From assembly GCF_000619905.2 (NCBI RefSeq), contig NZ_CP012371.1, positions 558,001 to 622,000 of the forward strand: a DNA stretch of 64,000 bases, read 5' to 3'. This document shows, piece after piece, positions 1 through 64,000 of this stretch (the stretch's first letter is position 1; every line of letters starts with the position of its first letter). The stretch is from Nitrosospira briensis C-128. Lineage in GTDB: Bacteria; Pseudomonadota; Gammaproteobacteria; Burkholderiales; Nitrosomonadaceae. The position numbers and the translations under genes are program-made. Under the pieces are notes generated by a model. It searched no databases. It was not told the origin of the DNA and saw only the letters and a program-made list of their open reading frames with translations.

Positions 1-541
1 AGGCCGAAGCTTATGGCGCCCTTCCATAACGCTCGGCCGCTTGACTTAGGAATATCCATGGTTCACTTCCTATACATCCACAAAAAATGACACCCTTCAA
101 TCTGGAAGATCAGCCGACATCAGCTAAGTCAGGCTATATCCATAAGTATTCGGATGGACTGCACATCTCTTCGCCGGAGCAGAGACGCAAGAGACGACCA
201 ACCCGGCGATGCTCCAACTCACCCAAATTATCATCCTCTACACTCGTTTTGTCGTATGTGCGATTGCGCACGAAGTGAAGGGCCGCAGGGAATTGGTTTA
301 CGTTGTCGCGGAATGCGCGGTGAGCTATCGGCCCGACAATGCCGGTGGTGATGCTATTCAGAGTCGACTTATTACAGCGCTGTGTGTTCTTTCGTACGGA
401 ATGATCAGCTAACTGATGAGAGGATATTCAAGTCTATTTGTGAATCCGCCGCACCGCCCTGATTGCGCTGACCACAGCCCCAGGTACGGTCGAGTGGAAA
501 GACTTCCAAAGGTCGCCTCGTGAAGGCTAATAAGCGAAGAC
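1..541. other. No recognisable gene
   Basis: Several overlapping short reading frames occur on the plus strand, but none has a ribosome binding site, a recognisable motif or a convincing length. I see no RNA gene, repeat or terminator here. The stretch may be decayed sequence or the end of a feature cut by the window edge. Confidence 0.5.
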
Positions 542-772
542 TCATAAACCCAGATAAAGACGGCTCTGCGAGCCTACCCAAGTGCTGGCGGTCAGTTTGC
601 GGCCTTTCGCCGCCATTTTTGCTACCTGCGCGGCGTCCATATACCCCAAGCTATGGACTTCTCCCAACCGGCAAAACTGTCTCGCAACCTGCCTCGCCAT
701 CATCTCGTGTCCTAATGGATTATCTGGGATAAAAGCAAAAGCCAAAATATTAGCGATATAACTCTGCGCCAT
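542..772 (-). CDS. Small hypothetical protein (doubtful)
   Basis: A 76-residue open frame with protein-like composition (several Ala/Met/Gly-rich helical stretches, for example GHEMMARQVARQF). It is divergent from the small membrane protein gene at 796, with only 23 bases between the starts. I do not recognise the family, there is no signal peptide or membrane segment, and an AGGA lies rather far (about 10 bases) upstream of the ATG. It could equally be the remnant of a longer gene, because the sequence on its downstream side (1-541) has no recognisable continuation. Confidence 0.25.
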   Translation of the reverse strand: MAQSYIANILAFAFIPDNPLGHEMMARQVARQFCRLGEVHSLGYMDAAQVAKMAAKGRKLTASTWVGSQSRLYLGL

Positions 773-795
773 CCACGAAGCTTCCTGAGGATTAA

Positions 796-1038
796 ATGAA
801 TATGGATTATTTTTCCCTGCTACAATGGCCCGCGATGGTGATCAACATACTCGCGGTCTGGTTGCTGACTTACCAGTCCAAGCGCAGGCGCAATGCCGGC
901 TTCTGGTGCTCTCTCATCAGCAACGTCTTGTGGATCGCCTGGGGATGGTATGCTCAGGCTTTAGCAGTTATTGGCCTCCAGATAGCCTTGGCTGCGCTGA
1001 ATATCCGTGGCGTCAAAAAAACGGATGAAAAAACTTAG
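796..1038 (+). CDS. Small integral membrane protein
   Basis: An 80-residue protein with three likely membrane segments (about residues 6-26, 34-50 and 52-70) and a lysine/arginine-rich loop (KRRRN) between the first two. The C-terminal part (LQIALAALNIRG) and overall plan resemble the short half-length PnuC/SemiSWEET-like membrane proteins common in proteobacteria, but I cannot assign a substrate. The ATG is preceded by GAGG five bases upstream, which supports this start. It stands alone; the next gene begins about 60 bases downstream on the same strand and is also a membrane protein. Function unknown. Confidence 0.7.
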   Translation: MNMDYFSLLQWPAMVINILAVWLLTYQSKRRRNAGFWCSLISNVLWIAWGWYAQALAVIGLQIALAALNIRGVKKTDEKT

Positions 1039-1095
1039 GCACGACAGTCGATAACATCGCTGTTTTCTCTTTTTTGGCTTATATCGTCATGGTTT

Positions 1096-1620
1096 GTGCA
1101 AAATGATGTTCGAAACATGGAAAGATCTTTTGCAATCCGAGCAAGCAAAATATTTTTAATTTCCGGCATTGGTTGCCTGGCGCTCGTGGTTGCTTCTAAT
1201 AATGTTCTCGATTACCAATCGAATTTCCGGTTCGTTCAGCACGTGATGTCGATGGATACGGTATATCCGGGAAATGTTCTGAAGTATCGCGCCATCACTG
1301 AACCGCTGCTGCATTCCGCTATCTATATACTTATCATATTCTCTGAATTCATAATTGCCATACTGTGTCTTCTGGGGGCATTGCAATTGTTTCGCCATAT
1401 CCGTGATGATGCGCTGACATTTGACAATGCCAAATCTCTATCCATCCTGGGATTATCCTGCGGTTTTGCCTTATGGTTTTTTGGCTTTATTGTCGTTGGC
1501 GCGGAATGGTTCTGCATGTGGCAATCACCGGACTGGAATGGCCAGGAATCTGCATTCCGATTTGTGGTTTGCATCATCCTGGTGCTAATTTACACCGTAC
1601 AAAGTGATAAAATTGGCTGA
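1096..1620 (+). CDS. DUF2165 family small integral membrane protein
   Basis: The 174-residue protein matches the DUF2165 family of predicted small integral membrane proteins. The diagnostic part is NVLDYQSNFRFVQHVMSMDT (about residues 36-55), followed by three further hydrophobic helices (about 75-103, 115-136, 150-168); a first helix lies at about 16-34. The late aromatic-rich segment with GAEWFCMWQSPDWNGQ is also typical. The open frame starts with GTG at 1096; an ATG at 1117 (residue 8) is an alternative and neither has a good ribosome binding site. The role is unknown; the family is predicted to sit in the inner membrane. Confidence 0.8.
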   Translation: MQNDVRNMERSFAIRASKIFLISGIGCLALVVASNNVLDYQSNFRFVQHVMSMDTVYPGNVLKYRAITEPLLHSAIYILIIFSEFIIAILCLLGALQLFRHIRDDALTFDNAKSLSILGLSCGFALWFFGFIVVGAEWFCMWQSPDWNGQESAFRFVVCIILVLIYTVQSDKIG

Positions 1621-1753
1621 ACCGGCCGACTTGCCGAAATCGAGTCATCGATTACCACTAGCGTATAATTGCCAGCCCTTATTTTGTTATCTTCACTTCT
1701 TGTCTTCCTGATCGGGCCGAATACCGCCCGTCGGTAGTCTGCAAACCCAAGCG

Positions 1754-3508
1754 ATGCGAACTCTATACACTTATTGCATGCTTTTCCCGCGACGCACCGC
1801 GTACGTCCTGGTCGCGCTGTTGGCGGCAGGTATCGCCGAAGGGCTTAGTCTGACCGCACTTCTCCCGTTACTTTCGATTGCGGTGGGCGATAACGCGAAT
1901 TCCGACACCGGCAAGCGAATCGTCGACGTACTGCAAGGGATCGGCATCGTACCGACCATTGGCGTCATGCTGCTGATCATTGTCGGAGGCATGATCATCA
2001 AGAGCGTGATATTGCTGATGGCCAACAGGCAAGTCGGCTATACCGTCGCGCATGTCGCCACCGCGCTTCGCCTTGAATTGATCGACGCGCTGCTCGCGAG
2101 CCGCTGGCAATATTATCTGCGTCAACCCATGGGTTCCCTGGCGAATTCGGTCGCCACCGAAGCATACCGTGCGGCCAACGGTTTTGAGCACAGCGTCACC
2201 GTGCTGGCGCTGGTGATACAGGTCATCGTCTATGGAACCGTGGCCATGTTCGTTTCATGGCAGGCAACGCTTACTTCGTTACTTGTCGGCGTGGTAATGC
2301 TGCGGCTGCTGAATCAACTGATTCGGGCTACCCGCCGGGCCGGGGGTAAGCAGACTCAACTGATGCGCCACCTGCTGACTTATCTTTCCGACGTGCTCGG
2401 ATCGGTAAAATCACTGAAAGCCATGGCGCGGGATAACGTGGCAGAGGCCATCCTGCGCGACCAGACCAAGCAGCTGGAAAAAGCCACCCGGCGCGAAATC
2501 ATGGCGCGGGAAGCTTTGATGGCCTTGCAGGAACCCATACTGGCCACCCTGATAGCGTCAGGCTTATATCTGGCCCTGTCGATATGGGAGCTTTCGTTGC
2601 CGTCTGTGATGGTGATGGTCTTTCTGCTCACCCGCCTTCTGAGCCTGCTCAATAAAACGCAGCGCAAATACCAGAATCTGGCGGCGCAGGAGAGTGCTTA
2701 CTGGGCTTTGCGCACAGCGATTGAAGAGGCGCGTGCCGCAGCGGAGAGAACGACGGGTACGCGTCAGCCTACCCTTCAAAAGGGGATCAGCTTGCGTCAC
2801 ATCGATTTCGATTACGGCACGAAACCAATATTTCAGGATCTCAACCTCGAGATTCCAGTCAATTCATTCACCACCATTGCAGGACCATCGGGTGTTGGAA
2901 AAAGTACCATGCTGGACCTGCTGTGTGGACTGGCTGAACCAAAGTCAGGGGATATGCTCATAGATGGTGTGCCTCTGCGTGAAATCAATCCGCGCGACTG
3001 GCGACGCATGATCGGCTATGTCGCACAGGAAAATGTTCTGCTTCACGACACCATTCTCAGCAACATACTTGTCGGCGCGCCTGACCTGGTTGAAGCCGAT
3101 GCGGAAAGAGCATTGCACCAAGCGGGAGCCTGGGATTTCGTAAGCGCCCTTCCGGAAGGGTTGCAGACGATTGTCGGCGAACGCGGGGGGCTGCTGTCGG
3201 GCGGTCAGCGTCAGCGGATCGCAATAGCCAGAGCGCTGGCTCACCAGCCGCTTTTTCTGTTGCTTGACGAACCGACCAGCGCGCTCGATCCTGAAAGCGA
3301 GCGGTTGGTTTGCGACACGCTCAAGAAGCTGGCAAAGGATCTTACCGTGGTTGCCGTTTCTCATCAGCCTGCGCTGATAAATGCAGCGGATTACATATTC
3401 ACCCTTTCAAAGGGGAAAGCCGAGCGACTGCAACATCCATCCGAGGTTGAGAATGAATCGGATGCCATATCCGTATCGCGCAGGGGAGCGACCTCGGTTT
3501 TTCGTTGA
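1754..3508 (+). CDS. ABC transporter, fused permease/ATPase (MsbA-like exporter)
   Basis: A 584-residue half-transporter that should work as a homodimer in the inner membrane and export a lipid-like or polysaccharide-related substrate. The N-terminal half carries the membrane domain (hydrophobic segments near residues 13-35, 65-88, 150-180 and 260-300). The C-terminal half is a complete nucleotide-binding domain: Walker A GPSGVGKST (377-385), Q-loop Gln425, signature LSGGQ (481-485), Walker B LFLLLDEP (500-507) and switch His537. The next genes, on the opposite strand, encode an FkbM methyltransferase and a RgpF-type polysaccharide protein, which suggests cell-surface polysaccharide or lipid traffic. 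The ATG at 1754 lacks a clear ribosome binding site. The substrate cannot be read from the sequence. Confidence 0.9.
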   Translation: MRTLYTYCMLFPRRTAYVLVALLAAGIAEGLSLTALLPLLSIAVGDNANSDTGKRIVDVLQGIGIVPTIGVMLLIIVGGMIIKSVILLMANRQVGYTVAHVATALRLELIDALLASRWQYYLRQPMGSLANSVATEAYRAANGFEHSVTVLALVIQVIVYGTVAMFVSWQATLTSLLVGVVMLRLLNQLIRATRRAGGKQTQLMRHLLTYLSDVLGSVKSLKAMARDNVAEAILRDQTKQLEKATRREIMAREALMALQEPILATLIASGLYLALSIWELSLPSVMVMVFLLTRLLSLLNKTQRKYQNLAAQESAYWALRTAIEEARAAAERTTGTRQPTLQKGISLRHIDFDYGTKPIFQDLNLEIPVNSFTTIAGPSGVGKSTMLDLLCGLAEPKSGDMLIDGVPLREINPRDWRRMIGYVAQENVLLHDTILSNILVGAPDLVEADAERALHQAGAWDFVSALPEGLQTIVGERGGLLSGGQRQRIAIARALAHQPLFLLLDEPTSALDPESERLVCDTLKKLAKDLTVVAVSHQPALINAADYIFTLSKGKAERLQHPSEVENESDAISVSRRGATSVFR

Positions 3509-3659
3509 TTTGAAAAATTATGACGGCAAACCAAAAAAAGTTTGCTGCCTAAGGTGCGCCGCACGCCCGGGTGAACCTTATAGCTTGTAACAGGCTGTAC
3601 GGTCGCGGATCCGGCTAGTGCAACATTAATCAACAGCAACTTCGATTGATAGCATTTTC

Positions 3660-4454
3660 TTATGCAAAAATAGAAGCGACTAACGTTTTTTTCTCGAATA
3701 CAAAACAGGTTTCTCCCCAATTTCTGGTGGTTTTGGATTTCACTCCAAGGCCTGCCTGTTCCATCAGATTTACCGCTTCCCGCTGCTCCTCAGGGGTTCC
3801 CAGCTCGACGATGACAGATCTCAGCGCCGGGTTTTTCAGAACATTTTCCGCACCTTTGATAATGGGAATCTCTATGCCGTCAACATCAATCTTGATATAG
3901 TTGGGGTAAGGGAATCCCCATTTTCCGCATAACTCGTCCAGCGTTACTCCAAACATTCCCTGAATATGCGCGGTGGGTGTTTTCATGTTCTTCAGGTCTT
4001 CCTTTCCGAACTGTGAGCGATTTCCTCCGCCAATAAATTTCGGGATATACAGTTTTGAAAACCCGCCCTGTCCCGATACGGCTATACCATAAGCCGTAAT
4101 ATTATCCTCGAGCTTGTTCAGGTAAATGTTTTTATTCAATAAAGAATAATTGATGCACTGAGGCTCAAAGGCAAAAACCTGAATGTCATTCCCGTATTTT
4201 TTTGCGGGATATAAGGAATATTGACCGATATTCGCGCCCAGATCAAAGAATCGCGAGCCGGGTTCAAAACTGTCGAGCCAATTCAGCGTATCGGGCTCTT
4301 TAATGGAATAAGTTTTGGCGCGCTGAAGTGTCCGAAAGTTATCCACGGCGATGCGTATGGATTGGCCCTTGACATTTACTTTTGTGTAACCGCCTTTTAG
4401 TCCATAAAGCGCAATAGAGAACCCGGAAAGAACATCCATAAAAAATGAAGACAT
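3660..4454 (-). CDS. FkbM family SAM-dependent methyltransferase
   Basis: A 264-residue protein with the FkbM methyltransferase layout: SAM-binding motif I FFDLGANIGQYS at residues 69-80, an acidic motif II region (VFAFEPQ, 93-99) and the family signature KIDVDGIE (188-195). The family usually O-methylates sugars of surface polysaccharides, glycolipids or natural products. It lies downstream of the RgpF-like gene on the same strand, 177 bases away, so the two could be co-transcribed and act on the same glycan. It is convergent with the ABC exporter. The start has no strong ribosome binding site. The exact acceptor is unknown. Confidence 0.85.
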   Translation of the reverse strand: MSSFFMDVLSGFSIALYGLKGGYTKVNVKGQSIRIAVDNFRTLQRAKTYSIKEPDTLNWLDSFEPGSRFFDLGANIGQYSLYPAKKYGNDIQVFAFEPQCINYSLLNKNIYLNKLEDNITAYGIAVSGQGGFSKLYIPKFIGGGNRSQFGKEDLKNMKTPTAHIQGMFGVTLDELCGKWGFPYPNYIKIDVDGIEIPIIKGAENVLKNPALRSVIVELGTPEEQREAVNLMEQAGLGVKSKTTRNWGETCFVFEKKTLVASIFA

Positions 4455-4631
4455 ATTTGTTTCAGCTGCAGGCTGATTAGTGGAGATAGGAATTAAATGA
4501 AGCCGAAGAATATCTGTTTTATCCGGTTTAATCCCAAATATTTTGCCGCAGCCCGAAGCTGCGACCGCCGAGGTAGCGTTGACTTATCTCGGACACAAGG
4601 GGATTTTCAAGTCGAAGGGAGCAGCTCCGCT

Positions 4632-5594
4632 TCATCTGTAGGGCAAACTCAGGTCGTCGAGGATGTCCATGTTGTAACGAGAAGCAGTTTCTGCCAACAC
4701 CGGTAAGACCTCTTTAACACTTACGCCCTTTCTTGTCAAAACGCTTTTTTTGATAAACGGAAATTTGAACTCGGTAATAAGAGGCTTCCATAGATGTGAG
4801 GTAGGCTCTATCCATCTTATAGGCCTTTGATTAAAATTAATTCGAGCCAAGGCGGGTTCCAAGCCATAAAGAGCGGCGAGCCGGAATCTGTGACGGAGAA
4901 GCCGGGAAAAACCGACTTCATATTTTCGGATAACGACATTCTTGAGCTCCAGAATATCGACCTCTTTGAAGAAGCGAAGAAATTCTTCAGATAACACTAC
5001 ATTTTTCTTGCAATACAGAAAATAAGATTGCAGATGCGGATGAAATTGAAAAGAATCGGTCATTCCAATCACATCGGCGTCGCAGTTCTCAAGTGTAGTA
5101 ACGATATCGCTGATGCTGAAAAGTGGCCCGATAACGCTATCGTTGGCTAACAGAAGGCCGGCATGGTCTTTGTATCGAGCATATTTTTCCAGTCCTGTTT
5201 TCCATCCGTAAAAATCGTAGCCTTTATTCTCCCGGTTTATGATTCTTACGCAGCATCTTGAAAGTTTCTCCAGGTCTGAAACTGAAATATCATCGCTCGA
5301 GCTGATAAATATGATGTTGAACCCGGCCAGGGCGAGCGCATCAACGTACTGATACACGTTCTTTCTGACAATATTTTCGTAATCGTAGCTACAAAAAAGG
5401 CAGACCGGTTTAGTGTAATCCGGCGATACCAGCCCTTTTTCATCCAATCTGACCAGCGGTTCCTTACGCACTTTCTTCCGCTTGAGCAAATAAACATATA
5501 AATAAAGAGCATATCGCAACTCCTTGACTATCATCTTGATGGTCCACCTCATCGGCCAGGTGGTTCGCTGATTCTTCTGTTTGTGCAGGGACAT
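4632..5594 (-). CDS. RgpF-like rhamnan synthesis family protein
   Basis: A 320-residue protein resembling the rhamnan synthesis F (RgpF, PF05045) family. It has a Lys/Arg-rich N-terminus, then a Rossmann-like start (PVCLFCSYD), a helical YVDALALAGFNIIFIS segment, the family-type GYDFYGWKTGLE and LLLANDSVIGPL motifs, and a late NFNQRPIRW...SHLWKPLI section. Such proteins take part in making rhamnose-rich surface polysaccharide. The ATG at 5594 is preferred over an in-frame TTG at 5615 because GAGGTG lies just upstream of it. The gene probably forms a small surface-glycan unit with the FkbM methyltransferase. Confidence 0.82.
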   Translation of the reverse strand: MSLHKQKNQRTTWPMRWTIKMIVKELRYALYLYVYLLKRKKVRKEPLVRLDEKGLVSPDYTKPVCLFCSYDYENIVRKNVYQYVDALALAGFNIIFISSSDDISVSDLEKLSRCCVRIINRENKGYDFYGWKTGLEKYARYKDHAGLLLANDSVIGPLFSISDIVTTLENCDADVIGMTDSFQFHPHLQSYFLYCKKNVVLSEEFLRFFKEVDILELKNVVIRKYEVGFSRLLRHRFRLAALYGLEPALARINFNQRPIRWIEPTSHLWKPLITEFKFPFIKKSVLTRKGVSVKEVLPVLAETASRYNMDILDDLSLPYR

Positions 5595-5792
5595 TTCATA
5601 CACCTCGGTCAACAAATTCCATCAAGAGTTGGAACATAAAAATGGTAGCGTTACATGCCAGGCATATCGGAATATCTCAAAAAAATCTTTGCTGCGCGTT
5701 CAGCGGCCCCACGATGGAAGGGGCTGCGCCTCGTACGGAAACACAATACAAACAGGTTATGATAATGATGGTGTCTTGTAAAAACATGAGCT

Positions 5793-5948
5793 TCAGGGCG
5801 GCTTATCAAGAGATAGAGATAATTGCGCCAGCACGCCTTTCAGTGTTTCCAGTGTATCGGCTTCGTCTATTTTTTTGTCATCGTGAATGCGAAGCATTCG
5901 GGGAAATCGCCGGCGATACCCTTTGTGCGGTGTATCCCATACCGTGCA
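5793..5948 (-). pseudogene. Remnant of an ATP-dependent DNA ligase C-terminus
   Basis: A 51-codon open stretch on the minus strand contains RRRFPRMLRIHDDKKIDEAD followed by TLETLKGVL. This matches the conserved end of ATP-dependent DNA ligases (compare RFPRCTRIRDDK in human ligase III). The neighbouring frame just upstream reads GIHRTKGIAGDFP, which resembles the GIQRS...SGIALRFP segment that normally precedes it, so at least one frameshift lies between them. No nucleotidyltransferase domain is present. The frame ends in TGA and is blocked upstream by TAG. I call it a decayed fragment; the rest of the 5595-6120 gap holds no gene I can support. Confidence 0.45.
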
Positions 5949-6120
5949 CTAACCGATTTCAGGCTGCCAGCGCGTCCGTCAAATACTGTAAGTAGCACTA
6001 AATCGCGTAACAGCGGGGAAAGAAGCGGAGCACCTGCTGAGGCTGTAATGAGATCCATGCCGATACGCTATCACGACGGACGGTCGCAGCCCCGTCCGGT
6101 TAGCCGCTGAATCCCGCTCC

Positions 6121-6753
6121 TCAATGCTTCTGATATAAACCGATCAGTTCAGAATATGCGATGACATGTCCTTCCATCGCTTTCTCCAGCTTTGCCTTGG
6201 TTGGTTGCTTCAAATCCGGCAGGACTGTGTCGAGCGCGTAGAGTTTATGGAAATACCGATGTTTTCCAATCGGCGGGCACGGCCCACCATAGCCGGTGCG
6301 CTGCCAGTCATTGAGTCCTTCCCGTGTTCCAGGTGGAAGATCCGCCGTAGCGATTGCCTCCGATAGCCCGCTGGTGCCGGGCGGAATGTTGTACAACACC
6401 CAATGCACCCAGGTTCTCTTGGGCGCAGCAGGATCAGGCGCATCGGGATCGTCCATGATTAACACCAGGCTTTGCGTGCCCTCGGGCACTTCGGTCCAGA
6501 AAAGCTCCGGTGAAGTGTCGTGGCCATCGCAGGTATGGCGCGCAGGAATTACGCCGTGAGGAGAAAAAGATGAAGATGTTATGGTCATTGACATGATAGG
6601 TTTCTCCTTTTTCTCGTTTCTTACCTTCTGGCTCATGAGTGAGGCAGTTTCGTCCGCTGCAGCCACTTGGGCCAGCAAGCAGGCAAGGATAATTCCTGAT
6701 AAGGCAGCGAGGTGTGTGCGAAAAATAAAATGTAGCCTTTTTCTCATCGTCAT
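6121..6753 (-). CDS. YbhB/YbcL family PEBP-like protein, probably exported
   Basis: A 210-residue protein of the phosphatidylethanolamine-binding (Raf kinase inhibitor-like, YbhB/YbcL) family. The ligand-pocket motifs are visible: DDPDAPD near residue 102, a Trp-His pair (TWVHWV) and the GYGGPCPPIGKHRYF segment near 157-171. Unlike cytoplasmic YbhB it starts with a basic then hydrophobic signal peptide (about residues 1-33, ending near VAAA), followed by a charged linker. The start has AGGCGAG just upstream. It begins 9 bases after the stop of the hsp20 gene, so the two are probably one transcript. Its ligand and role are unknown. Confidence 0.88.
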   Translation of the reverse strand: MTMRKRLHFIFRTHLAALSGIILACLLAQVAAADETASLMSQKVRNEKKEKPIMSMTITSSSFSPHGVIPARHTCDGHDTSPELFWTEVPEGTQSLVLIMDDPDAPDPAAPKRTWVHWVLYNIPPGTSGLSEAIATADLPPGTREGLNDWQRTGYGGPCPPIGKHRYFHKLYALDTVLPDLKQPTKAKLEKAMEGHVIAYSELIGLYQKH

Positions 6754-6762
6754 GCTCGCCTG

Positions 6763-7275
6763 TCAGGATATTGGAATGAGCCGCCCTTGCTCTGCATCCA
6801 GCTTGGGCAGGCGCACGGTCAGCACGCCATTTTTATAGCTCGCTTCCGCGTGGTCTGCATCCGCCTTGCACGGTAAGGGTATGGTCCGTTGGAAAACGCC
6901 GTAAGCACGCTCCGTGAAATGATACGTACTATCGCTTGTAGTACGTTCAAAATGTTTTTCGCCTCTCAAATAAAGCATATTGCCGTCTATCGTAATATGG
7001 CAATCCTTTTTTTCCATACCGGGCATTTCTACCCGCACCATCATCTCCTTGTCTGTTTCCTCAACCTCTCCCGCCAATATGCTCCAGTTTCGAAAAGTGG
7101 GGAGTGTGCCCACCTCCGCGTGCTCTTTGTCCTCCTCATCCTTACGATGCGTAAAGTGAGTCAGCGCGCCGCTACTTTGGTGAACCAGTTCGTGCCAGCC
7201 CTCTGAAATATGGTCCCAGGTTCGGCTAAGCCCGTGGCTAATGTTTTTCCTGGCATGATTCAAGGCATTCATCAT
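6763..7275 (-). CDS. Hsp20/alpha-crystallin family small heat-shock protein
   Basis: A 170-residue small heat-shock protein that should bind unfolding proteins without ATP. The alpha-crystallin domain covers roughly residues 65-165, with VRVEMPGMEKKDCHITI, the central FTERAYGVFQRTIPLP strand and the closing ASYKNGVLTVRLPK, which holds the family A-x-x-x-n-G-v-L motif. The open frame extends 33 codons further upstream, but the ATG at 7275 is chosen because AGGAG lies seven bases before it and the extension looks non-coding. It is followed closely by the PEBP gene. A second, divergent Hsp20 gene lies at 9009-9455. Confidence 0.9.
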   Translation of the reverse strand: MMNALNHARKNISHGLSRTWDHISEGWHELVHQSSGALTHFTHRKDEEDKEHAEVGTLPTFRNWSILAGEVEETDKEMMVRVEMPGMEKKDCHITIDGNMLYLRGEKHFERTTSDSTYHFTERAYGVFQRTIPLPCKADADHAEASYKNGVLTVRLPKLDAEQGRLIPIS

Positions 7276-7406
7276 CGTTATGCTCCTTCTCATTATTAGA
7301 AAAAATCGTGATAACCAGGATAAGAATGAATTGCCCGGCGCGTACCCGACCGCGCATTCGAAATCGTATTGCACCGTCTAGAGGGTTACAGGATGCGGTA
7401 TCACCT

Positions 7407-7574
7407 CTGGCAGCCTGTCGGACTTAAAGGAAATCGCTGCAAAAGCGTCTGGCTGGTTCATATTTCGCTGCTTTTTCGAGCAATAGAATAACTATTGGCC
7501 CCTCAAAATCCGCAAAATCTGCCCTCACCCAGTCACTTTTTCACTGCGATCCTTCAAGTCCGACAGGCTGCTAG
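7407..7574 (+). repeat. Family A inverted-repeat element, copy 1
   Basis: A 168-bp element with imperfect 19-bp terminal inverted repeats (left CTGGCAGCCTGTCGGACTT, right its complement ending GGCTGCTAG). Internal sequence is shared with four other copies (14741, 26780, 54162, 59072). It has no coding capacity and looks like a MITE or large REP-type repeat. Its right end overlaps the stop codon of the CBS-domain gene. The rest of the 7276-7570 gap holds the hsp20 upstream region. Confidence 0.85.
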
Positions 7575-8020
7575 CGTCGCGTCCTCGTTTCCTTTTGCCG
7601 CTGATAATTTACCAGCTTGGCAATTGCAAGCAATTCTTCCGATAGCAGTTCCAATAAGTCATCCAGTGTCAGTATGCCTACTAGTGCGCCGTTTTCATCC
7701 ACGACCGGCAAACGCCTTACAGTTTTACTGCGCATGTATTGAATCGCATCGAAGATCGCCACGTCTTCTTTTACGGTGGCCAACTCTTGCGCGATGATAT
7801 CGCCTACGGTGATAACCGCCTGATCGAGTTCAGTCGCCATGATCTCTACAACCAGATCCCGATCGGTGACAATCCCGACTGGAACACGGACGCCATCACG
7901 CTCTTCCACAATGATCACATCACCGACGTGGTGATAGCGCATGAGCTTGGCTGCCTCCAGAATGGTTTCATCTCGTCGCAAAACAATAACATCACGGTTG
8001 CAAATTTCGCCGACAGGCAT
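7571..8020 (-). CDS. CBS-domain protein
   Basis: A 149-residue protein made of two tandem CBS domains (about residues 7-62 and 72-130) with typical VPVGIVTDRDLV and LVGILTLDDLLELL strands. Such stand-alone CBS pairs bind adenosine ligands such as AMP, ATP or SAM and regulate partner proteins; the partner here is unknown. GGAGAG lies four bases before the ATG. The final residues are highly charged (KETRTRR) and the TAG stop lies inside the end of a family A repeat, so the repeat may have replaced the original end of the gene. It sits among Hsp20 and other stress-type genes. Confidence 0.9.
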   Translation of the reverse strand: MPVGEICNRDVIVLRRDETILEAAKLMRYHHVGDVIIVEERDGVRVPVGIVTDRDLVVEIMATELDQAVITVGDIIAQELATVKEDVAIFDAIQYMRSKTVRRLPVVDENGALVGILTLDDLLELLSEELLAIAKLVNYQRQKETRTRR

Positions 8021-8132
8021 AATGCTCTCCGCTTGAGTTACATATCGATATGAAGCGTTTGACCGCAGGGATGAAACCGCGCCATGGATGGTGCAGCCGG
8101 CAGTAAGTCAGGCCCTATTCAATCGTTGATTT

Positions 8133-8636
8133 CTATCGCGTCCAACTCACACGCAACAGATATTCATCTGGGTTATAGTGAAATTCCAGTTCGCCCTGGT
8201 AGGCATTATGTATGGCTTCGCCAATACCTCGTGCCAGATGGATATCAGTGGTTGTAATCAGCGTCACGCCATTCTTTTCTTCGATTTCCATGATACGTTC
8301 AAGCGGATGTTCGGTTCGCTCATGTTTTTCCACGTTATGTGCGAGATGCAGGATTTCCTCGCGATGAGCGAGAAAAAACTCCCCCTGCAAAGTCACAAAA
8401 CCGGCGGGAAAATGATCATGAATGCGATGGCATGCGGGACAAGGTTCCTGATGTGCATCGGCGGGAGCCTGGAGCCACTGCCAGCGTCCTTCATGGAATA
8501 CCGCGCCGCATTGTGGACAAACGGTCGGCTCAGACAGCTTATGTCTTGCCTTATAGGCATCGTGCACGCGCTCCTCAAACATGCTGTCACGACGAGAAAT
8601 CAGGCGAAAGCCAGGAGACGTAGTATGAGTGCCCAT
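8133..8636 (-). CDS. BCAM0308 family zinc-ribbon protein
   Basis: A 167-residue protein of the uncharacterised BCAM0308 type, often found beside stress genes. Two CxxC pairs (CPQC 40-43, CPAC 66-69) form a likely zinc ribbon; the C-terminal half (about 115-167) has an alpha/beta section ending in GEAIHNAYQGELEFHYNPDE, reminiscent of an NMD3/dsRBD-like fold. GGAG lies seven bases before the ATG, confirming the start. It is 112 bases upstream of the CBS gene on the same strand. Biochemical role unknown; a translation- or ribosome-linked job is only a guess. Confidence 0.82.
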   Translation of the reverse strand: MGTHTTSPGFRLISRRDSMFEERVHDAYKARHKLSEPTVCPQCGAVFHEGRWQWLQAPADAHQEPCPACHRIHDHFPAGFVTLQGEFFLAHREEILHLAHNVEKHERTEHPLERIMEIEEKNGVTLITTTDIHLARGIGEAIHNAYQGELEFHYNPDEYLLRVSWTR

Positions 8637-9008
8637 GGAAAGACTCCTATATGTGAATCACATCTGCTCATATGTCAGATGAGAATTCGAGACGACATCT
8701 TATGCGATAGCGTTGCCACCACCACAAGCAGGCCGGACCGGTCATTGACGTAGTAGTGCGTGTAAGGGGCGTGTGCTCCCATCGTGCGGTCGAGGACGCC
8801 TTCCATTCTTCCATTTGATAAGGCTGCGTCGATTCCGCTAAAGCAACAAGCGCTTCAACGCCCTGCCAGCCTCGTGCTTTACAGAAGCGAGGTGTGGCCT
8901 GGCCGAATGCTTCTGAATCTATAGCTCAACCCCTGCGAACGTTGCCCATTCTTTTCGACAGAATGGGCAACAGCCACGCCGGCGAGATCGACTCGAGGGA
9001 TTAATATG
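8637..9008. other. Intergenic stretch with a hairpin
   Basis: No gene is supported. A strong inverted repeat at 8941-8971 (GTTGCCCATTCT, short loop, AGAATGGGCAAC) lies 38 bases past the stop of the Hsp20 gene at 9009. It may stabilise the hsp20 mRNA end or end transcription, but it is not followed by a run of T on the gene's strand. Confidence 0.5.
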
Positions 9009-9455
9009 CTATTTGACCTCGATCCGTCTGGAGGTTTTACCCTCTTTCTTCGGTAGCGTCAGTTCCAGCGTGCCATTTTCATACTTGGCCTCGGCTTTGG
9101 TCTCATCCACATCGCTCCCCAAAGTAAAGCTCCTGTAGCTCGATCCCTGGTGGCATTCGCGACAAATGACTCTTTCGCCCTCTTTTTCCTCTTTTTCCTG
9201 CTTGGTTTCACAGCTGATGGAAACTCTATTGCCCTCTACCTGCACCTTGACATCTTCTTTCTTTACTCCTGGGATATCTGCACGCACGGTATAGGCCGTG
9301 TCATTTTCCTTTAAATCGATTTTGATCGTAGGGGCGGTTTCCGAGTCCATGGAAAATGGTTGCATTCCAAAACCCTTGAACCAGTCATCAACGTTGTAAA
9401 ACGGGTCGAAACGGGCGATATCACCGAACGGGGAACGACGAGCAATGTTTGCCAT
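9009..9455 (-). CDS. Hsp20/alpha-crystallin family small heat-shock protein
   Basis: A 148-residue small heat-shock protein of the bacterial HSP18/IbpA-like class. The N-terminal arm (MANIARRSPFGDIARFDPF) leads into an alpha-crystallin domain from about residue 43, with YTVRADIPGVKKEDVKVQVE, the SSYRSFTLGSDVD strand and AKYENGTLELTLPKK near the end. It differs clearly from the other Hsp20 in this window, so the two are separate paralogs rather than a recent duplication. Unusually, a CRECH motif (residues 98-102) places two cysteines inside the domain. AAGGAA lies about 10 bases before the ATG. It is probably heat-inducible, but no clear sigma-32 promoter was identified. Confidence 0.9.
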   Translation of the reverse strand: MANIARRSPFGDIARFDPFYNVDDWFKGFGMQPFSMDSETAPTIKIDLKENDTAYTVRADIPGVKKEDVKVQVEGNRVSISCETKQEKEEKEGERVICRECHQGSSYRSFTLGSDVDETKAEAKYENGTLELTLPKKEGKTSRRIEVK

Positions 9456-9553
9456 GATGTTTTTTCCTTTGAAATATAAAAATTTATCGTACTATTACTG
9501 CTACCTCTCGGATGATCACGTAAACGGCTAAGCTATCAGAATGTTTTCAGTGG

Positions 9554-9853
9554 TTAAAAATCCTTTTCGGTATATAGCACCTCACCTGTTTCGGCGTCAG
9601 CCTCCAACCAGTCTTGTGCTTCGTCATAAACGTAACCATCAGGTTCATGTCCCTCCACTCTGTAATAAGCGGCGGTGGAAATCACGTGATGATTTTTTCT
9701 TTGCTCGCGCTCGGCCGATTCAGGATCTATTGCCATTGACTCCCTTGGCGTCGATTTTTCGGATTGCTCAACAGCATTGCCTGTAAGGTTGCTGGTGGCT
9801 GTCCTGATTTCATTAGTTACCACACCCGGTTTGCTGGATGGTCTGCCTGACAA
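9554..9853 (-). CDS. DUF2934 domain protein
   Basis: A short protein (99 residues from the chosen start) whose C-terminal part, ISTAAYYRVEGHEPDG followed by EAQDWLEADAETG, matches the DUF2934 pattern of an A-x-x-R-a-x-x-x-G segment and a D-W-L-x-A-E box. The family is of unknown function and is often seen beside stress genes. The N-terminal half is polar and probably disordered. The frame is open back to a TTG at 9907, but a TTG at 9853 is preceded by AAGGGG at a good distance, so I prefer it; there is no in-frame ATG early in the gene. The start is uncertain. Confidence 0.7.
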   Translation of the reverse strand: MSGRPSSKPGVVTNEIRTATSNLTGNAVEQSEKSTPRESMAIDPESAEREQRKNHHVISTAAYYRVEGHEPDGYVYDEAQDWLEADAETGEVLYTEKDF

Positions 9854-10038
9854 GATACACCCCTTTAAAAAGTGATCGATCGGGCTATGCGAGTGGGTGT
9901 CACCCAATTAATCACATCGCCCTGCCGAACGATAAGAATGAAGATCAAATAACATTCAATTTTTAACACCTCGTTATGCCTGCCTCTGTGCGCTGCCTAA
10001 CATTGGGCCACAGAAAAGTTTACAGAATAAACCGGCTA

Positions 10039-10812
10039 CTATTTGGCTTCGCAGATTCCGGGACAATCCGCACCGCCGCGTTTCGGATCGCAATCGTCAG
10101 CGGAGTTATCTACGCAGGTTTTGCCACTAGGGCATGGAATCCCGGCAATTCCACCGCAAGCTTGTGGTTCTGATTTTTTGCATTCCCCTTCCCGCTCAAC
10201 GGATACGCCTGCGGCCGACGCCGTGCATGCATTCGGATAAGTTTTACCATCGCAACCACAAACAGGCTTGAAGATTTGCGGACAAATGGTGGGCTTGGTC
10301 TTGCATGTGCCTTGTGCATCCGCCACCTTGCATTGACCCGTTCCAAAATCACAAAACTGTTTTGCGTCAGGACAGGCTGTTCCCGCAATACCACCGCAGA
10401 CTGCGGACGCAACGACATCAATCGGCTTGCATTGATCCGTGAGCTCTACATTGAGGAAGGTTCCCGCCTTGGGATGAATGGCGCGCAACTGCTTGACAAA
10501 AGCGTTGAACTGCTTTGGCGTTGCGCTAAAACCTGCTTCCGCGCAGGCGTTCAAGCCGCCTTCGATCGGAATCGGGCCGCCTGTTCTGGGGCTATAGACA
10601 GCGAAAGTATCTACGGTATCGGCAATGATCGCTTTTCCGACCAGCTTGCGGACCGATTTCAATGCGGCGTTATCCAGCGCTCCTCCAGAACTGCCGAGAG
10701 AGATATTCACGGCACGGTTTGCAGCCTCCGCACGGTCACCGTCATTCTGGGCAATGGCGGGCAGGCTAAGCAAGGCAGCTCCGATCAGTAAAACACAAGG
10801 TAATTTCTTCAT
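10039..10812 (-). CDS. Secreted cysteine-rich protein with a Kazal-type domain
   Basis: A 257-residue exported protein: signal peptide at 1-21 (cleavage after AIA), a mixed alpha/beta N-terminal region (about 25-130), then three cysteine-rich blocks. The central block (residues 170-211) is a Kazal-type serine-protease-inhibitor domain, recognisable from PVCGCDGKTYPNAC and its six-cysteine spacing. It is flanked by two related blocks that each begin CGGIAG (about 139-161 and 219-254). GGGAGG lies just before the ATG. It would act in the periplasm or outside the cell, perhaps against proteases of predators or competitors; that is inference. The N-terminal region is not recognised. Confidence 0.8.
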   Translation of the reverse strand: MKKLPCVLLIGAALLSLPAIAQNDGDRAEAANRAVNISLGSSGGALDNAALKSVRKLVGKAIIADTVDTFAVYSPRTGGPIPIEGGLNACAEAGFSATPKQFNAFVKQLRAIHPKAGTFLNVELTDQCKPIDVVASAVCGGIAGTACPDAKQFCDFGTGQCKVADAQGTCKTKPTICPQIFKPVCGCDGKTYPNACTASAAGVSVEREGECKKSEPQACGGIAGIPCPSGKTCVDNSADDCDPKRGGADCPGICEAK

Positions 10813-10943
10813 TTTTTCCTCCCATCGATAGTTAATTAAATCACATCCATTCGCCCTTTTTGTAAGCTACCGGTCTGGAAACGAGCGGGTCAATGGCATG
10901 ATATTTTTTTTGGATCCGGGCAGCCTGGAACCCGGATCAAGTG

Positions 10944-13900
10944 CTAAACAGTTTCATCGCACCGCCGAATGCAGTTCCGCCGACGGCGAGCCACGACGCC
11001 CATCAGGCCTAGTCCCGCAAGCAGCATCAGGTATTGCTCAGGCTCGGGTACCACTGCCACGGTGACGTCGTGGTCGTGGTAGAACACCTGGAAGGTATTG
11101 GGGCTGAACCCGTGCATACTGACGGATGAGAAAGTCGAATTTGCCAGACGGTCATCGAAAGTCGCCACTACGAAGCTGTCACCAGCCACAGGCGCGTAGC
11201 CGAGGTTCCATAAAGCAAGGTCGCCGCCCAATGTTACGTCGCCGGTAACCGTCAGTTGGTCAAAATTATGCAGGCCAGCTAGTTCAAAGTTAACTACGCC
11301 GTTCGCTGCCTGATGCAGGTTACCATCGATGGTAAGATGGCCAATGGCGTCTCCGGGATTGATCATGCCGCTGTTGACCAGTTCATTGTTGGCCGGTGTT
11401 TGAATGGTACCGTTGCCCTGTAGGGTGCCGGTGTTACCAAAACAATTGGCACCGCTGCAAGAGGACTGGAATACTCCACCAGCGCCAACATTCACCGTAC
11501 CGGCGTTGGTAAATGCGTGTGCGACATTGAACACTCCAGCATTGACATTGACCGTGCCGGTGTTGTTGAAGGCAATGCCTACATCGGTCAACGTGTTGTT
11601 CTGCTTGTTGTAGGTGCCGCTGTTGTTGAAGGTGCCGCTGCCGGTCATCCGGTCGGAAAAGGCATTGGTATCGGTGAAGGTGCCGGTGTTGTTGAAGGTG
11701 CCATTGCTGAAGAAGTTATCGTTCCGGTTGGCGCCGGTGTTGCCGCTCCAGGTGGTGTTGCCGGCATTCACTATGCGTCCGCCTGAAATGGTCCTGCCGA
11801 GATCACCGCTCATCGCCAGCGTGCTGTTGAAGGTGGTGGTGGCCGCACCGGCAATGGACCCGCCAGTCCAGTCGGCGGCAGCGCCAATCGGCGTGCTCGT
11901 GCCCGCCAGCGTACCGCCGGAAAGCAGAAGGTGCGCGGTATGGCTGCCGCCGTTGAGGTTGACTGTGCCCCCGCTTATCTGAAGAGTGCCCGCCCCGCTG
12001 GTGGTCGCCGCGTTCAGGTTATGCGTGCCAAAGTTGAAATCCAGGGTAGCGCCGCTGGCCATGGCAAAGCTGCCGCTGTGGGTGCCGTTCGCTTCCAGGC
12101 GCAGGGTTCCGGCATTGACATTGACCGTGCCGGTGTTGTTGAAGGCAATGCCTACATCGGTCAACGTGTTGTTCTGCTTGTTGTAGGTGCCGCTGTTGTT
12201 GAAGGTGCCGCTGCCGGTCATCCGGTCGGAAAAGGCATTGGTATCGGTGAAGGTGCCGGTATTGTTGAAGGTGCCATTGCTGAAGAAGTTATCGTTCCGG
12301 TTGGCGCCGGTGTTGCCGCTCCAGGTGGTGTTGCCGGCATTCACTATGCGTCCGCCTGAAATGGTCCTGCCGAGATCACCGCTCATCGCCAGCGTGCTGT
12401 TGAAGGTGGTGGTGGCCGCACCGGCAATGGACCCGCCAGTCCAGTCGGCGGCAGCGCCAATCGGCGTGCTCGTGCCCGCCAGCGTACCGCCGGAAAGCAG
12501 AAGGTGCGCGGTATGGCTGCCGCCGTTGAGGTTGACTGTGCCCCCGCTTATCTGAAGAGTGCCCGCCCCGCTGGTGGCTGCTGCGTTCAGGTTATGCGTG
12601 CCAAAGTTGAAATCCAGGGTAGCGCCGCTGGCCATGGCAAAGCTGCCGCTATGGGTGCCGTTCGCTTCCAGGCGTAGGGTTCCGGCATTGACATTGACCG
12701 TGCCGGTGTTGTTGAAGGCGATACCTACGTCGGTCAGCGTGTTGTTCTGCTTGTTGTAGGTGCCGCTGTTGTTGAAGGTGCCGCTGCCGGTCATCCGGTC
12801 GGAAAAGGCATTGGTATCGGTGAAGGTGCCGGTATTGTTGAAGGTGCCATTGCTGAAGAAGTTATCGTTCCGGTTGGCGCCGGTGTTGCCGCTCCAGGTG
12901 GTGTTGCCGGCATTCACTATGCGTCCGCCTGAAATGGTCCTGCCGAGATCACCGCTCATCGCCAGCGTGCTGTTGAAGGTGGTGGTGGCCGCACCGGCAA
13001 TGGCCCCGCCAGTCCAGTCGGCGGCAGCGCCAATCGGCGTGCTCGTGCCCGACAGCGTACCGCCGGAAAGCAGAAGGTGCGCGGTATGGCTGCCGCCGTT
13101 GAGGTTGACTGTGCCCCCGCTTATCTGAAGAGTGCCCGCCCCGCTGGTGGCTGCTGCGTTCAGGTTATGCGTGCCAAAGTTGAAATCCAGGGTAGCGCCG
13201 CTGGCCATGGCAAAGCTGCCGCTATGGGTGCCGTTCGCTTCCAGGCGTAGGGTTCCGGCATTGACATTGACCGTGCCGGTGTTGTTGAAGGCAATGCCTA
13301 CGTCGGTCAGCGTGTTGTTCTGCTTGTTGTAGGTGCCGCTGTTGTTGAAGGTGCCGCTGCCGGTCATCCGGTCGGAAAAGGCATTGGTATCGGTGAAGGT
13401 GCCGGTATTGTTGAAGGTGCCATTGCTGAAGAAGTTATCGTTCCGGTTGGCGCCGGTGTTGCCGCTCCAGGTGGTGTTGCCGGCATTCACTATGCGTCCG
13501 CCTGAAATGGTCCTGCCGAGATCACCGCTCATCGCCAGCGTGCTGTTGAAGGTGGTGGTGGCCGCGCCGGCAATGGCCCCGCCAGTCCAGTCGGCAGCGG
13601 CGCCAATCGGCGTGCTCGTGCCCGACAGCGTACCGCCGGAAAGCAGAAGGTGCGCGGTATGGCTGCCGCCGTTGAGGTTGACTGTGCCCCCGCTTATCTG
13701 AAGAGTGCCCGCCCCGCTGGTGGCTGCTGCGTTCAGGTTATGCGTGCCAAAGTTGAAATCCAGGGTAGCGCCGCTGGCCATGGCAAAGCTGCCGCTATGG
13801 GTGCCGTTCGCTTCCAGGCGTAGGGTTCCGGCATTGACATTGACCGTGCCGGTGTTGTTGAAGGCAATGCCTACGTCGGTCAGCGTGTTGTTCTGCTTGT

Positions 13901-14486
13901 TGTAGGTGCCGCTGTTGTTGAAGGTGCCGCTGCCGGTCATCCGGTCGGAAAAGGCATTGGTATCGGTGAAGGTGCCGGTATTGTTGAAGGTGCCATTGCT
14001 GAAGAAGTTATCGTTCCGGTTGGCGCCGGTGTTGCCGCTCCAGGTGGTGTTGCCGGCATTCACTATGCGTCCGCCTGAAATGGTCCTGCCGAGATCACCA
14101 CTCATCACCAGCGTGCTGCTGAAGGTGGTGGTGGCCGCACCGGCAATGGACCCGCCAGTCCAGGTACTCAAACCGCTGAGCGTAAGGTTGCCTGTGCCAC
14201 CAAGGATGCCACCGGACAGATCAAGACCGGTTATCCCGGTATTGAAGGATAGAGTTGAATTGCCGCTGCTGATAATCGCTTTGTCGCTGATGCCCGGCAC
14301 ACCGATGGGTGACCAATTCGTATCGACACCCCAATCCCCCGTGCTGCCAAACCATGTGCGATCGACGGCAAGAACTGGCTGGATGAAGCCTGACGCAGCC
14401 AGCGCCGCAATGATCGGCAATGTCCGGAAAAGCCCGTTTGTTAATGACCCATTTTTGCTGATTTGATTTTTCTTCATATTTTTCAT
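10944..14486 (-). CDS. Giant repetitive PEP-CTERM surface protein
   Basis: A 1180-residue exported protein. After a signal peptide (about 1-41) and a leader with a GDWGVDTNWSP motif typical of beta-strand-repeat proteins, residues 109-983 consist of four full and one partial copy of a 191-residue unit rich in Gly, Asn, Thr and Ser (GTFNNTGTF-type strands), predicted to stack as a beta-solenoid. A non-repeated C-terminal domain follows (about 984-1140), then a PEP-CTERM sorting signal: VPEPEQ, a hydrophobic helix and a basic tail (ARRRRN). PEP-CTERM proteins are processed by exosortase and linked to exopolysaccharide or biofilm formation. AGGAG lies six bases before the ATG. The near identity of the units points to recent amplification or gene conversion. 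Confidence 0.85.
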   Translation of the reverse strand: MKNMKKNQISKNGSLTNGLFRTLPIIAALAASGFIQPVLAVDRTWFGSTGDWGVDTNWSPIGVPGISDKAIISSGNSTLSFNTGITGLDLSGGILGGTGNLTLSGLSTWTGGSIAGAATTTFSSTLVMSGDLGRTISGGRIVNAGNTTWSGNTGANRNDNFFSNGTFNNTGTFTDTNAFSDRMTGSGTFNNSGTYNKQNNTLTDVGIAFNNTGTVNVNAGTLRLEANGTHSGSFAMASGATLDFNFGTHNLNAAATSGAGTLQISGGTVNLNGGSHTAHLLLSGGTLSGTSTPIGAAADWTGGAIAGAATTTFNSTLAMSGDLGRTISGGRIVNAGNTTWSGNTGANRNDNFFSNGTFNNTGTFTDTNAFSDRMTGSGTFNNSGTYNKQNNTLTDVGIAFNNTGTVNVNAGTLRLEANGTHSGSFAMASGATLDFNFGTHNLNAAATSGAGTLQISGGTVNLNGGSHTAHLLLSGGTLSGTSTPIGAAADWTGGAIAGAATTTFNSTLAMSGDLGRTISGGRIVNAGNTTWSGNTGANRNDNFFSNGTFNNTGTFTDTNAFSDRMTGSGTFNNSGTYNKQNNTLTDVGIAFNNTGTVNVNAGTLRLEANGTHSGSFAMASGATLDFNFGTHNLNAAATSGAGTLQISGGTVNLNGGSHTAHLLLSGGTLAGTSTPIGAAADWTGGSIAGAATTTFNSTLAMSGDLGRTISGGRIVNAGNTTWSGNTGANRNDNFFSNGTFNNTGTFTDTNAFSDRMTGSGTFNNSGTYNKQNNTLTDVGIAFNNTGTVNVNAGTLRLEANGTHSGSFAMASGATLDFNFGTHNLNAATTSGAGTLQISGGTVNLNGGSHTAHLLLSGGTLAGTSTPIGAAADWTGGSIAGAATTTFNSTLAMSGDLGRTISGGRIVNAGNTTWSGNTGANRNDNFFSNGTFNNTGTFTDTNAFSDRMTGSGTFNNSGTYNKQNNTLTDVGIAFNNTGTVNVNAGVFNVAHAFTNAGTVNVGAGGVFQSSCSGANCFGNTGTLQGNGTIQTPANNELVNSGMINPGDAIGHLTIDGNLHQAANGVVNFELAGLHNFDQLTVTGDVTLGGDLALWNLGYAPVAGDSFVVATFDDRLANSTFSSVSMHGFSPNTFQVFYHDHDVTVAVVPEPEQYLMLLAGLGLMGVVARRRRNCIRRCDETV
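11539..14162 (-). repeat. 573-bp coding tandem repeat (4 full and 1 partial copy)
   Basis: On the minus strand the units are 14162-13590, 13589-13017, 13016-12444 and 12443-11871, plus a partial unit to about 11539. The units differ by only scattered substitutions, mostly synonymous, and the 573-bp period is a multiple of three, so copy number can change without breaking the frame. The opposite strand also stays open in matching 122- and 66-codon frames, which are by-products of the repeat and not genes. Confidence 0.92.
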
Positions 14487-14740
14487 CGATGTCTCCTTGA
14501 ATGAACACGGGACTCAGCTATTTACGATTTGTTTTCGTGCTGCCGCATAACACGACATTATTTAAAATAGATCACTTTTTTTTAAAAGCAAGGAATTAAA
14601 TGGAGGCGCTGAGTATGGGAACATTCTGCGGAAGCATTACCCCAGCAGCGCGCCTACGGCAGCGCCGCGACAGCATTAATACGTGCCGGCACATCTGAGA
14701 AGCAAGTATGGAATTACAGATGGGAAAGAATACGTGGAAG

Positions 14741-14908
14741 CCAGCAGCCTGTCGGACTTGAAGAATCGCAGCGAAAAAGTGACTGGGTGAGAACAGATTT
14801 TGAGGATTTTGAAGGCCAATGGTTATTCTATCGGCCGAAAAAACGGCGAAACATGAACCAGCCGGACGCTTTTGCAGCCGATTTCCTTTAAGTCCGACAG
14901 GCTGCCAG
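14741..14908 (-). repeat. Family A inverted-repeat element, copy 2
   Basis: 168 bp in the opposite orientation to copy 1, with both terminal inverted repeats present (CCAGCAGCCTGTCGGACTT and AAGTCCGACAGGCTGCCAG). It ends four bases before the stop codon of the erythromycin-esterase-like gene. The rest of the 14487-14912 gap, upstream of the giant PEP-CTERM gene, holds no gene I can support. Confidence 0.85.
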
Positions 14909-14912
14909 GCGT

Positions 14913-16274
14913 TTAAAAGCCCGACGGATAGGTCTCGTCCATTTCACCGGGCCTTTTGTGAACAAATGACGGTAACGGCTGCACAGCTTCTGTTTTATCG
15001 ATATGGATCATGAAATCAAATTGCCGTGGCAGGGATGAATAGAAGTAATGGCTTGCGCGCTCGGTTTCAGGCCGGTAAATTACCCCGATGGCCCGCTGCA
15101 GTTTTTTTTCTTTTAACAGGCTGACAGCTTCGTCTTCAGTTCGAAGATCAAGAAGGAAACGTTTCTTTTCGAGTCCCGAAAAAATTGCTTCGTAACTGCC
15201 GGGCAATGGATCGCGAACGGTTTTCGTTTCGGCCGGCCCATCCCAATCCGACGCTGCGGTTACCGTACCGCGGCTGGTCGAAAATCCGATGCGAAGCGCT
15301 CTATCGCCATATTCCTCATTGACCAACTGGCCGATATTGATCTCGCCGCGCTGCGCCATATCCGTCGCTGCGGCGTTGCCCAGATGAGAATTATGTGCCC
15401 ACACGATGATCCGCGGTTCTCGCCCCAACCGGGTTTCCAGATGAGCAGCAAGTTTTTCAAGAGTTTCGAACATATGCCGGTCTCGCAGATTCCAGGTGTT
15501 GGGCCGCCCTCTGAACATCGCACGGTAATATTCCTCGGCATTTTTTACCAATTCGGCATTCTGCCGAGCTGAAAAATACTCGTTCCCGGCAAAAGCGCCG
15601 TCCTGCTCAACATAGAGGCGCGCTTTCCGTTGCAATTGCATGAGTTGAGTCAGAACTTCCTGCTCGCAGGAGTCCCATCTGCCTGAGGCAATGGCATAGC
15701 CATACGCCTGGGGATTACTGATGAACTGGCCAAAGCAGCCATAGCGCGCTCGCGCGGCCGCAGCTTCTTGCGGATCGATCTTGTCCAGATAGGCCAGCAC
15801 TGCCGCCATCGAGGTTGTCATACTGTACAAATCAAGGCCGTAGAACCCTACGGATTCCTTTCGGCCCTTATATTTCTCGCCCCCCTGATTATAATCGCGC
15901 AGCCACGCGACGAAGGCCAGGACCTCGGTATTACGCCACATCCACGTTGGAAATCGTTCAAAATTCGACAGGGCCGCATCCGCCTCCGTATCATCCGATG
16001 TGCCGGATACGAAGCGATTGACTCGGTAAGCATCCGGCCAATCGGCCTCAACCGCGACGGCGTCGAATCCTTCTTCTACAATGAGATGCTGGGTAATTTC
16101 GGCACGCATCCGATAAAATTCCGCCGTGCCGTGAGAGGCTTCCCCAAGCAGAATGAGTTTTTTGTTTTTTGCAGCGTAAATCAGTGGGCGATAATCGTCA
16201 CCGATATCCTGCAGAGATTGCGCATGCCGTTCCAGTGCGTCAATCAAGCTGTGATGAGCATCGAGATCAGGCAT
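14913..16274 (-). CDS. Erythromycin esterase family protein
   Basis: A 453-residue protein of the EreA/EreB superfamily. The catalytic residues of the family are in place: Glu45 and His48 in LLGEASHGTAEF, Glu76 in VAVEADWPD, and a later His in IVWAHNSHLGNA. Family members near stress genes are usually not resistance enzymes; their natural substrate is unknown, so macrolide hydrolysis should not be assumed. The gene follows the phosphoribosyltransferase gene by 9 bases and is the third of a compact operon. A family A repeat abuts its 3' end. Confidence 0.88.
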   Translation of the reverse strand: MPDLDAHHSLIDALERHAQSLQDIGDDYRPLIYAAKNKKLILLGEASHGTAEFYRMRAEITQHLIVEEGFDAVAVEADWPDAYRVNRFVSGTSDDTEADAALSNFERFPTWMWRNTEVLAFVAWLRDYNQGGEKYKGRKESVGFYGLDLYSMTTSMAAVLAYLDKIDPQEAAAARARYGCFGQFISNPQAYGYAIASGRWDSCEQEVLTQLMQLQRKARLYVEQDGAFAGNEYFSARQNAELVKNAEEYYRAMFRGRPNTWNLRDRHMFETLEKLAAHLETRLGREPRIIVWAHNSHLGNAAATDMAQRGEINIGQLVNEEYGDRALRIGFSTSRGTVTAASDWDGPAETKTVRDPLPGSYEAIFSGLEKKRFLLDLRTEDEAVSLLKEKKLQRAIGVIYRPETERASHYFYSSLPRQFDFMIHIDKTEAVQPLPSFVHKRPGEMDETYPSGF

Positions 16275-16283
16275 ATTGAATCC

Positions 16284-16976
16284 TCACACTGCTTTTTCCG
16301 GTTTTATCGCGGTACCATCCGGTCTTTTGGTGGCGCTTTCCAGGAGCGCCAGCACGCTCTCATCCGAAGTCTGTGAAAAATCGTCATACCATTGTCCGAC
16401 ACCGTAAAAAGGCTCCGGTGTATACAGGCAAACAAGCTCATCCGCATCCTGCTCGACTTTTCCGCAGGTAGACGCCGCACCGACCGGCACAGCCGCGATG
16501 ATCCTTGCTGCGCCAGCTTGACGGAGGGAAGCAATTGCAGCACGCATGGTCGCCCCCGTGGCAAGGCCATCATCGATAATTATGATTGTCTTTCCTTCAA
16601 TATCGGGTGATGGCCTGCCTTGACGGTAAAGCCGATTGCGCCTTTCCAGTTCCGCCTGTTCCTTTACTATTACAGCCTCAATGGTAGTCTTGTCGATATT
16701 CAAGACGTTGATGATGTCTCGATTGAGGACGCGAGTATCCTTTCCTGCTATCGCGCCCATCGCCAGTTCTTCCTGTCCCGGCACGCCCAGCTTGCGGACA
16801 AGCCACAGATCCATCGGCACAGCCAGAGTCCGGGCCACTTCATAAGCCACCGGCACACCGCCGCGCGGAAGCGCCAGAACGAGGACGTCGGTTCTTCCAG
16901 CGTAGCCGACCAGTGCTTCCGCCAGCCTTTTTCCAGCTTCTGCCCTGTCTGCGAAATAGAGAACGGAGCTTGCCAT
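16284..16976 (-). CDS. Phosphoribosyltransferase family protein
   Basis: A 230-residue protein with a type I phosphoribosyltransferase fold. The PRPP-binding loop is IIIIDDGLATGATM (residues 131-144), and LALPRGGVPVAYEVA (34-48) fits the N-terminal substrate-side motif of this uncharacterised subgroup, which is often encoded beside dienelactone-hydrolase-like proteins. The base it uses is unknown. Its ATG follows directly on the stop codon of the upstream hydrolase gene with no spacer, which argues for translational coupling. It is the middle gene of a three-gene operon. Confidence 0.88.
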   Translation of the reverse strand: MASSVLYFADRAEAGKRLAEALVGYAGRTDVLVLALPRGGVPVAYEVARTLAVPMDLWLVRKLGVPGQEELAMGAIAGKDTRVLNRDIINVLNIDKTTIEAVIVKEQAELERRNRLYRQGRPSPDIEGKTIIIIDDGLATGATMRAAIASLRQAGAARIIAAVPVGAASTCGKVEQDADELVCLYTPEPFYGVGQWYDDFSQTSDESVLALLESATKRPDGTAIKPEKAV

Positions 16977-17687
16977 TTAAACCTCTTCTCCGGCTGCCTC
17001 TTCTCCGGGTAGTCCGGAATGGGTTTGAAACCATTGCGCCGCCAGAAGGGCTGCTGCCTCGAGCGTGCCGGGCTCCTCAAACAGATGTGTTGCGTTTGGT
17101 ACGATCTCCAACCTGGAGTGGCCGTTGGGGTTAAGCCGCGTAAGCGCCGATTTATTGAGTTTCAAAACCTCTGGATCGTTTTCACCTACGATAAGAAGCA
17201 CAGGGGCCATGACTTCAGGCAAATAATCTCCGGCCAGATCAGGTCGGCCGCCGCGGGAAACCACAGCCATGATATTTTCCGGGCGCCTTGCCGCGGCAAT
17301 CAACGCGGCGCCAGCGCCTGTACTTGCCCCAAACCAGCCTATTTTTAAATTTTTCGTTTGCGGTTCACGTTGCAACCATGTGGCGATATCGATCAGCCTG
17401 TCCGCCAGCATGGGTATATCGAAACGCAAATGCCGTGTCCGCATATCGACAATTTCTTCTTCCTCCGTCAAGAGATCGGCGAGCAACGTGGCGAAGCGAT
17501 ACTTGTTCAGCGTTTCCGCGACATAACGGTTCCGGGTGCTATGCCGGCTACTGCCGCTGCCATGCGCGAATGCGACAATAGCCCTCGCATCCGGCGGTAT
17601 AGCCAGATCTGCGCTCAGCACGACATCCCCTGCCGGGATTCGTACGGCTGTCGTCTCAGGAGTTCGGTTATGCAAGGGGTTGGCCAT
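16977..17687 (-). CDS. Dienelactone-hydrolase-like alpha/beta hydrolase
   Basis: A 236-residue alpha/beta hydrolase. A catalytic triad can be placed: Ser122 in the nucleophile elbow GASTG, Asp171 in VGENDPEV and His201 in NATHLFEEPG. The oxyanion region is AFAHGSGSS (39-47). This subgroup is regularly found next to the phosphoribosyltransferase type seen here; the substrate is unknown. It is the first gene of the operon with the phosphoribosyltransferase and the erythromycin-esterase-like gene. The 270 bases upstream hold no other gene I can support. Confidence 0.88.
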   Translation of the reverse strand: MANPLHNRTPETTAVRIPAGDVVLSADLAIPPDARAIVAFAHGSGSSRHSTRNRYVAETLNKYRFATLLADLLTEEEEIVDMRTRHLRFDIPMLADRLIDIATWLQREPQTKNLKIGWFGASTGAGAALIAAARRPENIMAVVSRGGRPDLAGDYLPEVMAPVLLIVGENDPEVLKLNKSALTRLNPNGHSRLEIVPNATHLFEEPGTLEAAALLAAQWFQTHSGLPGEEAAGEEV

Positions 17688-17959
17688 ATTTGTCTTCCGA
17701 TAACATCCTACGATTGAACACGATCATTTTTATAGAGCATCGTTACTTATGTTTCCGTACGCTTCCGAACATAGTTTTCAATACGGGCTGGATGATGGTA
17801 GAAAATTCCTCATTGGTTTTTTCCAGAATAGGCGAGCGCGACGTAAATGTCATGTTTTTAAGAGAAAAAATAGCCGGAAATATTTTTTGCGGAGGCTATG
17901 ATATGGATGTGGCCAAATTTTTTTCCTGGATGAATTAAACTGGCAAGGAGAAGATACCG

Positions 17960-19528
17960 ATGAAAGCGATTTACCGGATTTACCCGGCGATAGGTGTAGC
18001 GCGTATAGGAAACAGCAAGACTGGTTATTTCCTGGGGCCGGAGTCTCCAGGGATCACCCCCCCGGGACCCTATCGTGACGACTCGTCGCCGGGAAAAATA
18101 AAGCCGCAAGCGGTTCGATTCCGGATTTATAAATTTATCCGTGACGATTTCGGCAAGGAAGCGCTCGATAGCGAGATCGTTCTGGATGAAAAGACAAGAA
18201 TCAGATGGAGCATCCACTTGGTCAACCGTAAAGCAGCAGGCGGAAATTTTCCACCGGGAGGTCCGTCTTCCACTTCGCTCAGAAATGCGGAATACAGCAG
18301 AGCAGGATTAATCGCGGATGCCGGAATACAGTCCATATCGGGCAGGAGCCAAGCCGGAGATCTGCTCACTGGAGAAATCAACTTCATCAAAAATGGAGAT
18401 ATCGAGGGCAGCGCAAAAATTGTGCTTGGGCGCATCGTCACGGACGAACAAGGGCGGTTGATCGTTGTCGGCGGTCCAGGTAAATCGGGCTCCCCCATTG
18501 GCCGAGGTCTCGATAATTTTGCGAATAATGATGGCTGGTATGATGGCGTTTCCGATGGGCCAGTAAGTGCTGTCGTAGAGGTCGAGGGTGAACCGCCCAT
18601 CAGTGCGGAAGGCGGCGCATGGGTTGTTGTGGCGCCACCATCGTATGCACCCGGGATTGAAGGTGTCACGACCTGGTATGACCAGGCGCTGAATGTCGCC
18701 GTGCGAAATTTCTCTCCACGTCTTATAAAAGATGTGCCGTCATTTACACGGGATATCTACTCGATCCTGAAGCGGACAGTACTGATTCATTGGGTGGTGG
18801 AGCAAAGGAATCGTCATCATGGAGACGCGGGAAATTTCCTCGATTCCGAGCGCCTGAGCAAGCTGGCAGACAAGACCGAGAATGGGAAGTCCGCGCGTGA
18901 AACGGTCTTGAGGTGGCTGATGAAACCCAATACTCGCGTCGATCCCAATTCTCCCCCGTCCAGAGTTCCGCCCAGCATGCCGAAAGTGAACAGCGGCCTG
19001 GATCCCGACAATCCCGAGCGAGGCGAATACACCGCACTGACGGAGTATCAGTACACCATGATGGAAAAATGGTCGCAGGGCGATTTCCAAGCCGACTGGG
19101 CAACTGAACCTGTACCTGTTCCGTTCGATGAATTGCCGCTGGAACAAAAACCCGATGCCCTGACGCGAGCATCATTGGAAGGCTGCATCGGCGCACCATT
19201 TTTTCCCGGTATCGAGGTAACGTATGTCATCGCGCAGGCAGCGACCTATGAAGCACCGTTCCGCATCAAACATACGCTTCCCCCTGGCTTTCTGACTGAG
19301 CGAATGGCATTGCCCTGGCAGGCTGACTTTCTGGCTTGCGGCGAACTGTGGTGGCCGGCTCAGCGTCCTGTCGATGTCGTTACCGCTTCGGGACAGATAC
19401 AGCCATTTTCACGAGGCATTGAAGATTACAGTGATATGGTCAGATGGTGGTCAGAGCTGGGTTTTATCGTAAAAAAGGGCGGCAAATTCGTAGAGGACGA
19501 GCGGAATCCCATAGAGGGCCAGTCCTGA
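17960..19528 (+). CDS. LodA/GoxA-like CTQ-dependent amino acid oxidase family protein
   Basis: A 522-residue protein of the LodA/GoxA family, whose members are oxidases (lysine or glycine oxidase) using a cofactor, cysteine tryptophylquinone, made from their own Cys and Trp. Family marks are IYPAIGVARIGNS at the N-terminus (7-19), the Asp-Gly-Pro segment near 199-201, the GCIGAPFFPGIEVTY motif with Cys409, and LPPGFLTERMALPWQADFLAC (440-460) followed by ELWWPAQRP; Trp453 or Trp464/465 is the likely cofactor partner. It is shorter than LodA (about 730 residues). No signal peptide is visible. AAGGAG lies before the ATG. No LodB flavoprotein gene, normally needed to build the cofactor, is adjacent. 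Confidence 0.85.
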   Translation: MKAIYRIYPAIGVARIGNSKTGYFLGPESPGITPPGPYRDDSSPGKIKPQAVRFRIYKFIRDDFGKEALDSEIVLDEKTRIRWSIHLVNRKAAGGNFPPGGPSSTSLRNAEYSRAGLIADAGIQSISGRSQAGDLLTGEINFIKNGDIEGSAKIVLGRIVTDEQGRLIVVGGPGKSGSPIGRGLDNFANNDGWYDGVSDGPVSAVVEVEGEPPISAEGGAWVVVAPPSYAPGIEGVTTWYDQALNVAVRNFSPRLIKDVPSFTRDIYSILKRTVLIHWVVEQRNRHHGDAGNFLDSERLSKLADKTENGKSARETVLRWLMKPNTRVDPNSPPSRVPPSMPKVNSGLDPDNPERGEYTALTEYQYTMMEKWSQGDFQADWATEPVPVPFDELPLEQKPDALTRASLEGCIGAPFFPGIEVTYVIAQAATYEAPFRIKHTLPPGFLTERMALPWQADFLACGELWWPAQRPVDVVTASGQIQPFSRGIEDYSDMVRWWSELGFIVKKGGKFVEDERNPIEGQS

Positions 19529-19556
19529 CCTGGCGGAGATATCGAGCCGAGGTCGT

Positions 19557-19649
19557 CCTAAACAACCCGGTGATTAACCGCTCATTTGTCAACCAGGCGC
19601 TATAACCGAAAAGAGTTTTTCGTAGCCCGTCCAACTGCCGGATTCAGGA
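19557..19649. repeat. Family B inverted-repeat element, mini form
   Basis: A 93-bp derivative of the family B element (CCTAAACAACCCGG at the left, CCGTCCAACTGCCGGATTC at the right) with almost all of the interior lost. It sits between the 3' ends of the LodA-like gene and the response-regulator gene, whose stop codon begins at its right border. Confidence 0.65.
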
Positions 19650-21011
19650 TCATGCTTGCGCCTGCTTGAAAACAGAAGGATCGAGCTGGTATCGCTGAAG
19701 CAGCTTGTAGAACTCGGTGCGATTTCGCTTGGCCAGGCGTGCTGCCTGTGTCACGTTGCCGCCCGTGATCTTCAGCACGCGTACGAGATAGTCTCTTTCG
19801 AAACTTTTGCGCGCGTCCTCGAAAGAAACAAGCTGTTCCTCTTCCCGGTGCATGGCGTCATATACCGATATCGCCGAGATGAGGGGCGCCGTACTCAGGG
19901 CAACACATCTTTCGATGACATTCATAAGCTGCCGCACATTACCCGGCCAGGACGCGCTAATCAGCATCTCCATGGCTTCGGGAGAGAACCCGTTGATATT
20001 TTTCTGATATTTCCTGGAAAATGTGCTCAGAAAGTAATTTGTCAGTAATGGAATATCCTCGCGTCTCTGCGACAGGGCCGGGATCGTCAACGCCACAACG
20101 TCCAGCCTGTAATAAAGATCTTCTCGAAAGGTACCGGCAGCGATTTCAGCTTTGAGATCACGGTGCGTTGCTGAAATAATGCGAACATTCACGGGCATCG
20201 CCTGCGCGGACCCAACCGGTCGCACCTGTCGCTCCTGCAGAACACGCAATAACTTGACCTGGAGCAAAAGCGGCATATCGCCAATTTCGTCCAGAAGCAG
20301 TGTCCCGCCTTCCGCTAACTGAAACAGCCCCTTGTGGTCCCGGACAGCGCCGGTAAACGCGCCTTTGACGTGACCGAACAATTCCGATTCCAGTAATTGT
20401 TCCGGAATTGCCGCGCAATTTATAGCCACAAACGGATGATCGCGGCGTTTGGATGCATCGTGTATCGCGTGCGCGAATAATTCCTTACCCACGCCGCTTT
20501 CGCCGTAGATCAGTACACTTGCGTCTCCCTCCGCTACCAGTCCCGCTTTTGTAAGAAGGTCCTCCATGACGGCACTTTGCGTAATGATATTCTTGCGCCA
20601 CGCTGCCTGTGATATCTCCTGCTGCGGCAGGGCGCCGGGAACGAACCTGAGCGCCTGGCTAATGTTGGCCAGCAGGGTTTTGCTGTCAAAAGGTTTGGCC
20701 AGATAGCCGAATACACCCTGCTGAACAGCTGCAACCGCATCGGGAATGGTGCCATGCGCAGTCAGGATGATTACCGGCAACGTCGGTAATGTCCGATGGA
20801 TATGCTCAAATAACGCCATGCCATCCATGCCGCTCATCTGCATATCGCTGATGACCAGTTGCGGTCGTGATACATCCAGATAATTCAGCGCGGCCTCTGC
20901 ACTTTGTACCGCGTCCACCTTGTAACCCACAGCAGTAAGCCGAATAACAAGCAACTCAAGCAGATCCGTATCGTCGTCGACGATGAGGATTTTGGGTTTG
21001 GCATCAAACAT
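19650..21011 (-). CDS. Sigma-54-dependent response regulator, QseF/GlrR-like
   Basis: A 453-residue NtrC-type regulator. The receiver domain (about 1-120) has the phosphoacceptor Asp56 in LVISDMQMS and Lys106 in YLAKPFD. The sigma-54 activator AAA+ domain follows with Walker A GESGVGKE (170-177), the sigma-54 contact loop GAFTGA (217-222) and DEIGD (241-245). The C-terminus is a Fis-type helix-turn-helix (GGNVTQAARLAKRNRTEFYKLLQRY region). It should activate RNA polymerase with sigma-54 when phosphorylated by the kinase encoded upstream. Order kinase, lipoprotein, regulator is that of qseE-qseG-qseF (glrK-yfhG-glrR). Targets cannot be told from this window. Confidence 0.9.
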   Translation of the reverse strand: MFDAKPKILIVDDDTDLLELLVIRLTAVGYKVDAVQSAEAALNYLDVSRPQLVISDMQMSGMDGMALFEHIHRTLPTLPVIILTAHGTIPDAVAAVQQGVFGYLAKPFDSKTLLANISQALRFVPGALPQQEISQAAWRKNIITQSAVMEDLLTKAGLVAEGDASVLIYGESGVGKELFAHAIHDASKRRDHPFVAINCAAIPEQLLESELFGHVKGAFTGAVRDHKGLFQLAEGGTLLLDEIGDMPLLLQVKLLRVLQERQVRPVGSAQAMPVNVRIISATHRDLKAEIAAGTFREDLYYRLDVVALTIPALSQRREDIPLLTNYFLSTFSRKYQKNINGFSPEAMEMLISASWPGNVRQLMNVIERCVALSTAPLISAISVYDAMHREEEQLVSFEDARKSFERDYLVRVLKITGGNVTQAARLAKRNRTEFYKLLQRYQLDPSVFKQAQA

Positions 21012-21024
21012 GATTTTGCATCAT

Positions 21025-21552
21025 CTATAACTCTCTGAGAATAAGGTTTTTTTCCATGTTTTTTATGGCATCGATCTGGTTTTGCAAGGTCTCGACGCGT
21101 TTTTGCTCGTCTTTGAGTTTCTGCGACAATTCTTCCACACTGTGAGTTAGCCGCTGCTGCTCAGCAAGCAGGCTTGCGAGCAAATTTCTGAAACTTTGCA
21201 GATTGGTTGCCGGCTTCGAATCCCGTGGCCACTCATGAAGGAGGTAGACCGCTGAAGTGATGTCACGAAAGGAGGTATGGGGCAGTATAAGAAGCAATAC
21301 GAGCCTGGCTCGGTTCGAGTCGCTCTTGTTCTGTACGAAATTCTGTTTTACCTTGTCATATATGCGGGTAAGCTCTGCGGGCGGCTGTTTACGCAAGGAT
21401 TCATAAAACTCCATCATATCATCCATCTGACCCGTGACGATCGGATCAGCTGGCATGATGGATGGCTGATCTTCAGGCAAGACCGCGCACGCGGCCACAA
21501 ACATCAACATTATTGCCGGCAGGACCCGCAATTTTTGACGCATGCGATTCAT
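21025..21552 (-). CDS. QseG-like lipoprotein
   Basis: A 175-residue lipoprotein with a basic N-terminus and lipobox VAAC (Cys22), followed by a helical region and a coiled-coil C-terminus (about 125-170, with heptad-like QQRLTHSVEELSQKLKDEQ). Position and layout match QseG (YfhG), the outer-membrane lipoprotein that interacts with the QseE kinase in enterobacteria. Its start overlaps the end of the kinase gene by four bases (ATGA-type overlap), so the two are translationally coupled; 13 bases separate it from the regulator gene. Sequence similarity to enterobacterial QseG is likely low, and the assignment leans on context. Confidence 0.75.
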   Translation of the reverse strand: MNRMRQKLRVLPAIMLMFVAACAVLPEDQPSIMPADPIVTGQMDDMMEFYESLRKQPPAELTRIYDKVKQNFVQNKSDSNRARLVLLLILPHTSFRDITSAVYLLHEWPRDSKPATNLQSFRNLLASLLAEQQRLTHSVEELSQKLKDEQKRVETLQNQIDAIKNMEKNLILREL

Positions 21553-23054
21553 AGGGATCCCTCGGGGTCACAAACGGGTATGGTGAGGCGGAAATGGGCT
21601 CCGACACCAATTTTCGGGATAAGCTCAATATTGCCGCCGTGCGCCAGCGCATACTCGCGCGCAATGGATAGCCCCAACCCTGTTCCCCTGACATGGCTGT
21701 CGAGTATCCGCCGCCCCTGGTAAAACGGCTCGAATACTTTTTCACGATCTGCTTCGTCAACGCCCAGACCCGCGTCAACAATATCCAATTGAACCATCCC
21801 GGCTATCTTACTGGTCCAAATGCGAATACAGCCGCCCGAAGGTGAAAATTTCACTGCGTTCGACAACAGATTATCGATAATTACCTTGATTTTCTGTTCA
21901 TCGCAGTCGATAACCAATTCCGGGCAAGATAAGTCGATTCTCAAGCCTTTACTCATGATAATAAGATTCTGGTCCTGCAACACCGCATCCAGAATTTTTG
22001 TCAGATTCGCCTCTTGCTTCACCAGCGCGGCTTTTTCGGCCTGTAGCGCGCTATAGCTCAATAAATCTTCGATGCGCCGCTGGAGTTGTATGCTGTTGCT
22101 ATGGAGAATCCTCGCGATACGCTGCTGTTCTTCGGTCAGTTTCCCCGCGACGCCTTCCGCGAGCAAATCCGCCCCTTCACGCATGGCCGTAAGCGGTGTC
22201 TTCAGCTCATGAGAAACATGCTGCAGAAATCGCGTTTTCTGCTCTTCCAGCTTCAGCAAACGGCGACGCATCCAGTCCAGGCGCTCACCGAAATACACCA
22301 GATCCTGAGGCCCATCCACACTTATCGGCTTGAATAGCTCACCTTGCCCCATACTACGGATGGCCTCATCGATCTGGCGGATTGGACGTGCGATCCGTAC
22401 CGAAAAAAAGAATGCCAGTAGAATGGCAAATGGAATCAGGGCGAGTAGCTGCCATCCGACGGTAAAGCGCGCATACCCCGCCATGTCCTGCATTTCATCC
22501 ACTTCACGCTCGATTAACGTATAGCCAACCCACGAAAAGGTCCGTGCCGAATCTCGGAGGAGCACGAAATTACCGATTAGATCGCGAAGCTTTTCCGGGG
22601 ATTGTCTTACAGCCGATACTTTCTCGAAAATCGAGGCTTCCGACGTTTGCAGGTTCGTCAGCAATTGTTTCTGTTCGTCCTGCAACGACAACTCGAAAAG
22701 GCTCGCCGACATGCTCTCGAATTTGTTATGCGCGCGGAAATAACCTTCCAGCAAAGACGTATCGCTCAGGATATGGGCTTGGCGCACAGCCCGCTCCATA
22801 GCGGCAATCTCGTCAGCCAGCGCACGGCTGCTATGGGCAATTTGTGCCGCCTGATACACGGCCTTGCGACTCTGATCCGCTAACCGGTCAATGGAAAAAG
22901 CACTGTTGATAAGCGCGATGATCAGCGGCAAGCCAACAAGCGCAAAACCGAGCAGAATCAATTTGAGGAACGATTTCGGGTCGCGCCGCAACCGGGACAG
23001 GGATCCAACGCTAATGCCGCTGTCCTGCTTGGCAATTTCTACGCGAGCACTCAT
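21549..23054 (-). CDS. Sensor histidine kinase, QseE/GlrK-like
   Basis: A 501-residue membrane histidine kinase. Two membrane helices (about 30-50 and 198-220) enclose a periplasmic, mostly helical sensor region. A HAMP linker follows (RIARPIRQIDEAIRSMGQGE, 220-239), then the dimerisation/phosphoacceptor domain with His282 in HVSHELKTPL and an ATPase domain with an N-box (LLSNAVKFSP) and G-boxes (DAGLGV, RGTGLGLSIA). It should phosphorylate the sigma-54 regulator encoded in the same operon. The signal is unknown; in enterobacteria related kinases respond to envelope stress or host catecholamines, which should not be assumed here. Confidence 0.9.
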   Translation of the reverse strand: MSARVEIAKQDSGISVGSLSRLRRDPKSFLKLILLGFALVGLPLIIALINSAFSIDRLADQSRKAVYQAAQIAHSSRALADEIAAMERAVRQAHILSDTSLLEGYFRAHNKFESMSASLFELSLQDEQKQLLTNLQTSEASIFEKVSAVRQSPEKLRDLIGNFVLLRDSARTFSWVGYTLIEREVDEMQDMAGYARFTVGWQLLALIPFAILLAFFFSVRIARPIRQIDEAIRSMGQGELFKPISVDGPQDLVYFGERLDWMRRRLLKLEEQKTRFLQHVSHELKTPLTAMREGADLLAEGVAGKLTEEQQRIARILHSNSIQLQRRIEDLLSYSALQAEKAALVKQEANLTKILDAVLQDQNLIIMSKGLRIDLSCPELVIDCDEQKIKVIIDNLLSNAVKFSPSGGCIRIWTSKIAGMVQLDIVDAGLGVDEADREKVFEPFYQGRRILDSHVRGTGLGLSIAREYALAHGGNIELIPKIGVGAHFRLTIPVCDPEGSL

Positions 23055-23203
23055 TTTTTTCCTTCGATGACCCGGATCCGGAACAATTTAATTTGTGCTC
23101 GCCTCATGCTCACATTGACAGTTTCGTTTAGAAGGCTCTACCGCATGGAGGATAATAAATCTGCTGAAGATATTGCAGTAGATACCGACGCGCTGATCCA
23201 ATC

Positions 23204-23363
23204 GTCGGGCGGAGCCCGACCTATTTTGGTACCAATCTCCGTATCTTTGATACCCATCACGTATCTTTTACGCCAATCTCCCCAGGTCGGGTGGAACGGA
23301 ATAACCCATCATTCCGATGGACCTGCTGTTGCTACATAGCCGGTAGGTCGGGCTACGCCCGAC
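23204..23363. repeat. Pair of REP-like GC-rich hairpins
   Basis: Two short palindromes, GTCGGGCGGAGCCCGAC at 23204-23220 and GTCGGGCTACGCCCGAC at 23347-23363, lie about 125 bases apart, with AGGTCGGGTGGAACGGAATA between them. This is the look of REP/BIME-type repeats. The whole 23055-23430 gap contains no supported gene; it separates the start of the kinase gene from the 3' end of a small secreted-protein gene. Confidence 0.55.
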
Positions 23364-23430
23364 ATCGTTTCTCGATCTGCGAACCTGACCAGGTATTTGT
23401 TCCGCTTTGCTGCCACATCTCCTTCGATCT

Positions 23431-23841
23431 TTATTTCTTCGGGGGAAGGTGCGCACCATCCGCATTTGCCTTGCCTTCCGCGATGTAGGGCTTGCAATAA
23501 TGTTTGGAAGGAAATTCCTTGTTTCGGCGCGAATTCATAATCACGTCGCCGCCGTTTCTTACGCACTCCATGATCGATTTATTCACGCTCTCATAATGTT
23601 GATTCGGCTCTGTATCTTTTGAAACCGGCGTGACTCTCTCCCTGATTTTAAGACAAATGTTCGGTTCATCCACAACCGGCGGTGCATTTTTTTGAGGTGG
23701 CAGTGGACACAACTTGCAGGGGTTCCCGGGGCAGAGGCAGCCCGCACACTCTGCCTGTACAAAAGCAGCAAACCCTCCCAGGATGACAGCGAAGGCGAAT
23801 CGAGATATTAATCGCAAAATTCCAACAGACATCATATTCAT
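23431..23841 (-). CDS. Small secreted cysteine-containing hypothetical protein
   Basis: A 136-residue protein with a probable signal peptide (residues 1-31, ending FVQA) followed by a cysteine-rich stretch (ECAGCLCPGNPCKLCPLPP) and two further cysteines near the middle and end. I do not recognise the family. The ATG at 23841 is preferred over one eleven codons upstream because AGGAAA lies in front of it. It is flanked on both sides by repeats (REP-like hairpins and a long family B element), so it may be an accessory gene. It would act in the periplasm or outside; the cysteines suggest disulfides or metal binding. Confidence 0.6.
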   Translation of the reverse strand: MNMMSVGILRLISRFAFAVILGGFAAFVQAECAGCLCPGNPCKLCPLPPQKNAPPVVDEPNICLKIRERVTPVSKDTEPNQHYESVNKSIMECVRNGGDVIMNSRRNKEFPSKHYCKPYIAEGKANADGAHLPPKK

Positions 23842-23995
23842 TATCAATTTCCTGTACACACATTCGAACATCATTACATTGTCATTACATTTTACGTTCT
23901 ATCAGCACCAGTTTAAACAGTTATACAATTATTTCAAATAGTGCGCTTGGTTGAACAAGCACTTCACGAACCCCCGCGACCGGAACCATATTGAA

Positions 23996-24381
23996 CCTAA
24001 ATCCGGTTGTTGACCGCTCATTTGATAGATCAATATTATGATTAATAACAATATTTCATATTATTTGACGCTCCCCTTCCGGGGTGAAGCGCTACGGGGC
24101 GAATTGCACAGTTTTTGCGGCACATGGCTGCGTTGCAACTCCTTGGAATGGAACGGCGCCCCGAAGCGTCGCCCGAGGGGCCCCGCGCAGCGGGGATCGG
24201 GCAGCGCAGGAGATGCCGCGATCGCGTTCCACACGCAAGGGGGCGCCTGCATCCCGCTTCGGGGTCGCACCTTCCTGCGGAAGGCACTGCTCCGCCCTGC
24301 GCGGTCGCATTCCGCGTCGTTGCGCCTTGCCTTGCACCTCAAAAACCGTACACTTCACCCCGTCCAACTACCGGATTTAGG
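23996..24381. repeat. Family B inverted-repeat element, long form
   Basis: A 386-bp element beginning CCTAAATCCGGTTGTTG and ending CAACTACCGGATTTAGG. It shares both flanks with the 236-bp copy at 38585-38820, but carries about 150 extra GC-rich bases inserted between GGAACG and ATTCCGCGTC (about 24158-24308). Both strands have open frames across it, but none has a ribosome binding site or protein-like sequence. Together with AT-rich sequence to its left it fills the 23842-24421 gap. Confidence 0.8.
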
Positions 24382-24421
24382 TTGAATCCAATTCCTGTTC
24401 ACTGTATTTTCGGGAAAATCA

Positions 24422-24775
24422 TTACAGCAATTTCATCACGTTTTCCGGCGGGCGGCACAGCATTGCCTCGTCACCACGCACAACAATTGGCCGCTGAATC
24501 AAATCCGGATTTTCCACCATGATCCTTATCAGTTCTTCATCCGGCAACGCTCGTTCAGCAAGCTTGAGGCTACGCGCTATAGGTTCATCGCCACGCAGCA
24601 CGTCGCGTACCGACAAGCCAAGCTTATCGATCAGTTCGCGTAAACGCTCAACGGTCAAAGGTGTTTCATAATAATTGACAGCATCGAACTCTTCACCGCT
24701 GCTCGCAAGAAGCTCAAGCGTGGCTCTGCATTTGCTGCACCCGGGTTTCTGATAAACAATAATCCTGTCACTCAT
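24422..24775 (-). CDS. ArsC-family protein, arsenate reductase-like
   Basis: A 117-residue thioredoxin-fold protein of the glutaredoxin-dependent ArsC/Spx family. It has the catalytic cysteine in KPGCSKCRATLELL (Cys13, with a second Cys16) and the ending QRPIVVRGDEAMLCRPPENV, which holds the Arg motif of ArsC. AAGGAG lies before the ATG. No other ars genes (arsR, arsB/acr3) are nearby, so a general reductase role is as likely as true arsenate resistance. It lies between a long family B repeat and a CPA2 antiporter gene on the same strand. Confidence 0.85.
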   Translation of the reverse strand: MSDRIIVYQKPGCSKCRATLELLASSGEEFDAVNYYETPLTVERLRELIDKLGLSVRDVLRGDEPIARSLKLAERALPDEELIRIMVENPDLIQRPIVVRGDEAMLCRPPENVMKLL

Positions 24776-24885
24776 TCAATTCTCCTTCAATCTCATACTA
24801 AAGTCAGTTTGTGCTGGCGTTCAAGCAAACGCCGGGTTGCCATTAAATTCTCTACTACTGAATCTTGCATCTGATAGCAGCTTCT

Positions 24886-26589
24886 TCATTTATTGGCCGT
24901 AATTTTTTCCAGTATGTGCCGTGTCATGCTGAGAGCGAGCTCGTGTTCGCCCATAAATACTGCTCCTCTGCTTTCCCTCCGTAGCAACGCCGCCTCTTCT
25001 TCATTATGTGTACGAACAATAATCTCAATCGGAGGGTTAAGTATACGTGCAGTTTCGATCATCCGGCGGGCACGTAGTGTATCGGGAACCGCAATCACCA
25101 GTATTGCAGCTCGCGCAATATGTGCTTGTATCAATACGGCCGGTTCGGCTGCATCCCCCGCTACGGCATGAATTCCATGCTTGCGTAACCCTTCAACCAA
25201 CTCACGGTTTTGTTCTGCCACAACAAACGATAATCTCCGCTCGGCCAGCGCATCACCGATGAGCCGGCCGACACGGCCATAGCCCACAAGCACGACATGG
25301 CTTGTGACATGGCTTGACGCAACCGTCATCGGCAGTTCTGCGAGTGGATCGTCGGAACGCTCCAGGATACGGGCAAGGTTGGAACGGGAGCGTATCCATG
25401 CTTGCGCCGGTTCGATTACCCGGAATACGAAGGGATTAAGAGTAATCGAGATAAACGCGCCCGCCAATATAAGGCTCTGAGCTTCAACCGGAAGTAGCCC
25501 GAGCGACACGCCTAGTGCGGCAAGGATAAACGAGAATTCACCAATTTGCGCAAGGCTGGCGGACACCGTTAATGCCGTATTCAGCGGGTAACGGAAAGCG
25601 AGTACCAATAAAAAGGCAGCCAGCGATTTCCCGATGATGATAATTCCGAGCGTTGCGAGAACATGGAGTGGCTGCTCTACCAGTACGCCCGGATCAAACA
25701 GCATTCCCACAGAAACAAAAAATAAAACTGAAAAAGCATCGCGGAGAGGCAGCGATTCCTGCGCGGCCCGATGGCTCAGAGCGGATTCCCTCATCACCAT
25801 GCCGGCAAAAAAAGCACCCAGAGCAAAGGAAACACCGAAGAGCATTGCGGAACCGTAGGCGATGCCTATCGCAACCGCTATCACGCTCAAGATGAAGAGC
25901 TCGTTCGAGTTTGTGCTGGCAACGTGCCAAAGCAGCCAGGGAAATACACGTTTCCCGACAACAAGCATCAGCGCAATAAAGACCGCCACCTTGCCAAAGG
26001 TGAGCAGCAAAGTTGTGAGCAAATCCGAGTTTGATACGCCCGTTGGACCGCCCGCGTTATCACCCAGCCATCCGGCAAGCGGCGGCAACAGAACAAGAAC
26101 CAGGACCATCGCCAGGTCCTCGACTACAAGCCAGCCCACCGCAATGGATCCGTTGACGGACTTGAGCAAGCCGCGTTGCTCCAGTCCACGTAACAACACA
26201 ACGGTGCTCGCCGTGGACAGTGCCACACCAAATACGATGCCGACGCCCAGGTTCCATCCCCAGGAGACTGCGACCATGGCGCCGAAAGTGGTCGCCACCA
26301 CAATCTGGACGATCGCACCTGGCAGGGCGATCCGCCGCACAGCCAGTAGATCATTCAACGAAAAATGTAGCCCGACGCCGAACATTAGCAGTATCACGCC
26401 GATTTCCGCCAGCTGGGCGGACAGCTCCATGTCGGCCACGAAGCCCGGTGTATTGGAACCCAGAATGACACCTGCAGCAAGATAACCGACCAGCACCGGC
26501 AACTTCAACCGGTTGGCGATAAGCCCCATCAGCAGCGCAAGACCTAAACTGACCGCAATGGTGGTGATTAGAGTAACACTGTGGGGCAT
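24886..26589 (-). CDS. CPA2-family K+/H+ antiporter, YbaL/KefB-like
   Basis: A 567-residue monovalent cation:proton antiporter-2 protein. The N-terminal 400 residues hold about twelve membrane helices, with the family patterns LPVLVGYLAAGVILG, LMFGVGLHFSLNDL and VALSTASTVVLLRGLEQRG. The C-terminus (about 420-545) is a TrkA-N nucleotide-binding domain, opening VVLVGYGRVGRLIGDAL and including the GDAAEPAVL segment; it gates such transporters by NAD(H) or related ligands. The frame is open back to a TTG at 26619, but the ATG at 26589 gives the usual N-terminus. No KefF/KefG-type accessory gene is adjacent, which favours the YbaL type. Confidence 0.87.
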   Translation of the reverse strand: MPHSVTLITTIAVSLGLALLMGLIANRLKLPVLVGYLAAGVILGSNTPGFVADMELSAQLAEIGVILLMFGVGLHFSLNDLLAVRRIALPGAIVQIVVATTFGAMVAVSWGWNLGVGIVFGVALSTASTVVLLRGLEQRGLLKSVNGSIAVGWLVVEDLAMVLVLVLLPPLAGWLGDNAGGPTGVSNSDLLTTLLLTFGKVAVFIALMLVVGKRVFPWLLWHVASTNSNELFILSVIAVAIGIAYGSAMLFGVSFALGAFFAGMVMRESALSHRAAQESLPLRDAFSVLFFVSVGMLFDPGVLVEQPLHVLATLGIIIIGKSLAAFLLVLAFRYPLNTALTVSASLAQIGEFSFILAALGVSLGLLPVEAQSLILAGAFISITLNPFVFRVIEPAQAWIRSRSNLARILERSDDPLAELPMTVASSHVTSHVVLVGYGRVGRLIGDALAERRLSFVVAEQNRELVEGLRKHGIHAVAGDAAEPAVLIQAHIARAAILVIAVPDTLRARRMIETARILNPPIEIIVRTHNEEEAALLRRESRGAVFMGEHELALSMTRHILEKITANK

Positions 26590-26779
26590 TTGTGTTGCCG
26601 CGTGTTTTCGCGTAGACAACGGGTTTACTAACGCGATGATGTGTCGTACCGTACCGCGTGCAGCACCGCCCCGAGAACGAAACTACGGCTCGGATCGATG
26701 CATGCTGATAGCAAAGATGATTTTAAGAACTTGTGATAACCAGCAGGTCAGTCAAATAACGCGGATGTGACCCTCCTGC

Positions 26780-26946
26780 CTGGCAGCCTGTCCGACTTAA
26801 AAGAAATCGGCTGCAAAAACCTCTGACTGGTTTCATGTTTCGCCGCTTTTTCGGCCAACGATAACTATTGGCCTTCAAAATCCTCAAAATCCACCCTCAC
26901 CCAGTCACTTTTTCGCTGTGATTCTTCAAGTCCGACAGGCTGCTAG
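26780..26946 (+). repeat. Family A inverted-repeat element, copy 3
   Basis: 167 bp, same orientation as copy 1, between the start of the antiporter gene and the 3' end of the PEP-CTERM metalloprotease gene, whose stop codon begins ten bases beyond it. The left end has one mismatch (CAGCCTGTCCGACTT). The remainder of 26620-26955 shows no gene. Confidence 0.85.
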
Positions 26947-26955
26947 CTTTTACGT

Positions 26956-27888
26956 TCACCTCTTTTTACGTTCACTTTTACGTGCCGAAGCGCGTAGGTG
27001 CCCGCCGAGCAGTCCCAACCCGGCAATCATCAAGGTCCATGTTTCCGGCTCTGGTATCGGCGAAACCTGCCAGCCGATGTCTTTCATGGCAGCGTAGTCG
27101 AGTTCCGTGAAATGGCTGCGCTGGTTGGTGGCAATGCTGGGGTCCATTGCGGCTTCCTGTCCCTGGTAGCTGAGCTTCGGTGCCCAGTGGCCGTCGCGGG
27201 TCAAGGGAGGATTCGAACCATACAGGTCATGAACGGCGGTGCCGGTAAACACCCCGCCGACGCTCAGGTTATTAAACGATGGAGCACCGCCGAAACCGAG
27301 TACATGAGCGAGCTCATGTACAGCTACCGAATAAAAATCGTACCGGTTGGGGAAAGGCTCATCGGTCGTGATATCGGGGTCAAAGTACCAATTGGAATTG
27401 TTATTGAAGGAAATCGCACCGCCCCATGGACCAAAGTCCGTCTGCATGGGCAAAAGCGCTCCGGCCTGGCCTCTGCTTAATGCATTGTCGAAGAAGCCCG
27501 GCGATCCGACGCCAGCGACACTACCAGGGCCGCCCGCTGCGAGTGTGCCACCCATATTATAGGTCCCGACGAAAACCACGATCTGATCAGGTGCGACACT
27601 AAAATTGGAAAGTCGAGTGTTGAGACCAGTATCCGGCTGAAAAAAGCGCGCATCGAATCTATCCGATCCGGAAGAGGAGATTGCAGTCAGGTTATCCTGA
27701 AAGCGCGTCTCGAATACAGAAGCAGCCGCATTCAGCAGGTTCTGGCGTGAACTGTTTTCACCCGTAAAAAAGTGGGAGCTATCATACCGGTAATCAAAAG
27801 TGATATAGATATTGGCCAGCGCCGGCTGACTGATAGCGAATAATGGGGCAAGCAGGGCGCCCAACAGCACGGGATATTTGAATTTCAT
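26956..27888 (-). CDS. PEP-CTERM-anchored zinc metalloprotease (NF038122-like)
   Basis: A 310-residue exported protein: signal peptide (1-26, ending PALA), a metalloprotease domain with the zinc motif HELAHVLGFG (191-200), and a PEP-CTERM sorting tail (PEPETWTLMIAGLGLLGG, 280-297, then a basic end). The motif resembles metzincin HExxHxxG, but the residue at the usual third-ligand position is not His; His220, His234 or His259 may serve. The family is the PEP-CTERM-associated metalloprotease group known as NF038122. It would be processed by exosortase and act at the cell surface. It stands alone, with a family A repeat immediately past its 3' end. Confidence 0.83.
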   Translation of the reverse strand: MKFKYPVLLGALLAPLFAISQPALANIYITFDYRYDSSHFFTGENSSRQNLLNAAASVFETRFQDNLTAISSSGSDRFDARFFQPDTGLNTRLSNFSVAPDQIVVFVGTYNMGGTLAAGGPGSVAGVGSPGFFDNALSRGQAGALLPMQTDFGPWGGAISFNNNSNWYFDPDITTDEPFPNRYDFYSVAVHELAHVLGFGGAPSFNNLSVGGVFTGTAVHDLYGSNPPLTRDGHWAPKLSYQGQEAAMDPSIATNQRSHFTELDYAAMKDIGWQVSPIPEPETWTLMIAGLGLLGGHLRASARKSERKKR

Positions 27889-27951
27889 CTTTTTTACTCC
27901 TATGTCTTTGCCAGATTAGTCGAATTGTTTAATTGTTTAGTGGACAATGCC

Positions 27952-29070
27952 TTAACCGTTATGCTCCAGCGCTTTCAACGGCTCAATATATTGCATGCCA
28001 AATTCCCTCGCGACCGCGAGATAAGTGACTGACCCATGGTGGGTATTGAGGCCGTATTGTAGCGCCCGGCTTTTCCGTATAGCCTCCAATCCTTCGTCGG
28101 CCAGGCGGAGCGTATAAGCAGCGGTCTGTATATTGAGCGCGAATGTACTGGTGCGCGGAACCGCGCTGGGCATGTTGGAAACACAATAATGTACGACGCC
28201 GTCGAGCTCGTAAGTGGGGTCGCTGTGAGTGGTAGGCCGCGTCGTTTCCACGCAACCTCCCTGATCAACCGCTACATCGACGATTACGGAACCTTTCCTC
28301 ATATTTGGCAACATCCCGGCTGTGATCAGCCATGGCGCGCGTCCACCGGGTATCAAAACAGCGCCAATGACCAGGTCGGCGCTGTAGATGATTTCTTCGA
28401 TATTATATTCGTCGCTGATACGCGTCTGTAACTGGCCGCGATAAATATCATCCAGGTATTTCAGACGGTCATGATTGATATCCAGTACGGTAACCTGTGC
28501 GCCGCATCCCACAGCCACACGAGCGGCGTTCGTGCCTACGATACCCGCCCCCAGGATCGCCACATTGGCTGGAGCGACACCCGGAACGCCGCCCATCAAT
28601 ACGCCACGGCCGCCGCGCGTTTTTTGCAAATAGGTTGCGCCGATCTGGGTCGCCATACGCCCTGCTACCTCGCTCATTGGCGTCAATAGCGGTAATTTTC
28701 CATCTTCGGTCTGGACCGTTTCGTATGCGATGGCTGTGGTACCACTCTCCAGCAAAGCGTCAGTGAGGGGTCTGTCCGAGGCCAAATGCAGATAGGTGAA
28801 AAGAATCATGTCCCGATGCAGGTAACGATATTCAATCGCGGCCGGCTCCTTGACTTTGACTACCATTTGCGCCGCCCAGGCATCGTCAGCATGAGGCACA
28901 ATCATCGCGCCCGCTGATTGGTATTCTGCATCGGAAATAAAACTTCCATCCCCTGCTCCGCTCTGTACGAGCACATGATGGCCACGCCGCGTCAAGGCTT
29001 TGACTGTGCTTGGCGTCATACCGACCCGATTTTCGTGGTCTTTGATTTCTTTGGGTAGTCCGATCCGCAT
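27952..29070 (-). CDS. ald: Alanine dehydrogenase
   Basis: A 372-residue protein of normal length for NAD-dependent alanine dehydrogenase, which interconverts alanine and pyruvate plus ammonia. Visible marks are the N-terminal MRIGLPKEIKDHENRVGMTP, the substrate-side Lys and His in VVKVKEPAAIEYRYL and FTYLHLASD, the NAD-binding GAGIVGTNAARVAVGCGAQV and the closing HYCVSNMPSAVPRTSTFALN. It is related to PntAA encoded about 3 kb away, but the full-length match is clearly Ald. In an ammonia oxidiser it could assimilate ammonia or recycle alanine. It appears monocistronic. Confidence 0.93.
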   Translation of the reverse strand: MRIGLPKEIKDHENRVGMTPSTVKALTRRGHHVLVQSGAGDGSFISDAEYQSAGAMIVPHADDAWAAQMVVKVKEPAAIEYRYLHRDMILFTYLHLASDRPLTDALLESGTTAIAYETVQTEDGKLPLLTPMSEVAGRMATQIGATYLQKTRGGRGVLMGGVPGVAPANVAILGAGIVGTNAARVAVGCGAQVTVLDINHDRLKYLDDIYRGQLQTRISDEYNIEEIIYSADLVIGAVLIPGGRAPWLITAGMLPNMRKGSVIVDVAVDQGGCVETTRPTTHSDPTYELDGVVHYCVSNMPSAVPRTSTFALNIQTAAYTLRLADEGLEAIRKSRALQYGLNTHHGSVTYLAVAREFGMQYIEPLKALEHNG

Positions 29071-29300
29071 GGATTTATTTCTGACTGTCGATGAGCAGAA
29101 CAGAACCTTTCTTTTAAATAAGATTAATGTGAAATTGAGAGAATATGGATAGCGATCTGCTTCAACTTGAAGGTGAACCGCTTACGCTCCTCTTGACTAT
29201 GTCGCCCGCAACTCGACCTTTTTTTAAGTATACAACCCGATCCCCGAACCACAGGAAAAAATTATCCTGAAGGGTATCTACCGAGCTATTATTGGATGAG

Positions 29301-30071
29301 TCAGCGGAAGGGGCTATCCGGATCAAGCAATTGCGTTCGCAAATGCTTGATCACCCGTTCTCGGGTGTCGACCCCCCGGTCAAGCGCTTTCTGGTAATCG
29401 AATGTAAGTGTCGAGTGCCCTTTCCCGGGCACGACCACAGAATGGAAGCGCGACCCCGTTGGTCCTGCCGGATTCCGCAGTGAGGATTCCAAACGCTCGA
29501 ATCGAGCCGCAGGGCAACGAAAGTCGTCCTCGAAGCGAAGCCCGAGCAACGACATCGTATCTGTACGATTGGATGCGAGCGCAAGTTTTTCCGGTTCGAC
29601 GTCAAGCGCTCCCGGTTGAAAGAATGGAAGACTGGGTTGCGCCGCCACCGGCGCGAGGAGGGCTGCTTCCACCATCATCGCGAAAATGAAGCCGCCGGTA
29701 TAACACATGCCCACGGCGCCTACACCGGGCCCGCCACGCTCGGAATGAATTTTCCGGCACAACGCTCGCAGCACCATCGTAATGGGGCTTGATTTCCCGG
29801 CGCTGAGGTTATTGAATTCCTTTCGAATGCATACGAATGGGGCCTTCAAAAGGCCGAGCATCGGATGCTGAAGCGGGCGGCCGAACAGGAGCGGCATGAC
29901 AACGTGAAAGCCATGGCCCGCAATCCACTCCGCAAACTCGACTGTATCCTGCGTAAGACCGGGCAATTCATGCAGGAGGATAACGCCAGGCCCACCCCCC
30001 TTTCCGTAGAGTATCAGCGAGTGATCGCCTATCGTGAACGTTTCCTCGGAAAAGCCCTTGATCGCACTCAT
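29301..30071 (-). CDS. Dienelactone hydrolase family protein
   Basis: A 256-residue alpha/beta hydrolase of the dienelactone hydrolase family. The nucleophile is a cysteine, Cys123 in GMCYTGG, at the same position as in the classical enzyme; the HELPGLT motif near residue 34 provides the Glu/oxyanion side and His227 in GKGHSTLTFD is the likely base. The substrate is unknown. It is a different subgroup from the Ser-type hydrolase at 16977. It lies alone between the ald and pntB genes on the same strand. The flanking gaps (29071-29300 and 30072-30307) hold no supported gene. Confidence 0.85.
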   Translation of the reverse strand: MSAIKGFSEETFTIGDHSLILYGKGGGPGVILLHELPGLTQDTVEFAEWIAGHGFHVVMPLLFGRPLQHPMLGLLKAPFVCIRKEFNNLSAGKSSPITMVLRALCRKIHSERGGPGVGAVGMCYTGGFIFAMMVEAALLAPVAAQPSLPFFQPGALDVEPEKLALASNRTDTMSLLGLRFEDDFRCPAARFERLESSLRNPAGPTGSRFHSVVVPGKGHSTLTFDYQKALDRGVDTRERVIKHLRTQLLDPDSPFR

Positions 30072-30307
30072 GTACGCTGCCCATTATTTTGATGCTTTAT
30101 CGTAATAATGGCTTTAGCCCTTTCGGGCACCGCGCCAAGCCTTATGCTGCCGACATATTCCCTGGATTTCGCTTCAACAAAGAAGCAAATACGCCATTTA
30201 CCATTTGAATAAATCGCAGCTGGCAGTTTCCGAGATACTCCGGTGAATGAATCGCCCTCATCATAACAGGCGGAGCGTATGCCGATTTTGAGTACTCCAA
30301 TGAAAAC

Positions 30308-31687
30308 TTACAGCGCCTTGACCATCTCCTCGACCACCTTCTTGGCATCACCAAATACCATCATGGTCTTGTCCATGTAGAACAGGTCATTATCGAGGCC
30401 GGCATAGCCTGCTGCCATACTGCGTTTTACCACCATCACGGTACGCGCCTTGTGAGCATCCAGAATGGGCATGCCATATATCGGGCTGCCGGGAACGTTG
30501 GCGGCCGGATTCACCACGTCGTTCGCACCGAGCACCAGTACCACGTCGGTATTGGAAAAATCGCTGTTGATCTCATCCATCTCGAGCACTTGCTCATAAG
30601 GTATTTCTGCTTCCGCCAGCAACACATTCATGTGTCCGGGCATGCGCCCTGCGACCGGATGAATCGCGAAACGCACGTTGACGCCTTTTGAGTGCAGCTT
30701 TTCCGCCAGTTCCTTGACCGAATGCTGCGCCCGCGCCACCGCCAACCCATAACCGGGCACAATGATTACGCTGTCGGCGTTGCCCATTAAAAATGCCGCA
30801 TCGTCCGCACTGCCGCTGCGATAAGTTTTCTGGGTTCCATCGCCTACCGCCGCAGTGCCTGTTTCGCTGCCGAAACCGCCGAGTATGACTGAAATGAAGG
30901 GCCGGTTCATGGCCTTGCACATGATATAGGACAGGATGGCGCCTGAGCTGCCCACCAGCGAGCCGGCAATGATAAGCATGGGATTGCCGAGAGAGAATCC
31001 TATCCCTGCCGCCGCCCAACCGGAATACGAGTTGAGCATGGAAATCACAACCGGCATATCCGCGCCGCCGATGGGGATGATGATGAGAAAGCCAAGCACG
31101 AAGGCAATAGCCGTCATTGTCGCAAAAGCGGTCCAGTTGGTCGTCTCGCTAAAGAAGAACCACAGGCCAAATCCAACCATCACGATTGCCAGGATCAGAT
31201 TGACCATATGCTGGCCGCCAAAGGTGATAGGTGCACCACTCATGCGGCCGGACAACTTCAGGAATGCGATCACCGAGCCTGACCAGGTCATGGCGCCAAT
31301 GAATGTGCCGAGGAACAACTCCAACCTGCTGCCCATCGGCAGCATTTCAGGCAAACCAAACGAAACAGGATTATTAACGGCGGCGATAGCGATAAATACC
31401 GCCGCCAACCCCACGAGCGAGTGCATGAACGCAACCAGTTCCGGCATCGCCGTCATCTGCACGCGGCGGGCAACGACTGCGCCAATGGCGCCTCCCAGTG
31501 CGATACAGGCGAGGATCAGCGCCCAGTTGCTGGTGATCGTAAGCGTGGTGACGACGGCGATCGCCATCCCGACCATGCCAAACAAGTTACCGCGACGAGC
31601 GGTCAGGGGCGAACTTAAGCCTTTCAGCGCCAGAATAAAGAAAACCGACGCGACAAGATACGCGAGTGCAACCGAATTTACCGACAT
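30308..31687 (-). CDS. pntB: NAD(P) transhydrogenase subunit beta
   Basis: A 459-residue subunit of the proton-translocating transhydrogenase, which moves hydride between NADH and NADP+ using the proton gradient. About nine membrane helices (residues 1-265) lead into the NADP(H)-binding domain III with VIIVPGYGLAVARAQHSVKEL, the RFAIHPVAGRMPGHMNVLLAEA segment and VLVLGANDVVNPAA. Its start lies three bases after the stop of the pntAB gene. Together with pntAA and pntAB it forms the split three-gene arrangement seen in Rhodospirillum and many proteobacteria. Confidence 0.96.
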   Translation of the reverse strand: MSVNSVALAYLVASVFFILALKGLSSPLTARRGNLFGMVGMAIAVVTTLTITSNWALILACIALGGAIGAVVARRVQMTAMPELVAFMHSLVGLAAVFIAIAAVNNPVSFGLPEMLPMGSRLELFLGTFIGAMTWSGSVIAFLKLSGRMSGAPITFGGQHMVNLILAIVMVGFGLWFFFSETTNWTAFATMTAIAFVLGFLIIIPIGGADMPVVISMLNSYSGWAAAGIGFSLGNPMLIIAGSLVGSSGAILSYIMCKAMNRPFISVILGGFGSETGTAAVGDGTQKTYRSGSADDAAFLMGNADSVIIVPGYGLAVARAQHSVKELAEKLHSKGVNVRFAIHPVAGRMPGHMNVLLAEAEIPYEQVLEMDEINSDFSNTDVVLVLGANDVVNPAANVPGSPIYGMPILDAHKARTVMVVKRSMAAGYAGLDNDLFYMDKTMMVFGDAKKVVEEMVKAL

Positions 31688-31690
31688 TTA

Positions 31691-31996
31691 CTAGCTTCCT
31701 TTTTTGTCTTTTTTTCTGAACATTTCAAGCATTCGCTGCGTAACCAGGAAGCCGCCGAAGACATTGATCGCGGCCAGCGTGACGGCCACGGCGCCCAACC
31801 ATACGCCCCAGTCGGTTTCGGCTGGTCCGGCGGCCAGCATGGCACCCACCAGAATAATGCCGGAAATCGCGTTGGTGACTGACATCAGCGGCGTATGCAG
31901 GGCCGGGGTCACATTCCATACGACGTGATAGCCTACGAACACCGCCAATACGAATACAGTGAGATTAATAATGGTTGGATCAACTTCGCCAATCAT
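31691..31996 (-). CDS. pntAB: NAD(P) transhydrogenase subunit alpha, membrane part
   Basis: A 101-residue membrane subunit corresponding to the C-terminal helices of E. coli PntA. Three hydrophobic segments are visible, including [20 protein letters not shown], the conserved helix that lines the proton path, and [22 protein letters not shown] near the end. AAGGAG lies before the ATG. It sits between pntAA and pntB, 104 bases after the former and three before the latter. Confidence 0.95.
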
Positions 31997-32100
31997 GGCT
32001 GCTCCTTCTAATGCGTTCTGTTACTGTGAATGGTGATTTATCTTCAACGAACGAAAGCGGTGAAAAGCGCATTCGGTTTTCAATGTTCGCCGGTAACGCT

Positions 32101-33228
32101 TCAAGTTTTCCGGACGACTTCCCCCCCGACGCAAACCAGTGTTCCGGCGATGACCTCGTCTTCACGGTTCAGGTTGAATTCGCCGGTCTTCGGATCAAGC
32201 ATCAGATTGAGAAAATTCATCAAATTACGCGCGTACAGTGCGCTGGAATCTGCCGCCACCAATCCCGGCAGGTTGGCGATACCGACGAGATGCACGCCAT
32301 GCTTCACCACAATCTTGTCCAGTTCCGACAAGGGGCAGTTGCCGCCCGCCTCTACCGCCATATCAATGATGACCGATCCCGGTTTCATGGCTCGAACGGT
32401 TTCTTCCTTGATCAATACCGGTGCGGGCCGGCCGGGAATCAATGCCGTCGTGATGATGATGTCGGCTGCCGCGGCGCGCTGATGCACCAGTTCACCCTGG
32501 CGCCGCTTGTAATCATCGGACATTTCCCGGGCATAACCGCCAGCGGTCTCCGCCTGCGCCTTTTCTTCCTCGCTTAGCGGAACCTCGACAAATTTGGCAC
32601 CGAGGCTTTCCACCTGTTCTTTGGCCGCCGGCCGCACGTCGAACGCCTCGATCACGGCACCCAGCCGTTTGGCCGTGGCAATGGCCTGAAGGCCCGCCAC
32701 GCCCGCGCCAAGAACCAGCACCCGTGCCGCCTTGACGGTACCTGCCGCAGTCATCAGCATCGGGAAGAATTTCTGATAGACGTTGGCTGCCATCAGTACC
32801 GCCTTGTAGCCGGCGATATTTGCCTGGGAGGACAGCACGTCCATGCTCTGGGCACGGGAAATGCGCGGCAATTTTTCCATCGCAAAGGCAGTGAGGCCAT
32901 GACGAGCGAGCGCTTCAATGCCCTCGGCGTGATGCGGAGAAAGTAAACCCAGCAGCACCGCATCCTTGCGCATCAGCGCCAGTTCGTCAGGGTCCGGGCT
33001 CCTCACTTTAAGCACTATTTGGGATTGACCGTACAGCTCCGCCGCGCTGGCCACGATAGTCGCACCCTCCGCCTGATACGCCGCATCCGGTATGCTCGCG
33101 CCGGCTCCCGCGCCAGACTGTACCAGAACAGTATTCAGACCTTTGGCGGTAAATTTCTTCACCGTTTCCGGTGTGGCCGCGACGCGAGTCTCTCCCCCGC
33201 GAATTTCCGCGGGTATGCCTATCTGCAT
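32101..33228 (-). CDS. pntAA: NAD(P) transhydrogenase subunit alpha, soluble part
   Basis: A 375-residue protein equal to the NAD(H)-binding domain I of transhydrogenase. It starts MQIGIPAEIRGGETRVAATP and has the dinucleotide-binding RVLVLGAGVAGLQAIATAKR, the RQGELVHQRAAAADIIITTA segment and a conserved SVIIDMAVEAGGNCPLSE end. A GGGAGA ribosome binding site precedes the ATG. It heads the pntAA-pntAB-pntB unit. The gene for a 1183-residue NAD(P)H/flavin oxidoreductase lies 265 bases upstream on the same strand, so shared control is possible. Confidence 0.95.
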   Translation of the reverse strand: MQIGIPAEIRGGETRVAATPETVKKFTAKGLNTVLVQSGAGAGASIPDAAYQAEGATIVASAAELYGQSQIVLKVRSPDPDELALMRKDAVLLGLLSPHHAEGIEALARHGLTAFAMEKLPRISRAQSMDVLSSQANIAGYKAVLMAANVYQKFFPMLMTAAGTVKAARVLVLGAGVAGLQAIATAKRLGAVIEAFDVRPAAKEQVESLGAKFVEVPLSEEEKAQAETAGGYAREMSDDYKRRQGELVHQRAAAADIIITTALIPGRPAPVLIKEETVRAMKPGSVIIDMAVEAGGNCPLSELDKIVVKHGVHLVGIANLPGLVAADSSALYARNLMNFLNLMLDPKTGEFNLNREDEVIAGTLVCVGGEVVRKT

Positions 33229-33493
33229 TGCTAATCTCCCTTATTTTTTTAACGTGCGCTATTCTTCAGCAAACTGAAACCGGGCCGCTGGTACTTCTGT
33301 TCGGCCCCTGTTCGTCACGAAGCTCGGATTATAAATGAACCTGCGCTGGATGCACCGCCTGGATCAAGGAAAAAAGCGCATCCCAGCAACCGTTTCTGCA
33401 GAGTCGGAATCAAATGGTTTTGGAAAAGACCGCTGGAATCCCGTTTTGCAGGACAGACAATGGTCCTTTTTGATGCTCGACTCCACAGGAACT

Positions 33494-36400
33494 TCAGGCA
33501 CTAACCGGGTTCACTTTTTTCAAACAATGTGTAATCCACCGGGTGGTAAGCTTTTCCTGGACACTGTTCTGGCGTAAACGCGATGCCAGACCGCCGAAGT
33601 CAACCTGATCAAGTGGTTGATCCTGATTGAAGCATGAAAATACATAGGTAATCTCACCCGTTACCGGATCTTTATGAGGTTGCAGACATTGCGCGCAAAT
33701 CTCTTTCATCATGCACTGCATGGGCGAATTGATGGAGCCGATCGCGAAATGATCTGTTTTCAGGTAAGGCCGAAGCTTGTTATGACGTGCCGCTCCCACC
33801 GCCGCCATCATCCGGTCGGAGCCGATGGCAATGATACGGTCGGCGTCCGACAATCGAACTTTCTGAGGACCCAACGCGCCGCTTCCATAAGCGGCCATCG
33901 CTTCCACAATGTTACCGACATAACTGAGATCGCCCGGCCGTGAGGGTTTGAAACCGGGAGACTCGTCACAGCACCACACCACTATGTCGGCTGCCGCCTC
34001 GATTTCCGCTACTTTATAGCGGTCGATCAGTTTCTTGTAACCGGCAAAATACAAAATTTTCGATCCTGCGGCTCTTGCTGCCGCACCAATTGAAAACAAC
34101 ACCGCGTTACCCAGGCCGCCACCCACCAGCACAACGGTTTCATCAGGCAGAATTTCGGTTGGGGTACCGGTGGGACCCATCAGGACTACTGGATCGCCAG
34201 GGCTGAGCCTGGCGCACAAGTCTGCCGATCCCCCCATTTCCAGGGCAATCAGCGATACCAGTCCACGGGACACGTCGACCGAGGCTCCCGTAAGGGCAAT
34301 GCCCTCCATCGCCAGTTTCGTATCGCCTGCGGTAATGGCGAGTGTTGCAAAGTTCTGGAAGCGGTAGAACTGGCCAGGATGAAAGCGTTCCACCGCCATC
34401 GGCGCATGCACGACCACTTCTATGATATTTGGAGTAAGCCGCTCGACCTTGTGCACCGTGGCGCGTAACTGTCCATTCATTTCGGCAAAAAAGAGCCAGG
34501 CCGGTTTCGTGGATGCCGGAGCCAGACGTTCAAGCACGCCGCTAACCACGGGATAACCCTGCTTGGCGCTGGACATCGCTTTTACGACGTTGCCGGAATA
34601 GGAAGGATGCAAATCACCGAAGAAGCTGATGAAACGGCCATCTTTATTACGGCTCATCAGTACGCTGGCCGTTTCAGGTTTGGGGTTCGCCCGCGGCGGG
34701 CTGACCGGATCGCCATTTTCGTCGCAAGCGGCGAAATAACGGCCGTTCAGCTTGAAGTTCTTATCGTCTTCTCTGGCAAGTACGGTATTGGGCTGAGTAC
34801 CGGCCGCAACCAGAACGGCGCGGGCCGGCAACACGGTCTCTCCTGTTTTTTGCCATGATCCCGTTTCATCCAGAACCTGTATCGCGAACTGCACCGCTTT
34901 CGCATGTTCCCATTTATCGGTATCCACTCGCACGGGCGTGAGGCCCTCGGCAAACCATATACCTTCCTCCAGCGCCTTTTCGACTTCTTCGTGATTAAGC
35001 GTATAGGAGGGGCTATCGATGAGCCGCTTGCGGTAGGCAATGGTGGCGCCCCCCCAGGATTGAAGCAGTTCCAGGACGCGCGGTGCCCGTCCTTCCTTTT
35101 CCGCTTCCTCGCGCTCTGCGCGAATAGCGCGCGCGTGGCTGAGAAATTCCTCGGCAATCACACGCTCTTCCTCATCCCATGCGGCACGTATCGCGGCATC
35201 CCCCTGCACAGCGGTCAGAATTTCGTAACGACGCAGAAATTTGTCTACCTGCACCGGATAATAAGCCAGCGCTTCGGTAGCTGTATCGATGGCTGTCAGT
35301 CCTCCGCCGATCACTACCACTGGCAAGCGCAGCTGCATATTGGCGACCGAATTAACCTGAGCCGCGCCGCTCAATTGCAACGCCATCAGGAAATCGGATG
35401 CGGCGCGAACCCCTCGCGCCAGCCCGTTGGGCAGATCAAGTACCGTCGGCCGCCCCGCCCCCGCCGCAAGTGCCACGTGATCGAACCCCATGGCGAAGGC
35501 GTCATCGGCGGTAAGCGTACCGCCAAAACGAATACCGCCAAAAAGCGCAAACTCCTCTCGCCGCTCCAGAAGCAAACGGATCAGCTTGAGGAAATTTTTA
35601 TCCCAGCGCACGGTGATGCCGTATTCCGCAACCCCACCAAATCCTCCCGGCATGCGCTCATCCAGATCCTCGGCAATTTCGTCGGCGTTCTGGATGGCTC
35701 TGAATGGAACATGTTCTCCCTGCTGGTTTACCCCGCAAATTTCCGGTGACAACGGTTCGATCTTGAGGCCGTCGACGCCTACCACGGTATGGCCGTCATT
35801 CATCAAATGGTGCGCCAGGGTGTAGCCTGCAGGTCCCATGCCCACGACAAGCACCTTACGGCCTGTCGGCGCCCTGGGTACCGGTCGACGCAGATTGAGC
35901 GGATTCCATCGGGTGAGAAGGCTGTATATTTCGAAGCCCCAGGGTAGTTCCAGTATATCCTTGAGCGTGCGCGTTTCAGCCTGGGGAATATCGACCGGTT
36001 CCTGTTTCTGGTAAATGCAGGACTTCATGCAATCGTTGCATATGCGGTGGCCGGTGCCGGCGCACATGGGATTGTCCACCACAATCATGGCAAGACCGCC
36101 GATTGCCACGCCTTGCGTCTTGAGTTTGTGAAACTCGGAGATACGCTCTTCCAGCGGGCAACCCGTTAGCAGGACACCCAATTGGCTTTTCTTGAAAGAG
36201 GGAATTTCATCGGGTGTTTTCGCCTTTTCCTTCATTCCCTTCGAGCAGGAATCCTTTCCTTGTTCGTGGCACCAAATGCAATAATTTGCTTCATCCAGCG
36301 CCCCCACCAGATCGGTTCCCTGATCGGTGAGCGTAAAACCTTCCCGGCGTCGTATATGATGCAGCTTATGGACGGTATAGCCCGCAGTGCTATCGGTATC

Positions 36401-37045
36401 CGTCGACAAAAGATGCAGAAAATCGAGCTTGGCCGGCGCCTTGAATAATACTCCATCCCGGTTACGCTCTCGCCCTGCGGGTGTCTTCAACGCCCAGGCC
36501 GCATAGAGCAAAGCAGTCTTCAGATGTTCTTCGTTCGCGGCTTCATCCAATAACCATTGGGTGACCTTGCCTGCAAAGGCCAACTCGGAGAAAGGCGCTT
36601 CGAATTCGGCAACCAGTTTCTCTTCCAGCGCAATCCCATCCACCGCCGCTGCTTCCGCCTCGCTTACCTTGCTCATCGCCTTGCGTTGAACGAATTGTCT
36701 TTTGCAGGAATAAAGCGGAGCAAGCTGATGGTGACGGGCGGCAAGAGCACTGACCTCTCTCTCGATACCGAACAGTCTGGCAATGAAATCTTCCATCCAC
36801 GGCGCCACCTCGATCAACAGAGCCGCTTCCGCTTTCCGGTCCAGGCTATCGGGATGAGCACGAGCATGATCCAGACGAACGCGCAGCCCGGCTTCTCCTT
36901 CATGCAGAAATTCCAGGAATGCCTGATCCAGACGCACAAGCCCTTCGCGGCGATATAGATCGGCAAAAGCCATGCCGAATCCAAGCACGGGAGAAGGTGC
37001 GGCATTTTCCGGTACAGGGTGGCGCGCCAATTGTAAACTTGTCAT
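33494..37045 (-). CDS. Multidomain FAD/NAD(P)/Fe-S oxidoreductase
   Basis: A 1183-residue fused flavoprotein. Residues 1-390 are a poorly recognised helical region with cysteine clusters (CIWC 256-259, Cys267, Cys296, Cys328, CNDCMKSC 336-343) that suggest Fe-S centres as in the N-terminus of GltD/DPYD. Residues 396-830 are a GltD-like FAD/NAD(P) module with VVGMGPAGYTLAHH (400-413) and VVIGGGLTAIDTATEA (577-592). Residues 850-1110 form a ferredoxin-NADP reductase-like domain (RFHPGQFYRF, VVLVGGGLGNAVLFSIG). A four-cysteine 2Fe-2S site like PyrK closes it (Cys1111, 1117, 1120, 1138). It should pass electrons between NAD(P)H, flavins and Fe-S clusters; the substrate is unknown. pntAA follows on the same strand. 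Confidence 0.85.
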   Translation of the reverse strand: MTSLQLARHPVPENAAPSPVLGFGMAFADLYRREGLVRLDQAFLEFLHEGEAGLRVRLDHARAHPDSLDRKAEAALLIEVAPWMEDFIARLFGIEREVSALAARHHQLAPLYSCKRQFVQRKAMSKVSEAEAAAVDGIALEEKLVAEFEAPFSELAFAGKVTQWLLDEAANEEHLKTALLYAAWALKTPAGRERNRDGVLFKAPAKLDFLHLLSTDTDSTAGYTVHKLHHIRRREGFTLTDQGTDLVGALDEANYCIWCHEQGKDSCSKGMKEKAKTPDEIPSFKKSQLGVLLTGCPLEERISEFHKLKTQGVAIGGLAMIVVDNPMCAGTGHRICNDCMKSCIYQKQEPVDIPQAETRTLKDILELPWGFEIYSLLTRWNPLNLRRPVPRAPTGRKVLVVGMGPAGYTLAHHLMNDGHTVVGVDGLKIEPLSPEICGVNQQGEHVPFRAIQNADEIAEDLDERMPGGFGGVAEYGITVRWDKNFLKLIRLLLERREEFALFGGIRFGGTLTADDAFAMGFDHVALAAGAGRPTVLDLPNGLARGVRAASDFLMALQLSGAAQVNSVANMQLRLPVVVIGGGLTAIDTATEALAYYPVQVDKFLRRYEILTAVQGDAAIRAAWDEEERVIAEEFLSHARAIRAEREEAEKEGRAPRVLELLQSWGGATIAYRKRLIDSPSYTLNHEEVEKALEEGIWFAEGLTPVRVDTDKWEHAKAVQFAIQVLDETGSWQKTGETVLPARAVLVAAGTQPNTVLAREDDKNFKLNGRYFAACDENGDPVSPPRANPKPETASVLMSRNKDGRFISFFGDLHPSYSGNVVKAMSSAKQGYPVVSGVLERLAPASTKPAWLFFAEMNGQLRATVHKVERLTPNIIEVVVHAPMAVERFHPGQFYRFQNFATLAITAGDTKLAMEGIALTGASVDVSRGLVSLIALEMGGSADLCARLSPGDPVVLMGPTGTPTEILPDETVVLVGGGLGNAVLFSIGAAARAAGSKILYFAGYKKLIDRYKVAEIEAAADIVVWCCDESPGFKPSRPGDLSYVGNIVEAMAAYGSGALGPQKVRLSDADRIIAIGSDRMMAAVGAARHNKLRPYLKTDHFAIGSINSPMQCMMKEICAQCLQPHKDPVTGEITYVFSCFNQDQPLDQVDFGGLASRLRQNSVQEKLTTRWITHCLKKVNPVSA

Positions 37046-37296
37046 GATAAAGTCATCAAAAGTAAAAAGTGAATCAAAAAAGAGACGAAAAAACTATCTG
37101 ATAAATTGTTAGAGCGTAACCGTACAAAAAGTTTTGCAGCACCTAAAAACCCTTCTCATCTTGTGCTTTTACATGGCCGAAAAATACAAAAGCGGCAAGG
37201 CTTCCTCTCCACCTTGTCCGCCCCTTTTCAGCATAATGGCTCCGCGCACTCAAGCGGCCCTTTGCGCAGCACCATCAGAATCGATTGAAACTCCCG

Positions 37297-38580
37297 CTAA
37301 TCTTTTGCCGGGCAGATCATGCCTGCAGCAACGGTATTGTTGTTGACTTCGTCAATGACGATAAAACTGCCCGTAGCATGGTTACGCTGGTAAGAATCGT
37401 ATGCCAGAGGCTGCTGTACTTTTAGCGATACGCGTCCGATGTCATTCATTTTCAAACTATCGACCGCTTCATGATTCAACGTATTGATATCGACACGATA
37501 CTCTATTCGGGATACCACCGCTTTTACGGTGCGCGTAGTGTGTTTGATGAGGTATTTGCGCCTCGGGTCCAGGCTCTGCTCAGACAACCAGCACAGCATC
37601 GCTTCAAACTCTTTCCCAACCCGCGGAACGTCTAGCGTTTTAACCAGCATATCGCCCCGGGAGATATCCAGATGGTCTTCAATAGTCAGCGTTACGGACT
37701 GTGGCGCAACCGCATCGTCGACATTTCCGTCATAAGTGACAATCTCCTTGATACGCGAGGTCAACCCGGAAGGCAGAACCTTCACCGCATCACCAACACT
37801 GATGAATCCGGATTCGATGCGCCCCATGTAGCCCCGAAAATCGGGTAATTCCTCAGTTTGCGGCCGGCATACCCATTGCACCGGAAACCGGAAATCCTGA
37901 AGATTGATGTCGTGGTCGATGGGAACACTCTCCAGCAAATCCATCAGCGCCACGCCCTTATACCAGTTGAGCTTATCTCCACGCTCGACCACCATGTCGC
38001 CGTTCAAGGCAGACATCGGGATGTATGCGATGTTACTCAGCTTGAGTCCTGCGGCGAAAGCCGCGAAATCCTTGCAAATTTGCTCGAATACGTCTCTGGA
38101 ATAGTCCACCAGATCCATCTTGTTGACCGCCACCACCAGATGAGGGATGCCGACCAGGCTGGCGAGGTAGGCATGGCGGCGCGACTGGGTAAGCACACCC
38201 TTGCGCGCGTCGATCAGGATGATGGCGAGATTGGCCGTGGAAGCGCCCGTCACCATGTTGCGCGTATACTGTTCGTGGCCCGGTGTGTCGGCAATGATGA
38301 ATTTGCGCTTGGGCGTCGCAAAGTATCGATAAGCCACATCGATGGTAATACCCTGCTCACGCTCCGCTTGCAGGCCGTCGGTGAGCAGCGATAGATCGAC
38401 GCTTTCCATTCCGCGCCTGCTCGAAGTATGGGTGATGGCGCTCAATTGGTCCTCGAAAATGGACTTCGAGTCATGCAGCAGGCGCCCGATCAGCGTGCTT
38501 TTGCCATCGTCCACGCTCCCGGCGGTGATGAAACGTAACAACTCGCTATGATCGAATGAAATACTATCAATGGCTGACAT
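37297..38580 (-). CDS. cysN: Sulfate adenylyltransferase subunit 1 (GTPase)
   Basis: A 427-residue CysN, the GTPase that drives CysD-catalysed activation of sulfate to adenosine 5'-phosphosulfate (APS). The GTP-binding motifs are GSVDDGKSTLIGRLL (16-30), DTPGHEQYTRNM and NKMDLVD; beta-barrel domains follow. There is no fused APS kinase (CysC) domain, since the protein ends at the normal CysN length. The gene is separated from cysD by 383 bases that hold a family B repeat, whose end lies immediately in front of the ATG and appears to supply the ribosome binding site. Confidence 0.95.
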   Translation of the reverse strand: MSAIDSISFDHSELLRFITAGSVDDGKSTLIGRLLHDSKSIFEDQLSAITHTSSRRGMESVDLSLLTDGLQAEREQGITIDVAYRYFATPKRKFIIADTPGHEQYTRNMVTGASTANLAIILIDARKGVLTQSRRHAYLASLVGIPHLVVAVNKMDLVDYSRDVFEQICKDFAAFAAGLKLSNIAYIPMSALNGDMVVERGDKLNWYKGVALMDLLESVPIDHDINLQDFRFPVQWVCRPQTEELPDFRGYMGRIESGFISVGDAVKVLPSGLTSRIKEIVTYDGNVDDAVAPQSVTLTIEDHLDISRGDMLVKTLDVPRVGKEFEAMLCWLSEQSLDPRRKYLIKHTTRTVKAVVSRIEYRVDINTLNHEAVDSLKMNDIGRVSLKVQQPLAYDSYQRNHATGSFIVIDEVNNNTVAAGMICPAKD

Positions 38581-38582
38581 TT

Positions 38583-38590
38583 AACCTAAA
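38583..38590 (-). promoter_or_regulatory. cysN ribosome binding site formed by a repeat end
   Basis: On the minus strand the sequence before the cysN ATG is TTTAGGTTAA. The TAGG lies four to seven bases upstream of the start codon and belongs to the conserved terminus (CCGGATTTAGG) of the family B repeat. No other ribosome binding site is visible, so cysN translation seems to depend on the repeat. Confidence 0.55.
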
Positions 38591-38820
38591 TCCGGTAGTT
38601 GGACGGGGTGAAGTGTACGGTTTTTGGGGTGCAGGGCAAGACGCAACGACGCGGAATGGTCGTTCCATTCCAAGGAGTTGCAACGCAGCCATGTGCCCCA
38701 AAAACTGTGCAATTCACCCCGTAGCGACGTCACCCGGAAGGTAAGCGTCAAATAATTTAAAATATTGTTATTAATCATGATACTGATCTATTAAATAAGC
38801 GGTCAACTACCGGGTTTAGG
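38585..38820. repeat. Family B inverted-repeat element, short form
   Basis: A 236-bp element beginning CCTAAATCCGGTAGTTG and ending CAACTACCGGGTTTAGG on the plus strand, in opposite orientation to the long copy at 23996. Interior palindromic stretches (GTACGGTTTTTGGGG and CCCCAAAAACTGTGC) let much of it fold on itself. It splits the cysD-cysN pair. The rest of the gap, 38821-38963, shows no gene. Confidence 0.85.
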
Positions 38821-38963
38821 TTTAATACTCTTTTGGAATTCTGGTTTCCGAAATATGCCGGCAATCACGCCGGTGAAAGAGAAGGTCGGGTATTACCGAC
38901 TTTTTACAAGGCTGAATTCTTGAGAAAAGCGGTATCACAACCTCATGAGCGGAAAGATACGCG

Positions 38964-39956
38964 TCAGAAATAACCCTCTTTCTTGCGCAGTTCCATCGAT
39001 GCGTCCGACGTCTGGTCGTCCATGCGCGTGGCGCCGCGCTCGGTAATTCGCGTAATCGCGGTTTCAGCAATGATTTCCGTCACGCTGACTGCGATGGACT
39101 CCACCGGGCAGGTGCAGCTCATATCTCCCACCGTCCGAAAGCGCACCATGAGATTTTCCACTTTTTCACCTTCCTTGAGCTCAACCAGGTGAGATACCGG
39201 CAGAAGACCGTTACCCCGCCGGATGACATCGCGTGTATGGGCGAAATAGATGTGAGGCACTTCCAATTTCTCACGGGCAATGTATTCCCACACATCCAGT
39301 TCGGTCCAGTTGCTGATGGGAAACACGCGAATATTTTCGCCTGGATGCACGCGAGTATTGTAGATGTCCCATAATTCCGGCCGCTGGTTCTTCGGGTCCC
39401 ATTGACCGAATTCGTCACGGAAGGAAAATATGCGTTCCTTGGCCCGCGCCTTTTCCTCGTCGCGACGCGCCCCGCCGATACAGGCATCGAAGCCGAATTC
39501 AGCGATGGCATCCAGTAGCGTCACTGATTGAAATGGATTGCGGCTCTGGTTCGCCGAACGCAATACCACTCTTCCCTGCTTGATGGAATCATCCATGCTG
39601 CGCACGATTAAACGTTCCCCCAATTGCTTGGCGCGGCGATCGCGGAACTCGATCACCTCGGGAAAATTATGGCCGGTATCGACATGCAGCAATGGAAATG
39701 GAAAACGCCCTGGCCGGAAAGCTTTTTCCGCCAGACGCAGTAGTACGATGGAATCTTTCCCACCCGAGAACAGCAGGGTCGGATTGGCACATTCGGCTGC
39801 AACCTCGCGCATGATATGGATGGCTTCGCTTTCCAGTTCATCCAGATGACCCAGATGCCTTGCAGGGGGGCATTCAAGCGCCGGCCCCTCACTCTCCATG
39901 ACAAGATCCGGAACGGGAGCAGCAAATTCTTGTTTATCGTTCAATATGAGATCCAT
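38964..39956 (-). CDS. cysD: Sulfate adenylyltransferase subunit 2
   Basis: A 330-residue CysD, the catalytic adenylyltransferase subunit that makes APS from sulfate and ATP together with CysN. The ATP-pyrophosphatase loop SGGKDSIVLL lies near residue 64, followed by LLHVDTGHNFPEVIEFRDR and the ARRDEEKARAKERIFSFRD segment. It is about 30 residues longer than the E. coli protein at the N-terminus. The ATG at 39956 is preferred over the adjacent TTG because GAGGA lies in front. It follows cysH by 77 bases; cysN, normally immediately downstream, is displaced by a repeat. Confidence 0.95.
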   Translation of the reverse strand: MDLILNDKQEFAAPVPDLVMESEGPALECPPARHLGHLDELESEAIHIMREVAAECANPTLLFSGGKDSIVLLRLAEKAFRPGRFPFPLLHVDTGHNFPEVIEFRDRRAKQLGERLIVRSMDDSIKQGRVVLRSANQSRNPFQSVTLLDAIAEFGFDACIGGARRDEEKARAKERIFSFRDEFGQWDPKNQRPELWDIYNTRVHPGENIRVFPISNWTELDVWEYIAREKLEVPHIYFAHTRDVIRRGNGLLPVSHLVELKEGEKVENLMVRFRTVGDMSCTCPVESIAVSVTEIIAETAITRITERGATRMDDQTSDASMELRKKEGYF

Positions 39957-40033
39957 CAAGCATTCCTCACGGTTTCACAAGCGTGGACTTGGCAGGCGCC
40001 CGGCCCATGTTCTTTCTTATCCAAAATTCTGGC

Positions 40034-40774
40034 TCAACCCGGCGCGGGTAGATCCGTCGTCCCGCCAAAAGCCGTTGTAGCGTTGTTAATGCGCCGTTTG
40101 TCCGGATGCAAACCACACTCCTTGTTTTCCGGGTCTTCCCACCACCAGCGGCCGGCACGCACATCTTCACCGGGCGTAATGGCACGGGTACAGGGCGCGC
40201 ATCCGATGCTGGTGTACCCCTTGTCATGCAATAGGTTGTACGGCACATCGAACTGTTTGAGATAAGCCCAGACGTCGGACAGGCTCCAGTCCAGCAACGG
40301 GCTGATTTTTTGTAAACCATTGCCGGTATCGAATTCCGATACCGCCATATCCTTTCTGGTCAGCGCCTGATCGCGGCGTACACCGGTGATCCATGCGCGC
40401 TTGCCACTCAATGCACGTTTCAGCGGTTCCACTTTACGCATATGGCAGCATTTTTTACGTAACTCCACGCTGTCGTAGAAACCGTTGGGCCCGTTGCGCG
40501 CGATATAGGACTCCACCGCGGCGGATTCCGGAAAATATACCGGCACATGAATGCCATAACGATCCGCCACCTTTCTCATAAGACTGTAGGTCTCTTCAGG
40601 CAGGCGTCCGGTATCCAGCGTAAACATCGCGATATCGGGATAATCCCGCGCTATGAGGTCCATCAACACCATGTCCTCAGCACCGAAACTGCTAGCGAAG
40701 GTGGCCGGCGCATAGTCTGCCTGCGCGTCATCCAGCAATGCTCTCACTTCCGCAATCTTGTGATCCAGGCTCAT
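40034..40774 (-). CDS. cysH: APS/PAPS reductase, Fe-S (adenylyl-sulfate) type
   Basis: A 246-residue sulfonucleotide reductase that reduces activated sulfate to sulfite. Besides the catalytic cysteine in KECGLH (Cys220) it has the two cysteine pairs CC (109-110) and CAPC (192-195) that bind a 4Fe-4S cluster and mark the APS-type enzyme, which uses APS directly. This agrees with the absence of an APS kinase gene here. Electrons come from thioredoxin or glutaredoxin. It lies between cysI (31 bases) and cysD (77 bases) in what looks like one operon. Confidence 0.94.
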   Translation of the reverse strand: MSLDHKIAEVRALLDDAQADYAPATFASSFGAEDMVLMDLIARDYPDIAMFTLDTGRLPEETYSLMRKVADRYGIHVPVYFPESAAVESYIARNGPNGFYDSVELRKKCCHMRKVEPLKRALSGKRAWITGVRRDQALTRKDMAVSEFDTGNGLQKISPLLDWSLSDVWAYLKQFDVPYNLLHDKGYTSIGCAPCTRAITPGEDVRAGRWWWEDPENKECGLHPDKRRINNATTAFGGTTDLPAPG

Positions 40775-40805
40775 ATTACCGGCTCGGTCCGTGCATCAAA
40801 ATTTA

Positions 40806-42911
40806 TCAGGCCATGACGGATGGCTGCGCTGCCCCGGATGCCGGCGACTTGGCTGAGGCGGAGAGCGGAAACGGTAGCGCGCCCGTCAGATCAAGCTGGC
40901 GATCGAAACTCAGGCAAAACTCTGCAACCTCCATTGTCCAGGCATCCAGTTCAGAAAACCATCTGGTCAGATCATCGTCGTTCAACGCCTCGGCCGGGCG
41001 CGCAAAATCCTCCGCAAACTGGGCTAACGCTTTGGCCAGGCGCGGCTTGGTAGGAAATACCCGGCGCAGCTCTTCCGCCTGTATTTTCAAATCTTCATGC
41101 TTCTGGCCGCCGAGTAACTCAGCCAGACCCTGGCCGATCAATCGGGCCATTTCCTCGGCGCACTTGGCCGAATCCTCGAATTTTCGCTGAAACTTGAGCG
41201 CATCCCGGTAATTCCGCTCATGAGCCGCTTCAAAGAAGATTGTGCCGATCTTCACCTGGCTCACGCCGGCGCACTCGCCCCCGCCCAGTTGCAACACCTT
41301 GAAATCGTTGCTGTTGCCGTGATCGCGCAGGACCGACGCCAGTTCTTCCGGCTTGACTTCCACCAGGTCCGCCAGTAAATCGGCGAAATAGGGTTTATCC
41401 ATCCGGTGTGCCCAGGAATAGAATGTTTCGCCCGACTCACGGTTAGTATCAAAAGCGGACTGCACTCGCTCGATTGCCTCTTCGATGCGCGCCGTGGGTA
41501 TGGACGGTCCTTTAAACGCCAGCGCGCCACGCGCCATGGCATTGCCGCCGAAATGCAGCTGATAATGCGGCACGAGCTTGCCGTGCATGCGCTTGCCTTC
41601 GCCGTATATGCCAATATCTCCAGCCTCGGGCTGGGCGCAACCGTTATGACACCCCGATACACGCATTTTCAGGTCATGCTTGCCGCCGCTTAGTTTGGGT
41701 CCGAGAATCGTGCTCGAAGTTATCCCCAAGCGGCAAGTCGAAGTACCGGGACAAGCCACCACATCATCGCCCGTCTTCGGCACGCCCAGGCCCAACGCGG
41801 CCAGTGCTGCACGCAAGGGTTCAATTTTAGCCTCCGGCACATCTGTCAGAAACATGTTCTGATCCTGGCTGGTACGAATGTCAGGCAACTCTAACGTTTC
41901 GCAGATATGAGCCAGGCCACGCAAATGAGTCACACTCAGGTTACCCATTGGCACACTGATCGGAAATACGTAATAGCCGGGCTGTTTTTGCGCGAAAATA
42001 TGACGCGGCGCACCGAGACCGGGAACCTCGCTGTCGACACTACCATTACTCCATTCGCCTTTCGGATAGTCCAGGGTGGCCAGTGCCGATTGAGTGCGCG
42101 ACAACTCCTCACGGTATTTCTCGACAAAACCCTCGGGACCAAATTTATCCACCAGGAATTTAATTCTTGATTTAGCACGCTTAACGCGGTCGGAATAACG
42201 GTTGTGCAACTGGATGACCGCTTCCATCACAGGCAGCAGGTCTTTTTCTTCAATGAATTCTTCAATGACGATCGCTTCACGCGGCTTGTGCCCAAGGCCG
42301 CCTCCGGCCACGACCTTGAAACCGAATCGGGAACCATTACGTACGGCGATAACGCCCAGGTCATGCATCATGCCTTGCGCACAGTCGGATTCACAGGCAG
42401 ACAGGCTGATCTTGAACTTGCGCGGCATTTGTTGAGTCAGCGGATTTCGCAGCAAATGCTGGACCGTACCCTCGAGATGCGTCGTGACATCGACATTCTG
42501 GCGAGGACATACGCCAGAGAGCGGGCAGGTCGTGATATTGCGTATGGTATTGCCACAGGCCTCACGGGTCGTCAATCCAGCTTCGGCCAGGTGGTACAAC
42601 ACGGCCGGCGTCTGCTCGAGCGGCACGTAATGCATCTGGATATCCTGGCGCGTAGTGATATGGACGACGTCATGGCGCGAGTAATTCTCCAGCGCACTGG
42701 CGATCTTTCTCAATTTCGGTGCACTCAGGCGTCCTCCCGGAAGCTTGATGCGCACCATATTGACACCTTCCTGCCGCTGACCATAAATCCCCATTTGCAG
42801 GCGACCCGCGGTAAAACGCGCGGCATCGATATTCAGGTCCCGATACTCCTGTACCGACTGGCCATACGAATTGATTTCCTCATCATTAGCGAGGTGATCC
42901 AACAGACTCAT
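40806..42911 (-). CDS. cysI: Sulfite reductase, hemoprotein (beta) subunit
   Basis: A 701-residue siroheme/4Fe-4S sulfite reductase that reduces sulfite to sulfide. The cluster-siroheme ligands are CPGTSTC (387-393) and CHNGC (421-425); the substrate-side N-terminal repeats are NMVRIKLPGGRLSAPKLRK and RHDVVHITTRQDIQMHYVPL. It is about 130 residues longer than E. coli CysI, with a C-terminal extension (about 560-701) of predicted helices that I do not recognise. The frame is open 73 codons further upstream, but GGAGG seven bases before the ATG at 42911 fixes the start. No cysJ flavoprotein gene is nearby, so the electron donor is unclear. Confidence 0.93.
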   Translation of the reverse strand: MSLLDHLANDEEINSYGQSVQEYRDLNIDAARFTAGRLQMGIYGQRQEGVNMVRIKLPGGRLSAPKLRKIASALENYSRHDVVHITTRQDIQMHYVPLEQTPAVLYHLAEAGLTTREACGNTIRNITTCPLSGVCPRQNVDVTTHLEGTVQHLLRNPLTQQMPRKFKISLSACESDCAQGMMHDLGVIAVRNGSRFGFKVVAGGGLGHKPREAIVIEEFIEEKDLLPVMEAVIQLHNRYSDRVKRAKSRIKFLVDKFGPEGFVEKYREELSRTQSALATLDYPKGEWSNGSVDSEVPGLGAPRHIFAQKQPGYYVFPISVPMGNLSVTHLRGLAHICETLELPDIRTSQDQNMFLTDVPEAKIEPLRAALAALGLGVPKTGDDVVACPGTSTCRLGITSSTILGPKLSGGKHDLKMRVSGCHNGCAQPEAGDIGIYGEGKRMHGKLVPHYQLHFGGNAMARGALAFKGPSIPTARIEEAIERVQSAFDTNRESGETFYSWAHRMDKPYFADLLADLVEVKPEELASVLRDHGNSNDFKVLQLGGGECAGVSQVKIGTIFFEAAHERNYRDALKFQRKFEDSAKCAEEMARLIGQGLAELLGGQKHEDLKIQAEELRRVFPTKPRLAKALAQFAEDFARPAEALNDDDLTRWFSELDAWTMEVAEFCLSFDRQLDLTGALPFPLSASAKSPASGAAQPSVMA

Positions 42912-43246
42912 CTTATATCCTCCACAATTTATGGCTATCCGCCTGACGCCACAAGAACCCAAAAATGGATTACGTACACGGCAGCATATTGGTCCAACTC
43001 TCCACTGATTCGGCACTCCGCCCGGATTTCGGACAAGGTGATATTCAAGCCGCCGAGTGAACCAAAATTCGCTGCTTCTTCTTAGCTCCCGCCTATCAGA
43101 TCTGTCAGGACGCCCTGCTCGGCAGCGCAATCGATGTCATATTGCATCGTATTGCGTCTCGAGGGCGACATAATAGCAGGAACATATATATCGCGAAAGA
43201 ATATTATGTTAGATTAACATAACCAAATCTTATTTAGACCGAATAT
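42912..43246. promoter_or_regulatory. Divergent cysI-cysB control region
   Basis: The 335-bp spacer between the cysI and cysB start codons should hold the promoters of both genes. AT-rich sequence just before cysB includes a partial dyad, ATGTTAGATTAACAT (43205-43219), which is a plausible CysB or autoregulatory site. The assignment rests on position and composition. No other gene is supported here; the part next to cysI only extends the cysI frame without a ribosome binding site. Confidence 0.45.
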
Positions 43247-44173
43247 ATGAAATTGCAACAATTGCGCTATTTATGCGAAGTCGCCAATCACGGCCTGAAT
43301 TTATCCAAAGCGGCGGAATTCCTGCATACCTCCCAACCCGGGATCAGCAAGCAGATCCGTCTTCTGGAAACCGAGCTGGGGGTCGACATTTTTGTGCGTA
43401 ACGGCAAGCGCGTGGTTGAAACCACGCCGCCGGGACGAGCGATTCTGGAAATTGCCGAAAGAATGCTGAAAGACGCAAAAAACCTGAAACAAGTGGGTCA
43501 GGAATTTGCTAACGAAGCCAGCGGCTCTCTTACTATTGCTACAACCCACACTCAGGCACGGTATGCACTTCCCTCCGCCATCAAGGATTTTACCTTACGC
43601 TACCCCAAGGTGAAATTAATTTTGCGCCAGGGCAACCCGACGCAGATTGCGGAACTGGTCAGTTCAGGCGTAGCGGACATCGCCATCGCCACTGAAGCGA
43701 TCGAGCTATTCAATGAGCTGGTGATGCTGCCGTGCTATCAATGGAACCGCTGCATTGTCGTCCCGCCGAGGCATCCGCTGCTTAAACTCAAGATGTTGAC
43801 ATTGGAGGCCATCGCCGCATATCCGATTATTACTTACGATTTTGCTTTTACCGGCCGCTCGAGAATCAACCAGGCATTCGATGCAAAAGGGTTGGTTCCC
43901 AATGTTGTGCTGACGGCGATAGACGCGGATGTCATCAAGACTTACGTAGAACTGGGATTGGGCATTGGCATCCTGGCGCAAATGGCGTTTGAACCCAAGC
44001 GCGACAAACACCTGAGGTCTATCGACGCGAGCCATCTCTTCGAGCCCAGCACGACGCGTATAGGCATAAGCCGCAATAGTTATTTGCGCGGATATGTTTA
44101 TGATTTTATAGAAATATTTTCCCCTCATCTTGATCGGGCGACAGTGACGGCCGCGATGATGGAGCGTTCATGA
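43247..44173 (+). CDS. cysB: CysB-like LysR-family transcriptional regulator
   Basis: A 308-residue LysR regulator with an N-terminal winged helix-turn-helix (LSKAAEFLHTSQPGISKQIRLLETEL, about 19-44) and a C-terminal inducer-binding domain including TIATTHTQARYALPSAIKDF, the CysB/Cbl-type signature that contacts N-acetylserine or sulfate-related ligands. Its position, divergent from cysI-cysH-cysD-cysN, supports CysB: a regulator that activates sulfate assimilation when sulfur is short. CysB and its paralog Cbl are not easily told apart by sequence, but there is only one here. Confidence 0.92.
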   Translation: MKLQQLRYLCEVANHGLNLSKAAEFLHTSQPGISKQIRLLETELGVDIFVRNGKRVVETTPPGRAILEIAERMLKDAKNLKQVGQEFANEASGSLTIATTHTQARYALPSAIKDFTLRYPKVKLILRQGNPTQIAELVSSGVADIAIATEAIELFNELVMLPCYQWNRCIVVPPRHPLLKLKMLTLEAIAAYPIITYDFAFTGRSRINQAFDAKGLVPNVVLTAIDADVIKTYVELGLGIGILAQMAFEPKRDKHLRSIDASHLFEPSTTRIGISRNSYLRGYVYDFIEIFSPHLDRATVTAAMMERS

Positions 44174-44231
44174 GCATGATGATGCCGCCAACGGGCGATA
44201 TAATGGCAGCAAATTTTTGTAGAATTTGCTT

Positions 44232-46079
44232 ATGAATGCGATCAAGCCGCTACCCGACCTGCTCATCAGCCAGATTGCGGCCGGAGAGGTAGTGGAGCGT
44301 CCCGCCGCGGCACTCAAGGAAATGCTGGAGAATAGCGTGGACGCGGGATCGACCGAAATCACCGTGCAACTTTTCCAGGGTGGCATCAAACTGATCCGGG
44401 TAGCGGATAACGGAACAGGAATTTCCAGGAATGATCTGCCGCTTGCGCTTGCGCGACACGCCACCAGCAAGATCGATTCCCTGGAAGATTTACAAAAAGT
44501 AGCAAGCCTCGGTTTTCGGGGCGAGGCGCTGGCAAGTATCGCAGCCGTTTCGCGGCTGACGCTGGCAAGTCGCAAGGCGGAAGAAAAGCATGCCTGGCGG
44601 ATAGAAACCGAAGGGGGCCGCCTGTCAACACCGGAACCCGCCGCACTTGCCCACGGTACCACAGTAGAAATGCATGATCTCTACTTCAACACCCCTGCCC
44701 GGCGTAAATTTCTAAAGACTGAAGCTACTGAATTATCCCACTGTGAGGAAGCATTCAAGCGCATTGCGTTGTCGCGCGCCGATATCGCTTTCTCGCTACA
44801 ACACAATGGCACCGTACGCAACCACTTGCGTGCGGCGGACGCACGACTTCGCATCGAGGCGATACTGGGCAGTGAATTCAGCCGGACCTCGGTAGTCATA
44901 GAGGAGCAGGCGGCGGATTTGCGTCTTTGGGGCCTTGCGGCATCACCCGCCTATTCCCGGTCTTCTCGAGATGCCCAGTATTTTTTTGTCAATGGGCGGT
45001 TCGTTCGCGACAAATTGATTGCTCATGCGCTACGTGAAGCCTATCGGGATATTCTCCATCTGGACCGACACCCGGCTTTTGTCCTGTTTCTCGAAATGAA
45101 TGCCGAAGGCGTGGATGTGAATGTGCATCCCACCAAGATCGAGGTGAGGTTCCGCGACCCGCGCGCACTGCATCAATTCGTCTTTCATGCGATCGATAAA
45201 GCGCTGGCATCGCCGCAACCCCCGTCTGCAGCAACTTTTCCCATAGGCGGAAGCCGGCAGGAAAGTGGTGACCAAAACGGTGCTGGCGCTGCGCCCTCCG
45301 CATTTTCAGCTTATTCGCGACAAAATACCATATCGCTTGCTCCACCTTTAGGCATCGCCCAATCACAGGCTTTTTATCCCGCCCTGTTCGGTGCCGATAG
45401 CCGCGACCCGAAATCGGCGGATACATCGGCAGCCATTGCCGGTGCCCATGCCGGTGCCGGTGCCGGTGCCGGTGCCGGTGCCGAAAAATGCGACATTCCC
45501 CCATTGGGTTTCGCATTGGGGCAACTCCTCGGCATCTACATTCTGTCGCAGAATGAACGGGGGTTGCTCATCGTGGATATGCATGCCGCGCATGAGCGGA
45601 TTCTGTATGAGAAGCTAAAATCCGCACTGGATAACCATACGCTCTCGATGCAGCCCTTGCTGATCCCGGCGATATTTCATTCGGATAGCCTGGACGTTGC
45701 CGCGGCTGAAGAAAACAGCGATACTTTACAAGAGCTTGGGTTTGAAATCTCCGCACTCTCGCCTACCATGCTGGTGGTGCGGTCGGTACCGGCCGCGCTC
45801 AAGGATGCCGACGTAGTGAAACTTGCACGCGACGTATTGACCGAAATCCGCGAATTCGGCGCCAGCCGGGTACTGACCAGCAAGCGTAACGAAATTCTTT
45901 CCACCATGGCTTGCCACGGTGCAGTTCGCGCCAACCGCATATTGACCGTCACGGAAATGAATGCCTTGCTGCGTGAAATGGAAACAACGGAGCGTGCCGG
46001 CCAATGCAATCACGGCAGGCCCACGTGGTTCGAAATAAGCCTTGCGGATCTCGATAAGATGTTCATGCGCGGCAGATGA
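44232..46079 (+). CDS. mutL: DNA mismatch repair protein MutL
   Basis: A 615-residue MutL. The GHKL ATPase motifs are complete: MLENSVDAGS (31-40), DNGTGI (59-64) and ASLGFRGEAL (91-100). The C-terminal domain has DMHAAHERILYE (from residue 449), a variant of the metal-binding motif DQHA(x)2E(x)4E, so this MutL probably nicks DNA itself, as in bacteria without MutH. The linker carries a run of Gly-Ala pairs encoded by tandem GGTGCC hexamers. The frame begins with TTG two codons earlier, but the ATG at 44232 gives the standard start. It lies downstream of cysB. Confidence 0.96.
   Translation: MNAIKPLPDLLISQIAAGEVVERPAAALKEMLENSVDAGSTEITVQLFQGGIKLIRVADNGTGISRNDLPLALARHATSKIDSLEDLQKVASLGFRGEALASIAAVSRLTLASRKAEEKHAWRIETEGGRLSTPEPAALAHGTTVEMHDLYFNTPARRKFLKTEATELSHCEEAFKRIALSRADIAFSLQHNGTVRNHLRAADARLRIEAILGSEFSRTSVVIEEQAADLRLWGLAASPAYSRSSRDAQYFFVNGRFVRDKLIAHALREAYRDILHLDRHPAFVLFLEMNAEGVDVNVHPTKIEVRFRDPRALHQFVFHAIDKALASPQPPSAATFPIGGSRQESGDQNGAGAAPSAFSAYSRQNTISLAPPLGIAQSQAFYPALFGADSRDPKSADTSAAIAGAHAGAGAGAGAGAEKCDIPPLGFALGQLLGIYILSQNERGLLIVDMHAAHERILYEKLKSALDNHTLSMQPLLIPAIFHSDSLDVAAAEENSDTLQELGFEISALSPTMLVVRSVPAALKDADVVKLARDVLTEIREFGASRVLTSKRNEILSTMACHGAVRANRILTVTEMNALLREMETTERAGQCNHGRPTWFEISLADLDKMFMRGR
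45435..45482 (+). repeat. Hexanucleotide microsatellite inside mutL
   Basis: Eight consecutive hexamers, ATTGCC, GGTGCC, CATGCC and then five perfect GGTGCC units (45453-45482), encode alternating Gly-Ala (with Ile and His variants) in the linker between the ATPase and dimerisation domains. Because the unit is six bases, slippage changes linker length without shifting the frame. Confidence 0.9.
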
Positions 46080-46219
46080 GCCTGATGCCGGCGCTGGTAC
46101 GGCACCCCTGCATCCTGCCTTGGCTGGAAACTCTGGTTGCCGAATTTACTGGCGAGGGCAGGATGGAATGCGCAGAAGATCGGGAAGACCGGGCCGTTTT
46201 TTATGGAAAACTCATATGA
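46076..46219 (+). CDS. Possible tiny protein overlapping the mutL stop
   Basis: A 47-residue frame begins with an ATG that overlaps the mutL stop (ATGA). It reads MSLMPALVRHPCILPWLETL and continues with an acidic stretch. It has no recognisable domain and may be the leftover N-terminus of a displaced gene; the overlap may also be chance. If it is translated, coupling to mutL would drive it. It ends just before the oxygenase gene. Confidence 0.2.
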   Translation: MSLMPALVRHPCILPWLETLVAEFTGEGRMECAEDREDRAVFYGKLI

Positions 46220-46232
46220 GCTTGGGCAAATA

Positions 46233-47372
46233 ATGAAAAGCAAGCTGCTGGGGAATATTTCGGTGGGAAATTTTCTCCGGGATTACTGGCAAAAAAAACC
46301 TTTGCTCGTGCGCGGAGCCCTGCCGGATTTCCAGGGTTTTCTGACTCGAGACGACCTTATCAATCTCGCCTGCCACGACGACGCGCAGTCGCGCCTGATA
46401 ACCCGGAAGAAGGGTAAATGGGAGGTCAGGTATGGTCCTTTCACATCTCGTGTTTTTTCACGTCTGCCGGCAAAAGACTGGACGCTGCTGGTGCAGGACA
46501 TCAACCACTTCCTACCGTCAGCCCGTGAATTACTACTGAAATTCAATTTCATCCCGCACGCTCGTCTCGATGATCTGATGGTCAGTTATGCCCCTGAGGA
46601 AGGGAGCGTCGGGCCTCATTTCGATTCATACGATGTCTTCTTGCTGCAGGGCATGGGGCGCAGAAACTGGCAGATCTCAGCCCAGCAGGATAAAAGGCTG
46701 GTGATGGATGCACCGCTAAAAATCCTGCAGGAATTCAGGCCCGAACAGGAATGGATGCTGGAACCCGGCGATATGCTGTATCTGCCCCCCGGCTATGCAC
46801 ATCATGGGGTCGCAAAGGACCATTGCATGACCTATTCCATCGGTTTTCGGGCGCCGACCTATCAAGAGCTCGTTATTCAATTTCTCGTTTACCTGCAGGA
46901 TCACACCGAAGTCGAGGGAATTTATCATGATCCGAATCCTGGCTTCCAATCGCACCCGGGACACATCGGCCCGGATATGTTGCAACAGGTGGGAGCAGTG
47001 CTCAGCAAGATCACATGGGGCCCGACCGATATAGAACGTTTCCTTGGAATCTACCTGACCGAGCCTAAACATCATGTTTTTTTTACGCCGCCGTCGAATC
47101 CCGTAGCTCAGCAGGAATTCGCGTATCAGGTTAAGGAAGGGAAGCTGCAACTGAGCCTGAAAAGCCGAATGTTGTGTAGAGGCAAGAATATTTTTTTGAA
47201 TGGGGACATGTATACCGCAGGCGCAGCGGCATGCAGGGTGCTTGGAAAATTAGCCGATCGCCTTGCGCTGCCAATGTCGGAAGAACTCGACGATGAGGCT
47301 CTCTCCCTGCTTTACCCGTGGTACCTCGATGGTTATGTCGAAATAGCAAAGGTATCGGCGAACCCGGCATAA
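46233..47372 (+). CDS. JmjC/cupin 2-oxoglutarate oxygenase, YcfD/RoxA-like
   Basis: A 379-residue protein of the cupin_4/JmjC family resembling E. coli YcfD (RoxA), the oxygenase that hydroxylates an arginine in ribosomal protein L16. The N-terminal DYWQKKPLLVRG segment, the iron ligands His129 and Asp131 in GPHFDSYDVFLLQGMGRRNW and a third His (190 or 191) in LPPGYAHHGVA fit the family closely, as does SIGFRAPTYQEL. The frame is open back to a TTG at 46137 with an ATG at 46203; the ATG at 46233 gives the N-terminus that best aligns with YcfD. It follows mutL on the same strand. Confidence 0.88.
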   Translation: MKSKLLGNISVGNFLRDYWQKKPLLVRGALPDFQGFLTRDDLINLACHDDAQSRLITRKKGKWEVRYGPFTSRVFSRLPAKDWTLLVQDINHFLPSARELLLKFNFIPHARLDDLMVSYAPEEGSVGPHFDSYDVFLLQGMGRRNWQISAQQDKRLVMDAPLKILQEFRPEQEWMLEPGDMLYLPPGYAHHGVAKDHCMTYSIGFRAPTYQELVIQFLVYLQDHTEVEGIYHDPNPGFQSHPGHIGPDMLQQVGAVLSKITWGPTDIERFLGIYLTEPKHHVFFTPPSNPVAQQEFAYQVKEGKLQLSLKSRMLCRGKNIFLNGDMYTAGAAACRVLGKLADRLALPMSEELDDEALSLLYPWYLDGYVEIAKVSANPA

Positions 47373-47698
47373 TTTCATTAACCTATAGGCTACCTGAGGG
47401 ACGGGCGAGCTTACCCGGATTTTAAATTTTGTAACTGATGGGAGAGTCGTGTGGGCCATCAAAATTTACTACTCTGTAGAGAGGTAAAAACTTTCGGTCA
47501 GCATTCCGTCAAATGCCTGTAAGGCTCGCCCATCGACGATTTGACGCTATTTCCTGGGGTTGTGAGATGCAACGACTAGACAACATTTCTGAATTCTGCT
47601 ATTAAGATAGTGGCTATTAAAATGGTCGTTTCTTAGATTTGAATGGCCGAAACGCTCGTATAATTTATTTGTCTAAACCTATAAAGGAGATTAAAAAA
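47373..47698. other. Intergenic region before the lipoprotein array
   Basis: No gene or repeat is supported. A TATAAT-like -10 element at 47659-47664 and the ribosome binding site AAGGAG at 47684-47689 belong to the first lipoprotein gene downstream; I see no good -35 element. Confidence 0.45.
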
Positions 47699-47965
47699 AT
47701 GAAATACTCGCTCCTCGCCGCCGCTTTGGTAACACTGACCTTTAGCGCATGTGATCAAATGAGAGAGAAAACCCCTGGGGAAGGAAAACCGGGGCAATAT
47801 CCACCCAGCCTTTGGGATAAACGTGAAGGGCAACTTAGCGATGCGGAAATTGATGCGGCGCAGAAAGAAGGCGCAGCTGAAACCGAATCAAAAAAATCCG
47901 CTGACTCGGGATATACGCCCGCCAGTCCTAAAGAGACCGATGTTAGCGGCAAACCCGTAGACTAA
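47699..47965 (+). CDS. Short lipoprotein, array member 1
   Basis: An 88-residue lipoprotein: the N-terminus MKYSLLAAALVTLTFSAC ends in the lipobox FSAC (Cys18), and the mature part is short, polar and probably disordered (Lys, Glu, Ser, Pro-rich). AAGGAG precedes the ATG at 47699; the frame is open upstream but that part lacks a start signal. It is the first of four consecutive genes with near-identical signal peptides and unrelated mature parts. A strong terminator follows. With Asp after the cysteine, E. coli rules would predict inner-membrane retention. Function unknown. Confidence 0.8.
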   Translation: MKYSLLAAALVTLTFSACDQMREKTPGEGKPGQYPPSLWDKREGQLSDAEIDAAQKEGAAETESKKSADSGYTPASPKETDVSGKPVD

Positions 47966-47987
47966 TCGGTAATGGGCAGAATTTGAT

Positions 47988-48015
47988 AATGCCGTCCCTC
48001 GGGACGGCATTTTTT
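47988..48015 (+). terminator. Rho-independent terminator after lipoprotein 1
   Basis: A perfect GC-rich hairpin (AATGCCGTCCC, TC loop, GGGACGGCATT) followed by a run of T. It starts 22 bases after the stop codon. Confidence 0.92.
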
Positions 48016-48066
48016 ATGGGGAAATGCTTCCGGAAAGCCCGTCAATTCACATCCCTATGGCCGGGT

Positions 48067-48095
48067 TTGAATGATCCCGGAGCTTTTGTTACACT
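48067..48095 (+). promoter_or_regulatory. Sigma-70-type promoter of lipoprotein 2
   Basis: TTGAAT (48067-48072), 17-base spacer, TACACT (48090-48095), about 30 bases before the gene. Confidence 0.55.
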
Positions 48096-48127
48096 ACGGT
48101 TTCTCTTTGAAACTATAGGATGACTTA

Positions 48128-48364
48128 ATGATGAAATACCTGCTCCTCGCTGCTGCCGTAACGGCATTGACGCTGACCGCTTGTGACGGCAAAAAACATC
48201 CTATGGATAAGCCGCCTCCCTCCGCCTCGGTTGAACGTGACTCAGCGCCGAATTTTGACGACCTTGATAAACCTTCGACTGACGAAGCTGCTGGAAGTCA
48301 CGACGCTGGAAGTCACGATGCTGCGGGTGGCGATAATGTCAAAAAAGAAGAACCTGCCAAGTAA
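48128..48364 (+). CDS. Short lipoprotein, array member 2
   Basis: A 78-residue lipoprotein with signal peptide MMKYLLLAAAVTALTLTAC (Cys19) and a polar mature part that includes a short tandem GSHDAGSHDA repeat near residues 56-65. It shares only the signal peptide with its neighbours. AGGA lies before the ATG and it has its own sigma-70-like promoter. No clear terminator follows it. Asp follows the lipidated cysteine, as in members 1 and 3. Function unknown. Confidence 0.75.
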   Translation: MMKYLLLAAAVTALTLTACDGKKHPMDKPPPSASVERDSAPNFDDLDKPSTDEAAGSHDAGSHDAAGGDNVKKEEPAK

Positions 48365-48474
48365 AAAACTGATAAAAGCTACTCTCAGCAAGGTTTTATA
48401 GATCATATATCTAGTGACTCAGTCCAAACCAGCGGATAGCAAACTCAACCATCCGTCTTGAGGGAAATTTCGAC

Positions 48475-48502
48475 TTGTTTGGGGGTATTTTTGCTATATA
48501 AT
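48475..48502 (+). promoter_or_regulatory. Strong sigma-70-type promoter of lipoprotein 3
   Basis: TTGTTT (48475-48480), 16-base spacer, perfect TATAAT (48497-48502), about 48 bases before the ATG. Confidence 0.7.
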
Positions 48503-48549
48503 ATGATTCGTCACAACCTATTTCTATTTTTATTAAGGACTCCCCGATA

Positions 48550-48837
48550 ATGAAACTATCACTTCTTGCCGCTGCTTTGATGGCACTTGCCCTCACAGCC
48601 TGCGACAGACCAAAACAAGCCCTGCCTGAGAATTCCACCACATATGGAACCAGAACGGAAGAAGGCACGACGATGGATGAAGAGCGTGCCGCTGCCGGTA
48701 CACCAGCCGAGCACACCGCTGCTGCCGCTGATGGCGAGGATGAATATTCAGGTCAAGCCGTTCTCCCCGGACACGCGCTTGATGGCAATGGCAACCCCAT
48801 AAAGGAAGGTCAAAGCGCCATCCCGGCCGGTCACTAA
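48550..48837 (+). CDS. Short lipoprotein, array member 3
   Basis: A 95-residue lipoprotein with signal peptide MKLSLLAAALMALALTAC (Cys18) and an acidic, Gly/Ala-rich mature part ending in a GQAVLPGHALDGNGNPIKEG segment. It shares a KQALPE motif just after the lipid anchor with array member 4 (NQALPE), so these two are true paralogs. It has a strong promoter and a strong terminator of its own. AAGGAC lies before the ATG. Function unknown. Confidence 0.8.
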   Translation: MKLSLLAAALMALALTACDRPKQALPENSTTYGTRTEEGTTMDEERAAAGTPAEHTAAAADGEDEYSGQAVLPGHALDGNGNPIKEGQSAIPAGH

Positions 48838-48851
48838 TAAAGTGCACAGGC

Positions 48852-48881
48852 AAAAAAAGCCATCCTGAGGATGGCTTTTTT
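48852..48881 (+). terminator. Rho-independent terminator after lipoprotein 3
   Basis: AAAAAAGCCATCC, TGA loop, GGATGGCTTTTTT: a symmetrical hairpin with A and T tracts that could work in both directions. Confidence 0.92.
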
Positions 48882-48962
48882 ATTGATCAGAAAGTGTACT
48901 GAACAAGTAACCTGAGCATCAATCCCCACATCCATTTACGGCACTCGTATCCTGTCCGCGGC

Positions 48963-48991
48963 TTGGGAGCTAAACGCTTTCGTTACATAAT
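48963..48991 (+). promoter_or_regulatory. Sigma-70-type promoter of lipoprotein 4
   Basis: TTGGGA (48963-48968), 17-base spacer, CATAAT (48986-48991), about 37 bases before the gene. Confidence 0.5.
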
Positions 48992-49028
48992 CAAGTTTTA
49001 TAACCCATTGTTTAGGGAGAATTAGATA

Positions 49029-49436
49029 ATGAGACTCACGTTACTCGCTGCCACCTTGGTGGCGCTCGCCATGACTGCCTGTGGCAAGCCGAACCAGGCA
49101 CTTCCCGAACAGGAAAAAGAGAATTTCAGCAAAATCATATCGCAACCAGCCGCGCCAGCAGAACCGGAAGCATCCGACTCTGCTGCTGCTAGTGAAATAG
49201 AGACTGCAATTGATTCTACAAAAGATGCAGTGGGTGAAACAGTCGATGCTGCAAAAGAAAAGATAGCGGGTACCGTTGATGCCACCAAGAACGCAGCAAG
49301 CGACGCCAAGGATGCGTTAAGCGAGAAAGTAGATGCCGCTAAAGATGCAGCCGGCGCCAAGACAGAAGAAGCAACGAATGCTGTGGCGGATACAGCTTCA
49401 AACGCGAAAAAAGGCGTCCTGGATGCACTGAAGTGA
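49029..49436 (+). CDS. Short lipoprotein with helical 11-mer-like repeats, array member 4
   Basis: A 135-residue lipoprotein: signal peptide MRLTLLAATLVALAMTAC (Cys18), then from about residue 57 a long amphipathic helix made of Lys/Ala/Asp-rich repeats (DAAKEKIAGTVDATKNAASD and similar), resembling late-embryogenesis-abundant (LEA) or apolipophorin-like helices. Such helices can protect membranes or proteins during drying or osmotic stress; this is inference. AGGGAGA lies before the ATG and a terminator follows. Confidence 0.8.
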   Translation: MRLTLLAATLVALAMTACGKPNQALPEQEKENFSKIISQPAAPAEPEASDSAAASEIETAIDSTKDAVGETVDAAKEKIAGTVDATKNAASDAKDALSEKVDAAKDAAGAKTEEATNAVADTASNAKKGVLDALK

Positions 49437-49457
49437 CATCGAAGTAATATGTTCGGT

Positions 49458-49499
49458 AAAAAAAACCCGCCCTCCGGCTTGAGAAGGGGCGGTTTTTTT
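49458..49499 (+). terminator. Rho-independent terminator after lipoprotein 4
   Basis: AAAAAACCCGCCC, a 13-base loop, then GGGGCGG and seven T; 22 bases past the stop codon. Confidence 0.88.
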
Positions 49500-49564
49500 A
49501 TGGTTGTTACAAAACTCTCTCGCTATAAATCAAGAAAAACCCCAGATTCGGATTCAAGCATCAC

Positions 49565-50332
49565 TCAAAACAGCTGGCGCCAGCTAAAGCCATCGCTCTG
49601 ATCGGCGACACCAATCCAGTCTAATTCACAGTTCAAGGCGCCGCTCAGCATTGTTTGCGCAAGCAGAGGAGTATTGTTTTTTTGGCTCAAATGCGCCGCG
49701 ATTACGTGTTGAAGGCGACTGCAGTCAAGACTTGCAAGAAGATTCGCTGAGGCAGCGTTCTCGAGATGGCCAAGGCGCCCGCCTACGCGTCGTTTGAGAC
49801 TTTGCGGATAATTGCCGTTTGCGAGCATCTGTGCATCGTGATTGCATTCCAGCACCAGCGCATGGCAGTGTCTCAAGATTGCCTCGATGTGGGGCGTCGA
49901 ACACCCGGTATCGGTCAGTACGCCCAGCCGCAATGCACCGTCGCCAAACACGAACTGTGCAGGTTCCTGAGCGTCATGCGGAACCGGATAAGGCTCGATC
50001 TCGATATCTCCAATGGAGAAACGCTGGTAGTCCTCTATGATATTAACCCTTGGCAATAACGCAAACGCCTTCCTTGTACTGCGCAAGGTGCCGTGCGTCA
50101 ACCAGACCGGGGTGCCAAATTTGCGCGCAAACCGCGCTACACCACTGACATGGTCATCGTGCTCGTGAGTAACGACAATTCCATCGATCATGCCGGGCTC
50201 GAGGCCAAGCCGCATAAGCCGGATGACGGTTTCCTTCAGCGTAAAACCGCAATCCAGCAGCAACCGGGTATTTGCTACTTCGACTACAAGACCGTTACCT
50301 CGTGAACCGCTACCTAAACAGGCAAATCGCAT
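49565..50332 (-). CDS. MBL-fold metal-dependent hydrolase (YycJ/WalJ-like)
   Basis: A 255-residue metallo-beta-lactamase-fold protein with the metal motif THEHDDHVSG, an N-terminal CLGSGSRGNGLVVEV typical of the YycJ/WalJ group, and a late CNHDAQML and HLGHLEN histidine set. These proteins are probable nucleases or phosphodiesterases; YycJ is linked to DNA repair or cell-wall control in Gram-positives. The frame is open 12 codons upstream, but MRFACLGSGSRGN at 50332 is the usual start. It is convergent with the lipoprotein array. Confidence 0.85.
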   Translation of the reverse strand: MRFACLGSGSRGNGLVVEVANTRLLLDCGFTLKETVIRLMRLGLEPGMIDGIVVTHEHDDHVSGVARFARKFGTPVWLTHGTLRSTRKAFALLPRVNIIEDYQRFSIGDIEIEPYPVPHDAQEPAQFVFGDGALRLGVLTDTGCSTPHIEAILRHCHALVLECNHDAQMLANGNYPQSLKRRVGGRLGHLENAASANLLASLDCSRLQHVIAAHLSQKNNTPLLAQTMLSGALNCELDWIGVADQSDGFSWRQLF

Positions 50333-50534
50333 GTTTGATGAGAAAGAAAAAGTTTTGAAAAAATGCAATACAGAGGCATGCAGCCATTCGGTCTTCCGGC
50401 ATGGCAGTCGATTCCTGGAGTTTCCTGGAATTTATGCAGTTCTCGTTGAAATGGTGCTGGATGCTTGCTATGGGAGGCAATATTCGCCAGGTCGTGCGCG
50501 AACGTTACAGTACTGTATAACTGATATCCATTAT

Positions 50535-50560
50535 TCTAAATCCGGCAGTTGGCGCTCATT
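50535..50560 (+). repeat. Family B half end (relic)
   Basis: CTAAATCCGGCAGTTGGCGC and the following TCATT match the left end of family B with a few changes, but no matching right end is found nearby. It lies in the 50333-50628 gap between the MBL gene start and the 3' end of the GGDEF-EAL gene; the rest of that gap shows nothing I can name. Confidence 0.5.
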
Positions 50561-50628
50561 ATTCAGCTTATTTTTCACCCAGCGCCATGGTTGAGCTTTG
50601 ACGATCTCGCCAAGGTGCGTATCAAGGA

Positions 50629-52884
50629 TTATACGTTAATGGATTGCGCGGGCTTGAGAAGCCTGTTACTACCTGAAAGTAATTCGAATATTTCATCCGG
50701 GGGTAGCGGTCGCGCAAAATAGTAACCCTGGATTTCGTCGCACCCGCGCTCACGCAGGAAATCGAGTTGTTCAACCGTTTCCACACCCTCGGCTACAACC
50801 CTGACATTAAGACTGTGTGCCATATCGATAATTGCGGTTGTGATTGCAGCGTCCGCGGAATTTGTAGTAATTTCCATAATAAAGGAACGGTCGATTTTCA
50901 ACACATCGATAGGGAATCGTTTTACATAGGCGAGACTCGAATAACCGGTCCCGAAGTCATCGATCGAAATCTGGACTCCCAGTATTTTCAATCTCTTGAG
51001 AATACTGGTTGTTTTTCTGGCATGCATCATCAGCGAACTCTCGGTCAGCTCTAATTCCAGCAAATCAGAATCAATACTGTTCTCTCTCAGCGCTCTTTCT
51101 GTTTGTAATTCAAATTCGAGCAATTCCGGATGAACATCGTTCTCCTGCGTCGCCCGAATAACATCCTCGTTGAGTGTGCTCTGCAGGAATTGCCTGCCGG
51201 ACACGTTGACCGATACCGGGATCTCCCCTGCTCCCGCGCGCCGCCATTCCGCGATCTGCCTACAGGCGCTATCGATAACCCAGGCACCCACCCGATTGAT
51301 CAATCCGGTTTGCTCGAGGTCCGGTATGAATTCCGCCGGCGCGACGAACCCATACCCTGGCCGCTTCCATCTTATCAATGCTTCCACCCCCGTGATCCGC
51401 CCCATGGAAAGCTCGACTTTCGGCTGATAATGCAAAACGAATTCATTTCGGTCGAGGGCCTCCCGCAGTGCATTTTCCTTTTCCAGCTTCTCGATTGCCC
51501 GTGCGTTCATTTCTGCCGTAAAGAAACGATAGGTATCCCTGCCCGCGCTTTTCGACCGATACATCGCGGCATCGCCATTTTTGACGAGGGTATCCGCGTC
51601 CACGGAATCTGACGGATAAATGCTGATACCGATGCTCGCTGTTACGGTGATTTGATGACCTTGCAATGTAAAAGGTTGGCGTAACGCTTCTCTGATCTTG
51701 CTCGCAACCATGCCTGCATCCCCTGAACCGTCAGGAGTAACCAGTATGCAGCCAAACTCATCACCGCCAAGCCGCGCTACCATGTCGGTGATACGCAGGC
51801 ACTCCGATAAACGATGACTGAACTGGCGCAGCAACTCGTCTCCCAGCGCATGCCCCAATGTGTCGTTTATATTTTTGAAGTTATCGATACCGATAAATAG
51901 TAGGGAGATGATGCGGTGATTCATCTCCGCCTGTTTGATGATCTTCTGAAGCGATTCATCAAACAGAATACGATTGGGGAGGTTTGTAAGGGCGTCATAA
52001 TGCGCAAGCTGTGGTGGCCGGGGGCCCGCCTCCCTGCGAAGCGTGATGTCTTCCATCATCCCCACGACTCGATATACCCCATTCGAATCCTTTATCGGAA
52101 AGGTGCGGGAATGCACCCAGCGTATCGTGTTATCCGGTAGGAGCAACCGATAATCATGATCGACTCCACCGTGCGGGAGTGCAGCCGCTTCATGAATGAC
52201 TCGTTGCCTGTCTTCCGGATGGACTGCCTCGAGAAATTTTTCCGGGGTGTCGGAGCGCGCGATACGCCGGCCAGTCATCTTCTCCCATGCGGGATTAACA
52301 TAACGAAACGTTTTATCATGGATGTCCCAGATCCAGAAGATTTGAGGGAGGTTGCCGGCAAGCTGATCGAACAGCTCTTCCGTTCCGTTCTGGGAAGCGG
52401 TCCGCTCGCTGAGCGTGGCATCAAGACCCGAAATAAATTGTTGCAACTCTTTCTGCAGCAATTTTATTTCCAGAACATCATGGATATGCGTCAATACCTT
52501 GAGCCGATCGAAAGGCTTGGTGATAAAGCCTTTCGCACCGGCGCGCAGTGCACGCTCCTTCTGCTCCGGCTGGGCGGTAATCACCAGAACAGGGAGACAA
52601 CCGCCGGACTCAAGCCGGGATTCAGCGTCCTGCTCTATTTCCGATTCTATCAACCTCAGGCCTTCCATCACCTGGAATCCATCCATTTTTGGCATCATCA
52701 AGTCGAGCAGAATGAGATCATATCGATTAGCGCGATGAAGATCGCAAACCTCGAGCGGATCCACCGTCGAAGTCACTGAAGTGTAGCCAGCAGCGGAGAG
52801 CATGGCGCGGATCAGTTCGACATTGACTCTCCTGTCGTCGACGATCAGGATGCTGGCATTGAGAATATCGGAAGAAGTCGTCAT
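50629..52884 (-). CDS. Response regulator with PAS, GGDEF and EAL domains
   Basis: A 751-residue cyclic-di-GMP protein. A receiver domain (about 10-140, phosphoacceptor Asp61 in LILLDLMMP), a short coiled coil (about 140-165), a PAS domain (about 175-285), a GGDEF domain with intact GGDEF (373-377) and an EAL domain with EAL (501-503) follow in order. The EAL domain carries a 20-residue insertion at the ELTES motif: ELLEFELQTE (587-596) is echoed by DLLELELTES (607-616). It could therefore make c-di-GMP while its phosphodiesterase activity is in doubt. No partner kinase gene is adjacent. Confidence 0.9.
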   Translation of the reverse strand: MTTSSDILNASILIVDDRRVNVELIRAMLSAAGYTSVTSTVDPLEVCDLHRANRYDLILLDLMMPKMDGFQVMEGLRLIESEIEQDAESRLESGGCLPVLVITAQPEQKERALRAGAKGFITKPFDRLKVLTHIHDVLEIKLLQKELQQFISGLDATLSERTASQNGTEELFDQLAGNLPQIFWIWDIHDKTFRYVNPAWEKMTGRRIARSDTPEKFLEAVHPEDRQRVIHEAAALPHGGVDHDYRLLLPDNTIRWVHSRTFPIKDSNGVYRVVGMMEDITLRREAGPRPPQLAHYDALTNLPNRILFDESLQKIIKQAEMNHRIISLLFIGIDNFKNINDTLGHALGDELLRQFSHRLSECLRITDMVARLGGDEFGCILVTPDGSGDAGMVASKIREALRQPFTLQGHQITVTASIGISIYPSDSVDADTLVKNGDAAMYRSKSAGRDTYRFFTAEMNARAIEKLEKENALREALDRNEFVLHYQPKVELSMGRITGVEALIRWKRPGYGFVAPAEFIPDLEQTGLINRVGAWVIDSACRQIAEWRRAGAGEIPVSVNVSGRQFLQSTLNEDVIRATQENDVHPELLEFELQTERALRENSIDSDLLELELTESSLMMHARKTTSILKRLKILGVQISIDDFGTGYSSLAYVKRFPIDVLKIDRSFIMEITTNSADAAITTAIIDMAHSLNVRVVAEGVETVEQLDFLRERGCDEIQGYYFARPLPPDEIFELLSGSNRLLKPAQSINV

Positions 52885-52913
52885 GGAGCTCTACTTAATG
52901 TTTGTCAAAACCA

Positions 52914-53088
52914 TTAACCCGGATGTTTCATAAATTCGCGTGATGATTGCGCAGGATTTTGTTTTGCAGGGAGATTTTGCGAAAGAGTGGCGTAGTTGTT
53001 CATATTCATACGCTCGACTGAACGAAATTTTCATACGAAACAAAAGACCAGCAAGGGCACGCGTCAATTTATGAAACATCCGGGTTAA
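52914..53088. mobile_element. Family C MITE-like element with TTAA flanks
   Basis: A 167-bp element (52918-53084) with near-perfect terminal inverted repeats, CCCGGATGTTTCATAAATT at the left and its complement at the right (one mismatch region), flanked on both sides by TTAA (52914-52917, 53085-53088) as a target-site duplication. No transposase is encoded. The ends and the TTAA duplication are what one expects from a non-autonomous derivative of an IS1380-type transposon. It occupies most of the 52885-53242 gap. Confidence 0.75.
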
Positions 53089-53242
53089 CAATGGTTTATC
53101 CGTATTGATTGCCCATCTTCGGCTCATCTTAACGTTTGATCATTTGGTTTATGCTCGTCACCTGTCTTCCCTTCGTCCGCATCAGGAAGTTTCATTCGCT
53201 TAATGGATCAGGAAAACGCCGATCCCACATACGGAGCAACAG

Positions 53243-53692
53243 CTACGCGAACGCATCATAGTCCTGTTCATCGTAAGCAACGATACTCGCTGAGAAACAT
53301 TGAACATGAGCAGGATTGGAACCGGCTTTAGCCAGAAGATGTACTATTGAACATAAGCAGAATTCGTGCCAAATTTTTAAAGGCACTGTTTTCGGGCGTG
53401 AGAGGGTTTTTGCAGGAAGACGGGAATATCTATTGTAAAATTTACCGATAAGCAGCCAAGCCAACGTGGAGATGGCATCCTCGTGGAGTTGGCCGTCCAG
53501 GCCGGGAACCTTCCAGAGGAGGAGACCCTTTTCCCTGTTTGGAATAGCAAGAAAATCAGTATAAACCGAAAAAAAAATAATTGTAATCTCGTCCAGGCGA
53601 ATATCGGACTCTCGCTCATCCTCATCCGCCAGTAAAGCGTACGATATACTACCCATCGAATAAATTCCGGACCGATCCATGCTGCACAACAT
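53243..53692 (-). CDS. Hypothetical protein (doubtful)
   Basis: A 149-codon frame (or 137 from a second ATG at 53656). It contains an acidic first third (DEDERESDIRLDE) and hydrophobic stretches, but no motif I recognise. Its start region overlaps the divergent membrane-protein gene at 53679, and there is no strong ribosome binding site. It may be a real orphan gene or a chance frame. Confidence 0.3.
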   Translation of the reverse strand: MLCSMDRSGIYSMGSISYALLADEDERESDIRLDEITIIFFSVYTDFLAIPNREKGLLLWKVPGLDGQLHEDAISTLAWLLIGKFYNRYSRLPAKTLSRPKTVPLKIWHEFCLCSIVHLLAKAGSNPAHVQCFSASIVAYDEQDYDAFA

Positions 53693-54089
53693 AACTGTAT
53701 TTCTGGCACACTGGGCAATAATTGCGATCTCGCTATGGCTAACGAGCTTTCTCTTTCACGGCATTTCGTTTACAAGTAAAAAATCTCTGCTTATATCAGC
53801 ACTGCTGCTAGGTTTTGCCAATGCCGTCATCAGACCCGCCGTCATCGTTTTAACGATTCCATTGACGCTGATCACATTTGGTTTTTTTTTGCTGGTCATC
53901 AATGCCCTCATGATGCTTCTGGTATCGGCGCTCGTTCCTGGGTTCAAGATTTCCGGCTTTTGGACGGCATTTTTTGCCAGCATCGTGGTAACGATCATCA
54001 GCTTATTCGCAGGTATGCTTATTTTCCCATCAGAAGATATCCTCCTCAATGTTCCCGCCGACCCCGCGCCTCAAGGCATAATGATCTGA
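53679..54089 (+). CDS. Phage holin family 4-type (YvlD-like) membrane protein
   Basis: A 136-residue membrane protein matching the phage_holin_4_2 (PF04020, YvlD) family, despite its name usually a chromosomal membrane protein and not a phage holin. Four helices are visible (about 8-26, 36-57, 58-90 and 92-117), with the family pattern GFANAVIRPAVIVLTIPLTLITFGFFLLVINALMM split across helices 2 and 3. Function unknown; in Bacillus relatives respond to envelope stress. A family A repeat lies beyond its 3' end, before bioD. Confidence 0.85.
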   Translation: MLHNITVFLAHWAIIAISLWLTSFLFHGISFTSKKSLLISALLLGFANAVIRPAVIVLTIPLTLITFGFFLLVINALMMLLVSALVPGFKISGFWTAFFASIVVTIISLFAGMLIFPSEDILLNVPADPAPQGIMI

Positions 54090-54161
54090 GACTGCGGAAG
54101 GTGAGTGGATGGGTATGTGCGCATTATCCACCATTCCGAATGAAGTATATGAACGAGGATT

Positions 54162-54319
54162 CTGGCAGCCTGTCGGATGTGAAGAACCGCAGCAAAAAAG
54201 TGACCGGATAAGGGCAGATTTTGAGATTTTGAAGGCTAATAGTTATTCTATTGGCCGAAAAGGCGGCGAAATATAAACCAGCCAGACGCTTTTGCAGCCG
54301 ATTTCCGACAGGCTGCCAG
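54162..54319 (-). repeat. Family A inverted-repeat element, copy 4
   Basis: 158 bp, opposite orientation to copy 1. Both ends are kept (CTGGCAGCCTGTCGGA and TCCGACAGGCTGCCAG), but nine bases are missing next to the right end. It lies between the convergent ends of the holin-like gene and bioD, two bases before the bioD stop codon. Confidence 0.85.
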
Positions 54320-54321
54320 GC

Positions 54322-54990
54322 TTACGCTTCTATCCCGCCAACATTCAACAACACCGACAATTTTTCGGCATCGGCACTGGAATCGAATGGCAGCACGCCC
54401 AAAAGTGGGCAACCCAACCGCTGCTTCAAGGCGGATACATTCTCATCGCATACGGTCATCTTGGGATCGATCTGGTTCGCCACCCATCCTGCGAGTGGTA
54501 GCCCAGTCGCGCGCACAGCCCGGGCGGTCAGCAGCGCATGGCTAAGGCAGCCAAGTTGCATCCCTACCACCAGAATCACCGGCAAACCCAATGCTTTCGC
54601 CATGTCGGCGCTGTCTTGATGGTCATTGAGCGGCACGAGAAAACCGCCGATGCCCTCGACAATCACTACATCGGCAATTTTTCCCAGTTCCAGGCAGGCC
54701 TGATAGATGATATCGATGTCGATTTCGATGCCCGCCCGAGCCGCCGCGATATGCGGTGCAATCGGTGGGATTAATGCGTAAGGATTTATCTGCTCACGCG
54801 GGGCGGTGACATTGCTTGCGGCTGCGAGTAATTCGACATCCATCCATTTACCGTTCTCGCAACCCGCCGCTACCGGCTTCATGCCTATAACAGTGTGGCC
54901 CTGGTCCGCAAAAGCATGCAGCAATGCGCAACTGACCAGGGTTTTGCCTACACCCGTACCGGTACCGGTAATGAAATAACCTCGTGACAT
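54322..54990 (-). CDS. bioD: Dethiobiotin synthase
   Basis: A 222-residue ATP-dependent dethiobiotin synthetase, the penultimate step of biotin synthesis. The P-loop is GTGTGVGKT (8-16), close to the N-terminus as usual, with MKPVAAGC and IVEGIGGFLVPLND further on. The frame is open upstream to a TTG at 55011, overlapping bioC, but the ATG at 54990 gives the standard MSRGYFITGTGTG start. It is the last gene of the biotin operon. Confidence 0.94.
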   Translation of the reverse strand: MSRGYFITGTGTGVGKTLVSCALLHAFADQGHTVIGMKPVAAGCENGKWMDVELLAAASNVTAPREQINPYALIPPIAPHIAAARAGIEIDIDIIYQACLELGKIADVVIVEGIGGFLVPLNDHQDSADMAKALGLPVILVVGMQLGCLSHALLTARAVRATGLPLAGWVANQIDPKMTVCDENVSALKQRLGCPLLGVLPFDSSADAEKLSVLLNVGGIEA

Positions 54991-55003
54991 AAGAAGTCGC
55001 CGC

Positions 55004-55894
55004 TCATGCAAGGCCGAGTTGTCGTCTGAGCTCAGGCGTCACGATGGTTGTCCGCGGCTGGGGTTTCCAGGCATGGCCATAAATCACTTCAAAGGTCGCC
55101 GGTAATTTTCCTTCTTTCCGCAGAGTCTCATACTGGCTTATCGCTTTTTGCCACGCGTCTTTCCCGGTTAAACCCCGCCGCCTTCCCTGGGTGACATTAT
55201 GGGCGCCGATGGCTTTGAGATCGCGCATGACGCCGATCACGTCATCATAAGTCAGCGTAATGTATTCCATATCCATAACGGGCGTAGCGAAACCGTTATG
55301 TACCAGCATGTCGCCGATATCGTGCATGTCCGTGAAGCGATTGACATGACTGTAATCATCGGTATGGCGAAATGCCTGGCGCAACTCTTTCAACGTATCC
55401 GGCCCAAAGGTGCTGAACATGAACAAGCCGCCGGTTTGCAGGACCCGACGCACCTCGGCAAATGTCTGTTTGATGTCGTTGCACCATTGCAGTGCCAAGT
55501 TGGACCACACGAGACCTGCGCACGAATCCGCCAACGGTATCTGCTCCATGTCGCCCACTATATAGCTGGCCCGATGTCCACGCTTGTCTCCCACAGCCCC
55601 CAACAATTGCCGCCACCAGGGTACCGCGGGCCGGGCCTGCAAATGCATTGCCGACGCAATGTCGATCGCCAGCAGACGGGCCGCCGGATAACGCATGAGC
55701 AACTCGCGCGTGCCGTAGCCGGTGCCGCTGCCGGCATCGAGGATGACATCGGGCTTGTATTTAATGTATGCGAGACGCGCCAGCATACGATCGCAGATTT
55801 CACGCTGCAACACCGCCGCCTGGTCGTAATGCGGCGCTGCCCGTCCAAAAGCCTTGCGCATCTGGCGCTTATCGATGTTATGGTCGTAGTTCAC
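55004..55894 (-). CDS. bioC: Malonyl-ACP O-methyltransferase
   Basis: A 296-residue SAM methyltransferase that methylates malonyl-ACP to start pimeloyl synthesis on the fatty acid machinery. Motif I is ILDAGSGTGYGTRELL (about 51-66); the YIVGDMEQIPLAD and LVWSNLALQWCND segments (family WsNlaLQW motif) identify BioC rather than a general methyltransferase. The start codon is GTG, seven bases after the bioH stop. The end lies just before the bioD start. Confidence 0.93.
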   Translation of the reverse strand: MNYDHNIDKRQMRKAFGRAAPHYDQAAVLQREICDRMLARLAYIKYKPDVILDAGSGTGYGTRELLMRYPAARLLAIDIASAMHLQARPAVPWWRQLLGAVGDKRGHRASYIVGDMEQIPLADSCAGLVWSNLALQWCNDIKQTFAEVRRVLQTGGLFMFSTFGPDTLKELRQAFRHTDDYSHVNRFTDMHDIGDMLVHNGFATPVMDMEYITLTYDDVIGVMRDLKAIGAHNVTQGRRRGLTGKDAWQKAISQYETLRKEGKLPATFEVIYGHAWKPQPRTTIVTPELRRQLGLA

Positions 55895-55901
55895 TTGGTT
55901 T

Positions 55902-56708
55902 TCAATGCGTACCGGCTACCGGATAAGCCAGCCGAAGCATGCCGGCTACAAATTGCTCGGGATAAGATAAAAACGGCGCATGGCCGCAACCTGGCAGCAT
56001 GATCAGTTCAGAATTTTGCAACTGCCGGTTCATCCACCTCGCCGCGTCAGGATGTGTGATGACATCATTCTCGCCATGAAAAAGTAAAACCGGCTGCATG
56101 ATATTCCTGATCCTGTCACGCAAATCGCTCGATAACAGAATCTGTAATCCCGCCTCCAACGCAGCGTCATCCGGTTTACCGCGTTCGAACAAGCTTTTGC
56201 GCAACTGCGCCAATGCTGATGCTGTGCCGCTGCCGCCACCGCTGATCTGCAACGTCAGAAATCTTTTCATGGTAACGGAATAGTCCCGCTTCAAATTTTC
56301 TGTGAATAATTGCAAGGTAGCGGCCTCCATCCCCCATTGCCAGTCTTTACGTCTGACAAAGCAAGGTGTGGTCGAAATCAACGCAAGTTTTCTGACACGT
56401 AATGGTGCTCGCAATGCAAGTTCGATGGCTACCTGTCCGCCCAGCGACCATCCGCAAACAATAAAGCTTGCAGGCAAAACTTCCGCCAGCATCTCAGCCA
56501 TGCCTTCAAGCGTAGCACTTTGCGAAGCCGATACACGAGCCGGACTGGATCTCCGGCTGAACCCGTGTCCAGGCAAATCGACCAGATGCAAACGGAAATG
56601 CCGTGCCAGCTGATCGGATACGTCCCGCCACATACCGCTGTGCATGGCCCATCCGTGCAGCAGAACGATATCGGGACCCGACCCGATAGATTCAATGTGA
56701 AGGTTCAT
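55902..56708 (-). CDS. bioH: Pimeloyl-ACP methyl ester carboxylesterase
   Basis: A 268-residue alpha/beta hydrolase that removes the methyl group from pimeloyl-ACP methyl ester, ending the BioC-initiated cycle. The nucleophile is Ser88 in CGWSLGGQ, with Asp in FHGENDVITHP and His in PGCGHAPFLSYPE completing the triad; HGWAMHSGMW and DLPGHGFSR are typical of BioH. It sits between bioF and bioC, an order common in betaproteobacteria. Confidence 0.92.
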   Translation of the reverse strand: MNLHIESIGSGPDIVLLHGWAMHSGMWRDVSDQLARHFRLHLVDLPGHGFSRRSSPARVSASQSATLEGMAEMLAEVLPASFIVCGWSLGGQVAIELALRAPLRVRKLALISTTPCFVRRKDWQWGMEAATLQLFTENLKRDYSVTMKRFLTLQISGGGSGTASALAQLRKSLFERGKPDDAALEAGLQILLSSDLRDRIRNIMQPVLLFHGENDVITHPDAARWMNRQLQNSELIMLPGCGHAPFLSYPEQFVAGMLRLAYPVAGTH

Positions 56709-56763
56709 CGGTTATGGAATCCGCCATTGAACCCAGGGCCATCGGGAATCGTTATTCGGTACT

Positions 56764-57933
56764 TCACGACTCGCTATCCAGTTCTCTTAGCGCTGTCCCC
56801 AACCGTGCAACATCTTCCATGGTGTGCGTAGCGGACAATGAAATCCGCAGCCGGGCCGCGCCTTGCGGAACGGTAGGCGGACGAATTGCCGGCACCAGAA
56901 CTCCTCTGTCGCGTAATGCCTCGCTGATCCGCAGGGCTGTTCCGCTTTCGCCTATGAGCAGGGGCTGGATGGCAGTATTCGACGGCAATGGTTTCCAGCG
57001 CAACGATTGCATTTCCCGTTTGAGCGCTGCGGTGAGTTGCACCAGGTTCCCGCGCCGCCACTCTTCCCGCTCGATCAACTCCAGGCTGGTGAGCAAGGCA
57101 TGGGACAATAACGGGGGAGCCGCGGTAGTATAGATGTAGCTTCGCGCATACTGAACCAGGGTTTCGATAACCTCCGCTTCTGCGGCGACAAAAGCACCGA
57201 ATACGCCTGCCGCCTTGCCGAGAGTCGCCATATAGATAATGCGTGGCGAACGGATATTGAAGTGTGCCGACACTCCCCTCCCCTGCGGACCCAGCACGCC
57301 AAACCCGTGTGCATCGTCAAGCAACAACCAGGCGTTGTATTTTTCGCACAACGCCAACAGACTGGCCACCGGAGCGATATCTCCATCCATGCTGAATACC
57401 GCATCGGTCAGCACAAGCTTAAGTTTTGCCTGAGATGCCGCGAGTCGACGTTCCAGCACAGCCAGATCAAGGTGCGGATAGCGGATAAACTTCGCACGAG
57501 AAAGCAACGCGGCATCGTTGAGCGAAGCATGATTGAGCTTGTCGGCAAATATCGCATCGCCACGTCCCGCCAATGCTGTGATCACCCCTGCATTTGCCAT
57601 ATATCCGGTGGAGAACAGCAATGCCCGGGAAAAGCCCGTGAAGCGCGCCAGCACTTCCTCCAGCGCTTGGTGTGCCGAGAAATGCCCACTGATCAGGTGG
57701 GAAGCACCTGCGCCGACGCCATATTTCCGGGCCCCTTCACAGACCGCTTCAATCAACCGTGGATGATCGGCGAGGCCGAGGTAATCATTGCTGCAAAACG
57801 AGAGATATTCTTGTCCTTCCACGCAGACCTGCGTGTTTTGCGAGCTCTCCAGCGTCAGGCGGCGACGGTACAGCTTCTCCCTCTCCCGGCCGCGTAGTTG
57901 TTCGCGCAGGTGTTCAGCGAGGTCGTTGCGCAT
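56764..57933 (-). CDS. bioF: 8-amino-7-oxononanoate synthase
   Basis: A 389-residue PLP enzyme that condenses pimeloyl-ACP with L-alanine. The PLP lysine is Lys240 in YMATLGKAAGVFGAF; SNDYLGLADHPRL, the HASLNDAALLS segment and DDAHGFGVLGPQGRG are conserved family marks. It follows bioB by 58 bases and precedes bioH by 55 bases on the same strand. Confidence 0.95.
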   Translation of the reverse strand: MRNDLAEHLREQLRGREREKLYRRRLTLESSQNTQVCVEGQEYLSFCSNDYLGLADHPRLIEAVCEGARKYGVGAGASHLISGHFSAHQALEEVLARFTGFSRALLFSTGYMANAGVITALAGRGDAIFADKLNHASLNDAALLSRAKFIRYPHLDLAVLERRLAASQAKLKLVLTDAVFSMDGDIAPVASLLALCEKYNAWLLLDDAHGFGVLGPQGRGVSAHFNIRSPRIIYMATLGKAAGVFGAFVAAEAEVIETLVQYARSYIYTTAAPPLLSHALLTSLELIEREEWRRGNLVQLTAALKREMQSLRWKPLPSNTAIQPLLIGESGTALRISEALRDRGVLVPAIRPPTVPQGAARLRISLSATHTMEDVARLGTALRELDSES

Positions 57934-57991
57934 CTGGATGGCTTCGCAGCTAAGGGTTCGGGGATCTGCCGGTTTTGTGGATTGGGGAACG

Positions 57992-59023
57992 CTATATCGA
58001 GCTCAGTCCCAGTTTGTCAAATAACGCCTTGTCGCGTTCGGCTTCCGGGTTGCCGGTAGTGAGTAATTTGTCGCCATAGAAAATCGAGTTGGCGCCGGCA
58101 AGAAAGCACAGCGCCTGCACCGCATCCGACATCTCCTGTCTACCGGCGGATAGCCTTACCATTGCTTTAGGCATGGTAATACGCGCAGCCGCGATCGTGC
58201 GCACGAATTCCAGGGGATCGAGCGCCACAGTGCCATGGAGAGGCGTACCTTCCACTTGTACCAGGTGATTGATGGGAACGGATTCCGGATAGGGATCGAG
58301 GTTGGCCAGTTGAGCGATCAGACCAGCGCGGGCATGGCGCGATTCACCCATGCCGACGATACCGCCACAGCATACATTTATGCCCGCACCGCGGACTTTC
58401 TGCAAAGTGTCCAGCCTGTCTTCGTAATGACGGGTTGTGATGACTTCCCCATAAAATTCCGGCGCTGTGTCGAGGTTATGGTTATAGTAATCCAGTCCGG
58501 CTTGCCTGAGCTGCTCTGCCTGCCCCGGCTTCAGCATGCCCAGCGTGGCACAGGTTTCAAGCCCCAGCGCTTTGACGGCGCTAACCATTTCCGTCATTTT
58601 CTCGATGTCTCGCTGCTTGGGCCCGCGCCATGCGGCACCCATGCAAAAGCGGGACGCGCCCTGCGCCTTCGCCGCTGCCGCTGTTGCCACCACCTCGTCA
58701 AGACCCAGCATTTCCTGATTCTCGACATCCGTATGGTAACGCGCTGCCTGGGGGCAATAACCACAGTCTTCGGGGCAACCGCCGGTCTTGACCGAAATCA
58801 ATGTCGAGAGTTGCACTGCGTTGGCATCGTGATGCTGGCGGTGCACCAACTGGGCGCGATGAATCAAATCGTTGAAAGGTAAATCCAGCAATGTCTTGAT
58901 CCGGGCAACATCCCATCGCGGCGATTCGACTGCCGTGCCGGCAAGCTTGTCAGCGAATTTGCCAGCAGTGTTATCCGGGCATCGTTCCAGATCGACGGTT
59001 ATGTCGGAAGTAAGCTGGCTCAT
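57992..59023 (-). CDS. bioB: Biotin synthase
   Basis: A 343-residue radical-SAM enzyme that inserts sulfur into dethiobiotin. The radical-SAM cluster motif is CPEDCGYC (Cys83, 87, 90); the 2Fe-2S ligands lie in [18 protein letters not shown] and [13 protein letters not shown]. It is the first gene of the operon bioB-F-H-C-D. bioA, needed for the step between BioF and BioD, is not in this window. The upstream gap to comF contains a family A repeat. Confidence 0.96.
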
Positions 59024-59071
59024 ACCACATCCTTATCACATTATATTTTCGTAAGCGATCGTCCGACTCAC

Positions 59072-59239
59072 TTCGCAACCTGTTGGACTTTAAGGAAATC
59101 GGCTGCAAAAGCGTCTGACCGGTTCATATTTCGCCGCTTTTTCGACCAATAGAATAACAATTGGCCTTCAAAATCCGCAAAATCTGCCCTCGCCCAGTCA
59201 CTTTTTCGCTTCGATTCTTCAAGTCCGACAGGCTGCTAG
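59072..59239 (+). repeat. Family A inverted-repeat element, copy 5
   Basis: 168 bp, same orientation as copy 1, with a degraded left end (GCAACCTGTTGGACTT) and a perfect right end (AAGTCCGACAGGCTGCTAG). It lies in the 59024-59354 divergent spacer between bioB and comF, so it separates two promoter regions; the rest of the spacer shows no gene. Confidence 0.82.
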
Positions 59240-59354
59240 CTACAATGAACGAAGGAGCGGAAGCGCCGGGCAAGCGCCGAACCGCTCCCATCATTCGGAA
59301 TGACCTGTATCATTACGGATTGCGGCATTCTTGTCAATTTATTGATAGAAATTT

Positions 59355-60056
59355 TTGGACAACAGATTAAATATTGTGCAGGCGTTATTCAAGAATAATT
59401 GCCTGCTCTGCGGCGCCAGCGCCAAGGGCGACTTTTGTGCATCTTGCCGGAACAGTTTGCCTCATTCGCCACCCCGGCATTGTGTCGTATGTGCACTACC
59501 CTTGATGGAATCTCGTATTTGCGGTGCCTGCCTCGCAAATCCGCCGGCGTTCGACCATAGCGTGGCGGCGATGAGTTATGCTTTTCCGGTGGATGCACTT
59601 TTACATTCGCTAAGATACCAGGCGAACCTTGCCATGGCTTCCGTGCTGGCCGATTTGCTGACAGCGCGGATTGATCCTGATGCACTACCGGACTTCATCG
59701 TACCGATGCCGCTGCATCCCGCCAGATTGCGCGAGAGAGGCTTCAATCAGGCACTCGAAATTGCACGGGGCGTATCGAGAAAATTAGGCGTCGCGTTACT
59801 GCCAGGTATCTGCCGACGCATCAAAGATACGCCATCCCAGACCGGGCTGCCATGGAAAGAACGCGAAAAAAATATTCGTAACGCATTCTCATGCGAGGCT
59901 GATCTCGGAGGCAAGCGCGTCGCCATGCTGGACGATGTCATGACTACCGGCGCAACATTGAATGAACTGGCAAAGGCACTGCGCAAAAGCGGCGCTGCGC
60001 ATGTCAGTGGATGGGTGGTGGCGAGAACGCTTTCCAGCCACGATAAAATTCCATGA
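59355..60056 (+). CDS. ComF family phosphoribosyltransferase-like protein
   Basis: A 233-residue ComF-family protein: an N-terminal zinc-finger set (CLLC, CASC, CVVC and CGAC pairs, about residues 16-59) and a C-terminal PRPP-binding fold ending in RVAMLDDVMTTGATLNELAKAL. ComF is needed for DNA uptake in competent bacteria, but the gene is conserved in many bacteria not known to be competent. The start is a TTG at 59355; a GTG at 59376 (before QALFKNNCLLCG) is possible. trmL follows 13 bases downstream. Confidence 0.88.
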   Translation: MDNRLNIVQALFKNNCLLCGASAKGDFCASCRNSLPHSPPRHCVVCALPLMESRICGACLANPPAFDHSVAAMSYAFPVDALLHSLRYQANLAMASVLADLLTARIDPDALPDFIVPMPLHPARLRERGFNQALEIARGVSRKLGVALLPGICRRIKDTPSQTGLPWKEREKNIRNAFSCEADLGGKRVAMLDDVMTTGATLNELAKALRKSGAAHVSGWVVARTLSSHDKIP

Positions 60057-60069
60057 TTCCCGAACTGGA

Positions 60070-60534
60070 ATGATAGACGTAATCCTGTACCAGCCTGAAA
60101 TCCCGCCCAACACCGGCAATATTATCCGGCTGTGCGCCAATACCGGTGCAAAGCTGCATCTCATCCAACCCCTGGGCTTTACCCTGGAAGATAAGCAGTT
60201 ATTGCGCGCCGGACTGGATTACCATGAATTTGCCAGCATAACGGTTCATGCAAGCTGGAAAGCGTGCGCGGAGCAACTGCGGGGCCGTCGCCTTTTTGCT
60301 GCCTCTACCAAGGGAAAACAGCGCTATGACCTGGCTTCGTTTGAGAGCGGAGATGCATTTCTTTTCGGCGCGGAGAGCCGTGGACTGCCGGCTGAAATAC
60401 TGGAGAGTTTCCCCGAACGACACCGCATCCGTATTCCCATGGCATCCGGCAGCCGCAGTCTCAATTTGTCCAATACGGTTGCGATAGTCGTCTATGAAGC
60501 CTGGCGCCAGATCGGCTTCGGAAAAACCCTATAA
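60070..60534 (+). CDS. trmL: tRNA (cytidine/uridine(34)-2'-O)-methyltransferase
   Basis: A 154-residue SPOUT methyltransferase that 2'-O-methylates the wobble base of tRNA-Leu. Family motifs are IDVILYQPEIPPNTGNIIRL at the start, FGAESRGLP in the middle and RSLNLSNTVAIVVYEAWRQ in the knotted C-terminus. The frame is open 36 codons upstream through the comF end, but the ATG at 60070 gives the normal length and N-terminus. It lies directly after comF. Confidence 0.94.
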   Translation: MIDVILYQPEIPPNTGNIIRLCANTGAKLHLIQPLGFTLEDKQLLRAGLDYHEFASITVHASWKACAEQLRGRRLFAASTKGKQRYDLASFESGDAFLFGAESRGLPAEILESFPERHRIRIPMASGSRSLNLSNTVAIVVYEAWRQIGFGKTL

Positions 60535-60570
60535 AACCTGGACCAAGGAGTCTACCAGCCCTGCGCTGGC

Positions 60571-61572
60571 TCAATAATTTTCGGTCTTCGGCTCGCGGTT
60601 GAGCAGCGCTTCCACCGCCTCTCTTGCCGGCACACCATCATGAAGTATGCTGCATACCGCTTTCGTGATCGGCATCTCAATTTTCAATTCCTGGCTGAGC
60701 CGCAATACTTCCCCCGCTGTATGAACTCCCTCGGCGGTATGCCCTAATTCCCGCAGTATTGCCGGTAACGGGCGCCCCGCTGCAAGTGCGAGCCCTACTC
60801 GCCGGTTGCGCGACAGATCGCCGGTGCAGGTCAGTATCAGGTCGCCCAGGCCGGTCAACCCCATAAACGTTTCCATGCGGCCGCCGAGTTTCAGGCCCAG
60901 GCGGGCAATCTCCGCCAGACCTCGCGTAATCAACGCTGCCCGGGCATTGTAGCCAAGTGCGAGGCCGTCGCAAATTCCTGCGGCAATCGATATCACGTTC
61001 TTGACTGCCCCACCCGTTTCCACACCAACGATATCGCTGCATGAATAAACGCGCAACCTCGCAGTGTGTAATTGGGCCGCGATCCGCCGTGAAAACTCCA
61101 CATCATGAGATGCCAAAGTCAAGGCGGCGGGAAGCCCCTGCGCGACTTCCTGCGCAAAACTGGGACCTGACAATACCCCGCAAGGCGCTATACCACCGTA
61201 TTCTTCCTCCGCAACCTGATGAGGAAGCTTTGCGGATCGGGCCTCGAATCCCTTGCACCCCCATACGACCGGCACGGGCTTTCCACAGGCGGCGATTCCG
61301 CGTAGCGTCCCGCGCAGCCCGGAAACCGGAACGACGATCAGGGCGAGTTCCGCCGCTTCAACGGCCACATCGAGAGCTGACGTCAACCGCAGAGAATCGG
61401 GCAAGGAAAAAGCGGGGAAATAACGTCTGTTGACACGCTCGGAAGCAAGCTCGGCAACATGCTGCGGATCCCTGGACCATAAAGTGACTTGGTGAGCGGA
61501 GTTGGAATTCGCACTGAGACTGATCGCCAGGGAGGTTCCCCAGGCGCCCGCGCCCAAAACGGCTATTCTCAT
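60571..61572 (-). CDS. gpsA: Glycerol-3-phosphate dehydrogenase [NAD(P)+]
   Basis: A 333-residue GpsA that makes sn-glycerol 3-phosphate from dihydroxyacetone phosphate for phospholipids. The dinucleotide-binding loop is MRIAVLGAGAWGTSLAISLS at the N-terminus; the catalytic-lysine region GVETGGAVKNVISIAAGICDG and FMGLTGLGDLILTCTGDLSRN are conserved. The frame runs 30 codons upstream, but the ATG at 61572 is the usual start; it overlaps the stop of the SH3 gene by four bases. In many proteobacteria gpsA follows secB, as here. Confidence 0.96.
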   Translation of the reverse strand: MRIAVLGAGAWGTSLAISLSANSNSAHQVTLWSRDPQHVAELASERVNRRYFPAFSLPDSLRLTSALDVAVEAAELALIVVPVSGLRGTLRGIAACGKPVPVVWGCKGFEARSAKLPHQVAEEEYGGIAPCGVLSGPSFAQEVAQGLPAALTLASHDVEFSRRIAAQLHTARLRVYSCSDIVGVETGGAVKNVISIAAGICDGLALGYNARAALITRGLAEIARLGLKLGGRMETFMGLTGLGDLILTCTGDLSRNRRVGLALAAGRPLPAILRELGHTAEGVHTAGEVLRLSQELKIEMPITKAVCSILHDGVPAREAVEALLNREPKTENY

Positions 61573-62054
61573 GAACCCCAGACCTGGTTTGCTCTGACGT
61601 AACCGTTCTGGCCATCGCGATGGCGCACCCTGACCCAACCGTTGGCTGCCGACTCGAGCCATTCCATGATAACGCCTTGCTGCGCCTGGAAAACAAGCGG
61701 CGAACTCGCATTCGCAGCCTGATACACCTCTGCGAGGGGGACAGTAACGATGACATGGCGTTTTTCGCTCAATGCTTTTGCTTCTACCCAGGCAAGGGTA
61801 CCTTCGCTATCGCGAATCTTGACCCAGCCTTCGACCTTCACCACGGCCTCTACCGGCAGATCACGGCTGGCAGCGTATAGCTTGACGGCCTTGAGTGAGG
61901 GTGCGTCATACATGATGACAGCATCATCGTTTATCGAGAAAAACTCAAACGCCGCAATGGCGGATGCCGGAAATGCCAGCACGACAATGCATAGTTGCGC
62001 CAGCGCCCGCTTCAGCAGGACCATTCTCAATAATCCGGCACACGCATATTTCAT
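61569..62054 (-). CDS. Exported protein with bacterial SH3-like domains
   Basis: A 161-residue protein with a probable signal peptide (hydrophobic to about residue 35, ending AIAA) and two bacterial SH3-like stretches (about 41-95 and 100-160, the second with VRVRHRDGQNGYVRANQVWG). Such domains bind peptidoglycan or proteins in the periplasm. An ATG at residue 11 is a possible alternative start. It is encoded between secB and gpsA, overlapping gpsA by four bases and two bases after the secB stop. Confidence 0.85.
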   Translation of the reverse strand: MKYACAGLLRMVLLKRALAQLCIVVLAFPASAIAAFEFFSINDDAVIMYDAPSLKAVKLYAASRDLPVEAVVKVEGWVKIRDSEGTLAWVEAKALSEKRHVIVTVPLAEVYQAANASSPLVFQAQQGVIMEWLESAANGWVRVRHRDGQNGYVRANQVWGS

Positions 62055-62056
62055 AT

Positions 62057-62548
62057 CTAATGCGTTATTTTTTGTGTTTCTTCCGCCTTTTCCACCTTCT
62101 CTGCCGTTACCGAGTTCTGCTCGGCCTGCTGTTTACCCTGATAGTAAAGCGCTTCAAAATTGACAGGGCTTAGAATCACGGCGTGAAATCCGGCACGGGT
62201 AACAATGTCGGAAACCACTTCACGCAAGTAAGGGAAAAGAATATTAGGACACGCGATGCCCAGCACGGCATCCATTTCACCTTCGGGCACATGGCGAATC
62301 TGAAAAATGCCCGCTTGCTGCACCTCCACCAGAAACATCGTTTTCTCCTTGACTTTCGCGGTGGCGGTTATCGTCAGCAATACTTCATACATACCTTCAT
62401 CGATGCGCTCACTCTTGGTATGCAATTGAATGTTGACCTCGGGCGTTTCGCGATCAAGAAAAATCCGTGGCGCGTTAGGTATCTCGAGGGACAAGTCCCT
62501 GACGTAGATTTTTTCAATGCTGAAAACCGGTTGCTGCGGGTCGCTCAT
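62057..62548 (-). CDS. secB: Protein-export chaperone SecB
   Basis: A 163-residue SecB, the cytosolic tetrameric chaperone that hands preproteins to SecA. The sequence FSIEKIYVRDLSLEIPNAPR near the start, the CPNILFPYLREVVSDIVTRAG segment and the FPPVNFEALY-equivalent ILSPVNFEALY fit the family. The N-terminus starts MSDPQQPVF, as usual in betaproteobacteria. It lies downstream of grxC on the same strand, 246 bases away, and heads the secB-SH3-gpsA unit. Confidence 0.96.
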   Translation of the reverse strand: MSDPQQPVFSIEKIYVRDLSLEIPNAPRIFLDRETPEVNIQLHTKSERIDEGMYEVLLTITATAKVKEKTMFLVEVQQAGIFQIRHVPEGEMDAVLGIACPNILFPYLREVVSDIVTRAGFHAVILSPVNFEALYYQGKQQAEQNSVTAEKVEKAEETQKITH

Positions 62549-62561
62549 ATGGGGTCCATGG

Positions 62562-62599
62562 GATAATCAAAAGGATAATCAAAAAAGATAATCGAAAAT
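62562..62599. repeat. Three short direct repeats before secB
   Basis: GATAATCAAAAG, GATAATCAAAAA and GATAATCGAAAA follow one another in the plus-strand sequence directly upstream of secB. They could be slippage products or regulator sites. The rest of the 62549-62794 gap holds no gene I can support. Confidence 0.5.
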
Positions 62600-62794
62600 A
62601 TCTGTTAGCGTAAGGCATGCTCGCTGCAGGGATACAGATTCAAGAACCTCGAGCAGGCCTCAGCTTCAACCGCGCGTGACAGAAATTTGCCTCGGCCGAG
62701 AATCCCGCCAGAATGCGTTCCGCCCAATTTGAACCGAGGCTTGGACGCTCACTTTACCAAGGCTCAGTTCACTTTGTTTTTTCTATCGCGCCGC

Positions 62795-63052
62795 TCAGGC
62801 TGCAAGAAGCTTTACCAACCCATCAGTGCGGTCAAGCTTCGCGAGGTCATCGTATCCGCCTACATGAGTGTCGCCTATGTAAATTTGCGGGACGGTACGG
62901 CGTCCCGTTTTTTCCATCATCTCGGCACGCCGTGCAGGGTCCTGATCGATACGAATTTTTTCTATTTCCGTCACCCCTCGGGCACGCAACATTCGCTCCG
63001 CCATTATGCAGTACGGGCAAAAAGCCGTGGAATACATGACTACCCTCGTCAT
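62795..63052 (-). CDS. grxC: Glutaredoxin 3
   Basis: An 85-residue glutaredoxin with active site CPYC (residues 12-15) in MYSTAFCPYCIMAERML, the cis-proline RTVPQIYIGDTHVGG (about 51-65) and the GGYDDL glutathione-side motif. It reduces disulfides with glutathione and may support the sulfonucleotide reductase. GGGGG lies before the ATG. The rhodanese-like gene ends ten bases upstream of this start on the same strand, so they form an operon. Confidence 0.95.
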   Translation of the reverse strand: MTRVVMYSTAFCPYCIMAERMLRARGVTEIEKIRIDQDPARRAEMMEKTGRRTVPQIYIGDTHVGGYDDLAKLDRTDGLVKLLAA

Positions 63053-63062
63053 TAGCCCCCCT

Positions 63063-63479
63063 TTATTTTTTTACTACCGGTAAGTTTGCCTGCCGCCATG
63101 CATCGATGCCGCCCGTAAGGTTATATACGTGCGTAAAACCATTACTGCGCAAGATAGAACGAGATTTGCCCGACGAATTCGTCCCGGTGCGATGTATTAA
63201 TACAATCGGCTTGTCCTTGAATTTCTCAAGCTCCGAGAGGCGCTGCTCAAGTTTATCCGAAGGAATATGCTTTGAATTGGGTAAATGGCCCGCTTCGTAT
63301 TCACTACCTTCGCGCACGTCCAACGCCAACCCTTCCTTGTAATTGATCATTTGAACCGCTACCAGCGTGTCCACCTCGCCGCCGGAGCGGCGCGTCAGCA
63401 TCGGCCACAACAGCATGCCGCCACTTGCGAGAGCAGCCACGATAAGCGCAATATTGTTTTGCAAGAATGACACGTCCAT
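63063..63479 (-). CDS. Membrane-anchored rhodanese-like protein lacking the catalytic Cys
   Basis: A 138-residue protein with an N-terminal membrane helix (about 8-28) and a rhodanese domain (about 38-135; DVREGSEYEAGHLPNSKHIP and NLTGGIDAWRQANLPV). In the active-site loop, which normally reads C-R-x-G, the sequence is IHRTGTNSSGKSR, so the sulfur-carrying cysteine is replaced and the domain is probably not a sulfurtransferase. AAGGAG lies before the ATG. Proteins of this type (YibN) often precede grxC and secB in proteobacteria. Confidence 0.9.
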   Translation of the reverse strand: MDVSFLQNNIALIVAALASGGMLLWPMLTRRSGGEVDTLVAVQMINYKEGLALDVREGSEYEAGHLPNSKHIPSDKLEQRLSELEKFKDKPIVLIHRTGTNSSGKSRSILRSNGFTHVYNLTGGIDAWRQANLPVVKK

Positions 63480-63789
63480 ACTCCTTGATATACTTGACCG
63501 TGGATTTTATCAGAGACGGGAACATTGAGGAATTCTCTTGTTCCGCGAATAAAGAAGTGTGCGTACCCATGACTGCTCGGCGCAGAGGCCGGCAGGACGA
63601 TCAAGGTATGGCGCCATGCATTGGTAAATTGGTGCGGGGTGGCAGTTTATCTCGTCCTGGAAAACCACTGGCGCTCAAGGTATTCAGGTTGAACCCCTCT
63701 CCCATGCTGCGGCCGTGCCCGAAATACATTAAAATACTATAGCATTTCAAACCGCTTTGCGGAAAATCTCATCCTTTCTATAAACAAAT
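63480..63789. other. Divergent promoter region before gpmA
   Basis: A 310-base spacer between the divergent rhodanese and gpmA genes. No supported gene, repeat or clear hairpin is seen. An AT-rich stretch TTAAAATACTATAGC (63729-63743) is a plausible -10 region for gpmA. Confidence 0.45.
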
Positions 63790-64000
63790 ATGAAAAAACT
63801 CATTCTCCTGCGGCATGGAGAAAGCACGTGGAATAAAGAGAACCGGTTCACTGGCTGGACCGATGTGGACCTGTCTCCAAAAGGTGTGGAAGAAGCCCAA
63901 AATTCCGGACGCTTGTTGCGGGAGGGCGGATTTGCGTTCGATATTGCGTATACTTCAGTATTGAAGCGTTCGATTCGCACCTTATGGATCGTGCTGGACG
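63790..64000 (+). CDS. gpmA: 2,3-bisphosphoglycerate-dependent phosphoglycerate mutase (partial)
   Basis: The first 70 codons of a cofactor-dependent phosphoglycerate mutase, cut by the window end. The catalytic histidine motif [12 protein letters not shown] (4-15) and [15 protein letters not shown] follow the ATG directly, as in GpmA, and SVLKRSIRT is the second conserved block. The enzyme interconverts 2- and 3-phosphoglycerate in glycolysis and gluconeogenesis. The full protein is usually about 230-250 residues. Confidence 0.93.

Follow-up and report, generated by a model that had tools for sequence, protein, structure and literature searches.

The five dispersed repeats in the window (the whole stretch of DNA that was analyzed, 64 kb) are very probably copies of a single MITE that was mobilized in trans by IS1182-family DDE transposases. 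A MITE is short (below about 500 bp), lacks a gene, carries terminal inverted repeats and is dispersed; the repeats are 150 to 160 bp long, encode no protein and belong to a family of about 50 to 60 copies in the window's genome. Their ends, CAGCCTGTCGGACTT, are embedded in a CTAG-like target that is present at both sides. In the mechanism that we propose, an IS1182 transposase would recognize the terminal repeat CAGCCTGTCGGACTT at each end of the element and would move the approximately 160-bp element into a CTAG-like tetranucleotide, which would then be present at both sides. Judged by its sequence, the element is an ordinary kind of genomic hitchhiker, a gene-less mobile element with IS1182-type ends.

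All five repeats described by the sequence-only reading were present where it had placed them, could be aligned end to end and occurred in both orientations (Table 1). Its coordinates take in a 4-bp target copy per side, and the element proper accounts for the remaining 150 to 160 bp. When the window was searched with the 19-bp end CTRGCAGCCTGTCGGACTT, allowing up to 3 mismatches, 9 of the 10 expected ends were recovered, compared with 0.02 by chance. The tenth, on the left of copy e, is more worn (TTCGCAACCTGTTGGACTT), and the copy at 54162 has lost approximately 9 bp near its right end. Identical flanking 4-mers were found at copy b only. At copy a, the CTA at 7571 to 7573 is the minus-strand TAG stop codon of an open reading frame (7571 to 8020) for a CBS-domain protein. 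The ends, the target copies, the dispersed copies and the absence of a gene together support the MITE-type assignment that had been suggested from the letters.

Table 1. Copies of the MITE in the 64-kb window
Copy	Positions	Strand	Target copies and element
MITE copy a	7407..7574	+	CTGG 7407-7410, element 7411-7570 (160 bp), CTAG 7571-7574
MITE copy b	14741..14908	-	identical CCAG 14741-14744 and 14905-14908, element 14745-14904 (160 bp)
MITE copy c	26780..26946	+	CTGG, element 26784-26942 (159 bp), CTAG
MITE copy d	54162..54319	-	CTGG, element 54166-54315 (150 bp), CCAG
MITE copy e	59072..59239	+	worn left end (TTCG, CAACCTGTTGGACTT), element 59076-59235 (160 bp), CTAG

In the complete genome (3,210,113 bp), an element-specific 31-mer had 47 matches (22 + 25; control, 0) and the shared 16-mer end had 57 + 58 matches (controls, 0 and 2). 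These counts give the 50 to 60 copies, and the hundreds per genome that had been extrapolated from the window were too high, the window being denser in copies than the genome (5 copies versus 0.94 to 1.14 expected per 64 kb; Poisson P, 0.003 to 0.006). The family is present in many betaproteobacterial genera; within the genus, 11 of 23 genomes lacked it as judged by the 31-mer. For flank and length statistics we extracted 124 elements with both ends, and the length from G to C was 162 bp in 63 of them, constant across genera. The element itself had zero matches in plasmid and phage collections; 18 viral contigs contained an exact 17-mer end, and none ran on into the element interior within the up to 45 bases viewed (17 and 21 bases for two contigs, which end there). 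Among the titles and abstract openings consulted, we found no published description of the element.

The copies in the window's genome had a mean identity of 93.7% to their consensus, compared with 97 to 98% in four genomes of Nitrosospira and Nitrosovibrio and with 86% for two copies in a fifth genome. An age estimate from divergence was dropped because the comparison copies had been chosen by an exact 26-base pattern, which favors little-worn ones. We also abandoned the idea that short deletion forms never reamplify: by eye, L287 and L297 in the window's genome have a common deletion junction, as do L088 and L357 from two other genomes, and L053 and L140 are 94% identical.

Evidence on insertion came from flanking sequences and empty sites. 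CTAG was present on both sides of 59 of the 124 elements, and the flanking 4-mers were identical in 63. Among the 65 elements without CTAG on both sides, 4 had identical 4-mers and equally many had inverse-complementary ones, and thus these 65 add no proof of duplication. Target-site duplication was seen at one clean site, that of copy b, where the filled site reads CCAG...CCAG and the empty site in the sister genome G009 has a single TCAG. The site of copy a is likewise empty in G009, with CTAG present once and one base different. Copy c is filled at the matching place in G009 and is therefore older than the split between the two genomes. We infer that the duplication is 4 bp long; a 2-bp TA duplication inside CTAG is the alternative that the sequences formally allow. 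CTAG, which includes the stop codon TAG, is seldom found in the window, and a sizeable fraction of the copies lie exactly at a gene end, with the TAG of the target copy serving as the stop codon.

Other members of the genus, Sulfuriferula and plasmids harbor IS1182 elements of approximately 1.6 kb whose ends, again set in CTAG, are the same as those of the MITE or almost so. In a Sulfuriferula MAG, a 1,568-bp element (L097) with two exact 16-mer ends encodes a 460-aa protein, whose score against the IS1182 model NF033551 is 365 bits (cut-off, 270); the element's flanks are CTAG and CCAG, and the MITE consensus of the window's genome has 17 nt at the left end and 20 nt at the right end in common with L097, in the same polarity. 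Within the genus, element L170 of genome G019 has a 486-aa frame, ends matching at 14 and 16 of 16 positions, CTAG on both sides and a score of 336 bits, obtained with neighbors in the frame; the same genome has 13 matches to the MITE. Two further elements of the genus are incomplete: L171 (G016) has both ends at 16/16 and CTAG on both sides but lacks the transposase N terminus, and L172 (G018) is a fragment with one exact end. CTAG is followed by CAGCGTGTCGGACT at both sides of the annotated ISAzo1, by CAGCCTGTCGGGCTT at both sides of a Polaromonas plasmid element and by GAGTCTGTCGGAC in a Methylobacter IS1182 element, while only one end, at 3 mismatches, could be seen in a fourth plasmid IS1182 element that we fetched (L269, Simplicispira), its other side having no match. 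Insertion sequences with the same ends, for which the sequence-only reading had proposed to look, exist in relatives (L097, L170 and L171). Its statement that no transposase with these ends lies in the window was uncontradicted, the ends of each copy being approximately 160 bp apart, but the mobilizing enzyme that it called unknown was very probably an IS1182-family DDE transposase.

In the window's genome itself, no IS1182 gene reached the model cut-off (best, 67 bits; cut-off, 270), and a partner in the same genome is dispensable for an element that moved in the past. A 30-nt exact match to the end of L171 (G000:2507569) is a relic of an IS end. The element has apparently been left behind in this genome without an intact matching enzyme, and the family would now be immobile there. 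A close IS1182 gene (E value of 1e-50 or better) was found in 2 of 23 genomes (22 carriers plus G009), and in these two the end was seen at one side only, with 1 mismatch each; the pairing of element and enzyme therefore rests on ends and not on co-occurrence. Other end pairs lie 763 bp apart at two Thiobacillus loci, with 3 mismatches at both ends, and 1,481 bp apart at a third, with 3 and 0 mismatches; the open reading frames listed for the 1,481-bp pair included none that we took for a transposase.

Two features of the family are less usual, namely its spread over many genera and a body that, over its whole length, is an imperfect hairpin with arms covarying between lineages. Across 33 group consensuses, 20 of 77 pairs had compensatory Watson-Crick changes (shuffle mean, 13.8; maximum, 18), as did 105 cells (shuffle mean, 37; maximum, 47); as RNA, one of the two strands gave the more stable fold in 95 of 96 copies. 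Among the copies of the window's genome, 9 pairs were changed on both sides yet remained Watson-Crick and 3 had lost pairing, compared with 3.4 both-changed pairs expected by independence. Wobble counts obtained by pairing one strand (128 G.U versus 12 A.C over the groups) were rejected as a sign of strand-specific RNA function because this derivation favors G.U; strand-neutral pairing gave 135 versus 55 over the groups, 3 versus 2 in the consensus of the window's genome and 81 versus 55 in its worn copies. A sense-strand bias relative to genes (plain open reading frames of at least 100 aa) was also dropped: a first set gave 32 versus 18 (P, 0.065), a second 9 versus 12, and the pooled sets 41 versus 30 (P, 0.24). 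An element was counted if its flanks measured at least 700 bp on each side, which left 101 of 124 in the first set and 51 of 57 in the second; the latter had been fetched separately, with 5 duplicates removed and 17 of 79 loci lacking a pair of ends.

Two other accounts of the repeats' origin appear far less probable than a MITE. It is very improbable that they are REP/BIME-like repeats spread by a RAYT (Y1/HUH) transposase, the other option that the sequence-only reading had offered. The element is palindromic, multicopy and often at gene ends, and the genome has 11 matches to Y1_Tnp, a protein type that includes RAYTs, 10 of them over the cut-off; yet none of the 10 loci fetched (of the 11, with approximately 1.5 kb of flank each) carried the element's end with up to 3 mismatches or the element's apical hairpin, and a length of approximately 160 bp, target copies flanking one clean empty site and the ends of a DDE-type IS argue against such an origin. 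Scarcely more credible is an origin by decay from a larger known element: the 17 and 20 terminal bases in common with L097 would fit, but against this stand the constant length across genera, the 124 two-ended elements and an interior that matches the IS1182 elements examined in nothing beyond one 14-nt stretch, so that none of them yields the MITE by simple internal deletion.

Retention of the hairpin can be explained in several ways, of which selection on an RNA and correction between arms are both compatible with a MITE origin. Imperfect palindromes are corrected in replication by template switching between arms, and the arms may covary through this mutational route without selection, an account that we give somewhat less than an even chance. 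Matched changes in both ends of single copies, such as L296 and L357, and the excess of both-side changed Watson-Crick pairs in the window's genome speak for it; this excess is small, though, 3 of 5 changed pairs recur in two or three copies, possibly by common descent, and the IS1182 elements L246 and L268 carry the same end type as L357 (GAG instead of CAG), so enzyme specificity could act likewise. We consider it unlikely that the repeats are domesticated RNA elements, preserved by selection for what their hairpin does at the transcript level, in processing, stability or termination. The arm covariation and the more stable strand would agree with this, but there was no strand preference relative to genes, the wobble excess under strand-neutral pairing was modest, a scan of copy a found no terminator-like or promoter-like site, the window had no Rfam match at the gathering score that would place it in a described RNA family, and the 31-mer search left 11 of the 23 genomes of the genus without the family. 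Just as doubtful is the idea that the hairpin is kept across genera because IS1182-type transposases, among them that of IS1272, for which action on stem-loops is reported, recognize it in extruded form, which would make the element a structure-dependent MITE moved as a cruciform and not by its end sequence alone.

Short, palindromic, multicopy repeats such as REP/RAYT, ERIC and Correia (NEMIS) elements are known; compared with these, the MITE differs in that its ends and target match DDE-type IS1182. ISAzo1 of Aromatoleum aromaticum, so named in its annotation, has nearly the same terminal repeat (CAGCGTGTCGGACT versus CAGCCTGTCGGACT in the MITE) and CTAG on both sides, but it is autonomous, approximately 1.55 kb long and transposase-encoding, and the similarity found is confined to the end. 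For ISPse1, of the IS1182 family, ends of 16 bp and repeats of 4 bp are described (PMC3281130). A close parallel comes from Methanosarcina acetivorans, in which ISMac2, an IS1182 element, is given as the partner of MITEs of 160 and 169 bp with inverted-repeat ends; 4-bp repeats flank the shorter of the two, and the new MITEs of that report are described as resembling their partners mainly in the ends (PMC3852290). Those MITEs belong to an archaeal host, in another domain of life, and are given as 14 and 7 copies in one genome, whereas the present family extends over many betaproteobacterial genera. For IS1272, also of the IS1182 family, recognition of palindromic stem-loop targets has been proposed, and the element is reported to replace the stem-loop without target duplication (PMC5678879); unlike IS1272, the present MITE has a CTAG-like tetranucleotide on both sides and shows plain insertion at one clean empty site.

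In place of a mobilizer called unknown, the analysis offers a named, testable pairing of one MITE family with IS1182 transposases, across betaproteobacterial lineages, nitrifiers and iron and sulfur oxidizers among them. The target also offers a simple reason why such elements can sit exactly at stop codons, since CTAG is rare and carries TAG. Finally, with its covarying hairpin, the family may offer a natural system for testing the stem-loop preference that IS1272 is reported to have.

The N. briensis genome is a single contig of 3,210,113 bp, of which the window is positions 558001 to 622000. The five dispersed repeats that the sequence-only reading had recognized in the window proved to be copies of one element (see the table): its 19-bp end occurs there nine times with up to 3 mismatches, compared with 0.02 expected, and the tenth end is worn. 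The element is about 160 bp long, runs from CAGCC to GGCTG, and carries a 15-bp terminal repeat, CAGCCTGTCGGACTT; the remaining body self-pairs as an imperfect hairpin. The same reading had extrapolated to hundreds of copies per genome. We found about 50 to 60, based on the 16-mer end (57 plus 58 occurrences with up to 2 mismatches; control, 0 and 2), an element-specific 31-mer (22 plus 25 with up to 3 mismatches; control, 0), and 47 elements among the fetched loci of this genome that have both ends and are 57 to 186 bp long. A blastn search returned at least 53 matching pieces, a count that is too low because only 40 of 82 candidates were scored. The window is enriched, with five copies against 0.94 to 1.14 expected.

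Element copies, related loci, and other repeats (positions are in the window; L numbers are fetched loci)
Feature	Position or locus	Strand	Description
Copy a	7407-7574		
Copy b	14741-14908		Orientation opposite to a, c, and e
Copy c	26780-26946		
Copy d	54162-54319		Orientation opposite to a, c, and e; short by about 9 bp
Copy e	59072-59239		Left end (59072) worn
ORF adjoining copy b	14913-16274		Matches Pfam Erythromycin esterase (PF05139, 452 bits)
Tandem repeat	11535-14126		Five 573-bp units, 98-99% identical over 300 bp compared
Tandem-unit ORF	10944-14486	minus	1180 aa; C-terminal PEP-CTERM motif
Second MITE-like family	23994-24383		390 bp; ends AACCTAAATCCGGTAGTTG
Second MITE-like family	38583-38822		240 bp; same ends
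Second MITE-like family	19632-19650; 50533-50551		Degenerate single ends
IS1182-type locus	L170		486-aa frame; ends 14 and 16 of 16; CTAG both sides
IS1182-type locus	L171		Both ends exact; gene without N-terminal part; CTAG both sides
IS1182-type locus	L172		Fragment; one exact end
IS1182-type locus	L097		Flanks CTAG on one side, CCAG on the other
IS1182-type locus	L247		Left end, 1 mismatch; other end not seen
IS1182-type locus	L246		Right end, 1 mismatch; other end not seen
Longer forms	L064, L067, L109, L133, L149		Nitrotoga
Longer forms	L061, L095, L136, L162		Gallionellales and kin
Longer forms	L097, L099		Sulfuriferula, Thiobacillus

The mobilizing enzyme had been left as unknown, with a search for a full-length insertion sequence suggested; that search found IS1182-family elements with the same ends in relatives. 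One scan of GTDB genomes with the end and first interior bases yielded 109 stretches, under names that include Nitrosospira, Nitrosovibrio, Nitrotoga, Gallionella, Sulfuricella, Thiobacillus, Sulfuriferula, Massilia, and Methylotenera. At L097, from a Sulfuriferula multivorans MAG, a second exact end pair, 1568 bp apart, encloses a 460-aa protein that scores 365 bits against the IS1182 transposase model NF033551 (cut-off, 270) and also matches Pfam DDE_Tnp_1 and DUF772. Homologues at an E value of 1e-60 or better were present in 3 of 61 genomes (the own genome and 60 relatives), all of the same genus (L170, L171, and L172), and at 1e-50 or better in 2 of 23 (22 MITE carriers and G009, a sister genome; L246 and L247). 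The protein also matched 952 plasmid records. Matching ends set in CTAG were found in three of four fetched plasmid elements: ISAzo1 (L266) and those from Polaromonas (L267) and Methylobacter (L268). The fourth, from Simplicispira (L269), has only one recognizable end, and that end carries 3 mismatches. The own MITE consensus and the L097 insertion sequence have 17 nt in common at the left end and 20 nt at the right, in the same polarity, and the sole interior match between 33 group consensuses and ten IS1182 sequences was 14 nt. The MITE label was upheld, and we class the element as an IS1182-type MITE, which places it in an already known kind: in the part of the literature consulted here, MITEs of 160 and 169 bp in Methanosarcina acetivorans are likewise linked to IS1182 (PMC3852290).

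A search of the own genome with NF033551 gave no match over the cut-off (best, 67 bits); the same search passes it in G019, of the same genus. A single IS1182-type end at G000:2507569 (L059), in the own genome, matches the L171 end exactly over 30 nt, including sub-terminal bases, and we read it as a relic of an IS1182 element. A REP/RAYT origin, in which a Y1-type transposase would have spread the element, was not supported when tested: Y1_Tnp gives eleven matches in the own genome, ten of which pass the cut-off, and none of the ten loci fetched (L359-L368) lies within about 1.5 kb of an element.

CTAG flanks the element on both sides in 59 of 124 elements, and the two flanking 4-mers are identical in 63. 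Outside the element, C, T, and A are conserved on the left in 102, 111, and 97 of the 124, and T, A, and G on the right in 106, 111, and 116; the innermost flank G and C belong to the motif used to pick elements. Beyond these 4-mers there is only a mild preference for C (54 and 52 of 124). Where CTAG is missing from one or both flanks (65 elements), identical and inverse-complementary 4-mers are equally frequent (4 each), and these elements are thus no proof of duplication. We compared orthologous loci for copies a, b, and c using the end motif, with 3 mismatches allowed. Among 22 loci for copy a and 20 for copy b, only that of the own genome has the copy, whereas copy c occurs in the own genome and at the matching place in G009, among 14 of 23 loci compared; a few isolated 3-mismatch end matches lie elsewhere in some loci. 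The site of copy b is cleanly empty in G009, where GTTGAAA-TCAG-GCG corresponds to the own sequence GTGGAAG-CCAG-[element]-CCAG-GCG; the site of copy a is empty there as well, with a single CTAG and one base different. We favor a 4-bp duplication since 4-bp repeats are described for IS1182 elements in the relevant portions of two reports (PMC3281130; PMC3852290), but a 2-bp TA duplication inside CTAG fits the flanks equally and would give the same picture. IS1272, of the IS1182 family, is described in the portion of a further report used here as replacing stem-loop targets without duplication (PMC5678879); in contrast, the one clean empty site of the window element represents plain insertion.

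CTAG is rare in the window (18 against 248 expected from base composition). In a placement set of 152 elements, of which 16 sit within a longer reading frame, with genes taken as plain ORFs of at least 100 aa, the TAG of the terminal CTAG is the stop codon in 36 of 149 element-facing gene ends (18 of 70 left and 18 of 79 right). Of 15 window CTAG sites away from elements, 9 lie within ORFs, 4 fall in the gaps between ORFs, and 2 coincide with a stop codon, which is too small a background to compare with firmly. At copy a the stop codon is probably native and was retained on insertion, because the empty site in G009 has CTAG at the same place. Convergent places are commoner than divergent ones (35 versus 17), and no strand preference relative to genes was found (32:18 in a first set, 9:12 in a second).

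For the analysis of the hairpin, 113 of 124 elements (150 to 206 bp) were aligned, and the 96 of standard length, from 33 organism groups, were used, with a strand-neutral pairing of 77 pairs derived from the own consensus. Compensatory Watson-Crick changes between groups affect 20 of 77 pairs and 105 cells. In 300 shuffles the pair count averaged 13.8 with a maximum of 18, and the cell count averaged 37 with a maximum of 47; when the pairing was slid by 1 to 3 columns, the counts reached at most 10 and 16, respectively. Because the groups share descent, the shuffles do not amount to a strict probability. Template switching is a correction process of palindromes, and the covariation may reflect either such correction or selection for the hairpin. 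As RNA, one strand gives the more stable fold in 95 of 96 copies, but strand-neutral counting gave only a modest wobble excess. In L296 and L357, both single copies, an identical base change stands at both ends and keeps them complementary, a pattern that copying of one arm onto the other would produce. Short forms of 47 to 130 bp (17 of 181 elements) retain a shorter hairpin, and two pairs of them appear to have common junctions, so the full body may be dispensable for movement. This counts against the very improbable reading that IS1182-type transposases recognize the extruded hairpin itself and moved the MITE as a cruciform. Longer forms carry one of three inserts of about 30 to 42 bp, each with a small palindrome and in the same arm; in blastn over the loci collected, all 42 insert matches lay near an element end.

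The 31-mer was found in 12 of 23 genomes of the genus, with 1 to 47 matches each (47 in the own genome), and was absent from the other 11; in a sample of the order it occurred in 23 of 399 genomes, the own included, and in 14 of 158 genera. A FastTree of the 96 standard-length copies, midpoint rooted, separated 61 Nitrosospira, Nitrosovibrio, and own copies from 35 others (supports, 0.83 and 1.0), with Massilia copies nested within those of Gallionella and Sulfuricella. The family has thus moved chiefly inside lineages, and some exchange between them is probable.
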